A stretch of DNA of 64,000 bases, taken from Hydractinia symbiolongicarpus. Lineage: Eukaryota; Cnidaria; Hydrozoa; Anthoathecata; Hydractiniidae. Where the stretch lies: assembly GCF_029227915.1 (NCBI RefSeq), contig NC_079876.1, positions 29,299,828-29,363,827 on the forward strand, in the 5' to 3' direction. The notes beneath the pieces were generated by a model, which had not been told where the DNA came from, did no database searches, and worked only from the letters and a program-made list of their open reading frames with translations. The translations under genes were made by a program, and so were the position numbers. Position 1 is the stretch's first letter. Each line of letters starts with the position of its first letter. This document shows positions 1-64,000 of the stretch, one piece after another.

Positions 1-312
1 GCATTCTAAATCGTGCAAGAGCATTAACATCTGTCGACGTTGTTGATTCTTTAATAACTTTGCGCTTCAATAATTCAATAAGTTGACTGGAACAGCAAAA
101 AGGGATGGTAATATTTTGGATTTTGAGCTTGAAGTTTTGAGATATGGAAAGAATAATTGAGCATCTTGAAATAACGGCTGGTAGAATTATTAGGACTATT
201 CTATTTCGTCATGTTCCATACTTCGCCACAACCTGTCGTGGTAACAAATTTCCACGGTTAAAACTCTCCAAGCATCCTTCAATCATCTTATCACACAGGT
301 TAACCCAGCTAA

Positions 313-394
313 TAACAGAGGTGGGTTCGAACCCACGCAGGCAATCGTCCATTGGAACTTAAGTCCAACGCCTTAACAACTCGGCCACCCTGGT
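313..394 (-). pseudogene. tRNA-Leu(UAA) copy 1 (type a)
   Basis: 82 nt. One T-loop base is missing. There is a C2-T71 acceptor mismatch, G18 is changed to T, and the variable-arm stem is broken. Anticodon TAA is kept. Confidence 0.85.
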
Positions 395-764
395 TGAAAT
401 TTCAGGTTAATAAGGTTACTTGAACTTGGAAAAAGTCCTGGCAATGAACCTTAGCATTCTCCATCGTGCAAGAGCGTTAACACCTGTCGACGTTGTTATT
501 TTCTTCATAAATTACGCCTTGATAATTCAACAAATTGACTGAAACTGCAAAAAGAGATGGTAATATTTGGGATTTTGAGTTTGAAATTTTGAGAAATGGA
601 AGGAATAATTGCGCATCGTGAAATAACGGCTGGTAGAATTATTGGGGCTATTCTGATTCGCCATGTGCGATACTTTACCACAATGTGTCATGGAAACACA
701 TTTGCACGGTTAAAACTCTCCAAGCATCCTTCAAACACCTTATCACAGAGGTTAACCCAGCTAA

Positions 765-846
765 TAACAGAGGTGGGTTCGAACCCACGCGGGCAATCGT
801 CCATTGGAACTTAAGTCCAACGCCTTAACAACTCGGGAACCCTGGT
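765..846 (-). pseudogene. tRNA-Leu(UAA) copy 2 (type b)
   Basis: 82 nt. It has the same T-loop deletion and acceptor mismatch as copy 1, and in addition G10 is changed to C, which breaks the D stem and A box. Anticodon TAA. Confidence 0.85.
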
Positions 847-1217
847 TGAAATTTCAGGTTAACAAGGTTACTTGAACTTGGAAAAAGTACTGGCAATGCA
901 CCTTAGTACTATAAAGCGTGCAAGAGAAATAACAACTGTGGGCATCCTTATTTCTTTAATATTTTCCCGCCTTGATAATTCTATAAATTGACTGGAACTA
1001 CAAAAAAGGATGGTAATATTTGGGATTTTGAGTTTGAAATTTTGAAAAATGGAAGGAATAATTGCCCGTCGTGAAATAACGGCTGGTAGAATTATTGGGG
1101 CTATTCTATTTCGCCATGTGCGATACATTAGCACAACATGTCATGGTAATACATTTCCACTGCTAAAACTCTCCAGGCATCCTTCAATCATTTTATCACA
1201 AAGGTTAACTTTGCTTA

Positions 1218-1300
1218 TAACAGAGGTGGGGTTCGAACCCCCGCGGACACTCGTCCATTGGAACTTAAGTCCAACGCCTTAACCACTCGGCCGCCCCGGT
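1218..1300 (-). pseudogene. tRNA-Leu(UAA) copy 3 (type c)
   Basis: 83 nt with acceptor strand ACCGGGG, a C2-T71 mismatch and a T-stem mismatch (GGGGG opposite CCCAC). Anticodon TAA and T loop are intact. Confidence 0.8.
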
Positions 1301-1670
1301 TAGAATTGCAGGTTAATAAGGTTACTTGAAGTTGGAAAAAGTACTGCCAATGAACCTTAGTACTATAAAGCGTGCAAGAGCAATAACAACTGTGGACATC
1401 CTTAATTCTTTTATAATTTTTCGCTTTGATAATTCAACAAATTGACTGGAACTGCAAAAAGGGATGGTATTATTTGGGATTTTGAGTTTGACATTTTGAG
1501 ATATGGAAGGCATAAATGCGCATCGTGAAATGACGGCTAGTAGAATTATTGCAGCTATTCTATTTCGCCATGTGAGATAATTCAACACAACGTGTCATGT
1601 TAACGCATTTCCACGCAAAAACACTCCGAGCATCCTACAATCATCTTATCACACAGGTTAACCTAGCTAA

Positions 1671-1753
1671 TACCAGAGGTGGGGTTCGAACCCACGCGGC
1701 CAATTGTCCAGTGGAAGTTAAGTCCAACACCTTAACCACTCGGCCACCCTGGT
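1671..1753 (-). tRNA. tRNA-Leu-TAA: tRNA-Leu(UAA) copy 4 (type d), diverged
   Basis: 83 nt. Acceptor and T stems are paired. There is a T27-C43 mismatch, base 37 is C instead of G, and the D stem has a G-U pair. The variable arm is altered (GGCC). Confidence 0.7.
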
Positions 1754-2116
1754 TGAAATTTCGGGTTACCAAGCTTACATGTACTTGGAAAAAGTACTGG
1801 CAATGAACCTTAATATTCTAAATCGTGTAACAGCATTAGCATCTGTCGATCTTCTCAATAATTTGCCGTTTTGACAATTCAACAAATTGACTGGAACTGT
1901 AAAATGGTATGGTAATATTTGGGATTTTAAGTTTGAAATTTTAAGATATGGAAGGAATAATTGCGCATTGTGAAATAACGTCTGGTAGAATTCTTGCAGC
2001 AATTCTACTTCTCCAAGTTCGATACTTCGCCACAACGTGTCATGGCAAACACATTTCCACGTTTAAATTCTCCAAGCATCCTTCAATCATCTTATCACAA
2101 AGGTTAACCTAGCTAA

Positions 2117-2199
2117 TACCAGAGGTGGTGTTTGAACCCACGCGGACAATTGTCCAGTGGAACTTAAGTCCAACACCTTAACCACTCGGCCACCCTGGT
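2117..2199 (-). tRNA. tRNA-Leu-TAA: tRNA-Leu(UAA) copy 5 (type e), diverged
   Basis: 83 nt. T loop is TTCAAAC with a G53-A61 mismatch, and there is a T27-C43 mismatch. Anticodon loop is consensus. Confidence 0.65.
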
Positions 2200-2570
2200 T
2201 GAAATTTCGGGTTACCAAGGTTACATGGACTTGGAAAAAGTACTGGCAATAAACCTTAGTTTTCTAAATTATGTAAGAGCATTGACATCTGTCGACCTTC
2301 TTATTGCTTTAATAACTTGCCGCTTTGATAATTCATTAAATTGATTGAAACTGCAAAAAGTGATTTTAAAAATTGAGATTTTGAGTTTGAAATTTTGAGA
2401 TATGGAAGGCATTATTGCGTATCGTGAAGTAACGGCTGGTAGAATTATTGGGACTATTCTATTTTGCCCTGTGGGATAATTCAACACAAGGTGTCATGTT
2501 AACGCATTTCCACGGTTAAAACTCTGCAAGCATCATTTATTCATCTTATCACACAGGTTAACCCAGCTAA

Positions 2571-2653
2571 TACCAGAGGTGGGGTTCGAACCCACGCGGA
2601 CAATCGTCCATTGGAACTTAAGTCCAACGACTTAACCACTCGGCCACCCTGGT
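2571..2653 (-). tRNA. tRNA-Leu-TAA: tRNA-Leu(UAA) copy 6 (type f)
   Basis: 83 nt. The only change from consensus is one D-stem base (GGC to GTC), giving a single mismatch. Confidence 0.8.
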
Positions 2654-3023
2654 TGAAATTTCAGGCTACCAAGGTTACTTGAACTTGGAAAACGTACTGG
2701 CAATGAACCTTAGTATTCTATTTCGCGCAGGAGCATTACCATTTGACGACCTTGAGATTGTTCAATAATTTGCCGTTTCGATAACTCAACAAAATGAATG
2801 GAATTGCAAAATAGGATGGTAATATTTGGGACTTTGAGTTTGACATTTTGAGATATGGAAGGCATAAAAGCACATCGTGAAATAACGGCCAGTAGAATTA
2901 TTGCGGCCATTCTATTTCAACATGTGCGTTACTTCGCCCGAACGTGTCATGGCAAACACATTTCCACGTTGAAATTCCCCAAGCATCCTTCAATCATCTT
3001 ATCACACAGGTTTATCTAGCAAA

Positions 3024-3105
3024 TACCAGAGTTGGGGTTCGAACCCACGCGGGCAATTGTCATTGGAACTTAAGTCCATCGCCTTAACCACTCAGCCACC
3101 CTGGT
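3024..3105 (-). pseudogene. tRNA-Leu(UAA) copy 7 (type g)
   Basis: 82 nt. One variable-arm base is lost. There is one T-stem change, an A27-A43 mismatch and a D-stem T. Anticodon TAA. Confidence 0.8.
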
Positions 3106-3475
3106 TGGAGTTTCAGGTTAATAAGGTTACTTGAATTTGGAAAAAGTACGGGAAATGAACATTAGTATTCTAAATCGCCCTAGAGAATTACCATTTGACG
3201 ACCTTCAGATTTTTTAATAAGTTGCCATTTTAAAAACTCAACACAATGAATGGAGCTGCAAAAAGGGATGGTAATACTTGGGATTTTGTGTTTGAAATTT
3301 TGAGATATGGAAGGTATAACTGAGCATCGTGAAATAACGGCTTGTAGAATTATTGGGGCTACTCTATCTCGCCATGTGCGATACTTTACCCAAACATGCC
3401 ATGGTAATACATTTCCACTGCTTAAACTCTCCAAGAATCCTTCAAACATCTTATCACACAGGTTAACCTAACTAA

Positions 3476-3558
3476 TGCCAGAGGTGGGGTTCGAACTCAC
3501 GCGGACAATCGTCCATTGGAACTTAAGTCCAACGCCTAAACCACTCGGCCACCCTTGT
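3476..3558 (-). pseudogene. tRNA-Leu(UAA) copy 8 (type h)
   Basis: 83 nt. Mismatches A1-C72, A3-G70 and a T-stem A-C, plus a D-loop change. Anticodon loop is consensus. Confidence 0.8.
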
Positions 3559-3929
3559 TGAAATTTCAGGTTAATAAGGTTACTTGAACTTGGAAAAAGT
3601 ACTGGCAATAATCCTCAGCATTCTAAATCGTGCAAGAGCATTAACATCTGTCGACGTTGTTGATTCTTTAATAACTTTGCGCTTCAATAATTCAATAAGT
3701 TGACTGGAACAGCAAAAAGGGATGGTAATATTTTGGATTTTGAGCTTGAAGTTTTGAGATATGGAAAGAATAATTGAGCATCTTGAAATAACGGCTGGTA
3801 GAATTATTAGGACTATTCTATTTCGTCATGTTCCATACTTCGCCACAACCTGTCGTGGTAACAAATTTCCACGGTTAAAACTCTCCAAGCATCCTTCAAT
3901 CATCTTATCACACAGGTTAACCCAGCTAA

Positions 3930-4011
3930 TAACAGAGGTGGGTTCGAACCCACGCAGGCAATCGTCCATTGGAACTTAAGTCCAACGCCTTAACAACTCG
4001 GCCACCCTGGT
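3930..4011 (-). pseudogene. tRNA-Leu(UAA) copy 9 (type a)
   Basis: Identical in the tRNA to copy 1, 3,617 bp away. Includes the T-loop deletion. Confidence 0.85.
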
Positions 4012-4381
4012 TGAAATTTCAGGTTAATAAGGTTACTTGAACTTGGAAAAAGTCCTGGCAATGAACCTTAGCATTCTCCATCGTGCAAGAGCGTTAACAC
4101 CTGTCGACGTTGTTATTTTCTTCATAAATTACGCCTTGATAATTCAACAAATTGACTGAAACTGCAAAAAGAGATGGTAATATTTGGGATTTTGAGTTTG
4201 AAATTTTGAGAAATGGAAGGAATAATTGCGCATCGTGAAATAACGGCTGGTAGAATTATTGGGGCTATTCTGATTCGCCATGTGCGATACTTTACCACAA
4301 TGTGTCATGGAAACACATTTGCACGGTTAAAACTCTCCAAGCATCCTTCAAACACCTTATCACACAGGTTAACCCAGCTAA

Positions 4382-4463
4382 TAACAGAGGTGGGTTCGAA
4401 CTCACGCGGACAATCGTCCATTGGAATTTAAGACCAACGCCTTAACCACTCGGCCACCCTTGT
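4382..4463 (-). pseudogene. tRNA-Leu(UAA) copy 10 (b-like recombinant)
   Basis: 82 nt. Starts as type b (T-loop deletion) but ends like a type h acceptor (ACAAGGG). T31-T39 mismatch and A37. The following spacer is of another type, so this is a recombination joint. Confidence 0.8.
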
Positions 4464-4834
4464 TGAAATTTCAGGTTAATAAGGTTAATTGAACTTGAAA
4501 AAAGTACTGGCAATGAACCTTAGCATTCTCAACCGTGCAAGAGCATTCACATCTGTTGACTTTCTTTTTTCTTTAATAATTTTCCGCTTCGATAATTCAA
4601 CAAATTGACTGGATCTGCGAAAAGGGATGGTAATCCTTGAGATTTTAAACTTGAAATTTGGTGACATGGAAGGAAAAATTGCTCATCGTGAAATAACGGC
4701 TTGTTGAATTACTGCAGCTATTTTAATTCTCCATGTTCGATATTTCACCACAACGTGTCATGGCAACACATTTCCACGGTTAAAACTCTGCAAGCATCAT
4801 TTATTCATCTTAACACACAGGTTAACCCAGCTAA

Positions 4835-4917
4835 TACCAGAGGTGGGGTTCGAACCCACGCGGACAATCGTCCATTGGAACTTAAGTCCAACGACTTAAC
4901 CACTCGGCCACCCTGGT
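4835..4917 (-). tRNA. tRNA-Leu-TAA: tRNA-Leu(UAA) copy 11 (type f)
   Basis: Same tRNA as copy 6: a single D-stem mismatch. Confidence 0.8.
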
Positions 4918-5287
4918 TGAAATTTCAGGCTACCAAGGTTACTTGAACTTGGAAAACGTACTGGCAATGAACCTTAGTATTCTATTTCGCGCAGGAGCAT
5001 TACCATTTGACGACCTTGAGATTGTTCAATAATTTGCCGTTTCGATAACTCAACAAAATGAATGGAATTGCAAAATAGGATGGTAATATTTGGGACATTG
5101 AGTTTGACATTTTGAGATATGGAAGGCATAAATGCACATCGTGAAATAACGGCCAGTAGAATTATTGCGGCCATTCTATTTCAACATTTGCGTTACTTCG
5201 CCCGAACATGTCATGGCAAACACATTTCCACGTTGAAATTCCCCATGCATCCTTCAATCATCTTATCACACAGGTTTATCTAGCAAA

Positions 5288-5369
5288 TACCAGAGTTGGG
5301 GTTCGAACCCACGCGGGCAATTGTCATTGGAACTTAAGTCCATCGCCTTAACCACTCAGCCACCCTGGT
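5288..5369 (-). pseudogene. tRNA-Leu(UAA) copy 12 (type g)
   Basis: 82 nt, same changes as copy 7. Confidence 0.8.
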
Positions 5370-5739
5370 TGGAGTTTCAGGTTAATAAGGTTACTTGAAT
5401 TTGGAAAAAGTACGGGAAATGAACATTAGTATTCTAAATCGCCCTAGAGAATTACCATTTGACGACCTTCAGATTTTTTAATAAGTTGCCATTTTAAAAA
5501 CTCAACACAATGAATGGAGCTGCAAAAAGGGATGGTAATACTTGGGATTTTGTGTTTGAAATTTTGAGATATGGAAGGTATAACTGAGCATCGTGAAATA
5601 ACGGCTTGCAGAATTATTGGGGCTACTCTATCTCGCCATGTGCGATACTTTACCAAAACATGCCATGGTAATACATTTCCACTGCTTAAACTCTCCAAGA
5701 ATCCTTCAAACATCTTATCACACAGGTTAACCTAACTAA

Positions 5740-5822
5740 TGCCAGAGGTGGGGTTCGAACTCACGCGGACAATCGTCCATTGGAACTTAAGTCCAACGCC
5801 TAAACCACTCGGCCACCCTTGT
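5740..5822 (-). pseudogene. tRNA-Leu(UAA) copy 13 (type h)
   Basis: Same changes as copy 8. Confidence 0.8.
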
Positions 5823-6193
5823 TGAAATTTCCGGTTAATAAGGTTACTTGAACTTGGAAAAAGTACTGGCAATGCACCTTAGTACTATAAAGCGTGCAAG
5901 AGAAATAACAACTGTGGGCATCCTTATTTCTTTAATATTTTCCCGCCTTGATAATTCTATAAATTGACTGGAACTACAAAAAAGGATGGTAATATTTGGG
6001 ATTTTGAGTTTGAAATTTTGAAAAATGGAAGGAATAATTGCCCGTCGTGAAATAACGGCTGGTAGAATTATTGGGGCTATTCTATTTCGCCATGTGCGAT
6101 ACATTAGCACAACATGTCATGGTAATACATTTCCACTGCTAAAACTCTCCAGGCATCCTTCAATCATTTTATCACAAAGGTTAACTTTGCTTA

Positions 6194-6276
6194 TAACAGA
6201 GGTGGGGTTCGAACCCCCGCGGACACTCGTCCATTGGAACTTAAGTCCAACGCCTTAACCACTCGGCCGCCCCGGT
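6194..6276 (-). pseudogene. tRNA-Leu(UAA) copy 14 (type c)
   Basis: Same changes as copy 3. Confidence 0.8.
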
Positions 6277-6646
6277 TAGAATTGCAGATTAAAAAGGTTA
6301 CTTGAACTTGGAAAAAGTACTGCCAATGAACCTTAGTACTATAAAGCGTGCAAGAGCAATAACAACTGTGGACATCCTTAATTCTTTTATAATTTGCCGC
6401 TTTGATAATTCAACAAATTGACTGGAACTGCAAAAAGGGATGGTATTATTTGGGATTTTGAGTTTGACATTTTGATATATGGAAGGCATAAATGCGCATC
6501 GTGAAATGACGGCTAGTAGAATTATTGCAGCTATTCTATTTCGCCATGTGAGATAATTCAACACAACGTGTCATGTTAACGCATTTCCACGCAAAAACAC
6601 TCCGAGCATCCTACAATCATCTTATCACACAGGTTAACCTAGCTAA

Positions 6647-6729
6647 TACCAGAGGTGGGGTTCGAACCCACGCGGACAATTGTCCAGTGGAAGTTAAGTC
6701 CAACACCTTAACCACTCGGCCACCCTGGT
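6647..6729 (-). tRNA. tRNA-Leu-TAA: tRNA-Leu(UAA) copy 15 (type d), diverged
   Basis: As copy 4 but with the variable-arm stem GGAC/GTCC restored. Confidence 0.7.
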
Positions 6730-7092
6730 TGAAATTTCGGGTTACCAAGCTTACATGTACTTGGAAAAAGTACTGGCAATGAACCTTAATATTCTAAATC
6801 GTGTAACAGCATTAGCATCTGTCGATCTTCTCAATAATTTGCCGTTTTGACAATTCAACAAATTGACTGGAACTGTAAAATGGTATGGTAATATTTGGGA
6901 TTTTAAGTTTGAAATTTTAAGATATGGAAAGAATAATTGCGCATTGTGAAATAACGTCTGGTAGAATTCTTGCAGCAATTCTACTTCTCCAAGTTCGATA
7001 CTTCGCCACAACGTGTCATGGCAAACACATTTCCACGTTTAAATTCTCCAAGCATCCTTCAATCATCTTATCACAAAGGTTAACCTAGCTAA

Positions 7093-7175
7093 TACCAGAG
7101 GTGGTGTTTGAACCCACGCGGACAATTGTCCAGTGGAACTTAAGTCCAACACCTTAACCACTCGGCCACCCTGGT
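7093..7175 (-). tRNA. tRNA-Leu-TAA: tRNA-Leu(UAA) copy 16 (type e), diverged
   Basis: Same as copy 5. Confidence 0.65.
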
Positions 7176-7546
7176 TGAAATTTCGGGTTACCAAGGTTAC
7201 ATGGACTTGGAAAAAGTACTGGCAATAAACCTTAGTTTTCTAAATTATGTAAGAGCATTGACATCTGTCGACCTTCTTATTGCTTTAATAACTTGCCGCT
7301 TTGATAATTCATTAAATTGATTGAAACTGCAAAAAGTGATTTTAAAAATTGAGATTTTGAGTTTGAAATTTTGAGATATGGAAGGCATTATTGCGTATCG
7401 TGAAGTAACGGCTGGTAGAATTATTGGGACTATTCTATTTTGCCCTGTGGGATAATTCAACACAAGGTGTCATGTTAACGCATTTCCACGGTTAAAACTC
7501 TGCAAGCATCATTTATTCATCTTATCACACAGGTTAACCCAGCTAA

Positions 7547-7629
7547 TACCAGAGGTGGGGTTCGAACCCACGCGGACAATCGTCCATTGGAACTTAAGTC
7601 CAACGACTTAACCACTCGGCCACCCTGGT
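7547..7629 (-). tRNA. tRNA-Leu-TAA: tRNA-Leu(UAA) copy 17 (type f)
   Basis: Same as copy 6: one D-stem mismatch. Confidence 0.8.
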
Positions 7630-7999
7630 TGAAATTTCAGGCTACCAAGGTTACTTGAACTTGGAAAACGTACTGGCAATGAACCTTAGTATTCTATTTC
7701 GCGCAGGAGCATTACCATTTGACGACCTTGAGATTGTTCAATAATTTGCCGTTTCGATAACTCAACAAAATGAATGGAATTGCAAAATAGGATGGTAATA
7801 TTTGGGACTTTGAGTTTGACATTTTGAGATATGGAAGGCATAAATGCACATCGTGAAATAACGGCCAGTAGAATTATTGCGGCCATTCTATTTCAACATG
7901 TGCGTTACTTCGCCCGAACGTGTCATGGCAAACACATTTCCACGTTGAAATTCCCCAAGCATCCTTCAATCATCTTATCACACAGGTTTATCTAGCAAA

Positions 8000-8081
8000 T
8001 ACCAGAGTTGGGGTTCGAACCCACGCGGGCAATTGTCATTGGAACTTAAGTCCATCGCCTTAACCACTCAGCCACCCTGGT
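8000..8081 (-). pseudogene. tRNA-Leu(UAA) copy 18 (type g)
   Basis: 82 nt, as copy 7. Confidence 0.8.
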
Positions 8082-8451
8082 TGGAGTTTCAGGTTAATAA
8101 GGTTACTTGAATTTGGAAAAAGTACGGGAAATGAACATTAGTATTCTAAATCGCCCTAGAGAATTACCATTTGACGACCTTCAGATTTTTTAATAAGTTG
8201 CCATTTTAAAAACTCAACACAATGAATGGAGCTGCAAAAAGGGATGGTAATACTTGGGATTTTGTGTTTGAAATTTTGAGATATGGAAGGTATAACTGAG
8301 CATCGTGAAATAACGGCTTGTAGAATTATTGGGGCTACTCTATCTCGCCATGTGCGATACTTTACCAAAACATGCCATGGTAATACATTTCCACTGCTTA
8401 AACTCTCCAAGAATCCTTCAAACATCTTATCACACAGGTTAACCTAACTAA

Positions 8452-8534
8452 TGCCAGAGGTGGGGTTCGAACTCACGCGGACAATCGTCCATTGGAACTT
8501 AAGTCCAACGCCTTAACCACTCGGCCACCCTTGT
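8452..8534 (-). pseudogene. tRNA-Leu(UAA) copy 19 (type h)
   Basis: As copy 8 but the D loop is consensus. Confidence 0.8.
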
Positions 8535-8905
8535 TGAAATTTCAGGTTAATAAGGTTACTTGAACTTGGAAAAAGTACTGGCAATAATCCTCAGCATTCT
8601 AAATCGTGCAAGAGCATTAACATCTGTCGACGTTGTTGATTCTTTAATAACTTTGCGCTTCAATAATTCAATAAGTTGACTGGAACAGCAAAAAGGGATG
8701 GTAATATTTTGGATTTTGAGCTTGAAGTTTTGAGATATGGAAAGAATAATTGAGCATCTTGAAATAACGGCTGGTAGAATTATTAGGACTATTCTATTTC
8801 GTCATGTTCCATACTTCGCCACAACCTGTCGTGGTAACAAATTTCCACGGTTAAAACTCTCCAAGCATCCTTCAATCATCTTATCACACAGGTTAACCCA
8901 GCTAA

Positions 8906-8987
8906 TAACAGAGGTGGGTTCGAACCCACGCAGGCAATCGTCCATTGGAACTTAAGTCCAACGCCTTAACAACTCGGCCACCCTGGT
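8906..8987 (-). pseudogene. tRNA-Leu(UAA) copy 20 (type a)
   Basis: 82 nt, as copy 1. Confidence 0.85.
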
Positions 8988-9357
8988 TGAAATTTCAGGT
9001 TAATAAGGTTACTTGAACTTGGAAAAAGTCCTGGCAATGAACCTTAGCATTCTCCATCGTGCAAGAGCGTTAACACCTGTCGACGTTGTTATTTTCTTCA
9101 TAAATTACGCCTTGATAATTCAACAAATTGACTGAAACTGCAAAAAGAGATGGTAATATTTGGGATTTTGAGTTTGAAATTTTGAGAAATGGAAGGAATA
9201 ATTGCGCATCGTGAAATAACGGCTGGTAGAATTATTGGGGCTATTCTGATTCGCCATGTGCGATACTTTACCACAATGTGTCATGGAAACACATTTGCAC
9301 GGTTAAAACTCTCCAAGCATCCTTCAAACACCTTATCACAGAGGTTAACCCAGCTAA

Positions 9358-9439
9358 TAACAGAGGTGGGTTCGAACCCATGCAGGCAATCGTCCATTGG
9401 AACTTAAGTCCAACGCCTTAACAACTCGGGAACCCTGGT
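9358..9439 (-). pseudogene. tRNA-Leu(UAA) copy 21 (type b)
   Basis: 82 nt, as copy 2 plus an A in place of G at the first T-stem base and an altered variable arm. Confidence 0.85.
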
Positions 9440-9810
9440 TGAAATTTCAGGTTAATAAGGTTACTTGAACTTGGAAAAAGTACTGGCAATGCACCTTAGT
9501 ACTATAAAGCGTGCAAGAGAAATAACAACTGTGGGCATCCTTATTTCTTTAAAATTTTCCCGCCTTGATAATTCTATAAATTGACTGGAACTACAAAAAA
9601 GGATGGTAATATTTGGGATTTTGAGTTTGAAATTTTGAAAAATGGAAGGAATAATTGCCCGTCGTGAAATAACGGCTGGTAGAATTATTGGGGCTATTCT
9701 ATTTCGCCATGTGCGATACATTAGCACAACATGTCATGGTAATACATTTCCACTGCTAAAACTCTCCAGGCATCCTTCAATCATTTTATCACAAAGGTTA
9801 ACTTTGCTTA

Positions 9811-9893
9811 TAACAGAGGTGGGGTTCGAACCCCCGCGGACACTCGTCCATTGGAACTTAAGTCCAACGCCTTAACCACTCGGCCGCCCCGGT
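9811..9893 (-). pseudogene. tRNA-Leu(UAA) copy 22 (type c)
   Basis: As copy 3. Confidence 0.8.
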
Positions 9894-10263
9894 TAGAATT
9901 GCAGGTTAATAAGGTTACTTGAACTTGGAAAAAGTACTGCCAATGAACCTTAGTACTATAAAGCGTGCAAGAGCAATAACAACTGTGGACATCCTTAATT
10001 CTTTTATAATTTGCCGCTTTGATAATTCAACAAATTGACTGGAACTGCAAAAAGGGATGGTATTATTTGGGATTTTGAGTTTGACATTTTGAGATATGGA
10101 AGGCATAAATGCGCATCGTGAAATGACGGCTAGTAGAATTATTGCAGCTATTCTATTTCGCCATGTGAGATAATTCAACACAACGTGTCATGTTAACGCA
10201 TTTCCACGCAAAAACACTCCGAGCATCCTACAATCATCTTATCACACAGGTTAACCTAGCTAA

Positions 10264-10346
10264 TACCAGAGGTGGGGTTCGAACCCACGCGGACAATTGT
10301 CCAGTGGAAGTTAAGTCCAACACCTTAACCACTCGGCCACCCTGGT
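10264..10346 (-). tRNA. tRNA-Leu-TAA: tRNA-Leu(UAA) copy 23 (type d), diverged
   Basis: As copy 15. Confidence 0.7.
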
Positions 10347-10709
10347 TGAAATTTCGGGTTACCAAGCTTACATGTACTTGGAAAAAGTACTGGCAATGAA
10401 CCTTAATATTCTAAATCGTGTAACAGCATTAGCATCTGTCGATCTTCTCAATAATTTGCCGTTTTGACAATTCAACAAATTGACTGGAACTGTAAAATGG
10501 TATGGTAATATTTGGGATTTTAAGTTTGAAATTTTAAGATATGGAAGGAATAATTGCGCATTGTGAAATAACGTCTGGTAGAATTCTTGCAGCAATTCTA
10601 CTTCTCCAAGTTCGATACTTCGCCACAACGTGTCATGGCAAACACATTTCCACGTTTAAATTCTCCAAGCATCCTTCAATCATCTTATCACAAAGGTTAA
10701 CCTAGCTAA

Positions 10710-10792
10710 TACCAGAGGTGGTGTTTGAACCCACGCGGACAATTGTCCAGTGGAACTTAAGTCCAACACCTTAACCACTCGGCCACCCTGGT
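10710..10792 (-). tRNA. tRNA-Leu-TAA: tRNA-Leu(UAA) copy 24 (type e), diverged
   Basis: As copy 5. Confidence 0.65.
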
Positions 10793-11163
10793 TGAAATTT
10801 CGGGTTACCAAGGTTACATGGACTTGGAAAAAGTACTGGCAATAAGCCTTAGTTTTCTAAATTATGTAAGAGCATTGACATCTGTCGACCTTCTTATTGC
10901 TTTAATAACTTGCCGCTTTGATAATTCATTAAATTGATTGAAACTGCAAAAAGTGATTTTAAAAATTGAGATTTTGAGTTTGAAATTTTGAGATATGGAA
11001 GGCATTATTGCGTATCGTGAAGTAACGGCTGGTAGAATTATTGGGACTATTCTATTTTGCCCTGTGGGATAATTCAACACAAGGTGTCATGTTAACGCAT
11101 TTCCACGGTTAAAACTCTGCAAGCATCATTTATTCATCTTATCACACAGGTTAACCCAGCTAA

Positions 11164-11246
11164 TACCAGAGGTGGGGTTCGAACCCACGCGGACAATCGT
11201 CCATTGGAACTTAAGTCCAACGACTTAACCACTCGGCCACCCTGGT
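11164..11246 (-). tRNA. tRNA-Leu-TAA: tRNA-Leu(UAA) copy 25 (type f)
   Basis: As copy 6. Confidence 0.8.
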
Positions 11247-11616
11247 TGAAATTTCAGGCTACCAAGGTTACTTGAACTTGGAAAACGTACTGGCAATGAA
11301 CCTTAGTATTCTATTTCGCGCAGGAGCATTACCATTTGACGACCTTGAGATTGTTCAATAATTTGCCGTTTCGATAACTCAACAAAATGAATGGAATTGC
11401 AAAATAGGATGGTAATATTTGGGACTTTGAGTTTGACATTTTGAGATATGGAAGGCATAAATGCACATCGTGAAATAACGGCCAGTAGAATTATCGCGGC
11501 CATTCTATTTCAACATGTGCGTTACTTCGCCCGAACGTGTCATGGCAAACACATTTCCACGTTGAAATTCCCCAAGCATCCTTCAATCATCTTATCACAC
11601 AGGTTTATCTAGCAAA

Positions 11617-11698
11617 TACCAGAGTTGGGGTTCGAACCCACGCGGGCAATTGTCATTGGAACTTAAGTCCATCGCCTTAACCACTCAGCCACCCTGGT
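11617..11698 (-). pseudogene. tRNA-Leu(UAA) copy 26 (type g)
   Basis: 82 nt, as copy 7. Confidence 0.8.
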
Positions 11699-12068
11699 TG
11701 GAGTTTCAGGTTAATAAGGTTACTTGAATTTGGAAAAAGTACGGGAAATGAACATTAGTATTCTAAATCGCCCTAGAGAATTACCATTTGACGACCTTCA
11801 GATTTTTTAATAAGTTGCAATTTTAAAAACTCAACACAATGAATGGAGCTGCAAAAAGGGATTGTAATACTTGGGATTTTGTGTTTGAAATTTTGAGATA
11901 TGGAAGGTATAACTGAGCATCGTGAAATAACGGCTTGTAGAATTATTGGGGCTACTCTATCTCGCCATGTGCGATACTTTACCAAAACATGCCATGGTAA
12001 TACATTTCCACTGCTTAAACTCTCCAAGAATCCTTCAAACATCTTATCACACAGGTTAACCTAACTAA

Positions 12069-12151
12069 TGCCAGAGGTGGGGTTCGAACTCACGCGGACA
12101 ATCGTCCATTGGAACTTAAGTCCAACGCCTTAACCACTCGGCCACCCTTGT
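12069..12151 (-). pseudogene. tRNA-Leu(UAA) copy 27 (type h)
   Basis: As copy 19. Confidence 0.8.
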
Positions 12152-12522
12152 TGAAATTTCAGGTTAATAAGGTTACTTGAACTTGGAAAAAGTACTGGCA
12201 ATGAACCTTAGCATTCTCAATCGTGCAAGAGCATTCACATCTGTCGAAGTCCTTATTTCTTCAATAATTTGCCGCTTTGATAATTGAACAAATTGACTGG
12301 AACTGCAAAAAAGTATGGTAATATTTGGGATTTTGAGTTTGAAATTTTGAGATATGGAAGGAATAAATGCACATCGTGAAATAACGACTGGTAAAATTAT
12401 TGTAGCTATTCTATTTTTCCAAGTTTGATACTTCGCCCGAACATGTCATGGCAAACACATTTCCACGTTGAAATTCCCCAAGCATCCTTCAATCATCTTA
12501 TCACACAGGTTTATCTAGCAAA

Positions 12523-12604
12523 TACCAGAGGTGGGGTTCGAACCCACGGGGGCAATTGTTATTGGAACTTAAGTCCATCGCCTTAACCACTCAGCCACCC
12601 TGGT
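12523..12604 (-). pseudogene. tRNA-Leu(UAA) copy 28 (g-like, extra unit)
   Basis: 82 nt. As copy 7 but the T stem is consensus on its 3' side, and the variable arm has a G run and an extra T. Belongs to the extra pair that lengthens row 3. Confidence 0.8.
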
Positions 12605-12974
12605 TGGAGTTTCAGGTTAATAAGGTTACTTGAATTTGGAAAAAGTACGGGAAATGAACGTTAGTATTCTAAATCGCCCTAGAGAATTACCATTTGACGA
12701 CCTTCAGATTTTTTAATAAGTTGCCATTTTAAAAACTCAACACAATGAATGGAGCTGAAAAAAGGGATGGTAATACTTGGGATTTTGTGTTTGAAATTTT
12801 GAGACATGGAAGGTGTATTTGAGCATCGTGAAATAACGGCTGGTAGAATTATTGGGGCTACTCTATCTCGCCATGTGCGATACTTTACCAAAACATGCCA
12901 TGGTTATACATTTCCACTGCTTAAACTCTCCAAGAATCCTTCAAACATCTTATCACACAGGTTAACCTAACTAA

Positions 12975-13057
12975 TGCCAGAGGTGGGGTTCGAACTCACG
13001 CGGACAATCGTCCATTGGAACTTAAGTCCAACGCCTAAACCACTCGGCCACCCTTGT
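12975..13057 (-). pseudogene. tRNA-Leu(UAA) copy 29 (h-like, extra unit)
   Basis: As copy 8. Second unit of the extra pair in row 3. Confidence 0.8.
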
Positions 13058-13428
13058 TGAAATTTCAGGTTAATAAGGTTACTTGAACTTGGAAAAAGTA
13101 CTGGCAATAATCCTCAGCATTCTAAATCGTGCAAGAGCATTAACATCTGTCGACGTTGTTGATTCTTTAATAACTTTGCGCTTCAATAATTCAATAAGTT
13201 GACTGGAACAGCAAAAAGGGATGGTAATATTTTGGATTTTGAGATTGAAGTTTTGAGATATGGAAAGAATAATTGAGCATCTTGAAATAACGGCTGGTAG
13301 AATTATTAGGACTATTCTATTTCGTCATGTTCCATACTTCGCCACAACCTGTCGTGGTAACAAATTTCCACGGTTAAAACTCTCCAAGCATCCTTCAATC
13401 ATCTTATCACACAGGTTAACCCAGCTAA

Positions 13429-13510
13429 TAACAGAGGTGGGTTCGAACCCACGCAGGCAATCGTCCATTGGAACTTAAGTCCAACGCCTTAACAACTCGG
13501 CCACCCTGGT
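13429..13510 (-). pseudogene. tRNA-Leu(UAA) copy 30 (type a)
   Basis: 82 nt, as copy 1. Confidence 0.85.
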
Positions 13511-13880
13511 TGAAATTTCAGGTTAATAAGGTTACTTGAACTTGGAAAAAGTCCTGGCAATGAACCTTAGCATTCTCCATCGTGCAAGAGCGTTAACACC
13601 TGTCGACGTTGTTATTTTCTTCATAAATTACGCCTTGATAATTCAACAAATTGACTGAAACTGCAAAAAGAGATGGTAATATTTGGGATTTTGAGTTTGA
13701 AATTTTGAGAAATGGAAGGAATAATTGCGCATCGTGAAATAACGGCTGGTAGAATTATTGGGGCTATTCTGATTCGCCATGTGCGATACTTTACCACAAT
13801 GTGTCATGGAAACACATTTGCACGGTTAAAACTCTCCAAGCATCCTTCAAACACCTTATCACACAGGTTAACCCAGCTAA

Positions 13881-13962
13881 TAACAGAGGTGGGTTCGAAC
13901 CCACGGGGGCAATCGTCCATTGGAACTTAAGTCCAACGCCTTAACAACTCGGGAACCCTGGT
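13881..13962 (-). pseudogene. tRNA-Leu(UAA) copy 31 (type b)
   Basis: 82 nt, as copy 2, with one further G in the variable arm. Confidence 0.85.
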
Positions 13963-14333
13963 TGAAATTTCAGGTTAATAAGGTTACTTGAACTTGGAAA
14001 AAGTACTGGCAATGCACCTTAGTACTATAAAGCGTGCAAGAGAAATAACAACTGTGGGCATCCTTATTTCTTTAATATTTTCCCGCCTTGATAATTCTAT
14101 AAATTGACTGGAACTACAAAAAAGGATGGTAATATTTGGGATTTTGAGTTTGAAATTTTGAAAAATGGAAGGAATAATTGCCCGTCGTGAAATAACGGCT
14201 GGTAGAATTATTGGGGCTATTCTATTTCGCCATGTGCGATACATTAGCACAACATGTCATGGTAATACATTTCCACTGCTAAAACTCTCCAGGCATCCTT
14301 CAATCATTTTATCACAAAGGTTAACTTTGCTTA

Positions 14334-14416
14334 TAACAGAGGTGGGGTTCGAACCCCCGCGGACACTCGTCCATTGGAACTTAAGTCCAACGCCTTAACC
14401 ACTCGGCCGCCCCGGT
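14334..14416 (-). pseudogene. tRNA-Leu(UAA) copy 32 (type c)
   Basis: As copy 3. Confidence 0.8.
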
Positions 14417-14786
14417 TAGAATTGCAGGTTAATAAGGTTACTTGAACTTGGAAAAAGTACTGCCAATGAACCTTAGTACTATAAAGCGTGCAAGAGCAAT
14501 AACAACTGTGGACATCCTTAATTCTTTTATAATTTGCCGCTTTGATAATTCAACAAATTGACTGGAACTGCAAAAAGGGATGGTATTATTTGGGATTTTG
14601 AGTTTGACATTTTGAGATATGGAAGGCATAAATGCGCATCGTGAAATGACGGCTAGTAGAATTATTGCAGCTATTCTATTTCGCCATGTGAGATAATTCA
14701 ACACAACGTGTCATGTTAACGCATTTCCACGCAAAAACACTCCGAGCATCCTACAATCATCTTATCACACAGGTTAACCTAGCTAA

Positions 14787-14869
14787 TACCAGAGGTGGGG
14801 TTCGAACCCACGCGGACAATTGTCCAGTGGAAGTTAAGTCCAACACCTTAACCACTCGGCCACCCTGGT
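14787..14869 (-). tRNA. tRNA-Leu-TAA: tRNA-Leu(UAA) copy 33 (type d), diverged
   Basis: As copy 15. Confidence 0.7.
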
Positions 14870-15232
14870 TGAAATTTCGGGTTACCAAGCTTACATGTAC
14901 TTGGAAAAAGTACTGGCAATGAACCTTAATATTCTAAATCGTGTAACAGCATTAGCATCTGTCGATCTTCTCAATAATTTGCCGTTTTGACAATTCAACA
15001 AATTGACTGGAACTGTAAAATGGTATGGTAATATTTGGGATTTTAAGTTTGAAATTTTAAGATATGGAAGGAATAATTGCGCATTGTGAAATAACGTCTG
15101 GTAGAATTCTTGCAGCAATTCTACTTCTCCAAGTTCGATACTTCGCCACAACGTGTCATGGCAAACACATTTCCACGTTTAAATTCTCCAAGCATCCTTC
15201 AATCATCTTATCACAAAGGTTAACCTAGCTAA

Positions 15233-15315
15233 TACCAGAGGTGGTGTTTGAACCCACGCGGACAATTGTCCAGTGGAACTTAAGTCCAACACCTTAACCA
15301 CTCGGCCACCCTGGT
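15233..15315 (-). tRNA. tRNA-Leu-TAA: tRNA-Leu(UAA) copy 34 (type e), diverged
   Basis: As copy 5. Confidence 0.65.
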
Positions 15316-15686
15316 TGAAATTTCGGGTTACCAAGGTTACATGGACTTGGAAAAAGTACTGGCAATAAACCTTAGTTTTCTAAATTATGTAAGAGCATTG
15401 ACATCTGTCGACCTTCTTATTGCTTTAATAACTTGCCGCTTTGATAATTCATTAAATTGATTGAAACTGCAAAAAGTGATTTTAAAAATTGAGATTTTGA
15501 GTTTGAAATTTTGAGATATGGAAGGCATTATTGCGTATCGTGAAGTAACTGCTGGTAGAATTATTGGGACTATTCTATTTTGCCCTGTGGGATAATTCAA
15601 CACAAGGTGTCATGTTAACGCATTTCCACGGTTAAAACTCTGCAAGCATCATTTATTCATCTTATCACACAGGTTAACCCAGCTAA

Positions 15687-15769
15687 TACCAGAGGTGGGG
15701 TTCGAACCCACGCGGACAATCGTCCATTGGAACTTAAGTCCAACGACTTAACCACTCGGCCACCCTGGT
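15687..15769 (-). tRNA. tRNA-Leu-TAA: tRNA-Leu(UAA) copy 35 (type f)
   Basis: As copy 6. Confidence 0.8.
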
Positions 15770-16139
15770 TGAAATTTCAGGCTACCAAGGTTACTTGAAC
15801 TTGGAAAACGTACTGGCAATGAACCTTAGTATTCTATTTCGCGCAGGAGCATTACCATTTGACGACCTTGAGATTGTTCAATAATTTGCCGTTTCGATAA
15901 CTCAACAAAATGAATGGAATTGCAAAATAGGATGGTAATATTTGGGACTTTGAGTTTGACATTTTGAGATATGGAAGGCATAAATGCACATCGTGAAATA
16001 ACGGCCAGTAGAATTATCGCGGCCATTCTATTTCAACATGTGCGTTACTTCGCCCGAACGTGTCATGGCAAACACATTTCCACGTTGAAATTCCCCAAGC
16101 ATCCTTCAATCATCTTATCACAAAGGTTTATCTAGCAAA

Positions 16140-16221
16140 TACCAGAGGTGGGGTTCGAACCCACGCGGGCAATTGTCATTGGAACTTAAGTCCATCGCCT
16201 TAACCACTCAGCCACCCTGGT
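16140..16221 (-). pseudogene. tRNA-Leu(UAA) copy 36 (type g)
   Basis: 82 nt, as copy 7 but with a consensus T stem. Confidence 0.8.
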
Positions 16222-16590
16222 TGGAGTTTCAGGTTAATAAGGTTACTTGAATTTGGAAAAAGTACGGGAAATGAACGTTAGTATTCAAAATCGCCCTAGA
16301 GAATTACCATTTGACGACCTTCAGATTTTTTAATAAGTTGCCATTTTAAAAACTCAACACAATGAATGGAGCTGCAAGAAGGGATGGTAATACTTGGGAT
16401 TTTGTGTTTGAAATTTTGAGACATAGAAGGTGTAATTGAGCATCGTGAAATAACGGCTTGTAGAATTATTGGGCTACTCTATCTCGCCATGTGCGATACT
16501 TTACCAAAACATGCCATGGTAATACATTTCCACTGCTTAAACTCTCCAAGAATCCTTCAAACATCTTATCACACAGGTTAACCTAACTAA

Positions 16591-16673
16591 TGCCAGAGGT
16601 GGGGTTCGAACTCACGCGGACAATGGTCCATTGGAACTTAAGACCAACGCCTTAACCACTCGGCCACCCTTGT
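16591..16673 (-). pseudogene. tRNA-Leu(UAA) copy 37 (type h variant)
   Basis: As copy 19 plus a T31-T39 mismatch and a changed variable loop. The spacer beyond it matches the one beyond copy 10, marking the same recombinant joint. Confidence 0.8.
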
Positions 16674-17044
16674 TGAAATTTCAGGTTAATAAGGTTAATT
16701 GAACTTGAAAAAAGTACTGGCAATGAACCTTAGCATTCTCAACCGTGCAAGAGCATTCACATCTGTTGACTTTCTTTTTTCTTTAATAATTTTCCGCTTC
16801 GATAATTCAACAAATTGACTGGATCTGCGAAAAGGGATGGTAATCCTTGAGATTTTAAACTTGAAATTTGGTGACATGGAAGGAAAAATTGCTCATCGTG
16901 AAATAACGGCTTGTTGAATTACTGCAGCTATTTTAATTCTCCATGTTCGATATTTCACCACAACGTGTCATGGCAACACATTTCCACGGTTAAAACTCTG
17001 CAAGCATCATTTATTCATCTTAACACACAGGTTAACCCAGCTAA

Positions 17045-17127
17045 TACCAGAGTTGGGGTTCGAACCCACGCGGACAATCGTCCATTGGAACTTAAGTCCA
17101 ACGACTTAACCACTCGGCCACCCTGGT
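17045..17127 (-). tRNA. tRNA-Leu-TAA: tRNA-Leu(UAA) copy 38 (f-like), diverged
   Basis: As copy 6 plus one T-stem mismatch (GTTGG on the + strand). Confidence 0.65.
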
Positions 17128-17497
17128 TAAAATTTCAGGCTACCAAGGTTACTTGAACTTGGAAAACGTACTGGCAATGAACCTTAGTATTCTATTTCGC
17201 GCAGGAGCATTACCATTTGACGACCTTGAGATTGTTCAATAATTTGCCGTTTCGATAACTCAACAAAATGAATGGAATTGCAAAATAGGATGGTAATATT
17301 TGGGACTTTGAGTTTGACATTTTGAGATATGGAAGGCATAAATGCACATCGTGAAATAACGGCCAGTAGAATTATTGCGGCCATTCTATTTCAACATGTG
17401 CGTTACTTCGCCCGAACATGTCATGGCAAACACATTTCCACGTTGAAATTCCCCAAGCATCCTTCAATCATCTTATCACACAGGTTTATCTAGCAAA

Positions 17498-17579
17498 TAC
17501 CAGAGTTGGGGTTCGAACCCACGCGGGCAATTGTCATTGGAACTTAAGTCCATCGCCTAAACCACTCAGCCACCCTGGT
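17498..17579 (-). pseudogene. tRNA-Leu(UAA) copy 39 (type g)
   Basis: 82 nt, as copy 7 with one more D-loop change. Last unit before the LINE fragment. Confidence 0.8.
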
Positions 17580-17802
17580 TGGAGTTTCAGGTTAATAAGG
17601 TTACTTGAATTTGGAAAAAGTACGGGAAATGAACATTAGTTTTCTAAATTATGTAAGAGCATTGACATCTGTCGACCTTCTTATTGCTTTAATAACTTGC
17701 CGCTTTGATAATTCATTAAATTGATTGAAACTGCAAAAAGTGATGTTAATAATTGAGATTTTGAGTTTGAAATTTTGAGATAGGGAAGGCATTATTGCGT
17801 AT

Positions 17803-18172
17803 AGCCCAACTAAATGCCTTATTTCGATTAAGAAGTTTCTTATCCTTTCAAGCAAAATATGTTTTAGTTCAAAGTTTTATCTACGCAAATTTCAATTATT
17901 GTTCCCTTATATGGCATTTTTCTTCTTCTAAGTCTTTATCTAAAGTCGAAATGATACAAAAACGAGCATTAAGATTTCTGTATAATGATACGGTAAGTAC
18001 ATACGAAAATTTACTTAAAAATTCCAGCAAGAGTCACATGAATGTAAATCGCTTACGGTCATTGTGTATACAAATCTTTAAAACTATATATATTTTGTTT
18101 AAATGATAGCGGTAGGACAGTCAGAGAACAAAATACAAATAATTTGATAGTCTCAAGGAAAAGGACCGCGAA
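17803..18172 (+). mobile_element. non-LTR retrotransposon fragment (RT C-terminal part), dead
   Basis: Sequence unrelated to the satellite interrupts a unit. From about 17,803 it translates with QLNALFRLRSFLSFQAK, then FIYANFNYC and IQKRALRFLYND, followed by a region ending near FKTI. This is the typical C-terminal segment after the reverse transcriptase domain in CR1/jockey-like elements. The frame stops at about 18,104 and a related reading (REQNTNNLIV) continues in another frame, so there is at least one frameshift or deletion. Neither a 5' end nor a 3' tail is present. Host satellite DNA of about 200 bp is missing at the site, and the right junction falls inside tRNA copy 40. It differs in sequence from the LINE at 36.7-38.1 kb. 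Family placement is inference from motifs. Confidence 0.8.
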
Positions 18173-18182
18173 ACGTTAACCT

Positions 18183-18259
18183 AGGTGGGGTTCGAACCCA
18201 CGGGAACAATCGTCCATTGGAAATTAAGTCCCACACCTTAACCACTCAGCCACCCTGGT
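18183..18259 (-). pseudogene. tRNA-Leu(UAA) copy 40, truncated
   Basis: Lacks most of the 3' acceptor strand: the spacer GTTAACCTAG joins directly to the T arm at the LINE fragment's right junction. Base 37 is T, and stem and D-arm changes are present. Confidence 0.8.
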
Positions 18260-18630
18260 TGAAATTTCAGGTTACCAAGGTTACTTGAACTTGTAAAACG
18301 TACTGGCAATGAACCTTAATATTCTAAATCGTGTAAGAGCTTTAACATCTGTCCATGTTCTTATTACTTTAACAATTTGCCGTTTTGATAATTCAACAAA
18401 TTGACTGGAACTGCAAAAAAGTATGGTAATATATGGGATTTTGAGATTGAAATTTTGAGATATGGAAGGAATAATTGCGCATTGTGAAATAACGGCCGAT
18501 ACAACTATTGCAAGTATTCTACTTCTCAAAGTTCGATACTTCGCCACAACGTGTCATGGCAAACACATTTCCACGTTTAAATTCTCCAAGCATACTTCAA
18601 TCATCTTATCCAAACCGTTAACCTAGCTAA

Positions 18631-18713
18631 TTCCAGAGGTGGGGTTCGAACCCACTCGGAGAATCGTCCAATGGAACTTAAGTCCAACGCTTTAACCACT
18701 CGGCCACCCTAGT
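18631..18713 (-). pseudogene. tRNA-Leu(UAA) copy 41, diverged
   Basis: 83 nt. Mismatches A1-A72, C12-A23 and T27-T43 plus a broken variable stem. Anticodon loop is consensus. Confidence 0.75.
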
Positions 18714-19083
18714 TGAACAATTAAGTTAATAAAGTTACTTGAAATTGGAAAGGGTACGGGACTGGAACCTTAGTATTCTAAATGGCCCAAAAGCACTACC
18801 ATTTGACGACCTTTAGATTTTTCAATAATTTGCCCTTTTGATAACTCAATAAAATGAATGGAACTGCAAAATGGGATGGTAATATTTGGGATTTTGAGTT
18901 TGAAAGTTTCAGATATGAAAGGCATTATTGCGTATCGTGAAGTAACGGCTTGAAGAATTATTGGGGCTATTCTATTTCGCCATGTGGGATAATTCAACAC
19001 AACGTATCATGTAAACACATTTCCACGGTTAAAACTCTCCAAGCATCCTTTAATGATCTTATCACACAGATTAACCCAGCTAA

Positions 19084-19166
19084 TAGCAGAAGTGGGGTTC
19101 GAACCCACGCGGACAACCGTGCATTGGAACTTAAGACCAACGCCTTAACCACTCGGCCACCCTGGT
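19084..19166 (-). tRNA. tRNA-Leu-TAA: tRNA-Leu(UAA) copy 42, diverged
   Basis: 83 nt. C2-C71 and T31-T39 mismatches and a weakened variable stem. D and T arms are intact. Confidence 0.6.
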
Positions 19167-19537
19167 TGAAATTTCAGGTTACCAAGATTACTTGAACTTG
19201 GAAAAAGTACTGGCAATGAACCTTAATATTCTAAATCGTGTAAGAGCATTAACATCTGTCGATCTTCTTATTACTTTAATAATTTGCCGTTTTGATAATT
19301 CAACAAATTGACTGGAACTGCAGAAAATTATGGTAATATTTGGGATTTTGAGTTTGAAAATTTGAGATATGGAAGGAATAATTGCGCATTGTGAAATAAC
19401 GGCTGGTACAACTATTGCAGCTGTTCTATTTCTCCAGGTTCGATACATCTCCACAACGTGTCATGGCAAACAGATTTCCACCTTTAAATTCTCCAACCAT
19501 CCTTCAATCATCTTATCACCCAGATAAACCTAGCTAA

Positions 19538-19620
19538 TACCAGAGGCGGGGTTCGAACCCACGCGGACAATCGTCCATTGGAACTTAAGTCCAACGCCTT
19601 AACCACTCGGCCACCCTGGT
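19538..19620 (-). tRNA. tRNA-Leu-TAA: tRNA-Leu(UAA) copy 43, intact cloverleaf
   Basis: One base from consensus: a T-stem A to G change that leaves a G-U pair. All stems, both promoter boxes and the anticodon loop are intact. Confidence 0.9.
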
Positions 19621-19990
19621 TGAAATTTCAGGTTACCAAGGTTACTTGAACTTGGAAAACGTACTGGCAATGAACCTTAGTATTCTAAATCGCGCAAGAG
19701 CACTACCATTTGACGACCTTTAGATTTTTCAATAATTTGCCCTTTTGATAACTCAATAAAATGAATGGAACTGCAAAATGGGATGGTAATATTTGGGATT
19801 TTGAGTTTGAAAGTTTCAGATATGAAAGGCATTATTGCGTATCGTGAAGTAACGGCTTGAAGAATTATTGGGGCTTGTCTATTTTGCCCTGTGGGATAAT
19901 TTAACACAAGGTGTCATGTTAACGCATTTCCACGGTTAAAATTCTGCAAGCATCCTTCATTCATCTTATCACACAGGTTAACCTAGCTAT

Positions 19991-20073
19991 TACCAGAGGT
20001 GGGGTTTGAACCCACTCGGACAATCGTCCATTGGAACTTAAGTCCAACGCCTTAACCACTCGGCCACCCTGGT
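19991..20073 (-). tRNA. tRNA-Leu-TAA: tRNA-Leu(UAA) copy 44, intact cloverleaf
   Basis: T loop is TTCAAAC (G57A), which also weakens the B box, and the last variable-arm base is A. All stems pair. Confidence 0.85.
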
Positions 20074-20443
20074 TGAAAATTTAAGTTAATAAGGTTACTT
20101 GAACTTGGAAAACGTACTGGCAATGAACCTTAGTATTCTAAATCGCGCAAGAGCACTAACATTTGAGGACCTTCAGATTTTGCAATAATTAGCCGTTTTG
20201 ATAACTCAACAAAATGAATGGAACTGCAAAATGGGATGGTAATATCTGGGACTTTGAGTTTGAAAGTTTGAGATATCGAAGGCATTATTGTGCATCGTGA
20301 AGTACCGGCTGGTAGAATTATTGGGGCTTTTCTATTTCGCCATGTGGGATAATTCAACAGAACGTGTCATTTTAACGCATTTCCATGGTTAAAACTCTCC
20401 AAGCATCCTTCAAGGATCTTATCACACAGGTTAACCCATCTAA

Positions 20444-20526
20444 TACCAGAGGTGGGGTTTGAACCCACTCGGACAATCTTCCATTGGAACTTGAGTCCAA
20501 CGCCTTAACCACTCGGCCACCCTGGT
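20444..20526 (-). tRNA. tRNA-Leu-CAA: tRNA-Leu(CAA) copy 45, anticodon variant
   Basis: The anticodon loop is CTCAAGT, giving anticodon CAA (reads UUG, still leucine). Acceptor, D, anticodon and T stems are all paired; one variable-arm pair is lost and the T loop is TTCAAAC. It has no intron. Confidence 0.82.
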
Positions 20527-20896
20527 TGAATATTTAAGTTAATAAGGTTACTTGAATTTGGAAAGGGTACGGGAAATGAACCTTAGTATTCTAAATCGCC
20601 CAAGAGCATTACCATTTGAGGACCTTCCGATTTTTCAATAATTTTCCATTTTGATAGCTCAACAAAATGAATGGAGCTGCAAAATGGGATGGTAATATTT
20701 GGGATTTTGAGTATGAAATTTTGCGATATGGAAGGCATAATTGCGTATCGTGAAATAACAGCTTGTAGAGTTATTGGTGCTATTCCGTTTTGCCATGTGC
20801 GATACTTGACCACAACGTATCATGTTAACACATTTCCACGGTTAAAACTCTCCAAGCAACCCTCAATCTTTTTATCACACAGGTTAGCCTAGCTAA

Positions 20897-20979
20897 TACC
20901 AGAGATGGGGTTCGAACCCACGCGGACAATCGTCCATTGGAACTTATGTCCAACTTCTTAACCACTCGGCCACCCTGGT
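20897..20979 (-). pseudogene. tRNA-Leu(UAA) copy 46, U33 lost
   Basis: Loop is CATAAGT: the near-universal U33 is A. The D stem has two mismatches (GGC to GAA). The T stem keeps a G-U pair. Confidence 0.8.
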
Positions 20980-21349
20980 TGAAATTTCAGGTTAATAAGG
21001 TTACTTGAACTTGGAAAAAGTACTGGGAATGAACCTTAGTTTTCTAAATTGCGCAAGAGCATTACCATTTGACGACCTTCAGATTTTTCAATAATTTGCC
21101 GTTTTGATAACTCAACAAAATGAATGGAACTGCAAAATGGGATGGTAATATCTGGGACTTTGAGTTTGAAAGTTTGAGACATGGAAAGCATTATTGCGCA
21201 TTGTGAAGTACCGGCTGGTAGAATTATTGGGGCTATTCTATTTCGTCATGTGGAATAATTCAACACAACGTGTCATTTTAACGCATTTCCACGGTTAAAA
21301 CTCTCCAAGCATCCTTCAATGATCTTATCACACAGATTAACCCAGCTAA

Positions 21350-21432
21350 TACCAGAGGTGGGGTTCGAACCCACGCGGACAATCGTTCATTGGAACTTAA
21401 GTCCAACGCCTTAACCACTCGGTCACCCCGGT
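21350..21432 (-). tRNA. tRNA-Leu-TAA: tRNA-Leu(UAA) copy 47, diverged
   Basis: G10 to A breaks one D-stem pair and alters the A box. Acceptor strand ACCGGGG still pairs through a G-U. One variable-stem mismatch. Confidence 0.7.
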
Positions 21433-21803
21433 TGAAATTTCAGGTTACCTAGATTACTTGAACTTGGAAAAAGTACTGGCAATGAACCCTAATATTTTAA
21501 ATCGTGTAAAAGCATTGACATCTGTCGACCGTCTTATTTCTTTATAAATTTGTCGCTTTGATAATTCAAAAAATTGAGTAGAACTGCAAAAAGGGATGGC
21601 AATATTTAGGACTTTGAATTGGAAATTTTGAGATGTGGAAGGAATAACTGCGCATCGTGAAATAACGGCTGGTAGAATTATTGTAGCTATTCTATTTTTC
21701 CAAGTTCGATACTTCGCCAAAACGTATAATGTTAACACATTTCCACGGTTAAAACTCTCCAAGCATCCCTCAATCTTTTTATCACACTGGTTAGCCTAGG
21801 TAA

Positions 21804-21886
21804 TACCATAGGTGAGGTTCGAACCCACGCGGACAATCGTCCACTGGAACTTAAGTCCAACTTCTTAACCACTCGGCCACCCTGGT
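21804..21886 (-). pseudogene. tRNA-Leu(UAA) copy 48, diverged
   Basis: G5-A68 mismatch, two D-stem mismatches and T27-G43 wobble. T stem has a G-U pair. Confidence 0.75.
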
Positions 21887-22255
21887 TGAAATTTCAGGTG
21901 AATAATGTTACTTAAACTTGGAAAAAGTACTGGCAATGAACCTTAGTTTTCTAAATCGCGCAAGAGCATTACCATTTGACGACCTTCAGATCTTTCAATA
22001 ATTTTCCATTTTGATAGCTCAACAAAATGAATGGAGCTGCAAAAAGGGATGGTAATATTTGGGATTTTGAGTATGAAATTTTGAGATATGGAAGGCATAA
22101 TTGCGTACGTGAAATAACGGCTGCTAGAATAATTGTGGCTATTCTATTTCGCCATGTTCGATATTTCACCACAACAAGTCATGGTAACACATGTCCACGT
22201 ATAAAATTCTCCAAGCATCCTTCAATCATCTTATCACCTAAATTAACCTAGCTAA

Positions 22256-22338
22256 TCCCAGAGGTGGGGTTCGAACCCACACGGCCAATTGTCAATTGGA
22301 ACTTAAGACCAACGCCTTAACCACTCGGCCACCCTGGT
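22256..22338 (-). pseudogene. tRNA-Leu(UAA) copy 49, diverged
   Basis: A1-G72 and T31-T39 mismatches; the variable-arm stem is rearranged. D and T arms are intact. Confidence 0.7.
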
Positions 22339-22708
22339 TGAAATTTCAGGTTACCAAGATTACTTGAATTTGGAAAAAGTACTGGCAATGAACCTTAATA
22401 TTCTAAATCGTGTAAGAGCATTAACATCTGTCGATCTTCTTATTACTTTAATAATTTGCCGTTTTGATAATTCAACAAATTGACTGGAACTGCAGAAAAT
22501 TATGGTAATATTTGGGATTTTGAGTTTGAAATTTGAGATATGGAAGGAATAATTGCGCATTGTGAAATAACGGCTGGTACAACTATTGCAGCTGTTCTAT
22601 TTCTCCAGGTTCGATACATCTCCACAACGTGTCATGGCAAACAGATTTCCACCTTTAAATTCTCCAACCATCCTTCAATCATCTTATCACCCAGATAAAC
22701 CTAGCTAA

Positions 22709-22791
22709 TACCAGAGGCGGGGTTCGAACCCACGCGGACAATCGTCCATTGGAACTTAAGTCCAACGCCTTAACCACTCGGCCACCCTGGT
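22709..22791 (-). tRNA. tRNA-Leu-TAA: tRNA-Leu(UAA) copy 50, intact cloverleaf
   Basis: Identical to copy 43, at +3,171 bp. Confidence 0.9.
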
Positions 22792-23161
22792 TGAAATTTC
22801 AGGTTACCAAGGTTACTTGAACTTGGAAAACGTACTGGCAATGAACCTTAGTATTCTAAATCGCGCAAGAGCACTACCATTTGACGACCTTTAGATTTTT
22901 CAATAATTTGCCCTTTTGATAACTCAATAAAATGAATGGAACTGCAAAATGGGATGGTAATATTTGGGATTTTGAGTTTGAAAGTTTCAGATATGAAAGG
23001 CATTATTGCGTATCGTGAAGTAACGGCTTGAGGAATTATTGGGGCTTGTCTATTTTGCCCTGTGGGATAATTTAACACAAGGTGTCATGTTAACGCATTT
23101 CCACGGTTAAAATTCTGCAAGCATCCTTCATTCATCTTATCACACAGGTTAACCTAGCTAT

Positions 23162-23244
23162 TACCAGAGGTGGGGTTTGAACCCACTCGGACAATCGTCC
23201 ATTGGAACTTAAGTCCAACGCCTTAACCACTCGGCCACCCTGGT
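23162..23244 (-). tRNA. tRNA-Leu-TAA: tRNA-Leu(UAA) copy 51, intact cloverleaf
   Basis: Identical to copy 44, at +3,171 bp. Confidence 0.85.
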
Positions 23245-23614
23245 TGAAAATTTAAGTTAATAAGGTTACTTGAACTTGGAAAACGTACTGGCAATGAACC
23301 TTAGTATTCTAAATCGCGCAAGAGCACTAACATTTGAGGACCTTCAGATTTTGCAATAATTAGCCGTTTTGATAACTCAACAAAATGAATGGAACTGCAA
23401 AATGGGATGGTAATATCTGGGACTTTGAGTTTGAAAGTTTGAGATATCGAAGGCATTATTGTGCATCGTGAAGTAACGGCTGGTAGAATTATTGGGGCTT
23501 TTCTATTTCGCCATGTGGGATAATTCAACAGAACGTGTCATTTTAACGCATTTCCATGGTTAAAACTCTCGAAGCATCCTTCAAGGATCTTATCACACAG
23601 GTTAACCCATCTAA

Positions 23615-23697
23615 TACCAGAGGTGGGGTTTGAACCCACTCGGACAATCTTCCATTGGAACTTGAGTCCAACGCCTTAACCACTCGGCCACCCTGGT
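23615..23697 (-). tRNA. tRNA-Leu-CAA: tRNA-Leu(CAA) copy 52, anticodon variant
   Basis: Identical to copy 45, at +3,171 bp; the CAA anticodon was carried along in the heptamer duplication. Confidence 0.82.
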
Positions 23698-24067
23698 TGA
23701 ATATTTAAGTTAATAAGGTTACTTGAATTTGGAAAGGGTACGGGAAATGAACCTTAGTATTCTAAATCGCCCAAGAGCATTACCATTTGAGGACCTTCCG
23801 ATTTTTCAATAATTTTCCATTTTGATAGCTCAACAAAATGAATGGAGCTGCAAAATGGGATGGTAATATTTGGGATTTTGAGTATGAAATTTTGCGATAT
23901 GGAAGGCATAATTGCGTATCGTGAAATAACAGCTTGTAGAGTTATTGGTGCTATTCCGTTTTGCCATGTGCGATACTTGACCACAACGTATCATGTTAAC
24001 ACATTTCCACGGTTAAAACTCTCCAAGCAACCCTCAATCTTTTTATCACACAGGTTAGCCTAGCTAA

Positions 24068-24150
24068 TACCAGAGATGGGGTTCGAACCCACGCGGACAA
24101 TCGTCCATTGGAACTTATGTCCAACTTCTTAACCACTCGGCCACCCTGGT
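24068..24150 (-). pseudogene. tRNA-Leu(UAA) copy 53, U33 lost
   Basis: Identical to copy 46. Confidence 0.8.
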
Positions 24151-24520
24151 TGAAATTTCAGGTTAATAAGGTTACTTGAACTTGGAAAAAGTACTGGGAA
24201 TGAACCTTAGTTTTCTAAATTGCGCAAGAGCATTACCATTTGACGACCTTCAGATTTTTCAATAATTTGCCGTTTTGATAACTCAACAAAATGAATGGAA
24301 CTGCAAAATGGGATGGTAATATCTGGGACTTTGAGTTTGAAAGTTTGAGACATGGAAAGCATTATTGCGCATTGTGAAGTACCGGCTGGTAGAATTATTG
24401 GGGCTATTCTATTTCGTCATGTGGAATAATTCAACACAACGTGTCATTTTAACGCATTTCCACGGTTAAAACTCTCCAAGCATCCTTCAATGATCTTATC
24501 ACACAGATTAACCCAGCTAA

Positions 24521-24603
24521 TACCAGAGGTGGGGTTCGAACCCACGCGGACAATCGTTCATTGGAACTTAAGTCCAACGCCTTAACCACTCGGTCACCCC
24601 GGT
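24521..24603 (-). tRNA. tRNA-Leu-TAA: tRNA-Leu(UAA) copy 54, diverged
   Basis: Identical to copy 47. Confidence 0.7.
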
Positions 24604-24974
24604 TGAAATTTCAGGTTACCTAGATTACTTGAACTTGGAAAAAGTACTGGCAATGAACCCTAATATTTTAAATCGTGTAAAAGCATTGACATCTGTCGAC
24701 CGTCTTATTTCTTTATAAATTTGTCGCTTTGATAATTCAAAAAATTGAGTAGAACTGCAAAAAGGGATGGCAATATTTAGGACTTTGAATTGGAAATTTT
24801 GAGATGTGGAAGGAATAACTGCGCATCGTGAAATAACGGCTGGTAGAATTATTGTAGCTATTCTATTTTTCCAAGTTCGATACTTCGCCAAAACGTATAA
24901 TGTTAACACATTTCCACGGTTAAAACTCTCCAAGCATCCCTCAATCTTTTTATCACACTGGTTAGCCTAGGTAA

Positions 24975-25057
24975 TACCATAGGTGAGGTTCGAACCCACG
25001 CGGACAATCGTCCACTGGAACTTAAGTCCAACTTCTTAACCACTCGGCCACCCTGGT
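24975..25057 (-). pseudogene. tRNA-Leu(UAA) copy 55, diverged
   Basis: Identical to copy 48. Confidence 0.75.
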
Positions 25058-25426
25058 TGAAATTTCAGGTGAATAATGTTACTTAAACTTGGAAAAAGTA
25101 CTGGCAATGAACCTTAGTTTTCTAAATCGCGCAAGAGCATTACCATTTGGCGACCTTCAGATCTTTCAATAATTTTCCATTTTGATAGCTCAACAAAATG
25201 AATGGAGCTGCAAAAAGGGATGGTAATATTTGGGATTTTGAGTATGAAATTTTGAGATATGGAAGGCATAATTGCGTACGTGAAATAACGGCTGCTAGAA
25301 TAATTGTGGCTATTCTATTTCGCCATGTTCGATATTTCACCACAACAAGTCATGGTAACACATGTCCACGTATAAAATTCTCCAAGCATCCTTCAATCAT
25401 CTTATCACCTAAATTAACCTAGCTAA

Positions 25427-25509
25427 TACCAGAGGTGGGGTTCGAACCCACACGGCCAATTGTCAATTGGAACTTAAGTCCAACGCCTTAACCACTCGGC
25501 CCCCCTGGT
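25427..25509 (-). tRNA. tRNA-Leu-TAA: tRNA-Leu(UAA) copy 56, U8 changed
   Basis: Main stems are paired, but conserved U8 is G (also the first A-box base) and the variable arm is rearranged. Confidence 0.65.
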
Positions 25510-25544
25510 TGAAATTTCAGGTTAATAAGGTTACTTGAAGTTGA

Positions 25545-25627
25545 AAGAAGAGGTGGGGTTCGAATCCATGCGGACAATTGTCCATTGGAATTTAAGTCCA
25601 ACGCCTTAACCACTCGGCCACCCTGGT
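25545..25627 (-). pseudogene. tRNA-Leu(UAA) copy 57, supernumerary
   Basis: Starts 118 bp from copy 56. The 3' acceptor strand is replaced by AAGAAGAG-like sequence. Two T-stem mismatches; loop is CTTAAAT. Confidence 0.85.
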
Positions 25628-25997
25628 TGAATATATAAGTTAATAAGGTTACTTGAATTTGGAAAGGGTACGGGAAATGAACCTTAGTATTCTAAATCGC
25701 CCAAAAGCATTACCATTTGAGGACCTTCCGATTTTTCAATAATTTTCCATTTTGATAGCTCAACAAAATGAATGGAGCTGCAAAATGGGATGGTAATATT
25801 TGGGATTTTGAGTATGAAATTTTGAGATATGGAAGGCATAATTGTGCATCGTGAAATAACAGCTTGTAGAGTTATTGGTGCTATTCCGTTTCGCCATGTG
25901 CGATACTTGACCACAACGTATCATGTTAACACATTTTCACGGTTAAAACTCTCCAAGCAACCCTCAATCTTTTTATCACACAGGTTAGCCTAGATAA

Positions 25998-26080
25998 TAC
26001 TAGAGGTGGGGTTCGAACCCACGCGGACAATCGTCCATTGGAACTTAAGTCCAACTTCTTAGCCACTCGGCCACCCTTGA
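25998..26080 (-). pseudogene. tRNA-Leu(UAA) copy 58, diverged
   Basis: Acceptor strands TCAAGGG and CTCTAGT mispair at several positions and the D stem has two mismatches. Anticodon and T arms are consensus. Confidence 0.75.
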
Positions 26081-26449
26081 TGAAATATCAGGTTAATAAG
26101 GTTATTTGAACTTGGAAAAAGTACTGGAAATGAACCTTAGTTTTCTAAATCGCGCAAGAGCATTACCATTTGACGACCTTCAGATTTTTCAATAATTTGC
26201 CGTTTTGATAACTCAACAAAATGAATGGAGCTGCAAAAAGGGATGGTAATATTTGGGATTTTGAGTATGAAATTTTGAGATATGGAAGGCATAATTGCGT
26301 ACGTGAAATAACGGCTGCTGCAATAATTGTGGCTATTCTATTTCGCCATGTTCGATATTTCACCACAACAAGTCATGGTAACACATGTCCACGTATAAAA
26401 TTCTCCAAGCATCCTTCAATCATCTTATCACCTAAATTAACCTAGCTAA

Positions 26450-26532
26450 TCCCAGAGGTGGGGTTCGAACCCACACGGCCAATTGTCAATTGGAACTTAA
26501 GTCCAACGCCTTAACCACTCGGCCCCCCTGGT
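26450..26532 (-). pseudogene. tRNA-Leu(UAA) copy 59, U8 changed
   Basis: As copy 56 plus an A1-G72 mismatch. Confidence 0.7.
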
Positions 26533-26567
26533 TGAAATTTCAGGTTAATAAGGTTACTTGAAGTTGA

Positions 26568-26650
26568 AAGAAGAGGTGGGGTTCGAATCCATGCGGACAA
26601 TTGTCCATTGGAATTTAAGTCCAACGCCTTAACCACTCGGCCACCCTGGT
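26568..26650 (-). pseudogene. tRNA-Leu(UAA) copy 60, supernumerary
   Basis: Same junction and changes as copy 57, 118 bp from copy 59. Confidence 0.85.
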
Positions 26651-27019
26651 TGAATATTTAAGTTAATAAGGTTACTTGAATTTGGAAAGGGTACGGGAAA
26701 TGAACCTTAGTGTTCTAAATTGCCCAAGAGCATTACCATTTGAGGACCTTCCGATTTTTCAATAATTTTCATTTTGATAGCTCAAGAAAATGAATGGAGC
26801 TGCAAAATGGGATGGTAATATTTGGGATTTTGAGTATGAAATTTTGAGATATGGAAAGCATAATTGCGCATCGTGAAATAACAGCTTGTAGAGTTATTGG
26901 TGCTATTCCGTTTCGCCATGTGCGATACGTGACCACAACGTATCATGTTAACACATTTCCACGGTTAAAACTCTCCAAGCAACCCTTAATCTTTTTATCA
27001 CACAGGTTAGCCTAGCTAA

Positions 27020-27102
27020 TACCAGAGGTGGGGTTCGAACCCACGCGGACAATCGTCCATTGGAACTTAAGTCCAACTTCTTAACCACTCAGCCACCCTG
27101 GT
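27020..27102 (-). pseudogene. tRNA-Leu(UAA) copy 61, D arm broken
   Basis: Consensus except for the D arm, where GGC is GAA and the 5' strand carries a T. Confidence 0.75.
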
Positions 27103-27472
27103 TGAAATTTCAGGTTAATAAGGTTACTTGAACTTGGAAAAAGTACTGGGAATGAACCTTAGTTTTCTAAATCGCGCAAGAGCATTACCATTTGACGACC
27201 TTCAGATTTTTCAATAATTTGCCGTTTTGATAACTCAACAAAATGAATGGAACTGCATAATGGGATGGTAATATCTGGGACTTTGAGTTTGAAAGTTTGA
27301 GACATGGAAGGCATTATTGCGCATTGTGAAGTAACGGCTGGTAGAATTATTGTAGCTATTCTATTTCTCCAAGTTCGATACTTCGCCAAAACGTATAATG
27401 TTAACACATTTCCACGGTTAAAACTCTCCAAGCATCCCTCAATCTTTTTATCACACAGGTTAGCCTAGCTAA

Positions 27473-27555
27473 TACCATAGGTGAGGTTCGAACCCACGCG
27501 GACAATCGTCCACTGGAACTTAAGTCCAAATTCTTAACCACTCGGCCACCCTGGT
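27473..27555 (-). pseudogene. tRNA-Leu(UAA) copy 62, diverged
   Basis: As copy 48 with base 26 changed to T. Confidence 0.75.
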
Positions 27556-27924
27556 TGAAATTTCAGGTGAATAATGTTACTTGAACTTGGAAAAAGTACT
27601 GGCAATGAACCTTAGTTTTCTAAATCGCGCAAGAGCATTACCATTTGACGACCTTCAGATCTTTCAATAATTTTCCATTTTGATAGCTCAACAAAATGAA
27701 TGGAGCTGCAAAAAGGGATGGTAATATTTGGGATTTTGAGTATGAAATTTTGAGATATGGAAGGCATAATTGCGTACGTGAAATAACGGCTGCTAGAATA
27801 ATTGTGGCTATTCTATTTTGCCATGATCGATATTTCACCACAACAAGTCATGGTAACACATGTCCACGTATAAAATTCTCCAAGCATCCTTCAATCATCT
27901 TATCACCTAAATTAACCTAGCTAA

Positions 27925-28007
27925 TCCCAGAGGTGGGGTTCGAACCCACACGGCCAATTGTCAATTGGAACTTAAGTCCAACGCCTTAACCACTCGGCCC
28001 CCCTGGT
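27925..28007 (-). pseudogene. tRNA-Leu(UAA) copy 63, U8 changed
   Basis: As copy 59. Confidence 0.7.
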
Positions 28008-28042
28008 TGAAATTTCAGGTTAATAAGGTTACTTGAAGTTGA

Positions 28043-28125
28043 AAGAAGAGGTGGGGTTCGAATCCATGCGGATAATTGTCCATTGGAATTTAAGTCCAAC
28101 GCCTTAACCACTCGGCCACCCTGGT
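28043..28125 (-). pseudogene. tRNA-Leu(UAA) copy 64, supernumerary
   Basis: As copy 57 with one further variable-arm change, 118 bp from copy 63. Confidence 0.85.
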
Positions 28126-28495
28126 AAAAAATTCAGGCTAATAAGGTTACTTGAATTTAGAAAGGGTACGGAAAATGAACCTTAGTAATCTAAATCGCCC
28201 AAAAGCATTACCATTTGACGACTTTCAGATTTTTCAATGACTTTCCATTGTGATAGCTCAACAAAACGAATGGAGCTGCAAAAAGGGATGGTAATATTTG
28301 GGATTTTGATTATGAAATTTTGAGATATGGAAGGCATAATTGCGTATCGTGAAATAACGGCTGGTATAATTATTGGGGCTATTCTATTTTGCCCTGTGGG
28401 ATAATTCAACATAAGGTGTCATGTTAACGCACTTCCACGGTTAAAACTCTACAAGCATCTTTCAATCATCTTATCACTCAGATTAACCTAGCTAA

Positions 28496-28520
28496 TACCC
28501 GAGGTGGCGTTCGAACCCAT
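28496..28520 (-). pseudogene. tRNA-Leu copy 65, 3' fragment only
   Basis: Only the 3' acceptor strand and T arm remain. After GAACCCA the sequence jumps to the spacer motif TTTGACGACC, and a shared CCA lies at the joint. No anticodon is present. Confidence 0.85.
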
Positions 28521-28800
28521 TTGACGACCTTGAGATTTTTTAATAATTTGCCGTTTTGATAACTCAACAAAATGAATGAAACTGCAAAATGGAATGGTAA
28601 TATCTGGGACTTTGAGATTGAAAGTTTGAGATATGGAAGGCATAATTGCGCAGCGTGAAATAACGGCTGGTAGAATTATTGTAGCTATTCTATTTCTCCA
28701 AGTCCGAACTTCGCCACAACGTGTTATGGCCAACACGTTTCCACGTTGAAGTTCTCTAAGCATCCTTCAATTATCTTATCACACAGGTTAACCTAGCGAA

Positions 28801-28883
28801 TAACAAAGGTGGGGTTCGAACCCACTCGGACATTCGTCCATTGGAACTTAACACCAACGCCTTAGCCACTCGGCCACCCTGGT
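28801..28883 (-). pseudogene. tRNA-Leu(UAA) copy 66, diverged
   Basis: Acceptor 3' strand CTTTGTT, T31-T39 mismatch and G32. Anticodon TAA. Confidence 0.75.
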
Positions 28884-29254
28884 TGAAATTTCAGGTTACC
28901 AAGGTTTCTTGAACTTGGAAAAAGTACTGGCAATGAACCTTAATGTTCCAAATCGTGTAAGTGCATTAACATCTGTCGATTTTCTTATTTCTTTAATAAT
29001 TTGCCGTTTTGATAATTCAACAAATTGACTGGAACTGCAAAATGGTATGGTAATATTTGGGATTTTGAGTTTGAAAGATTGAGATATGGAAGGATTAATT
29101 GCGCATTGTAAAATAACGGCTGGTACAACTATTGCAGCTATTCTATTCCTCCAGGTTCGATACTTCGCCACAACGTGTCTTGGCAAACACATTTCCACGT
29201 TGAAATTCTCCAAGCATCCTTCAATCATCTTATTAGACAGGTTAACAAAGCTAA

Positions 29255-29337
29255 TACCAGAGGTGGGGTTCGAACCCACGCGGACAATCGTCCATTGGAA
29301 TTTAAGTCCAGCGACTTAAACACTCGGCCACCCTGGT
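29255..29337 (-). tRNA. tRNA-Leu-TAA: tRNA-Leu(UAA) copy 67, diverged
   Basis: Acceptor and T stems are consensus. C27-A43 and D-stem mismatches, A37 and one D-loop change. Confidence 0.65.
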
Positions 29338-29707
29338 TGAAATTTGACGTTACCAATGTTACTTGAACTTGGAAAATGTACTGGCAATGAACCTTAATAT
29401 TCTAAATTGTGTAAGAGCATTACCATTTGACGACCTTCAGATTTTTCAATAATTTTCCATTTTGATAACTCAACAAAATGGATGGAGCTGCAAAAAGGGA
29501 TGGTAATAATTGGGATTTTGAGTATGAAATTTTGAGATATGGAAGGCATAATTGCGCAGCGTGAAATAACGGCTGGTAGAATTATTGGTGCTATTACATT
29601 TCGCCATGTGCGATACTTGACCACAACGTATCATGTTAACACATTTCCACGGCTAAAACCCTCCAAGTAACCCTCAATCTTTTTATCGCACAGGTTAGCC
29701 TAGCTAA

Positions 29708-29790
29708 TGCCAGAGGTGAGGTTGGAAGCCACTCGGACATTCGTCCATTGGAACTTAAGTCCAACGCCTTAACCACTCGTCCACCCTGGT
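29708..29790 (-). pseudogene. tRNA-Leu(UAA) copy 68, T arm broken
   Basis: The T loop has lost the TTCGA core (TTCCAAC) and the T stem is mispaired. D stem has one mismatch. Confidence 0.75.
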
Positions 29791-30159
29791 TGAAATTTCA
29801 GGTTAATAAGGTTACTTGAAATTGGAAAAGGTACGGGAAATGAACCTTAGTATTCTAAATCGCCCAAGAGCACCACCATTTGACGACTTTCAGATTTTTC
29901 AATAACTTGCCATTTTGTAGTTCAACAAAATGAATGGAGCTGCAAAAAGAGATGGTAATGTGTGGGATTTTGAGTATGAAATTTTGAGATATGGAAGGAA
30001 TAATTACGCATTGTGAAATAACAGCTGGTAGAATTATTGCAGCTATTCTATTTCTCCAGGTTCGATACTTCGCCACAACGTGTCATGGCAAACACATTTC
30101 CACGTTTGAATTCTCCAAGCATCCTTCAATCATCTTATCACCCAGATTAACCTAGCTAA

Positions 30160-30242
30160 TACCAGAAGTGGGGTTCGATCCCACTCGGACATTCGTCCAT
30201 TGGAACTTAAGTCCAACGCTTTATCCACTCGGCCACCCTGCC
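30160..30242 (-). pseudogene. tRNA-Leu(UAA) copy 69, diverged
   Basis: Acceptor strands GGCAGGG and TTCTGGT mispair; T loop and D stem are altered. Anticodon loop is consensus. Confidence 0.7.
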
Positions 30243-30611
30243 TGAAATTTCAGGTTACCAAGATTACTTGAACTTGGAAAAAGTAGTGGCAATGAACCTT
30301 AATATTCTAAATTGTGTAAGAGCATTACCATTTGACGACCTTCAGATTTTGCAATAACTTGCCATTTTGTAGTTCAACAAAATGAATGGAGCTGCAAAAA
30401 GGGATGGTAATGTGTGGGATTTTGAGTTTGAAAGTTTGAGATATGGAAGGCGTTATTGCGCATCGTGAAGTAACGGCTGGTAGAATTATTGGGGCTATTC
30501 TATTACGCCATGTGGGATAATTCAACACAACGTGTCATTTTAACGCATTTCCACGGTTAAAACTCTCCAAGCATCCTTCAATGATCTTATCACACAGGTT
30601 AACCCAGCTAA

Positions 30612-30694
30612 TACCAGAGGTGGGGTTCGAACCCACGCGGACAATCGTCCATTGGAAATTAAGTCCAACGCCTTAACCACTCGGTCACCCTGGT
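30612..30694 (-). tRNA. tRNA-Leu-TAA: tRNA-Leu(UAA) copy 70, diverged
   Basis: Consensus except A10 (one D-stem mismatch) and T37. Confidence 0.7.
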
Positions 30695-31065
30695 TGAAAT
30701 TTCAGGTTACCAAGATTACTTGAACTTGGAAAAAGTACTGGCAATGAACCTTAATATTTTAAATCGTGTAAGACCATTAACATCTGTCGATTCTTTTATT
30801 TGTTTAATAATTTGCCGTTTTGATAATTCAACAAGTTGATTGGAACTGCAAAAAAGTATGGTAATATTTGGAATTTTAAATTTGAAATTTTGAGATATGA
30901 AATGAATAATTGCGGATTGTGAAATAACGGCTGGCACAACTATTGCAGCTATTCTACTTCTCCAAGTTCAATACTTCGCCACAACGTGTCATGGCAAACA
31001 CATTTCCACGTTCAAATTCTATAAGCATCCTTCAATCATCTTATTACCCAGATTAACCTAGCTAA

Positions 31066-31148
31066 TACCAGAGGTGGCGTTTGAACCCACGCGGACAATC
31101 GTCCATTGGAACTTAAGTCCAACGCCTTAACAACTCGGCAACCCTGGT
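31066..31148 (-). pseudogene. tRNA-Leu(UAA) copy 71, diverged
   Basis: G53-G61 mismatch, T loop TTCAAAC, G9 changed to T and a D-loop G lost. Confidence 0.7.
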
Positions 31149-31516
31149 TTAAATTTCAGGTTAATAAGGTTACTTGAATTTGGAAAAAGACGGGAAATGA
31201 ACTTTCGTATTCTAAATCGCCCAAGACCACTACCATTTGACGACCTTGAGATTTTTCAACAATTTGCCATTTTGATAATTCAAAAACTTGACTGGAACTG
31301 CAAAAAAGTATGGTAATACTTGGGATTTTGAGTTTGAAATTTTGAGATATGGAAGGCATAAGTGCGCAGGGTGAAATAACGGCTGGTAGAATTATTGTAG
31401 CTATTCTATTTCTCCAAGTCCGAACTTCGCCACAACGTGTCTTGGCAAACACATTTCCACGTTGAAATTCTCCAAGCATCCTTCAATCATCTTATTACAC
31501 AGGTTAACAAAGCTAA

Positions 31517-31599
31517 TACCAGAGGTGGGGTTCGAACCCACGCGGACAATCGTCCATTGGAACTTAAGTCCAACGCCTTAGCCACTCGGCCACCCTGCT
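31517..31599 (-). tRNA. tRNA-Leu-TAA: tRNA-Leu(UAA) copy 72
   Basis: Consensus except a D-loop C and a G2-G71 acceptor mismatch. Confidence 0.75.
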
Positions 31600-31970
31600 C
31601 GAAATTTCAGGTTACCAAGGTTACTTGAACTTGCAAAAAGTACTGGCAATGAACCTTAATGTTCTAAATCGTGTAAGTGCATTAACATCTGTCGATTGTC
31701 TTATTTCTTTAATAATTTGCCGTTTTGGTAATTCAACAAATTGACTGGAGCTACAGAATGGTATGGTTATATCTGGGATTTTGAGTTTGAAAGATTGAGA
31801 TATGGAAGGATTAATTGGGCATTGTGAAATAACGGCTGGTACAACTATTGCAGCTATTCTATTCCTCCAGGTTCGATACTTCGCCACAACGTGTCATGGC
31901 AAACACATTTCCACGTTTGAATTCTGCAAGCATCCTTCAATCATCCTATCACCCAGATTAACCTAGCTAA

Positions 31971-32053
31971 TACCAGAGGTGGGGTTCGAACCCACTCGGA
32001 CAATCGTCCATTGGAACTTAAGTCTAACGCCTTAGCCACTCGGCCACCCTGGT
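31971..32053 (-). tRNA. tRNA-Leu-TAA: tRNA-Leu(UAA) copy 73
   Basis: One anticodon-stem mismatch (A29-C41), a D-loop C and a changed last variable base. Confidence 0.75.
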
Positions 32054-32422
32054 CGAAATTTCAGGTTAATAAGGTTACTTGAAATTGGAAAAGGTACGGA
32101 AAATGAACCTTAGTATTCTAAATCGCCCAAGAGCACTACCATTTGACGACTTTCAGATTTTTCAATAACTTGCCATTTTGTAGTTCAACAAAATGAATGG
32201 AGCTGCAAAAAGGGATGGTAATGTGTGGGATTTTGAGTATGAAATTTTGAGATATGGTAGGAATAATTACGCATTGTGAAATAACGGCTGGTACAACTAT
32301 TGCAGCTATTCTATTCCTCCAGGTTCGATACTTCGTCACAACGTGTCTTGGCAAACACATCTCCACGTTGAAATTCTCCAAGCATCCTTCAATCATCTTA
32401 TTACACAGGTTAAGAAAGCTAA

Positions 32423-32505
32423 TACCAGAGGTGGGGTTCGAACCCACGCGGACAATCGTCCATTGGAACTTAAGGCCAACGCCTTAACCACTCGTCCACC
32501 CTAGT
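32423..32505 (-). tRNA. tRNA-Leu-TAA: tRNA-Leu(UAA) copy 74, diverged
   Basis: C31-T39 and A11-G24 mismatches; T3-G70 wobble. T arm is consensus. Confidence 0.65.
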
Positions 32506-32874
32506 TGAAATTTCAGGTTAATAAGGTTACTTGAAATTGGAAAAGGTACGGGAAATGAACCTTAGTATTCTAAATCGCCCAAGACCACTACCATTTGACG
32601 ACTTTCAGATTTTTCAATAACTTGCCATTTTGTAGTTCAACAAAATGAATGGAGCTGCAAAAAGGGATGGTAATGTGTGGGATTTTGAGTACGAAATTTT
32701 GAGATATGGAAGGAATAATTACGCATTGTGAAATAACGGCTGGTAGAATTTTTGTAGCTATTCCATTTCTCCAAGTTCGATACTTCGCCACAACGTGTCA
32801 TGGCAAACACATTTCCACCTTTAAATTCTCCAAACATCCTTCAATCATCTTATCACACAGGTTAACCCAGCTAA

Positions 32875-32957
32875 TGGCAGAGGTGGGGTTCGAACCCACG
32901 CGGACGATCGTCAATTGGAACTTAAGTACAACGCCTTAGCCACTCAGCCAGCCTGGT
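32875..32957 (-). pseudogene. tRNA-Leu(UAA) copy 75, diverged
   Basis: Acceptor mismatched at both ends (A1-C72, C2-C71, C7-C66), plus an anticodon-stem mismatch. Confidence 0.75.
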
Positions 32958-33328
32958 TGAATATTTAGGTTACCAAGGTTACTTGAACTTGGAAAAAGTA
33001 CTGGCAATGAACCTTAATATTCTAAATCGTGTAAGAGTATTAACATCTGTCGATCTTCTTATTTCTTTAATAATTTGCCGTTTTGATAATTCAAGAAATT
33101 GACTGGATCTGCAAAAACGTATGGTAATATTTGGGATTTTGAATTTGAAAGATTGAGATATGGAAGGAATAATTGCGCATTATGAAATAACCGCTGGTAC
33201 AACTATTGCAGCTATTCTATTTCTCCAGGTTCGATACTCCGCCACAACGTGTCTTGGCAAACACATTTCCACGTTGAAATTCTCTAAGCATCCTTCAATC
33301 ATCTTATTACACAGGTTAACAAAGCTAA

Positions 33329-33410
33329 TACCAGAGGTGGGGTTGGAACCCACGCGGACAATCCTTCATTGGAATTTAAGTCCAACGCCTTAACCACTCG
33401 GCCACCTGGT
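33329..33410 (-). pseudogene. tRNA-Leu(UAA) copy 76
   Basis: 82 nt. One acceptor base is missing, the T loop has lost TTCGA, and base 37 is A. Confidence 0.8.
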
Positions 33411-33779
33411 TGAAATTTGAGGTTACCAAGGTTACTTGAACTTGGAAAACGTACTGGCAATGAACCTTAATATTCTAAATTGTGTATGAGCATTACCATT
33501 TTACGACCTTCAGATTTTTCAATAATTTTCCATTTTGATAACTCAACAAAATGAATGGAGCTGCAAAAAGGGATGGTAATAATTGGGATTTTGAGTATGA
33601 AATTTTGAGATATGGAAGGCATAATTGCGCAGCGTGAAATAACGGCTGGTAGAATTATTGTAGCTATTCTATTTCTCCAAGTCCGAACGTCGCCACAACG
33701 TGTCATGGCAAACATGTTTCCACGTTGAAATTCTCCAAGAATCTTTCAATTATCTTATCACACAGGTTAACCTAGCTAA

Positions 33780-33862
33780 TAACAGAGGTGGGGTTCGAAC
33801 CCACTCGGACAATCGTCCATTGGAACTTAAGTCCAACGCCTTAACCACTCGTCCACCCTGGT
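33780..33862 (-). tRNA. tRNA-Leu-TAA: tRNA-Leu(UAA) copy 77, diverged
   Basis: C2-T71 and A11-G24 mismatches; otherwise near consensus. Confidence 0.65.
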
Positions 33863-34230
33863 TGAAATTTCAGGTTAATAAGGTTACTTGAAATTGGAAA
33901 AGGTACGGGAAATGAACCTTAGTATTCTAAATCGCCCAAGAGCACTACCATTTGACGACTTTCAGATTTTTCAATAACTTGCCATTTTCTAGTTCAACAA
34001 AATGAATGGAGCTGCAAAAAGGGATGGTAATGTGTGGGATTTTGAGTATGAAATTTTGAGATATGGAAGGCATTATTGCGTATCGTGAAGTAACGGCTGG
34101 TAGAACTATTGCGGCTATTCTATTTCGCCATGTGGGATAATTCAACACAACGTGTCATGTTGACGCACTTCCACGGCAAAACCCTCCAAGCATCCCTCAA
34201 TCTTCTTATCACACAGGTTAGCCTAGCTAA

Positions 34231-34313
34231 TACCAGAGGTGGGGTTCGAACCCATACGGACAATAGTCCATTGGAACTTAAGTCCAACGCCTTAACCACT
34301 CGGTCACCCTGGT
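34231..34313 (-). tRNA. tRNA-Leu-TAA: tRNA-Leu(UAA) copy 78, diverged
   Basis: A49-C65 and A10-C25 mismatches and one variable-loop change. Confidence 0.65.
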
Positions 34314-34684
34314 TGAAATTTCAGGTTACCAAGGTTACTTGAACTTGGAGAAAGTACTGGCAATGAGCCTTAATATTCTAAATCGTGTAAGAGCTATAAC
34401 ATCTGTCGATCTTCTTATTTCTTAAATAATTTGCCGTTTAGATAATTCAACAAATTGACTGGAACTGCAAAAAAAGTATGGTAATACTTGGGATTTTGAG
34501 TTTGAAAATTTGAGATATGGAAGGAATAATTGCGCATTGTGAAAGAACGGCTGGTACAACTATTGCAGCTATTCTACTCTCCAAGTTCGATACTTTGCCA
34601 CAACGAGTCATGGCAAACACACTTCCACGTTTGAATTCTCCACGCATCCTTCAATCATCTTATCAAAAACGTTAACCTTGCTAA

Positions 34685-34767
34685 TAACAGAGGTGGTGTT
34701 CAAACCCACTCGGACAAGCGTCCATTGGAACTTAAGTCCAACACCTTATCCACTCGGCCACCATGGT
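34685..34767 (-). pseudogene. tRNA-Leu(UAA) copy 79, diverged
   Basis: T loop TTTGAAC (C56 lost), T-stem and two acceptor mismatches. A T5 run lies about 15 nt downstream. Confidence 0.75.
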
Positions 34768-35031
34768 TGAATATTCAGGTTAATAAGGTTACTTAAACTT
34801 GGAAAAAGTACTGGCAATGAACCTTAGTATTCCAAATCGTGTAAGAGCATTGACATCTGTCGACCTTCTTATCTCTTTAATAATTTGCCGCTTTCATAAT
34901 TCAACAAATTGGGACTTCGAATTTGAAATTTTGAGATACGGAAGGAATAATTGCGTAAAGTAACGGCTGTTAGAACTATTGGGGCTATTCTATTTCGCCA
35001 TATGGGATAATTCAACACAACGTGTCATGTT

Positions 35032-35096
35032 AACCCATACGGACAATAGTCCATTGGAACTTAAGTCCAACGCCTTAACCACTCGGTCACACTGGT
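35032..35096 (-). pseudogene. tRNA-Leu(UAA) copy 80, lacks 3' third
   Basis: Spacer GTTAAC is joined directly to CCATACGG of the T stem, so T loop, B box and 3' acceptor strand are gone. The anticodon arm remains. Confidence 0.85.
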
Positions 35097-35467
35097 TGAA
35101 ATTTCAGGTTACCAAGGTTACTTGAACTTGGAGAAAGTACTGGCAATGAGCTTTAATATTCTAAATCGTGTAAGAGCTATAACATCTGTCGATCTTCTTA
35201 TTTCTTAAATAATTTGCCGTTTTGATAATTCAACAAATTGACTGGAACTGCAAAGAAAGTATGGTAATACTTGGGATTTTGAGTTTGAAAATTTGAGATA
35301 TGGAAGGAATAATTGCGCATTGTGAAAGAACGGCTGGTACAACTATTGCAGTTATTCTACTCTCCAAGTTCGATACTTTGCCACAACGAGTCATGGCAAA
35401 CACACTTCCACGTTTGAATTCTCCAAGCATCCTTCAATCATCTTAACAAAAACGTTAACCTTGCTTA

Positions 35468-35550
35468 TAACAGAGGTGGGGTTCGAACCCACGCGGACAA
35501 TCGTCCATTGGAACTTAAGTCCAACGCCTTAACCACTCGGCCACCATGGT
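35468..35550 (-). tRNA. tRNA-Leu-TAA: tRNA-Leu(UAA) copy 81, with T5 downstream
   Basis: Consensus except two acceptor mismatches (C2-T71, T5-C68). T5 lies 15 nt past the 3' end. Confidence 0.65.
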
Positions 35551-35920
35551 TGAACATTCAGGTTAATAAGGTTACTTGAATTTGGAAAGGGTGCAGGAAA
35601 TGAACCTTAGTATTCTAAATCGCCCAAGAGCATTACCATTTGACGAACTTCAGATTTTTTAATAATTTTCCATTTTGATAGCTCAACAGAATGAATGGAG
35701 CAGCAAAAAATGATGGTCATATTTGGGATTTTTTGTTTGAATGTTTAAGATATGGCAGGCATTATTGCGCATCGTAAAGTAACGGCTGTTAGAACTATTG
35801 GGGCTATTCTATTTCGCCATGTGGGATAATTCAACACAACGTATCATGTTAACACATTTCCACAGGTAAAACTCTCCAAGCATCCCTCAATCTTCTTATC
35901 ACACAGGTTAGCCTAGCTAA

Positions 35921-36003
35921 TACCAGAGGTGGGGTTCGAACCCATACGGACAATAGTCCATTGGAACTTAAGTCCAACGCCTTAACCACTCCGCCACCCT
36001 GGT
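35921..36003 (-). tRNA. tRNA-Leu-TAA: tRNA-Leu(UAA) copy 82, diverged
   Basis: A49-C65 and G12-G23 mismatches; variable loop changed. Confidence 0.65.
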
Positions 36004-36374
36004 TGAATTTTCAGTTTAATAAGGTTACTTGAACTTGGAAAAAGTACTGGCAATGAATCTTATTATTTTAAATCGCACAAGAGCTTTACCATTTGACGAC
36101 CTTCAGACTTTTCAATAATTTGCCGTTTTGATAACTCAACAGATTGACTGGAACTGCAAAAGATTATGGTAATATCTGTGATTTTGTGTTTGAAAGTTTG
36201 AGACATGGAAGGAGTAATTGCGCATTGTGAAATAACGGCTGGTACAACAATTGTAGCTGTTCTAGCTCTCCAAGTTCGATACTTCGCCACAACGTGTCAT
36301 GGCAAACACATTTCCGCGATTAAAACTCTACAAGCATCCCTCAATCTTCTTATCACACAGGTTAGCCTAGCTAA

Positions 36375-36457
36375 TACCAGAGGTGGGGTTAGAACCCACG
36401 CGGACAATCGTCCATTGGAACTTAAGTCCAACGCCTTAACCACTCGGCCACCCTAGT
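36375..36457 (-). tRNA. tRNA-Leu-TAA: tRNA-Leu(UAA) copy 83, B box altered
   Basis: All stems pair (T3-G70 wobble). The T loop is TTCTAAC, which changes G57 and damages the B box. Last tRNA before the LINE. Confidence 0.75.
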
Positions 36458-36691
36458 TGAATATTCAGGTTAATAAGGTTACTTGAATTTGGAAAGGGTA
36501 CGGGAAATGAACCTTAGTATTCTAAATTGCGCAAGAGCATTACCATTTGACGACCTTCAGACTTTTCAATAATTTGCCGTGTTGACAACTCAACAAAATT
36601 AATGGAACTGCAAGATGGGATGGTAATATCTGAGATTTTGAGCTTGAAAGTTTCAGATATGGAAGGCATAATTGTGCATCGTGAAATAACG

Positions 36692-38086
36692 GCTTTTATT
36701 ATTTATTATTTCATTTATTTAAAGATGGTTTTACATAGTAAATGGTAAATACTAATTTACACCAACAAAGTAAAAAATAAATAAACAAAAAACACAAAGA
36801 TGTGCCAAACATTAAAAATAAGAGACGAGAATAGCCGACTTATGTAGCCTACATGTGCAGAGATCTGAAAGATTAAGTGAGATGAGTTCCTTTTTAAAAC
36901 TCTTGATGGAGAGAGAACTCTTCACTCTGTCAGGCAAAGAGTTCCATAACAAACAACTTCGAAACAAAAAAGATCTAGTACCAAAGCGTGTTGAACTTGT
37001 GGATGGTAAAAGTAGACTATTTTTGCTGCGCAAATTGTAACTGATACGTCTTATAGCGTAAAAAGACTGCATAAATGACGGATTTTCGTCTGTTAATGTT
37101 TTATAAATCTCTACGCAGATTATACGTAAATGCAGTTCGTGAATTTGCACACAGTTACAATTTACCAACAAGTCCTGATAACTGGAATGATAGTCTTTTG
37201 TTACAGCTCTCAATGCACGTTTGTGTGTTATACTGCACATCACTGCAATACATCCATATAATTGGACAATAGGTAAATATTGATAAAATATAAGAATTAA
37301 GCAATAACTTTGATTGTTCAAAACTAATGAATCGTCTTATTCTGTAAAGACATCTGACATTGCTATTTCCTTTTTTACATAGATTAGAGATGTGCTCATT
37401 AAAAGTGAGACATCTATCAATAGTAATGCCTAATAATTTTACAGATTCCGATGCGACTAGGAAGTTATTGTTTATTCTTAGCGATAAAGTATCACTGTGT
37501 GGACAACCTAAAAACATCATCTGAAACTTTGCTGGATTAGCAACCAATTGGTTGTTTTCAAACCAGGCTAATACGTTATTTAAGTCATGCTGAAGGTCAG
37601 CAATGACTTCATTTAATTGAGATCCACAAGTGTAGATTGTATTATCATCAGCAAAGTTGCAAATATCAGTTTTTCCAATAAATAATAATAAGTCATTTAT
37701 AAATATATTAAACAGAAGTGGACCGAGAATAGAACCTTGTGGAACGCCGAAAACAATTGAGAGCCACTCACTAAAAGAACTGCAGATTTTGGTTCTTTGA
37801 AAACGTCCAGAGAGATAACTTTTCATAAGGTAAAGACTTTTTCTATCAAAACCATAAGCAGCCAATTTTGAGATTAAAAGGCCATGATCTATGGAATCAA
37901 ATGCTTTGGACAAGTCCATTAAGACAGTTCCCACCACCCCAGACTTATCTAAGCAATGATGCCATTTACCAATTAGGCGAAATAGAGCATTTTGGGTGCT
38001 TTATTTACTTCTAAAACCACATAATAATGATGAAAATATTGGTTGAAAATAGCTAGAAATCTGCTTAAATAGAAGCCGTTCGCTTG
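36692..38086 (-). mobile_element. 5'-truncated CR1/jockey-like LINE insertion
   Basis: The insertion lies in the spacer at a GGCTT site; a short GCTT is present at both junctions and may be a 4-bp target duplication. In element sense it starts inside the reverse transcriptase coding region (about 38,072) and ends with about 120 bp of 3' UTR. The tail is A/T-rich and ATAA-like rather than pure poly(A), as seen in CR1/L2-type elements. 5' truncation is the usual result of target-primed reverse transcription. No endonuclease domain or ORF1 is present. The element is surrounded by diverged satellite units on both sides. Confidence 0.88.
36812..38072 (-). pseudogene. reverse transcriptase pseudogene (LINE ORF2 fragment)
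   Basis: Reading the minus strand from about 38,072, the frame begins in the RT domain and meets an in-frame TAA at 38,001-38,003, where related elements usually have a sense codon. It then runs about 280 codons with no ATG at its start. Recognisable RT landmarks are SKAFDSIDHGLL, the block VPQGSILGPLLFNIF, the catalytic FADD motif (within NFADDNTIY), NPAKFQMMFLG and VKLLGITID. Near 37,225-37,245 a frameshift moves the homologous reading into another frame, which continues with HKRALRAVTKDYHSSYQDLL and the end motif LWNSLPDRVKSSLS, and stops at 36,812. Stop, frameshift and truncation mean it cannot make an active enzyme. The catalytic aspartates are still present. Confidence 0.9.
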
Positions 38087-38216
38087 TAGAATTAATGGTG
38101 CTATTCCATTTCGCCATGTGCGATATTTCACCGCAACGTATCATGTTAACGCATTTCCACGGTTAAATTCTCCAAGCATCCTTCAATCATCTTATCACAC
38201 AGTATACCCCGGCTAA

Positions 38217-38298
38217 TACCAGAGGTGGGGTTCGAACCCACGCGGACATTTATCCATTGGAACTTAAGTCCAACGCCTAACCACTCGGCCATCCTGGC
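38217..38298 (-). pseudogene. tRNA-Leu(UAA) copy 84
   Basis: 82 nt. One D-loop base is missing, the acceptor 5' strand is GCCAGGA, and the variable stem is broken. Confidence 0.8.
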
Positions 38299-38647
38299 TG
38301 AAATTTCAGGTTATTAAGGTTACTTGAACTTGGAAAAAGTACTGGCAATGAACCTAAATATTCTAAATCGTGTAAGAGCATTGACATCTGTCGACCTTCT
38401 TATTTCTTTAATAATTTGCAGCTTTGATAATTCATTAAATTGCCTGGAACTGCAAAAAGGGATGTAATCTTTGAGATTTTGAATGTGAAATTTGGTGACA
38501 TGGAATGAGTAATTGCGTATCGTGAAATAACGGCTGGTAGAATAATTGGGCTATTCTATTTCGCCATGCTCGATATTTCACCACAACGTGTCATGGCAAA
38601 CTCATTTCCACGTTTAATTTCTCCAAGCATCCTTCAATCATCTGATC

Positions 38648-38653
38648 AAAAAA
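38648..38653 (-). terminator. T6 run downstream of copy 85
   Basis: A run of six T residues on the minus strand begins 14 nt after the tRNA 3' end. This is one of the best terminator candidates in the window. Related T5 runs sit about 15 nt from copies 79, 81, 86, 88, 103, 115, 121, 123, 127, 129 and 133. Confidence 0.55.
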
Positions 38654-38667
38654 GTTAACCTAGCTAA

Positions 38668-38750
38668 TAACAGAGGTGGGGTTCGAACCCACTCGGCCAA
38701 TCGTCCATTGGAACTAAAGTCCACCGCCTTAACCACTCGGCCATCCTGGT
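38668..38750 (-). tRNA. tRNA-Leu-like copy 85 with UUA anticodon
   Basis: The loop is CTTTAGT, so the anticodon is TTA, complementary to the UAA stop codon. A box, B box, D stem and T arm are consensus. Mismatches are C2-T71, A7-C66 and G27-A43, and the variable stem is changed (GGCC). A T6 run lies 14 nt downstream. Structure is imperfect, so function is doubtful. Confidence 0.7.
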
Positions 38751-39121
38751 TGAATATTCAGGTAAATAAGGTTACTTGAACTTGGAAAAAGTACTGGCAT
38801 TGAACCTTAGTATTTTAAATCGCGCAAGAGCATTAACATCTGTCGATCTTCTTATTTCTTTAATAATTTGCCGATTTGATAAGTCAACAAACTGATTGGA
38901 ACTGCAAAAAAGTATGGTAATATTTGGGACTTTGAATTTGAAAATTTGAGATATGGAAGGAATAATTGCGCATTGCGAAATAACGGCTGGTACAACTATT
39001 GCAGCTGTTCTACCTCTCCAAGTTTGATACTTCGCAACAACGTGTCATGGCAAACACATTTCCACGTTTAAATTCTACAAGCATCCTTCAATCATCTTAT
39101 CAAAAACGTTAACTTAGCTAA

Positions 39122-39204
39122 CAACAGAGATGGGGTTCGAACCCACTCGGAGAAACGTTCATTGCAGCTTAAGTCCAACGCCTTCACCACTCGGCCACCC
39201 TTGT
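39122..39204 (-). pseudogene. tRNA-Leu(UAA) copy 86, diverged
   Basis: Discriminator is G, acceptor has C2-T71 and A3-G70 mismatches, and anticodon-stem and D-loop changes are present. T5 downstream. Confidence 0.75.
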
Positions 39205-39574
39205 TGAATATTCAGGTTAATTAGGTTACTTGAATTTAGAAAGGGTACGGGAAATGAACCTTAGTATTCTAAATCGCCCAAGAGCATTACCATTTGACGA
39301 ATTTCAGATTTTTTAATAATTTTCCACTTTGATAGCTCAACAAAATGAATGGAGCTCCAAAAAGTGATAGTAATATTTGGGATTTTGAGTATGAAATTTT
39401 GAGATATGGAAGGCATAATTGCGCATCGTGAAATAACGGCTTGTAGAATTATTGGTGCTATTTCATTTCGCCATGTGCGATACTTCACCACAACGTATCA
39501 TTTTAACCCATCTCCACGGTTAAAACTCTCCAAGCATCCCTCAATCTTCTTATCACACAGGTTAGCGTAGCTAA

Positions 39575-39657
39575 TACCAGAGGTGAGGTTCGAACCCACG
39601 CGGACAATCGTCCATTGGAACTTAAGTCCAACGCCTTAACCACTCGGCCACCCTGGT
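39575..39657 (-). tRNA. tRNA-Leu-TAA: tRNA-Leu(UAA) copy 87, intact cloverleaf
   Basis: One base from consensus, in the T stem, leaving a G-U pair. All other positions are consensus. Confidence 0.88.
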
Positions 39658-39969
39658 TGAAATTTCCGGTTAATAAGAATACTTTAACTTGGAAAAAGTA
39701 CTGGCAATAAACCTTACTATTTTAAATCGCGCAAGAGCATTACCATTTGACGACCTTCAGACTTTTCAATAATTTGCCGTTTTGATAACTCAACAAAATT
39801 AACGGGACTGCGAGATGGGATGGTAATATCTGGGATTTTGATCTTGAAAGTTTGAGATATAGAAGGCATAATTGCGCATCGTGAAATAACGGCTTGTAGA
39901 ATTATTGGTGCTATTCCATTTCGCCATGTGCGATATTTCACCGCAACGTATCATGTTAACGCAATTCCA

Positions 39970-40062
39970 CGGTTAAAACTCTCCAAGCATCCCTTAATCT
40001 TCTTATCACCACCATTTCCATGTTTAAATTCTCCAAGCATCCTTCAATCATCTTATCAAAAA
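39970..40062. repeat. ~50-bp spacer duplication
   Basis: The segment following the tRNA 3' side occurs twice in a row: once in the AAAACTCTCC form and again in the TTAAATTCTCC form, joined at CACCACCATTTCC. The same join recurs near 46,755, 52,130, 54,900, 57,670 and 60,440, so it arose once as an out-of-register recombinant and then spread. Confidence 0.8.
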
Positions 40063-40077
40063 CGTTAACCTAGCTAA

Positions 40078-40160
40078 TAACAAAGATGGGGTTCGAACCC
40101 ACTCCGAGAAACGATCATTGGAGCTTAAGTCCAACGCCTTAACCACTCGGCCACCCTTGT
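40078..40160 (-). pseudogene. tRNA-Leu(UAA) copy 88, diverged
   Basis: Acceptor strands ACAAGGG and CTTTGTT mispair; variable stem broken; C38. T5 at 40,058-40,062 lies 15 nt downstream. Confidence 0.75.
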
Positions 40161-40530
40161 TGAATATTCAGGTTATTAAGATTACTTGAATTTGGATAGG
40201 GTACAGGAAATGAACCTTAGTATTCTAAATCGCCTAAGAGCATTACCATTTGACGACCTTCAGATTTTTCAATAATTTTTCATTTTGATAGCTCAACAAA
40301 ATGAATGGGGCTGCAAAAAGGGATGGCATAATTTGGGATTTAGAGTATGAAATTTTGAGATATGGAAGGCATAATTGCGCATCGTGAAATAACGGCTTGT
40401 AGAATTATTGGTGCTATTCCATTTCGCCATGTGCGATACTTCACTACAACGTATCATGTTAACACATTTTCACGGTTAAAACTCTCCAAGCGTCCCTCAA
40501 CCTTCTTATCACACATCTTAGCCTAGCTAA

Positions 40531-40613
40531 TACCAGAGGTGGGGTTCGAACCCACGCGGACAATCGTCCATTGGAACTTAAGTCCAACGCCTTAACCACT
40601 CGGCCACCCTGGT
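40531..40613 (-). tRNA. tRNA-Leu-TAA: tRNA-Leu(UAA) copy 89, exact consensus
   Basis: Matches the 83-nt array consensus at every base. The nearest downstream T4 is about 49 nt away. Confidence 0.92.
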
Positions 40614-40984
40614 TGAAATTTCAGGTTATTAAGGTTACTTGAACTTGGAAAAAGTACTGGCAATGAACCTAAATATTCTAAATCGTGTAAGAGCATTGAC
40701 ATCTGTCGACCTTCTTATTTCTTTAATAATTTGCCCTGTTGATAACTCAACAAAATGAATGGAACTGCAAAATGGGATGGTAATACTTGGGATTTTGAGT
40801 TTAAAAGTTTCAGATATGGAAGGCATTATTGCGTATCGTGAAGTAACGGCTGGTAGAATTATTGGGGCTATTCTATTTTGCCCTGTGGGATAATTCAACA
40901 CAACGTATCATGTTAACACATTTCCACGGTCAAAACTCTCCAAGCATCCCTCAATCTTCTTATCACACAGGTTAGCGTAGCTAA

Positions 40985-41067
40985 TACCAGAGGTGGGGTT
41001 CGAACACACGCGGACAATCATCCATTGGAACTTAAGTCCAACGCCTTAACCACTCGGCCACCCTGGT
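40985..41067 (-). tRNA. tRNA-Leu-TAA: tRNA-Leu(UAA) copy 90
   Basis: One T-stem mismatch (T52-C62) and a wobble in the variable stem. Confidence 0.78.
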
Positions 41068-41438
41068 TGAAATTTCCGGTTAAAAAGATTACTTGAACTT
41101 GAAAAAAGTACTGGCAATGAACCTTAGTATTCTAAATCGCCTAAGAGCATTACCATTTCACCACCTTCAGATTTTTCAATAAATTTTCTATTTTGATAGC
41201 TCAACAAAATGAATGGGGCTGCAAAAAGGGATGGTAATATTTGGGATTTTGAGTTTGAAAATTTGAGATATGGAAGAAATAATTGCGCATTGTGAAATAA
41301 CGGCTGGTACAACTATTGCAGCTATTCTACCTCTCCAAGTTCGATACTTCACCACAACGTGTCATGGCAAACACATTTCCACGTTTAAATTCTCCAAGCA
41401 TCCTTCAATCATCTTATCACCCAGATAAACCTATCTAA

Positions 41439-41520
41439 TACCAGAGGTGGGGTTCGAACCCACGCGGACAATCGTCCATTGGAACTTAAGTCCAACGCCT
41501 AACCACTCGCCCACCATGGC
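41439..41520 (-). pseudogene. tRNA-Leu(UAA) copy 91
   Basis: 82 nt. D-loop base missing, D stem and acceptor (GCCATGG) mispaired. Confidence 0.8.
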
Positions 41521-41891
41521 TGAAATTTCAGGTTATTAAGGTTACTTGAACTTGGAAAAAGTACTGGCAATGAACCTAAATATTCTAAATCGTCTAAGAG
41601 CATTGACATCTGTCGACCTTCTTATTTCTTTAATAATTTGCCGTTTTGATAATTTACCAAATTGACTGGAACTGCAAAATAGTATGGTAATATTTGGGAT
41701 TTTGAGTTTGAAAATTTAAGATATGGAAGGAATAATTGCGCATTGTGAAATAACGGCTGGTACAACTATTGCAGCTGTTCTATTTCTCCAGGTTCGATAC
41801 TTCGCCACAACGTGTCATGGCAAACACATTTCCACGTTTAAATTCTCCAAGCATCCTTCAATCATCTTATCACCCAGATAAACCTAGCTAA

Positions 41892-41974
41892 TACCAGAGG
41901 TGGGGTTCGAACCCACGCGGAAAATCGTCCATTGGAACTTAAGTCCAACGCCTTAGCCACTCGGCCACCCTGGT
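41892..41974 (-). tRNA. tRNA-Leu-TAA: tRNA-Leu(UAA) copy 92, intact cloverleaf
   Basis: Only a variable-stem base and one D-loop base differ from consensus. Confidence 0.87.
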
Positions 41975-42343
41975 TGAAATTTCAGGTTACCAAGGTTACT
42001 TGAACTTGGAAAACGTACTGGCAATGAACCTTAGTATTCTAAATCGCGTAAGACCACTACCATTTGACGACCTTCAAATTATCAATAATTTGCCCTCTTG
42101 ATAACTCAACAAAATGAATGGAACTGCAAAATGGGATGTTAATATTTAGGATTTTGAGTTTAAAAGTTTCAGATACGGAAGGCATTATTGCGTATCGTGA
42201 AGTAACGGCTGGTAGAATTATTGGGGCTATTCTATTTTGCCCTGTGGGATAATTCAACACAACGTATCATGTTAACACATTTCCACGGTTAAAACTCTCC
42301 AAGCATCCCTCAGTCTTCTTATCACACAGGTTAGCGTAGCTAA

Positions 42344-42426
42344 TACCAGAGGTGGGGTTCGAACCCACGCGGACAATCATCCATTGGAATTTAAGTCCAA
42401 CGCCTTAACCACTGGGCCACCCTGGT
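42344..42426 (-). tRNA. tRNA-Leu-TAA: tRNA-Leu(UAA) copy 93, intact cloverleaf
   Basis: A37, a changed base 13 and a variable-arm wobble; all stems pair. Confidence 0.83.
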
Positions 42427-42797
42427 TGAAATTTCCGGTTAAAAAGATTACTTGAACTTGGAAAAAGTACTGGCAATGAACCTTAGTATTCTAAATCGCC
42501 TAAGAGCATTACCGTTTCACGACCTTCAGATTTTTCAATAAATTTTCTATTTTGATAGCTCAACAAAATGAATGGGGCTGCAAAAAGGGATGGTAATATT
42601 TGGGATTTTGAGTTTGAAAATTTGAGATATGGAAGGAATAATTGCGCATTGTGAAATAACGGCTGGTACAACTATTGCAGCTGTTCTATTTCTCCATGTT
42701 TGATACTTCGCCACAACGTGTCATGGCAAATACATTTCCACGTTTAAATTCTCCAAGCATCCTTCAATCATCTTATCACCCAGATAAACCTATCTAA

Positions 42798-42879
42798 TAC
42801 CAGAGGTGGGGTTCGAACCCACGCGGAGAATCGTCCATTGGAACTTAAGTCCAACGATTAACCACTCGCCCACCCTGGC
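42798..42879 (-). pseudogene. tRNA-Leu(UAA) copy 94
   Basis: 82 nt. D arm has lost a base and is mispaired; acceptor starts with G. Confidence 0.8.
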
Positions 42880-43250
42880 TGAGATTTCAGGTTATTAAGG
42901 TTACTTGAACTTGGAAAAAGTACTGGCAATGAACCTAAATATTCTAAATCGTGTAAGAGCATTGACATCTGTCGACCTTCTTATTTCTTTAATAATTTGC
43001 CGTTTTGATAATTTACCAAATTGACTGGAACTGCAAAATAGTATGGTAATATTTGGGATTTTGAGTTTGAAAATTTGAGATATGGAAGGCATTATTGCGT
43101 ATCGTGAAGTAACGGCTGGTAGAATTATTGGGGCTATTCTATTTTGCCCTGTGGGATAATTCAACACAACGTATCATGTTAACACATTTCCACGGTCAAA
43201 ACTCTCCAAACATCCCTCAATCTTCTTATCACACAGGTTAGCGTAGCTAA

Positions 43251-43333
43251 TACCAGAGGTGGGGTTCGAACACACGCGGACAATCATCCATTGGAACTTA
43301 AGTCCAACGCCTTAACCACTCGGCCAACCTGGT
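43251..43333 (-). tRNA. tRNA-Leu-TAA: tRNA-Leu(UAA) copy 95
   Basis: As copy 90 plus a T7-C66 acceptor mismatch. Confidence 0.7.
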
Positions 43334-43704
43334 TGAAATTTCAGGTTAATAAGGTTACTTGATCTTGGAAAAAGTACTGGCAATGAACCTTAGTATTTTA
43401 AATCGCGCAAGAGCATTAACATCTGTCGATCTTCTTATTTTTTTAATAATTTGCCGTTTTGATAATTCAACATATTGATGGGAACTGCAAAAAACTATGG
43501 TAATATTTTGGATTTTGAGTTTGAAAGTTTGAGATATGGAAGGAATAATCGCGCATTGCGAAATTACGGCTGGTACAACTATTGCAGCTATTCTACCTCT
43601 CCAAGTTCGATACTTCGCCACAACGTGTCATGGCAAACACATTTCCACGTTTAAATTCTCCAAGCATCCTTCAATTATCTTATCACACAGTTTAACCCAG
43701 CTAA

Positions 43705-43786
43705 TACCAGAGGTGGGGTTCGAACCCACGCGGACAATTATCCATTGGAACTTAAGTCCAACGCCTAACAACTCGCCCACCCTGGC
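43705..43786 (-). pseudogene. tRNA-Leu(UAA) copy 96
   Basis: 82 nt. D-loop deletion, D-stem mismatch and acceptor 5' end G. Confidence 0.8.
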
Positions 43787-44055
43787 TGAAATTTCAGGTT
43801 ATTAAGGTTACTTGAACTTGGAAAAAGTACTGGCAATGAACCTAAATATTCTAAATCGTGTAAGAGCATTGACATCTGTCGACCTTCTTTTTTCTTTAAT
43901 AATTTGCAGCTTTGATAATTCATTAAATTGCCTGGAACTGCAAAAAGGGATGTAATCTTTGAGATTTTGAATTTGAAATTTGGTGACATGGAATGAGTAA
44001 TTGCGCATCGTGAAATAACGGCTGGTAGAATAATTGGGCTATTCTAGCTCTCCAA

Positions 44056-44125
44056 GTTCGAACCCACGCGGACAATCGTCCATTGGAACTTAAGTCCAAC
44101 GCCTTAACCACTCGGCCACCCTGGT
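44056..44125 (-). pseudogene. tRNA-Leu(UAA) copy 97, 3' end replaced
   Basis: Spacer CTCTCCAA is joined to GTTCGAACCC of the T loop. The spacer normally continues GTTCGATAC, so GTTCGA is shared at the joint. The 3' T-stem and acceptor strands are lost; the remaining 70 bases are consensus. Confidence 0.88.
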
Positions 44126-44496
44126 TGATATTTCAGGTTAATAAGGTTACTTGATCTTGGAAAAAGTACTGGCAATGAACCTTAGTATTTTAAATCGCGC
44201 AAGAGCATTAACTCCTGTCGAACTTCTTATTTCTTTAATAATTTGCCGTTTTGAAAATTCAACAAATTGACTGGAACTGCAAAAAAGTATGGTAATATTT
44301 GGGATTTTGAGTTCGAAAATTTGAGATATGGAAGGAATAATTGCGCATTGTGAAATAACGGCTGGTACAACTATTGCAGCTGTTTTATTTCTCCAGGTTC
44401 AATACTTCGCCACAACGTTTCATGGCAAACACATTTCCACGTTTAAATTCTCCAAGCATCCTTCAATCATCTTATCACCCAGATAAACCTAGCTAA

Positions 44497-44579
44497 TACC
44501 AGAGGTGGGGTCCGAACCCACGCGGACAATCGTCCATTGGAACTTAAGTCCAACGCCTTAACCACTCGGCCACCCTGGT
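44497..44579 (-). tRNA. tRNA-Leu-TAA: tRNA-Leu(UAA) copy 98, A58 changed
   Basis: Consensus except T loop TTCGGAC, which removes conserved A58 and alters the B box. Confidence 0.75.
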
Positions 44580-44950
44580 TGAAATTTCAGGTTACCAAGG
44601 TAACTTGAAGTTGGAAAACGTACTGGCAATGAACCTTAGTATTTTAAATCGCGCAAGAGCATTAACATCTGTCGATCTTCTTATTTTTTTAATAATTTGC
44701 CGTTTTGATATTTCAACATATTGACGGGAACTGTAAAAAACTATGGTAATATTTGGGATTTTGAGTTTGAAAATTTGAGATATGGAAGGAATATATGCGC
44801 ATTGCAAAATAACGGCTGGTACAACTATTGCAGCTATTCTGCCTCTCCAAGTTCGATACTTCGCCACAACGAGTCATGGCAAACACATTTCCACGTTTAA
44901 ATTTTTCAAGCATCCTTCAATCATCTTATCAAGAACGTTAACCTAGCTAA

Positions 44951-45046
44951 TACCAGAGGGGGGGGGGGGGGGGGGGATTCGAACCCACTCGGACAAACGT
45001 CCATTGGAGCTTAAGTCCAACGCCTTAACGACTCGGCCACTCTGGT
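44951..45046 (-). pseudogene. tRNA-Leu(UAA) copy 99, 19-G tract
   Basis: 96 nt. A run of 19 G (44,958-44,976, C on the tRNA strand) replaces the seven-base GGTGGGG, destroying the T stem-acceptor joint. Acceptor also has A5. Confidence 0.85.
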
Positions 45047-45415
45047 TGAAATTTCAGGTTAATAAGGTTACTTGAGTTTGGATAGGGTACAGGAAATGAA
45101 CCTTAGTATTTAAAATCGCTCAAGAACATACCATTTGACAACCTTCAGATTTTTCAATAATTTGCCCTTTTGATAACTCAACAAAATGAATGAAACTGCA
45201 AAATGGGATGGTAATATTTGGGATTTTGAGTTTGAAAGTTTCAGATTTGGAAGGCATTATTGCGTATCGTGAAGTAACGGCTGGTAGAATTATTGGGGCT
45301 ATTCTATTTTGTCCTGTGGGATAATACAACACAAGGTGTCATGTTAACGCATTTCCACGGTTAAAACTCTGCAAGCATCCTTCATTCATCTTATCACACA
45401 GGTTAACCCAGCTAA

Positions 45416-45498
45416 TACCAGAGGTGGGGTTTGAACCCTCTCGGACAATCCTCCATTGGAACTTAAGTCCAACGGCTTAACCACTCGGCCACCCTGGT
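45416..45498 (-). tRNA. tRNA-Leu-TAA: tRNA-Leu(UAA) copy 100, diverged
   Basis: A50-A64 and C11-C24 mismatches, T loop TTCAAAC and an altered variable stem. Acceptor and anticodon arms are consensus. Confidence 0.65.
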
Positions 45499-45867
45499 TG
45501 AATATTTAAGTTAATAAGGTTACTTGAACTTGGAAAAAGTACTGGCAATGAACCTTAGTATTTTAAATCGCGCAAGAGCATTACCATTTGACGACCTTCA
45601 GACGTTTCAATAACTTCCGTTTTGATAACTCAACAAAATGAATGGAACTGCAAGATGGGATGCTAATATCTGGGATTTTGAGTTTGAAAGTTTGAGACAT
45701 GGAAGGAATAATTGCGCATTGTGAAATAACGGCTGGCACAACTATTGCAGCTGTTCTACCTCTCCAAGTTCGATACTTCGCCACAACGTGTCATAGCAAA
45801 CACATTTCCACGATTAAATTCTCCAAGCATCCTTCAATCATCTTATCACCCAGATAAACCTAGCTAA

Positions 45868-45950
45868 TACCAGAGGTGGGATTCGAACCCACGCGGACAA
45901 TCGTCCATTGGAACTTAAGTCCAACGCCTTAACCACTCGGCCACACTGGT
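45868..45950 (-). tRNA. tRNA-Leu-TAA: tRNA-Leu(UAA) copy 101
   Basis: T6-T67 acceptor mismatch and T60; otherwise consensus. Confidence 0.75.
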
Positions 45951-46320
45951 TGAAATTTCAGGTTACTAAGGTAACTTGAAGTTGGAAAACGTACTAGCAA
46001 TGAACCTTAGTATTCTAAATCGCGCAAGAGCACTACCATTTGACGACCTTCGGATTTTCAATAATTTGACCTCTTGATAACTCAACAAAATGAATGGAAC
46101 TGCAAAATGGGATGGTAATACTTGGGAATTTGAGTTTGAAAGTTTCAGACATGGAAGGCATTATTGCGTATCGTGAAGTAACGGCTGGTAGAATTATTGG
46201 GGCTATTCTATTTTGCCCTGTGGGATAATTCAACACAACGTATCATGTTAACACATTTCCACGGTTAAAAACTCTCCAAGCATCCCTCAATCTTCTTATC
46301 ACAGAAGTTAGCCTAGCTAA

Positions 46321-46403
46321 TACCAGAGGTGGGGTTCGAACCCACGCGGACAATCGTCCATTGGAACTTAAGTCCAACGCATTAACCACTCGGCCACCCT
46401 GGT
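46321..46403 (-). tRNA. tRNA-Leu-TAA: tRNA-Leu(UAA) copy 102
   Basis: A single D-stem mismatch (C12-T23). Confidence 0.8.
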
Positions 46404-46823
46404 TGAAATTTCCGGTTAATAAGATTACTTGAACTTGGAAAGAGTACTGGCAATGAACCTTAGTATTTTAAATCGCGCAAGAGCATTACCATTTGACGAC
46501 CTTCAGACTTTTCAATAATTTGCCGTTTTGATAACTCAACAAAATTAAAGGAACTGCAAGATGGGATGGTAATATCTGGGATTTTGAGCTTGAAAGTTTG
46601 AGATATAGAAGCCATAATTGCGCATCGTAAAATAACGGCTTGTAGAATTATTGGTGCTATTCCATTTCGCCATGTGCGATATTTCACCGCAACGTATCAT
46701 GTTAACGCAATTCCACGGTTAAAACTCTCCAAGCATCCCTCAATCTTCTTATCACCACCATTTCCACGTTTAAATTCTCCAAGCATCCTTCAATCATCCT
46801 ATCAAAAACGTTAACCTAGCTAA

Positions 46824-46906
46824 TAACAAAGATAGGGTTCGAACCCACTCGGAGAAACGATCATTGGAGCTTAAGTCCAACGCCTTAATCACTTGGCCAC
46901 CCTTGT
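46824..46906 (-). pseudogene. tRNA-Leu(UAA) copy 103, diverged
   Basis: Acceptor, T-stem and D-arm mismatches; C38. T5 about 15 nt downstream. Confidence 0.75.
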
Positions 46907-47277
46907 TGAATATTCAGGTTAATAAGGTTACTTGAACTTGGATAGGGTACAGGAAATGAACCTTAGTATTCTAAATCGCCTAAGAGCATTACCATTTCGC
47001 GACCTTCAGATTTTTCAATAAATTTTCTATTTTGATAGCTCAACAAAATGAATGGGGCTGCAAAAAGGGATGGTAATATTTGGGATTTAGAGTATGAAAT
47101 TTTGAGATATGGAAGGCATAATTGCGCATCGTGAAATAAAGGCTTGTAGAATTATTGGTGCTATTCCATTTCGCCATGTGCGATACTTCACCACAACGTA
47201 TCATGTTAACACATTTCCACGGTTAAAACTCTCCAAGCGTCCCTCAACCTTCTTATCACACATGTTAGCCTAGCTAA

Positions 47278-47360
47278 TACCAGAGGTGGGGTTCGAACCC
47301 ACGTGGACAATCGTCTATTGGAACTTAAGTCCAACGCCTTAACCACTCGGCCACCCTGGT
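47278..47360 (-). tRNA. tRNA-Leu-TAA: tRNA-Leu(UAA) copy 104, intact cloverleaf
   Basis: Two changes, both in the variable arm; a 3-bp stem remains there and all other stems are consensus. Confidence 0.86.
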
Positions 47361-47731
47361 TGATATTTCAGGTTAATAAGGTTACTTGATCTTGGAAAAA
47401 GTACTGGCAATGAACCTTAGTATTTTAAATCGCGCAAGAGCATTAACATCGGTCGATCTTCTTATTTTTTTAATAATTTGCCGTTTTGATAATTCAACAT
47501 ATTGATGGGAACTGCAAAAAACTATGGTAATATTTTGGATTTTGAGTTTGAAAGTTTGAGATATGGAAGGAATAATCGCGCATTGCGAAATTACGGCTGG
47601 TACAACTATTGCAGCTATTCTACCTCTCCAAGTTCGATACTTCGCCACAACGTGTCATGGCAAACACATTTCCACGTTTAAATTCTCCAAGCATCCTTCA
47701 ATTATCTTATCACACAGTTTAACCCAGCTAA

Positions 47732-47813
47732 TACCAGAGGTGGGGTTCGAACCCACGCGGACAATTATCCATTGGAACTTAAGTCCAACGCCTAACAACT
47801 CGCCCACTCTGGC
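47732..47813 (-). pseudogene. tRNA-Leu(UAA) copy 105
   Basis: 82 nt, as copy 96 (+4,027 bp) with one more acceptor change. Confidence 0.8.
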
Positions 47814-48082
47814 TGAAATTTCAGGTTATTAAGGTTACTTGAACTTGGAAAAAGTACTGGCAATGAACCTAAATATTCTAAATCGTGTAAGAGCATTGAC
47901 ATCTGTCGACCTTCTTTTTTCTTTAATAATTTGCAGCTTTGATAATTCATTAAATTGCCTGGAACTGCAAAAAGGGATGTAATCTTTGAGATTTTGAATT
48001 TGAAATTTGGTGACATGGAATGAGTAATTGCGCATCGTGAAATAACGGCTGGTAGAATAATTGGGCTATTCTAGCTCTCCAA

Positions 48083-48152
48083 GTTCGAACCCACGCGGAC
48101 AATCGTCCATTGGAACTTAAGTCCAACGCCTTAACCACTCGGCCACCCTGGT
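48083..48152 (-). pseudogene. tRNA-Leu(UAA) copy 106, 3' end replaced
   Basis: Same truncation joint as copy 97, at +4,027 bp. Confidence 0.88.
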
Positions 48153-48523
48153 TGATATTTCAGGTTAATAAGGTTACTTGATCTTGGAAAAAGTACTGGC
48201 AATGAACCTTAGTATTTTAAATCGCGCAAGAGCATTAACTCCTGTCGATCTTCTTATTTCTTTAATAATTTGCCGTTTTGAAAACTCAACAAATTGACTG
48301 GAACTGCAAAAAAGTATGGTAATATTTGGGATTTTGAGTTCGAAAATTTGAGATATGGAAGGAATAATTGCGCATTGTGAAATAACGGCTGGTACAACTA
48401 TTGCAGCTGTTCTATTTCTCCAGGTTCAATACTTCGCCACAACGTTTCATGGCAAACACATTTCCACGTTTAAATTCTCCAAGCATCCTTCAATCATCTT
48501 ATCACCCAGATAAACCTAGCTAA

Positions 48524-48606
48524 TACCAGAGGTGGGGTTCGAACCCACGCGGACAATCGTCCATTGGAACTTAAGTCCAACGCCTTAACCACTCGGCCAC
48601 CCTGGT
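48524..48606 (-). tRNA. tRNA-Leu-TAA: tRNA-Leu(UAA) copy 107, exact consensus
   Basis: Matches consensus at every base, while its duplicate partner copy 98 has a T-loop change. The 3' flank lacks a T4 run within 50 nt. Confidence 0.92.
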
Positions 48607-48977
48607 TGAAATTTCAGGTTACCAAGGTAACTTGAAGTTGGAAAACGTACTGGCAATGAACCTTAGTATTTTAAATCGCGCAAGAGCATTAACATCTGTC
48701 GATCTTCTTATTTCCTTAATAATTTGCCGTTTTGATAATTCAACATATTGACGGGAACTGTAAAAAACTATGGTAATATTTGGGATTTTGAGTTTGAAAA
48801 TTTGAGATATGGAAGGAATAATTTCGCATTGCGAAATAACGGCTGGTACAACTATTGCAGCTATTCTGCCTCTCCAAGTTCGATACTTCGCCACAACGAG
48901 TCATGGCAAACACATTTCCACGTTTAAATTTTTCAAGCATCCTTCAATCATCTTATCAAGAACGTTAACCTAGCTAA

Positions 48978-49062
48978 TACCAGAGGGGGGGGGTTCGAAC
49001 CCACTCGGACAAACGTCCATTGGAGCTTAAGTCCAACGCCTTAACGACTCGGCCACCCTGGT
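48978..49062 (-). pseudogene. tRNA-Leu(UAA) copy 108, 9-G tract
   Basis: 85 nt. Nine G in place of GGTGGGG; C38 and a D-loop change. Confidence 0.82.
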
Positions 49063-49431
49063 TGAAATTTCAGGTTAATAAGGTTACTTGAGTTTGGATA
49101 GGGTACAGGAAATGAACCTTAGTATTCTAAATCGCTCAAGAACATACCATTTGACAACCTTCAGATTTTTCAATAATTTGCCCTTTTGATAACTCAACAA
49201 AATGAATGAAACTGCAAAATGGGATGGTAATATTTGGGATTTTGAGTTTGAAAGTTTCAGATATGGAAGGTATTATTGCGTATCGTGAAGGAACGGCTGG
49301 TAGAATTATTGGGGCTATTCTATTTTGTCCTGTGGGATAATTCAACACAACGTATAATGTTAACGCATTTCCACGGTTAAAACTCTGCAAGCATCCTTCA
49401 TTCATCTTATCACACAGGTTAACCCAGCTAA

Positions 49432-49514
49432 TACCAGAGGTGGGGTTTGAACCCTCTCGGACAATCCTCCATTGGAACTTAAGTCCAACGGCTTAACCAC
49501 TCGGCCACCCTGGT
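49432..49514 (-). tRNA. tRNA-Leu-TAA: tRNA-Leu(UAA) copy 109, diverged
   Basis: As copy 100. Confidence 0.65.
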
Positions 49515-49884
49515 TGAATATTTAAGTTAATAAGGTTACTTGAACTTGGAAAAAGTACTGGCAATGAACCTTAGTATTTTAAATCGCGCAAGAGCATTAC
49601 CATTTGACGACCTTCAGACGTTTCAATAACTTCCGTTTTGATAACTCAACAAAATGAATGGAACTGCAAGATGGGATGCTAATATCTGGGATTTTGAGTT
49701 TGAAAGTTTGAGACATGGAAGGAATAATTGCGCATTGTGAAATAACGGCTGGCACAACTATTGCAGCTGTTCTACCTCTCCAAGTTCGATACTTCGCCAC
49801 AACGTGTCATAGCAAACACATTTCCACGATTAAAACTCTACAAGCATCCCTCAATCTTCTTATCACACAGGTTAGCCTAGCTAA

Positions 49885-49966
49885 TACCAGAGGTGGGGTT
49901 CAAACCCACGCGGACAATTATCCATTGGAACTTAAGTTCAACGCCTAACCACTCGACCACCCTGGC
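49885..49966 (-). pseudogene. tRNA-Leu(UAA) copy 110
   Basis: 82 nt. D-loop deletion, D-stem change, A30-C40 mismatch, T loop TTTGAAC (C56 lost) and acceptor G1. Confidence 0.82.
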
Positions 49967-50337
49967 TGAAATTTCAAGTTACCAAGGTTACTTGAACTTG
50001 TAAAAAGTACTAGCAATGAGCCTTAATAATCTAAATCGTGTAAAAGAATTAACGTCTGTCGATCTTCTTATTTCTTTAATAATTCGCCGTTTTGATAATT
50101 CAACAAACTGACTGGAACTGCAAAAAAGTGTGGTAATATTTGGGATTTTGAGTTTGAAAATTTGAGATATGGAAGGAATAATTGCGCATTGCGAAATAAC
50201 GGCTGGTACAACTATTGCAGCTATTCTGCCTCTCCAAGTTCGATACTTCGCCACAACGAGTCATGGCAAACACATTTCCACGTTTAAATTTTTCAAGCAT
50301 CCTTCAATCATCTTATCAAGAACGTTAACCTAGCTAA

Positions 50338-50422
50338 TACCAGAGGGGGGGGGTTCGAACCCACGCGGACAAACGTCCATTGGAGCTTAAGTCCAACGCC
50401 TTAACCACTCGGCCACCCTGGT
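50338..50422 (-). pseudogene. tRNA-Leu(UAA) copy 111, 9-G tract
   Basis: 85 nt. G tract as copy 108; the rest is close to consensus with C38. Confidence 0.8.
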
Positions 50423-50791
50423 TGAAATTTCAGGTTAATAAGGTTACTTGAGTTTGGATAGGGTACAGGAAATGAACCTTAGTATTCTAAATCGCTCAAG
50501 AACATACCATTTGACAACCTTCAGATTTTTCAATAATTTGCCCTTTTGATAACTCAACAAAATGAATGAAACTGCAAAATGGGATGGTAATATTTGGGAT
50601 TTTGAGTTTGAAAGTTTCAGATATGGAAGGTATTATTGCGTATCGTGAAGGAACGGCTGGTAGAATTATTGGGGCTATTCTATTTTGTCCTGTGGGATAA
50701 TTCAACACAACGTATAATGTTAACGCATTTCCACGGTTAAAACTCTGCAAGCATCCTTCATTCATCTTATCACACAGGTTAACCCAGCTAA

Positions 50792-50874
50792 TACCAGAGG
50801 TGGGGTTTGAACCCTCTCGGACAATCCTCCATTGGAACTTAAGTCCAACGGCTTAACCACTCGGCCACCCTGGT
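50792..50874 (-). tRNA. tRNA-Leu-TAA: tRNA-Leu(UAA) copy 112, diverged
   Basis: As copy 100. Confidence 0.65.
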
Positions 50875-51244
50875 TGAATATTTAAGTTAATAAGGTTACT
50901 TGAACTTGGAAAAAGTACTGGCAATGAACCTTAGTATTTTAAATCGCGCAAGAGCATTACCATTTGACGACCTTCAGACGTTTCAATAACTTCCGTTTTG
51001 ATAACTCAACAAAATGAATGGAACTGCAAGATGGGATGCTAATATCTGGGATTTTGAGTTTGAAAGTTTGAGACATGGAAGGAATAATTGCGCATTGTGA
51101 AATAACGGCTGGCACAACTATTGCAGCTGTTCTACCTCTCCAAGTTCGATACTTCGCCACAACGTGTCATAGCAAACACATTTCCACGATTAAAACTCTA
51201 CAAGCATCCCTCAATCTTCTTATCACACAGGTTAGCCTAGCTAA

Positions 51245-51326
51245 TACCAGAGGTGGGGTTCAAACCCACGCGGACAATTATCCATTGGAACTTAAGTTCA
51301 ACGCCTAACCACTCGACCACCCTGGC
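51245..51326 (-). pseudogene. tRNA-Leu(UAA) copy 113
   Basis: As copy 110, at +1,360 bp. Confidence 0.82.
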
Positions 51327-51697
51327 TGAAATTTCAAGTTACCAAGGTTACTTGAACTTGTAAAAAGTACTAGCAATGAGCCTTAATAATCTAAATTGTG
51401 TAAGAGAATTAAAGTCTGTCGATCTTCTTATTTCTTTAATAATTCGCCGTTTTGATAATTCAACAAACTTACTGGAACTGCAAAAAAGTGTGGTAATATT
51501 TGGGATTTTGAGTTTGAAAATTTGAGATATGGAAGGAATAATTGCGCATTGCGAAATAACGGCTGGTACAACTATTGCAGCTATTCTGCCTCTCCAAGTT
51601 CGATACTTCGCCACAACGAGTCATGGCAAACACATTTCCACGTTTAAATTTTTCAAGCATCCTTCAATCATCTTATCAAGAACGTTAACCTAGCTAA

Positions 51698-51780
51698 TAC
51701 CAGAGGGGGGGTTCGAACCCACGCGGACAAACGTCCATTGGAGCTTAAGTCCAACGCCTTAACCACTCGGCCACCCTGGT
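51698..51780 (-). tRNA. tRNA-Leu-TAA: tRNA-Leu(UAA) copy 114, 7-G tract
   Basis: 83 nt. Seven G without the interrupting T leave only one T-stem mismatch (T50-C64). C38. Confidence 0.7.
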
Positions 51781-52199
51781 TAAAATTTCAGGTTAATAAG
51801 GTTACTTGAGTTTGGATAGGGTACAGGAAATGAACCTTAGTATTCTAAATCGCTCAAGAACATACCATTTGACAACCTTCAGATTTTTCAATAATTTGCC
51901 CTTTTGATAACTCAACAAAATGAATGAAACTGCAAAATGGGATGGTAATATTTGGGATTTTGAGTTTGAAAGTTTCAGATATGGAAGGTATTATTGCGTA
52001 TCGTGAAGGAACGGCTGGTAGAATTATTGGGGCTATTCTATTTTGTCCTGTGGGATAATTCAACACAACGTATAATGTTAACGCATTTTCACGATTAAAA
52101 CTCTCCAAGCATCCCTCAATCTTCTTATCACCACCATTTCCACGTTTAAATTCTCCAAGCATCCCTCAATTTTCTTATCAAAAACGTTAACCTAGCTAA

Positions 52200-52282
52200 T
52201 AACAGAGATGACGTTCGAACCCACTCGGAGAAACGTTCATTGGAGCTTAAGTCCAACGCCTTAATCACTCGGCCACCCTTGT
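52200..52282 (-). pseudogene. tRNA-Leu(UAA) copy 115, diverged
   Basis: C2-T71 and A3-G70 acceptor mismatches, mispaired T stem (ATGAC on +), altered variable arm. T5 about 15 nt downstream. Confidence 0.78.
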
Positions 52283-52600
52283 TGAATATTCAGGTTAATT
52301 AGGTTACTTGAATTTGAAAAAAGTACTGGCAATGAATCTTATTATTTTAAATCGCGCAAGAGCATTACCATTTGACGACCTTCAGACTTTTCAATAATTT
52401 GCCGTTTTGATAACTCAACAAATTGACCGGAACTGCAAAAAAGTATGGTAATATCTGTGATTTTGAGTTTGAAAGTTTGAGACATGGAAGGAATAATTGC
52501 GCATTATGAAATAACGGCTGGCACAACTGTTGCAGCTGTTCTACTTCTCCAAGTTCGATACTTCGCCACAACGTGTCATAGCAAACACATTTCCACGATT

Positions 52601-52604
52601 AAAA
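52601..52604 (-). terminator. nearest T4 downstream of copy 116
   Basis: The first run of four T residues on the minus strand lies 49 nt past the tRNA 3' end. That is far for a pol III terminator, and T4 is weak. Many copies with the TTTAAATT spacer form lack even this run. Confidence 0.4.
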
Positions 52605-52664
52605 CTCTACAAGCATCCCTCAATCTTCTTATCACACAGGTTAGCCTAGCTAATACCAGAGGTG

Positions 52665-52675
52665 GGGTTCGAACC
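52665..52675 (-). promoter_or_regulatory. internal pol III B box (copy 116)
   Basis: GGTTCGAACCC is a good B box overlapping the T loop. Copies with TTCAAAC, TTTGAAC or other T-loop changes have weakened versions. Confidence 0.85.
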
Positions 52676-52718
52676 CACGCGGACAATCGTCCATTGGAAC
52701 TTAAGTCCAACGCCTTAA

Positions 52719-52729
52719 CCACTCGGCCA
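52719..52729 (-). promoter_or_regulatory. internal pol III A box (copy 116)
   Basis: TGGCCGAGTGG matches the A-box consensus exactly and spans tRNA positions 8-18. The same offset applies in every full-length copy; exceptions are stated in the tRNA entries. Confidence 0.85.
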
Positions 52730-53107
52730 CCCTGGTTGAACATTCAGGTTAATAAGGTTACTTGAATTTGGAAAAAGTACTGGGAATGAACCTTAGTATT
52801 TTAAATCGCGCAAGAGCATTAACATCTGCCGATCTTCTTATTTCTTTAATAATTTTCCGTTTTGATAACTCAACAGATTGACTGGAACTGCAAACAAGTA
52901 TGGTAATATCTGTGATTTTGAGTTTGAAAGTTTGAGACATGGAAAGAATAATTGCGCATTGTGAAATAACGGCTGGTACAACTATTGCAGCTGTTCTATT
53001 TCTCCAGGTTCGATACTTCGCCAGAACGTGTCATGGCAAACACATTTCCACGTTTAAATTCTCCATGCATCCTTCAACCATCTTATCACCAGGATAAACC
53101 TAGCTAA

Positions 53108-53190
53108 TACCAGAGGTGGGGTTCGAACCCACGCGGACAATCGTCCATTGGAACTTAAGTCCAACGCCTTAACCACTCGGCCACCCTGGT
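53108..53190 (-). tRNA. tRNA-Leu-TAA: tRNA-Leu(UAA) copy 117, exact consensus
   Basis: Every base is consensus. The immediate 3' flank has TTTAAATT but no T4. Confidence 0.92.
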
Positions 53191-53560
53191 TGAAATTTCA
53201 GGTTAAAAAGGTTACTTGAACTTGGAAAAAGTACTGGCAATGAACCTTAGTATTTTAAATCGCGCAAGAGCATTACCATTTGACGACCTTCAGATTTTTC
53301 AATAATTTGCCCTTTTGATAACTCAACAAAATGAATGAAACTGCAAAATGGGATGGTAATATTTGGGATTTTGAGTTTGAAAGTTTCAGATATGGAAGGT
53401 ATTATTGCGTATCGTGAAGGAACGGCTGGTAGAATTATTGGGGCTATTCTATTTTGTCCTGTGGGATAATTCAACACAACGTATAATGTTACCGCATTTC
53501 CACGGTTAAAACTCTGCAAGCATCCTTCATTCATCTTATCACACAGGTTAACCCAGCTAA

Positions 53561-53643
53561 TACCAGAGGTGGGGTTTGAACCCTCTCGGACAATCCTCCA
53601 TTGGAACTTAAGTCCAACGGCTTAACCACTCGGCCACCCTGGT
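53561..53643 (-). tRNA. tRNA-Leu-TAA: tRNA-Leu(UAA) copy 118, diverged
   Basis: As copy 100. Confidence 0.65.
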
Positions 53644-54013
53644 TGAATATTTAAGTTAATAAGGTTACTTGAACTTGGAAAAAGTACTGGCAATGAACCT
53701 TAGTATTTTAAATCGCGCAAGAGCATTACCATTTGACGACCTTCAGACGTTTCAATAACTTCCGTTTTGATAACTCAACAAAATGAATGGAACTGCAAGA
53801 TGGGATGCTAATATCTGGGATTTTGAGTTTGAAAGTTTGAGACATGGAAGGAATAATTGCGCATTGTGAAATAACGGCTGGCACAACTATTGCAGCTGTT
53901 CTACCTCTCCAAGTTCGATACTTCGCCACAACGTGTCATAGCAAACACATTTCCACGATTAAAACTCTACAAGCATCCCTCAATCTTCTTATCACACAGG
54001 TTAGCCTAGCTAA

Positions 54014-54095
54014 TACCAGAGGTGGGGTTCAAACCCACGCGGACAATTATCCATTGGAACTTAAGTTCAACGCCTAACCACTCGACCACCCTGGC
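54014..54095 (-). pseudogene. tRNA-Leu(UAA) copy 119
   Basis: As copy 110. Confidence 0.82.
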
Positions 54096-54466
54096 TGAAA
54101 TTTCAAGTTACCAAGGTTACTTGAACTTGTAAAAAGTACTAGCAATGAGCCTTAATAATCTAAATCGTGTAAGAGAATTAACGTCTGTCGATCTTCTTAT
54201 TTCTTTAATAATTCGCCGTTTTGATAATTCAACAAACTGACTGGAACTGCAAAAAAGTGTGGTAATATTTGGGATTTTGAGTTTGAAAATTTGAGATATG
54301 GAAGGAATAATTGCGCATTGCGAAATAACGGCTGGTACAACTATTGCAGCTATTCTGCCTCTCCAAGTTCGATACTTCGCCACAACGAGTCATGGCAAAC
54401 ACATTTCCACGTTTAAATTTTTCAAGCATCCTTCAATCATCTTATCAAGAACGTTAACCTAGCTAA

Positions 54467-54549
54467 TACCAGAGGGGGGGTTCGAACCCACGCGGACAAA
54501 CGTCCATTGGAGCTTAAGTCCAACGCCTTAACCACTCGGCCACCCTGGT
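54467..54549 (-). tRNA. tRNA-Leu-TAA: tRNA-Leu(UAA) copy 120, 7-G tract
   Basis: As copy 114. Confidence 0.7.
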
Positions 54550-54968
54550 TGAAATTTCAGGTTAATAAGGTTACTTGAGTTTGGATAGGGTACAGGAAAT
54601 GAACCTTAGTATTCTAAATCGCTCAAGAACATACCATTTGACAACCTTCAGATTTTTCAATAATTTGCCCTTTTGATAACTCAACAAAATGAATGAAACT
54701 GCAAAATGGGATGGTAATATTTGGGATTTTGAGTTTGAAAGTTTCAGATATGGAAGGTATTATTGCGTATCGTGAAGGAACGGCTGGTAGAATTATTGGG
54801 GCTATTCTATTTTGTCCTGTGGGATAATTCAACAAAACGTATAATGTTAACGCATTTTCACGATTAAAACTCTCCAAGCATCCCTCAATCTTCTTATCAC
54901 CACCATTTCCACGTTTAAATTCTCCAAGCATCCCTCAATTTTCTTATCAAAAACGTTAACCTAGCTAA

Positions 54969-55051
54969 TAACAGAGATGACGTTCGAACCCACTCGGAGA
55001 AACGTTCATTGGAGCTTAAGTCCAACGCCTTAATCACTCGGCCACCCTTGT
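54969..55051 (-). pseudogene. tRNA-Leu(UAA) copy 121, diverged
   Basis: As copy 115, at +2,769 bp. Confidence 0.78.
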
Positions 55052-55422
55052 TGAATATTCAGGTTAATTAGGTTACTTGAATTTGAAAAAAGTACTGGCA
55101 ATGAATCTTATTATTTTAAATCGCGCAAGAGCATTACCATTTGACGACCTTCAGACTTTTCAATAATTTGCCGTTTTGATAACTCAACAAATTGACCGGA
55201 ACTGCAAAAAAGTATGGTAATATCTGTGATTTTGAGTTTGAAAGTTTGAGACATGGAAGGAATAATTGCGCATTATGAAATAACGGCTGGAACAACTGTT
55301 GCAGCTGTTCTACTTCTCCAAGTTCGATACTTCGCCACAACGTGTCATAGCAAACACATTTCCACGATTAAAACTCTACAAGCATCCCTCAATCTTCTTA
55401 TCACACAGGTTAGCCTAGCTAA

Positions 55423-55505
55423 TACCAGAGGTGGGGTTCGAACCCACGCGGACAATCGTCCATTGGAACTTAAGTCCAACGCCTTAACCACTCGGCCACC
55501 CTGGT
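55423..55505 (-). tRNA. tRNA-Leu-TAA: tRNA-Leu(UAA) copy 122, exact consensus
   Basis: Same as copy 116, at +2,769 bp. Confidence 0.92.
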
Positions 55506-55874
55506 TGAACATTCAGGTTAATAAGGTTACTTGAATTTGGAAAGGGTACCGGAAATGAACCTTAGTATTCTAAATCGCCCAAGAGCATTACCATTTGACG
55601 AACTTCAGATTTTTTAATAATTTTCCATTTTGATAGCTCAACAAAATGAATGGAGCTGCAAAAAAGGATGGTAATATTTGGGATTTGGAGTATGAATGTT
55701 TGAGATATGGAAGGCATTATTGCGCATCGTGAAGTAACGGCTGGTAGAACTATTGGGGCTATTCTATTTCGCCATGTGGGATAATTCAACACAACGTGTC
55801 ATGTTAACGCATTTCCACGGCAAAACCTTCCAAGCATCCTTCAATCATCTTATCAAAAACGTTAACCTAGCTAA

Positions 55875-55956
55875 TAACAGAGATGGGGTTCGAACCCACT
55901 CGGAGAAACGTTCATTGGAGCTTAAGTCCAACGCGTTAACCACTCGCCATCCAGGT
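55875..55956 (-). pseudogene. tRNA-Leu(UAA) copy 123
   Basis: 82 nt. One D-arm base missing, acceptor ACCTGGA opposite CTCTGTT, variable stem broken. T5 about 15 nt downstream. Confidence 0.82.
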
Positions 55957-56327
55957 TGAATATTCAGGTTAATAAGGTTACTTGATCTTGGAAAAAGTAC
56001 TGGGAATGAACCTTAGTATTTTAAATCGCGCAAGAGCATTAACATCTGCCGATCTTCTTATTTCTTTAATAATTTTCCGTTTTGATAACTCAACAGATTG
56101 ACTGGAACTGCAAACAAGTATGGTAATATCTGTGATTTTGAGTTTGAAAGTTTGAGACATGGAAAGAATAATTGCGCATTGTGAAATAACGGCTGGTACA
56201 ACTATTGCAGCTGTTCTATTTCTCCAGGTTCGATACTTCGCCAGAACGTGTCATGGCAAACACATTTCCACGTTTAAATTCTCCATGCATCCTTCAATCA
56301 TCTTATCACCAGGATAAACCTAGCTAA

Positions 56328-56410
56328 TACCAGAGGTGGGGTTCGAACCCACGCGGACAATCGTCCATTGGAACTTAAGTCCAACGCCTTAACCACTCGG
56401 CCACCCTGGT
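56328..56410 (-). tRNA. tRNA-Leu-TAA: tRNA-Leu(UAA) copy 124, exact consensus
   Basis: Every base is consensus; 3' flank as copy 117. Confidence 0.92.
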
Positions 56411-56781
56411 TGAAATTTCAGGTTAATAAGGTTACTTGAACTTGGAAAAAGTACTGGCAATGAACCTTAATATTTTAAATCGCGCAAGAGCATTACCATT
56501 TGACGACCTTCAGACTTTTCAATAATTTGCCGTTTTGATAACTCAACAAAATGAATGGAACTGCAAGATGGGATGCTAATATCTGGGATTTTGAGTTTGA
56601 AAGTTTGAGACATGGAAGGAATAATTGCGCATTGTGAAATAACGGCTGGCACAACTATTGCAGCTGTTCTACCTCTCCAAGTTCGATACTTCGCCACAAC
56701 GTGTCATAGCAAACACATTTCCACGATTAAAACTCTACAAGCATCCCTCAATCTTCTTATCACACACGTTAGCCTAGCTAA

Positions 56782-56863
56782 TACCAGAGGTGGGGTTCAA
56801 ACCCACGCGGACAATTATCCATTGGAACTTAAGTTCAACGCCTAACCACTCGACCACCCTGGC
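56782..56863 (-). pseudogene. tRNA-Leu(UAA) copy 125
   Basis: As copy 110. Confidence 0.82.
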
Positions 56864-57234
56864 TGAAATTTCAAGTTACCAAGGTTACTTGAACTTGTAA
56901 AATGTACTAGCAATGAGCCTTAATAATCTAAATCGTGTAAGAGATTTAACGTCTGTCGATCTTCTTATTTCTTTAATAATTCGCCGTTTTGATAATTCAA
57001 CAAACTGACTGGAACTGCAAAAAAGTGTGGTAATATTTGGGATTTTGAGTTTGAAAATTTGAGATATGGAAGGAATAATTGCGCATTGCGAAATAACGGC
57101 TGGTACAACTAATGCAGCTATTCTGCCTCTCCAAGTTCGATACTTCGCCACAACGAGTCATGGCAAACACATTTCCACGTTTAAATTTTTCAAGCATCCT
57201 TCAATCATCTTATCGAGAACGTTAACCTAGCTAA

Positions 57235-57317
57235 TACCAGAGGGGGGGTTCGAACCCACTCGGACAAACGTCCATTGGAGCTTAAGTCCAACGCCTTAAA
57301 TACTCGGCCACCCTGGT
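57235..57317 (-). pseudogene. tRNA-Leu(UAA) copy 126, 7-G tract
   Basis: As copy 114 plus two D-loop changes that remove one of the conserved G pair. Confidence 0.72.
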
Positions 57318-57736
57318 TGAAATTTCAGGTTAATAAGGTTACTTGAGTTTGGATAGGGTACAGGAAATGAACCTTAGTATTCTAAATCGCTCAAGAACAT
57401 ACCATTTGACAACCTTCAGATTTTTCAATAATTTGCCTTTTTGATAACTCAACAAAATGAATGAAACTGCAAAATGGGATGGTGATATTTGGGATTTTGA
57501 GTTTGAAAGTTTCAGATATGGAAGGTATTATTGCGTATCGTGAAGTAACGGCTGGTAGAATTATTGGGGCTATTCTATTTTGTCCTGTGGGATAATTCAA
57601 CACAACGTATAATGTTAACGCATTTTCACGATTAAAACTATCCAAGCATCCCTCAATCTTCTTATCACCACCATTTCCACGTTTAAATTCTCCAAGCATC
57701 CCTCAATTTTCTTATCAAAAACGTTAACCTAGCTAA

Positions 57737-57819
57737 TAACAGAGATGACGTTCGAACCCACTCGGAGAAACGTTCATTGGAGCTTAAGTCCAACGCCTTA
57801 AGCACTCGGCCACCCTTGT
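57737..57819 (-). pseudogene. tRNA-Leu(UAA) copy 127, diverged
   Basis: As copy 115 with a different D-loop base. Confidence 0.78.
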
Positions 57820-58190
57820 GGAATATTCAGGTTAATTAGATTACTTGAATTTGAAAAAAGTACTGGCAATGAATCTTATTATTTTAAATCGCCCAAGAGC
57901 ATTACCATTTGACGACCTTCAGACTTTTCAATAATTTGCCGTTTTGATAACTCAACAAATTGACCGGAACTGCAAAAAAGTATGGTAATATCTGTGATTT
58001 TGAGTTTGAAAGTTTGAGACATGGAAGGAATAATTGCGCATTATGAAATAACGGCTGGAACAACTGTTGCAGCTGTTCTACTTCTCCAAGTTCGATACTT
58101 CGCCACAACGTGTCATAGCAAACATATTTCCACGATTAAAACTCTACAAGCATCCCTCAATCTTCTTATCACACAGGTTAGCCTAGCTAA

Positions 58191-58273
58191 TACCAGAGGT
58201 GGGGTTCGAACCCACGCGGACAATCGTCCATTGGAACTTAAGTCCAACGCCTTAACCACTCGGCCACCCTGGT
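58191..58273 (-). tRNA. tRNA-Leu-TAA: tRNA-Leu(UAA) copy 128, exact consensus
   Basis: Same as copy 122, at +2,768 bp. Confidence 0.92.
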
Positions 58274-58642
58274 TGAACATTCAGGTTAATAAGGTTACTT
58301 GAATTTGGAAAGGGTACCGGAAATGAACCTTAGTATTCTAAATCGCCCAAGAGCATTACCATTTGACGAACTTCAGATTTTTTAATAATTTTCCATTTTG
58401 ATAGCTCAACAAAATGAATGGAGCTGCAAAAAAGGATGGTAATATTTGGGATTTGGAGTATGAATGTTTGAGATATGGAAGGCATTATTGCGCATCGTGA
58501 AGTAACGGCTGGTAGAACTATTGGGGCTATTCTATTTCGCCATGTGGGATAATTCAACACAACGTGTCATGTTAACGCATTTCCACGGCAAAACCTTCCA
58601 AGCATCCTTCAATCATCTTATCAAAAACGTTAACCTAGCTAA

Positions 58643-58724
58643 TAACAGAGATGGGGTTCGAACCCACTCGGAGAAACGTTCATTGGAGCTTAAGTCCAAC
58701 GCGTTAACCACTCGCCATCCAGGT
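58643..58724 (-). pseudogene. tRNA-Leu(UAA) copy 129
   Basis: As copy 123, at +2,768 bp. Confidence 0.82.
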
Positions 58725-59095
58725 TGAATATTCAGGTTAATAAGGTTACTTGATCTTGGAAAAAGTACTGGGAATGAACCTTAGTATTTTAAATCGCGCA
58801 AGAGCATTAACATCTGCCGATCTTCTTATTTCTTTAATAATTTTCCGTTTTGATAACTCAACAGATTGACTGGAACTGCAAACAAGTATGGTAATATCTG
58901 TGATTTTGAGTTTGAAAGTTTGAGACATGGAAAGAATAATTGCGCATTGTGAAATAACGGCTGGTACAACTATTGCAGCTGTTCTATTTCTCCAGGTTCG
59001 ATACTTCGCCAGAACGTGTCATGGCAAACACATTTCCACGTTTAAATTCTCCATGCATCCTTCAATCATCTTATCACCAGGATAAACCTAGCTAA

Positions 59096-59178
59096 TACCA
59101 GAGGTGGGGTTCGAACCCACGCGGACAATCGTCCATTGGAACTTAAGTCCAACGCCTTAACCACTCGGCCACCCTGGT
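59096..59178 (-). tRNA. tRNA-Leu-TAA: tRNA-Leu(UAA) copy 130, exact consensus
   Basis: Same as copy 124, at +2,768 bp. Confidence 0.92.
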
Positions 59179-59549
59179 TGAAATATCAGGTTAATAAGGT
59201 TACTTGAACTTGGAAAAAGTACTGGCAATGAACCTTAATATTTTAAATCGCGCAAGAGCATTACCATTTGACGACCTTCAGACTTTTCAATAATTTGCCG
59301 TTTTGATAACTCAACAAAATGAATGGAACTGCAAGATGGGATGCTAATATCTGGGATTTTGAGTTTGAAAGTTTGAGACATGGAAGGAATAATTGCGCAT
59401 TGTGAAATAACGGCTGGCACAACTATTGCAGCTGTTCTACCTCTCCAAGTTCGATACTTCGCCACAACGTGTCATAGCAAACACATTTCCACGATTAAAA
59501 CTCTACAAGCATCCCTCAATCTTCTTATCACACACGTTAGCCTAGCTAA

Positions 59550-59631
59550 TACCAGAGGTGGGGTTCAAACCCACGCAGACAATTATCCATTGGAACTTAA
59601 GTTCAACGCCTAACCACTCGACCACCCTGGC
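59550..59631 (-). pseudogene. tRNA-Leu(UAA) copy 131
   Basis: As copy 110 with one further variable-arm change. Confidence 0.82.
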
Positions 59632-60002
59632 TGAAATTTCAAGTTACCAAGGTTACTTGAACTTGTAAAATGTACTAGCAATGAGCCTTAATAATCTAAA
59701 TCGTGTAAGAGATTTAACGTCTGTCGATCTTCTTATTTCTTTAATAATTCGCCGTTTTGATAATTCAACAAACTGACTGGAACTGCAAAAAAGTGTGGTA
59801 ATATTTGGGATTTTGAGTTTGAAAATTTGAGATATGGAAGGAATAATTGCGCATTGCGAAATAACGGCTGGTACAACTAATGCAGCTATTCTGCCTCTCC
59901 AAGTTCGATACTTCGCCACAACGAGTCATGGCAAACACATTTCCACGTTTAAATTTTTCAAGCATCCTTCAATCATCTTATCGAGAACGTTAACCTAGCT
60001 AA

Positions 60003-60085
60003 TACCAGAGGGGGGGTTCGAACCCACTCGGACAAACGTCCATTGGAGCTTAAGTCCAACGCCTTAACCACTCGGCCACCCTGGT
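60003..60085 (-). tRNA. tRNA-Leu-TAA: tRNA-Leu(UAA) copy 132, 7-G tract
   Basis: As copy 114 apart from one base at the end of the variable arm. Confidence 0.7.
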
Positions 60086-60504
60086 TGAAATTTCAGGTTA
60101 ATAAGGTTACTTGAGTTTGGATAGGGTACAGGAAATGAACCTTAGTATTCTAAATCGCTCAAGAACATACCATTTGACAACCTTCAGATTTTTCAATAAT
60201 TTGCCTTTTTGATAACTCAACAAAATGAATGAAACTGCAAAATGGGATGGTGATATTTGGGATTTTGAGTTTGAAAGTTTCAGATATGGAAGGTATTATT
60301 GCGTATCGTGAAGTAACGGCTGGTAGAATTATTGGGGCTATTCTATTTTGTCCTGTGGGATAATTCAACACAACGTATAATGTTAACGCATTTTCACGAT
60401 TAAAACTATCCAAGCATCCCTCAATCTTCTTATCACCACCATTTCCACGTTTAAATTCTCCAAGCATCCCTCAATTTTCTTATCAAAAACGTTAACCTAG
60501 CTAA

Positions 60505-60587
60505 TAACAGAGATGACGTTCGAACCCACTCGGAGAAACGTTCATTGGAGCTTAAGTCCAACGCCTTAAGCACTCGGCCACCCTTGT
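60505..60587 (-). pseudogene. tRNA-Leu(UAA) copy 133, diverged
   Basis: As copy 127, at +2,768 bp. Confidence 0.78.
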
Positions 60588-60958
60588 GGAATATTCAGGT
60601 TAATTAGATTACTTGAATTTGAAAAAAGTACTGGCAATGAATCTTATTATTTTAAATCGCCCAAGAGCATTACCATTTGACGACCTTCAGACTTTTCAAT
60701 AATTTGCCGATTTGATAACTCAACAGATTGACTGGAACTGCAAACAAGTATGGTAATATCTGTGATTTTGAGTTTGAAAGTTTGAGACATGGAAGGAATA
60801 ATTGCGCATTGTGAAATAACGGCTGGTACAACTATTGCAGCTGTTCTACCTCTCCAAGTTCGATACTTCGCCACAACGTGTCATGGCAAACACATTTCCA
60901 CGATTAAAACTCTACAAGCATCCCTCAATCATCTTATCACACAGGTTAGCCTAGCTAG

Positions 60959-61041
60959 TACCAGAGGTGGGGTTCGAACCCACGCGGACAATAGTCCATT
61001 GGAACTTAAGTCCAACGCCTTAACCACTCGCCCACCCTTGT
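60959..61041 (-). tRNA. tRNA-Leu-TAA: tRNA-Leu(UAA) copy 134, diverged
   Basis: A3-G70 and G11-G24 mismatches; variable loop changed. T and anticodon arms are consensus. Confidence 0.68.
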
Positions 61042-61410
61042 TGAAAATTCAGGTTAATAAGGTTACTTGAACTTGGAAAGGGTACGGGAAATGAACCTTA
61101 GTATTCTAAATCGCCCAAGAGCATTACCATTTGAGGACCTTCAGATTTTCAATAATTTGCTCTTTTGATAACTCAATAAAATAAATGGAACTTCAAAATA
61201 GGATGGTAATATTAGGGATTTTGAGTTTGAAAGTTTCAGATATGGAAGGCATTATTGCGTATAGTGAAGTAACGGCTGGTAGAATTACTGGGGTTATTCT
61301 ATTTTGCCCTGTGGGATAATTCAACACAACGTATCATGTTAACACATTTCCACGGTTAAAACTCTCCAATCATCCCTCAATCTTCTTATCACACAGGTTA
61401 GCCTAGCTAA

Positions 61411-61493
61411 TACCAGAGGCGGGGTTCAAACCCATGCGGACAATAGTCCATTGGAACTTAAGTCCAACGCCTTAACCACTCAGCCACCCTAGT
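61411..61493 (-). pseudogene. tRNA-Leu(UAA) copy 135, T arm damaged
   Basis: T loop TTTGAAC loses C56; A49-C65 mismatch; D stem and acceptor rely on wobble pairs. Confidence 0.72.
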
Positions 61494-61863
61494 TGAAACT
61501 TCAAGTTAAAAAGGTTACTTGAACTTGGAAAAAATACTGGCAATGAATCTTATTATTTTAAATCGCCCAAGAGCATTACCATTTGACGACCTTCAGACTT
61601 TTCAATAATTTGCCGTTTTGATAACTCAACAGATTGACTGGAACTGCAAAAAAGTATGGTAATATCTGTGATTTTGAGTTTGAAAGTTTGAGACATGGAA
61701 GAAATAATTGCGCATTGTGAAATAACGGCTGGTAGAATTACTGGGGCTATTCTATTTTGCCCTGTGGGATAATTCAACACAACGAATCATGTTAACACAT
61801 TTCCACGGTTAAAACTCTCCAAGCATCCCTCAATCTTCTTATCACACAGGTTAGCCTAGCTAA

Positions 61864-61946
61864 TACCAGAGGTGGTGTTCGAACCCATGCGGACAATAGT
61901 CCATTGGAACTTAAGTCCAACGCCTTAACCACTCGGCCACCCTGGT
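61864..61946 (-). tRNA. tRNA-Leu-TAA: tRNA-Leu(UAA) copy 136, diverged
   Basis: Two T-stem mismatches; the rest is near consensus. Confidence 0.68.
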
Positions 61947-62317
61947 TGAAATTTCAAGTTAATAAGGTTACTTGAACTTGGAAAAAGTACTGGCAATGAA
62001 TCTTATTATTTTAAATCGCCCAAGAGCATTACCATTTGACGACCTTCAGACTTTTCAATAATTTGCCGTTTTGATAATTTAACAGATTGACTGGAACTGC
62101 AAACAAGTATGGTAATATCTGTGATTTTGAGTTTGAAAGTTTGACACATGGAAGGAATAATTGCGCATTGTGAAATAACGGCTGGTACAACTATTGCAGC
62201 TGTTCTACCTCTCCAAAGTCGATACTTCGCCACAACGTGTCCTGGCAAACACATTTCCACGATTAAAACTCTACAAGCATCCCTCAATCTTCTTATCACA
62301 CAGGTTAGCCTAGCTAG

Positions 62318-62400
62318 TACCAGAGGTGGGGTTCGAACCCACGCGGACAAACGTCCATTGGAACTTAAGTCCAACGCCTTAACCACTCGGCGAACCTGGT
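62318..62400 (-). tRNA. tRNA-Leu-TAA: tRNA-Leu(UAA) copy 137, diverged
   Basis: T7-C66 mismatch and G9 changed to C (an A-box base). Variable stem GGAC/GTCC intact with loop GTTT. Confidence 0.7.
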
Positions 62401-62770
62401 TGAAAATTCAGGTTAATAAGGTTACTTGAACTTGGAAAGGGTACGGGAAATGAACCTTAGTATTCTAAATCGCCCAAGAGCATTACCATTTGACGACCTT
62501 CAGATTTTTCACTAATTTGCCCTTTTGATAACTCAACAAAATGAATGGAACTGCAAAATGGGATGGTAATATTTGGGATTTTGTGTTTGAAAGTTTCAGA
62601 TATGGAAGGCATTATTGCGTATAGTGAAGTAACGGCTGGTAGAATTACTGGGGTTATTCTATTTTGCCCTGTGGGATAATTCAACACAACGTATCATGTT
62701 AACACATTTCCACGGTTAAATTTCTCCAATCATCCCTCAATCTTCTTATCACACAGGTTAGCCTAGCTAG

Positions 62771-62853
62771 TACCAGAGGTGGGGTTCGAACCCACGCGGA
62801 CAAACGTCCATTGGAACTTAAGTCCAACGCCTTAACCACTCGGCCATCCTGGT
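62771..62853 (-). tRNA. tRNA-Leu-TAA: tRNA-Leu(UAA) copy 138
   Basis: One acceptor mismatch (A7-C66); all else pairs. Confidence 0.8.
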
Positions 62854-63217
62854 TGAAAATTCAGGTTAATAAGGTTACTTGAACTTGGAAAGGGTACAGG
62901 AAATGAACCTTAGTATTCTAAATCGCCCAAGAGCATTACCATTTGACGACCTTCAGACTTTTCAATAATTTGCCATTTTGATAACTCAACAGATTGACTG
63001 GAACTGCAAAAAAGATATCTGTGATTTTGAGTTTGAAAGTTTGAGACATGGAAGGAATAATTGCGCATTGTGAAATAACGGCTGGTACAACTATTGCAGC
63101 TGTTCTACCTCTCCAAAGTCGATACTTCGCCACAACGTGTCATGGCAAACACATTTCCACGATTAAAACTCTACAAGCATCCCTCAATCTTCTTATCACA
63201 CAGGTTAGCCTAGCTAG

Positions 63218-63300
63218 TATCAGAGGTGGGGTTCGAACCCACGCGGACAAACGTCCATTGGAACTTAAGTCCAACGCCTTAACCACTCGGCCACCCTGGT
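63218..63300 (-). tRNA. tRNA-Leu-TAA: tRNA-Leu(UAA) copy 139
   Basis: One acceptor mismatch (C2-A71); all else pairs. Confidence 0.8.
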
Positions 63301-63670
63301 TGAAAATTCAGGTTAATAAGGTTACTTGAACTTGGAAAGGGTACGGGAAATGAACCTTAGTATTCTAAATCGCCCAAGAGCATTACCATTTGACGACCTT
63401 CAGATTTTTCACTAATTTGCCCTTTTGATAACTCAACAAAATGAATGGAACTGCAAAATGGGATGGTAATATTTGGGATTTTGAGTTTGAAAGTTTCAGA
63501 TATGGAAGGCATTATTGCGTATAGTGAAGTAACGGCTGGTAGAATTACTGGGGTTATTCTATTTTGCCCTGTGGGATAATTCAACACAACGTATCATGTT
63601 AACACATTTCCACGGTTAAAACTCTCCAATCATCCCTCAACCTTCTTATCACACAGGTTAGCCTAGCTAG

Positions 63671-63753
63671 TACCAGAGGTGGGGTTCGAACCCACGCGGA
63701 CAAACGTCCATTGGAACTTAAGTCCAACGCCTTAACCACTCGGCCACCCTGGT
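63671..63753 (-). tRNA. tRNA-Leu-TAA: tRNA-Leu(UAA) copy 140, intact cloverleaf
   Basis: Differs from consensus only by one variable-loop base. All stems and promoter boxes are intact. Confidence 0.9.
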
Positions 63754-64000
63754 TGAAAATTCAGGTTAATAAGGTTACTTGAATTTGGAAAGGGTACGGG
63801 AAATGAACCTTAGTATTCTAAATCGCCCAAGAGCATTACCATTTGACGACCTTCAGACTTTTCAATAATTTGCCATTTTGATAACTCAACAGATTGATTG
63901 GAACTGCAAAAAAGATATCTGTGATTTTGAGTTTGAAAGTTTGAGACATGGAAGGAATAATTGCGCATTGTGAAATAACGGCTGGTACTACTATTGCAGC

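Follow-up and report, generated by a model that had tools for sequence, protein, structure and literature searches.

A tandem array of tRNA-Leu(UAA) units, at least 64 kb long, that has probably become a satellite

When one tRNA gene is repeated many times over, does the array supply tRNA, or has it become a satellite? The question matters, as tRNA gene counts are often taken as tRNA supply. We examined it for a 64-kb stretch of DNA, referred to as the window, for which a sequence-only reading had proposed about 140 tRNA-Leu(UAA) copies, one per ~453 bp on a single strand, over the whole window and past both edges. All of this was borne out. A blastn search of the window with one 83-bp copy as query returned 140 tRNA copies, none of them in the opposite orientation, and copy-to-copy spacing was 452-454 bp in 111 of 139 intervals. 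Odd intervals measured 118 (three), 305, 329, 338 (two), 467 and 502-503 bp (six). Matches to the repeat unit span base 3 to base 64000, and therefore the array extends beyond both window edges. No inverted unit copies were found in the window at E 1e-5.

1 to 64000, minus strand: tandem array of a ~453-bp unit (83-bp tRNA-Leu(UAA) plus ~370 bp of spacer), with 140 tRNA copies, running past both edges

The locus has the form of a satellite, a long head-to-tail array of a fixed-length unit, and equally that of a tandem tRNA array, with a tRNA recognised by a covariance model in most units and always in one orientation. In the covariance-model check that had been proposed, 127 of the 140 copies reached the Rfam gathering score for RF00005, all on the minus strand (cmscan; bit scores from 29.6 to 62.4, E-values between 3.9e-11 and 0.041). 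ARAGORN reported 130 tRNAs in the window: 126 Leu(UAA), two Leu(CAA), one with anticodon UUA ('tRNA-Stop') and one Gly(UCC). By alignment, the anticodon was TAA in 136 of 140 copies, CAA in two, TTA in one and gapped in one. A lax Rfam scan of 52600-55000 detected no family besides tRNA, and exact spacer patterns had no matches in viral_contigs or genome_contigs, which are non-eukaryotic collections from which the window's own genome may be absent.

The array is interrupted at two places, by one retrotransposon piece and by an insert that is probably another.

17800 to 18175, plus strand: insert, right border approximate
36692 to 38082, minus strand: piece of a non-LTR retrotransposon that includes an RVT_1 reverse transcriptase domain; its stop-free part, 37200-38000, was searched

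Within the first insert, 95 stop-free codons (17804-18090) resemble by eye the terminal part of a non-LTR reverse transcriptase. Among the 7931 candidates scored in the reverse transcriptase search, out of 7993 at E values up to 0.001, the best identity was 63%. The reverse transcriptase motifs are perhaps reminiscent of cnidarian elements, a likeness on which nothing here rests.

To describe the blocks of the array, a tRNA copy was called strictly intact when none of its 24 stem pairs was broken and it retained both the conserved bases examined and the UAA anticodon; 137 of 140 copies were usable, the three with more than 6 gaps being left out. The border between the last two blocks was set at 49300 for the counts of strictly intact copies in 38083-49431.

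1 to 17799, minus strand: block whose higher-order repeats recur 11, 8 and 10 units apart, mostly with 98-100% identity; 0 of 39 usable copies strictly intact
18177 to 28800, minus strand: higher-order repeat of 7 units (19538-25427, 99-100%), then rearranged units; 4 of 25 usable copies strictly intact
25427, 26450 and 27925, minus strand, within the block 18177-28800: three truncated 118-bp units
28801 to 36691, minus strand: mostly monomeric stretch, best unit-to-unit matches mostly 90-95%; 1 of 18 usable copies strictly intact
38083 to 49431, minus strand: block with 9- and 15-unit lags, most pairs 96-100%; 4 of 23 usable copies strictly intact, two of them exact consensus
49432 to 64000, minus strand: block repeating every 3 units at 49.4-52 kb and every 6 units at 52-61 kb (the latter mostly 97-100%); 7 of 32 usable copies strictly intact, six of them exact consensus
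52084, 54853, 57621 and 60389, within the block 49432-64000: 50-bp spacer duplications

Higher-order structure, which had also been claimed, is thus present as repeats at several unit lags. In the monomeric stretch, one unit pair, 34685/35468, reaches 97% identity. Common variants less than 20 bp apart show a linkage of 0.26, which decays over ~100 bp to about 0.05 at distances above 120 bp. The units combine old variants in mosaics of the kind that short exchange tracts produce, and stretches of 3 to 15 units have since been duplicated into higher-order repeats, which is the homogenisation by unequal exchange or conversion that characterises a satellite. Human alpha satellite likewise combines diverged monomers, local higher-order repeats, monomeric stretches and mobile-element insertions, but here the unit holds a recognisable tRNA gene.

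The tRNA copies themselves are mostly damaged. Only 16 of the 137 usable copies, representing 7 distinct sequences, were strictly intact, which qualifies the description as an array of tRNA genes, and 8 of the 137 matched the consensus exactly.

52654 to 52736, minus strand: exact-consensus tRNA copy, 60.4 bits (cmscan and alignment)
40531, 48524, 53108, 55423, 56328, 58191 and 59096: the other exact-consensus copies

Recent stem changes preserve pairing at the rate expected by chance: 66 of 276 single-sided changes (23.9%) kept a pair, against 24.0% expected from spacer substitution types, and 213 broken pairs were observed against 206 in shuffles. For unit statistics, the 124 of 139 intervals measuring 440-470 bp were taken as standard units, which formed 64 clusters at 96.5% identity and were reduced to 64 representatives. 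Amplified and single units were alike in tRNA changes (4.19 versus 3.94, p 0.65) and broken pairs (1.90 versus 1.91, p 0.96), and a strictly intact tRNA was present in 6 of 28 amplified clusters and 4 of 36 single units (p 0.31). We also considered amplification driven by intact tRNA, which is unsupported, the tRNAs of amplified units being no better than those of single units.

Old and young variants tell different things about the tRNA. Alleles present in 8 or more of the 64 units were regarded as common, and hence old. The 83 tRNA sites carry 2 of these and the 370 spacer sites 83, which makes them about nine-fold scarcer in the tRNA; among 83-bp segments clear of the tRNA the minimum was 14. 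Rarer, younger alleles are not scarcer in the tRNA (1.51 per site versus 1.31 in the spacer), and the contrast was the same when A/T and G/C sites were taken apart. As old variants are scarce in the tRNA and young ones are not, it appears that the tRNA was formerly intact, or re-copied from intact genes, and that single copies now decay. Some present-day constraint may remain, because rare variants are less frequent at 14 near-universal tRNA positions (1.64 per site) than at base-matched sites in the tRNA (3.04, p 0.014) or in the spacer (2.64, p 0.04).

Taken together, we consider it probable that unequal exchange and conversion expanded a single tRNA-Leu gene unit into the present satellite, and that the array is largely non-functional now. 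The founding unit, now repeated head to tail, would have been a nuclear gene for tRNA-Leu(UAA) together with some 370 bp of flanking sequence. Earlier in the life of the unit the tRNA may have been under selection, or repeatedly overwritten from intact genes, and this constraint would later have lapsed for individual copies. Unequal exchange and gene conversion would now reshape the array largely irrespective of tRNA function, and most copies presumably supply no tRNA; the few that are intact may still be transcribed. Several observations run against the satellite reading: UAA is kept in 136 of 140 copies, 127 pass the Rfam cut-off, and a B-box motif is kept in 112 of 140 copies and an A-box motif in 105. 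Strictly intact tRNAs are also somewhat commoner in amplified clusters, and the 14 near-universal positions have fewer rare variants.

A possible but doubtful alternative is that the array is in transition, with the tRNA strongly constrained over the period recorded by the oldest variants and then released; in a stronger form, just the Pol III/TFIIIC site would have been kept, as the array's present service. At the 8-of-64 cut, about 89% of common variants are missing from the tRNA. If this were true, the change of a multicopy tRNA locus into a satellite would be recorded in layers within a single array.

The sequence-only reading had left the choice between tRNA reservoir, source of tRNA fragments, TFIIIC-binding field and selfish satellite undecided, and in part this stands. 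The sequence nevertheless seems to disfavour the reservoir, because only the 16 strict copies pass, recent stem changes ignore pairing and near T4 terminators are rare, and seems to favour the selfish satellite, because of the higher-order repeats, the mosaic units and the equally ready amplification of units with damaged tRNAs. A working or developmentally switched tRNA-Leu(UAA) reservoir, in which selection acts on total dose while single copies decay and damaged variants cannot take over, is therefore unlikely. It would account for the scarcity of common variants in the tRNA and for the persistence of exact-consensus copies in two blocks, but not for the amplification of damaged units or for the first 17.8 kb, where none of the 39 usable copies is strictly intact. 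Of the 140 copies, 13 have a T4 terminator no more than 25 nt away and 29 have none within 200 nt; the 16 strict copies are no exception, with the first T4 at +50 (ten), at +178 (two) or beyond 200 nt (four). Since termination without T4 exists, this rarity is not conclusive against a reservoir. A published precedent for a switched array is the Arabidopsis SYY cluster, which an excerpt of its report describes as silent in most tissues and active in root tips (PMC12308677).

It is rather improbable that the tRNA part was periodically overwritten via gene conversion by intact dispersed tRNA-Leu(UAA) genes, although this would yield exactly the observed absence of old variants, which would be erased without selection on the array. 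Linkage was compared in a rotated set of 108 units, reduced to 62 representatives, in which the tRNA has 3 common sites rather than 2. Linkage across the tRNA was below that over equal spacer distances at 110-140 bp (0.032 versus 0.060) and 140-180 bp (0.024 versus 0.041), as overwriting predicts, but showed no difference at 83-110 bp (0.061 from 10 pairs, versus 0.059); the pairs in these comparisons are not independent. A field of TFIIIC or Pol III sites acting on chromosome structure as a boundary or replication barrier, for which the promoter boxes alone matter, is highly improbable as the main explanation, and as one of the four options it may be called weakly open. Both box motifs are matched by 85 of 140 copies, and diversity is lowest in the B box (0.065) and the anticodon stem (0.073). 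However, the A and B boxes together (0.084) did not differ clearly from the rest of the tRNA (0.109, p 0.12), which is itself more conserved than the spacer (p 0.0036). The human 1q23.3 tRNA repeat has been proposed, according to an excerpt, to act as a boundary through CTCF (PMC4041453). Some units are 100% identical, as would be expected had the assembler multiplied repeat copies, but such an artefact is hardly credible given 64 unit clusters, a longest exact repeat of 1578 bp with just 3 reaching at least 1000 bp, several nested periods, single retrotransposon junctions and variant linkage decaying over ~100 bp.

The array had been called unusual, which is fair, except that smaller single-isoacceptor tandem tRNA clusters are already published. 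The following comparisons draw on excerpts of the cited reports. Closest is the tRNA-Cys cluster on Arabidopsis chromosome 5, with one isoacceptor, one orientation, a ~420 bp unit and drifting copies that vary in number and are mostly silent; it comprises four to six units, where the present array has at least 140, and may involve Helitrons, and the excerpt describes no higher-order repeats, which are present here (PMC10701932). The SYY tRNA-Ser/Tyr cluster is also a large tandem array, heterochromatic, with an intact core and pseudogene-richer flanks, but has two isoacceptors per unit and expression in root tips, and only 13 of its 54 clustered tDNA-Tyr resemble a tRNA, whereas most copies do here (PMC12308677). 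Human 1q23.3 is an animal tRNA-gene tandem repeat with changing copy number (9-43 units), but its GC-rich unit measures 7.3 kb and holds five tRNA genes for four amino acids and CTCF sites (PMC4041453). In Entamoeba, too, tRNA genes lie in tandem units that concerted evolution has homogenised, but there are 25 different units, with short tandem repeats between the genes, and these contain almost all tRNA genes and constitute the tRNA supply (PMC2652664). Long same-strand runs occur in Nematostella and teleosts (fifty and more in Nematostella and fishes), although pairs in Nematostella and zebrafish are mostly of mixed isoacceptors and the excerpt gives no sizes for animal clusters of a single isoacceptor (PMC2888827), as well as in maize (28 tRNA-Ile; PMC11700998) and in Ceratodon-type ('Cpu') clusters of 26, 18 and 14 (PMC12652284). 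Tandem tRNA arrays are known, and what is new here is the size, the single isoacceptor and the higher-order structure.

A scanner counts 130 tRNA genes in 64 kb, yet few are structurally sound, which calls for caution with gene counts. Pair-keeping and the comparison of old with young variants are simple tests for any tRNA array, and the array offers a system in which a gene's expansion into a satellite can be followed. Its rare anticodon variants include the following.

20444 to 20526, minus strand: Leu copy with anticodon CAA, as in its higher-order repeat partner at 23615-23697
38668 to 38750, minus strand: copy with anticodon UUA, 6 changes and 4 broken pairs

If made and charged, the tRNA with anticodon UUA would decode the stop codon UAA.

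The whole 64-kb window is one tandem array of ~453-bp units lying head to tail, and every unit combines a minus-strand tRNA-Leu sequence of 83 bp with a spacer of about 370 bp. A blastn search of the window returned 140 tRNA copies and none in the opposite orientation, and since unit matches reach from base 3 to base 64000, both array ends are outside the window. This bears out the sequence-only reading, which had claimed a single-tRNA satellite of ~140 tRNA-Leu(UAA) copies on one strand, continuing past both edges. ARAGORN called 130 tRNAs in the window, 126 of them Leu(UAA), and the proposed tRNA identity held in a covariance-model check, with 127 copies in the window at or above the Rfam gathering score. 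Nuclear leucine tRNA genes have a long variable arm and are expected to encode no CCA. By its sequence the consensus is as expected of such a gene: its variable arm is long, its anticodon is UAA and CCA is not encoded.

Eight of the 137 usable copies (three were left out for >6 gaps) were identical to the consensus and 17 had no indel and kept all 24 stem pairs; 16 of these also had UAA and the checked conserved bases (strict copies; 7 distinct sequences). Stem changes were counted on 90 distinct tRNA sequences, and the expected rate of pair-keeping was derived from spacer substitution types. A standard pair was kept in 66 of 276 single-sided changes (23.9%, versus 24.0% expected), or in 18 of 88 when each site and base was counted once, and 1 of 4 double changes formed a pair. 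As pair-keeping was close to expectation and broken pairs were slightly more numerous than in shuffles, not fewer (213 versus a mean of 206), recent change in the tRNA is blind to the cloverleaf.

Common variants were distributed differently. Among 64 representative units, the tRNA had a diversity of 0.102 and the spacer one of 0.159, a gap due to common variants: alleles present in at least 8 of the 64 units numbered 2 in 83 tRNA sites versus 83 in 370 spacer sites, and every 83-bp window clear of the tRNA had at least 14. Per site, the tRNA carried slightly more of the rarer alleles than the spacer did (1.51 versus 1.31). The common-variant contrast was stable across 15 settings (p 4e-6 to 0.043) and also present in A/T and G/C sites taken separately. 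If common alleles are assumed to be old and rare ones young, we take the scarcity of common but not of rare alleles to mean that the tRNA was in the past protected, or overwritten from intact genes, and that single copies now drift. Rare variants were fewer at 14 near-universal tRNA positions than at base-matched sites of the tRNA (p 0.014) or spacer (p 0.04), so a remnant of constraint may persist. The tRNAs of amplified units were no better than those of single units. Overwriting of the tRNA part by dispersed genes, a tRNA reservoir maintained through its total dose and a field of TFIIIC sites are each less probable than a satellite.

Rare CpG transitions in the tRNA reached 3.33 copies per site versus 1.46 at other C/G (~2.3x; 12 sites only), and were not raised in the spacer (1.45 versus 1.70). 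The excess may be a sign that the tRNA part is methylated.

The array is most simply explained as a satellite that would have grown from a founding tRNA-Leu gene unit and been reshaped by unequal exchange and conversion. The 124 standard units (440-470 bp) had a mean identity of 84.8% and fell into 64 clusters at 96.5% identity. Higher-order repeats were confined locally, with a lag differing by block, and two retrotransposon pieces break the array:

1-17.8 kb, higher-order repeat, lags of 11, 8 and 10 units
about 17800-18175, retrotransposon piece, open frame resembling the end of a reverse transcriptase protein, judged by eye
19.5-25.4 kb, higher-order repeat, lag of 7 units
28.8-36.7 kb, mostly monomeric stretch
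36692-38082, retrotransposon piece, reverse transcriptase domain RVT_1 (E 2.7e-23)
40-48.5 kb, higher-order repeat, lags of 9 and 15 units
49.4-61 kb, higher-order repeat, lag of 3 units, then 6 units

Odd tRNA spacings included 118 bp (n=3) and 502-503 bp (n=6), and a tandem-repeat finder placed a 50-bp duplication inside four of the latter six. Linkage between common variants was 0.26 for sites up to 20 bp apart and dropped to about 0.05 for those more than 120 bp apart (permutations 0.016), a pattern that short exchange tracts would produce. The variety of units, repeats, inserts and linkage speaks against an assembly artefact. Together with the tRNA and the retrotransposon pieces, the array points to a eukaryotic host.

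Tandem tRNA arrays are already known, with published examples in Entamoeba (PMC2652664), human 1q23.3 (PMC4041453), the SYY (PMC12308677) and tRNA-Cys (PMC10701932) clusters of Arabidopsis, other plants (PMC11700998; PMC12652284), Nematostella and fishes (PMC2888827) and Xenopus (PMC11500080). In zebrafish, the location of Dewa, a retrotransposon of the tRNA-Leu spacer (PMC3706591), suggests a tRNA-Leu repeat. The longest sized single-isoacceptor run in the literature found has 28 genes (PMC11700998); the Nematostella and fish clusters are larger, given without a split by isoacceptor (PMC2888827). Because none of the matches listed from the open-licence literature, which leaves subscription papers mostly outside, described a tRNA satellite that is built from one isoacceptor and has higher-order repeats, we count the array as a new form of these known arrays.

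Of the 140 copies, 13 had a run of four T within 25 nt of the tRNA 3' end and 84 had one within 70 nt; 29 had none within 200 nt. In the 16 strict copies the run stood at +50 (10), at +178 (2) or was absent within 200 nt (4). The spacer ~50 nt past the tRNA 3' end has several alleles, two of them very common, TTTT and TTT only; the TTTT allele is a possible Pol III terminator. ARAGORN's tRNA-Gly(UCC) at 32875-32949 proved in the alignment to be Leu(UAA); this copy carries 8 changes, and 5 of its pairs are broken. Variant anticodons occurred in three copies:

38668-38750, UUA, 6 changes and 4 broken pairs
20444-20526, CAA (Leu)
23615-23697, CAA (Leu)

If its RNA were made and charged, the UUA copy would decode the stop codon UAA; the two CAA copies are partners in the 7-unit repeat.
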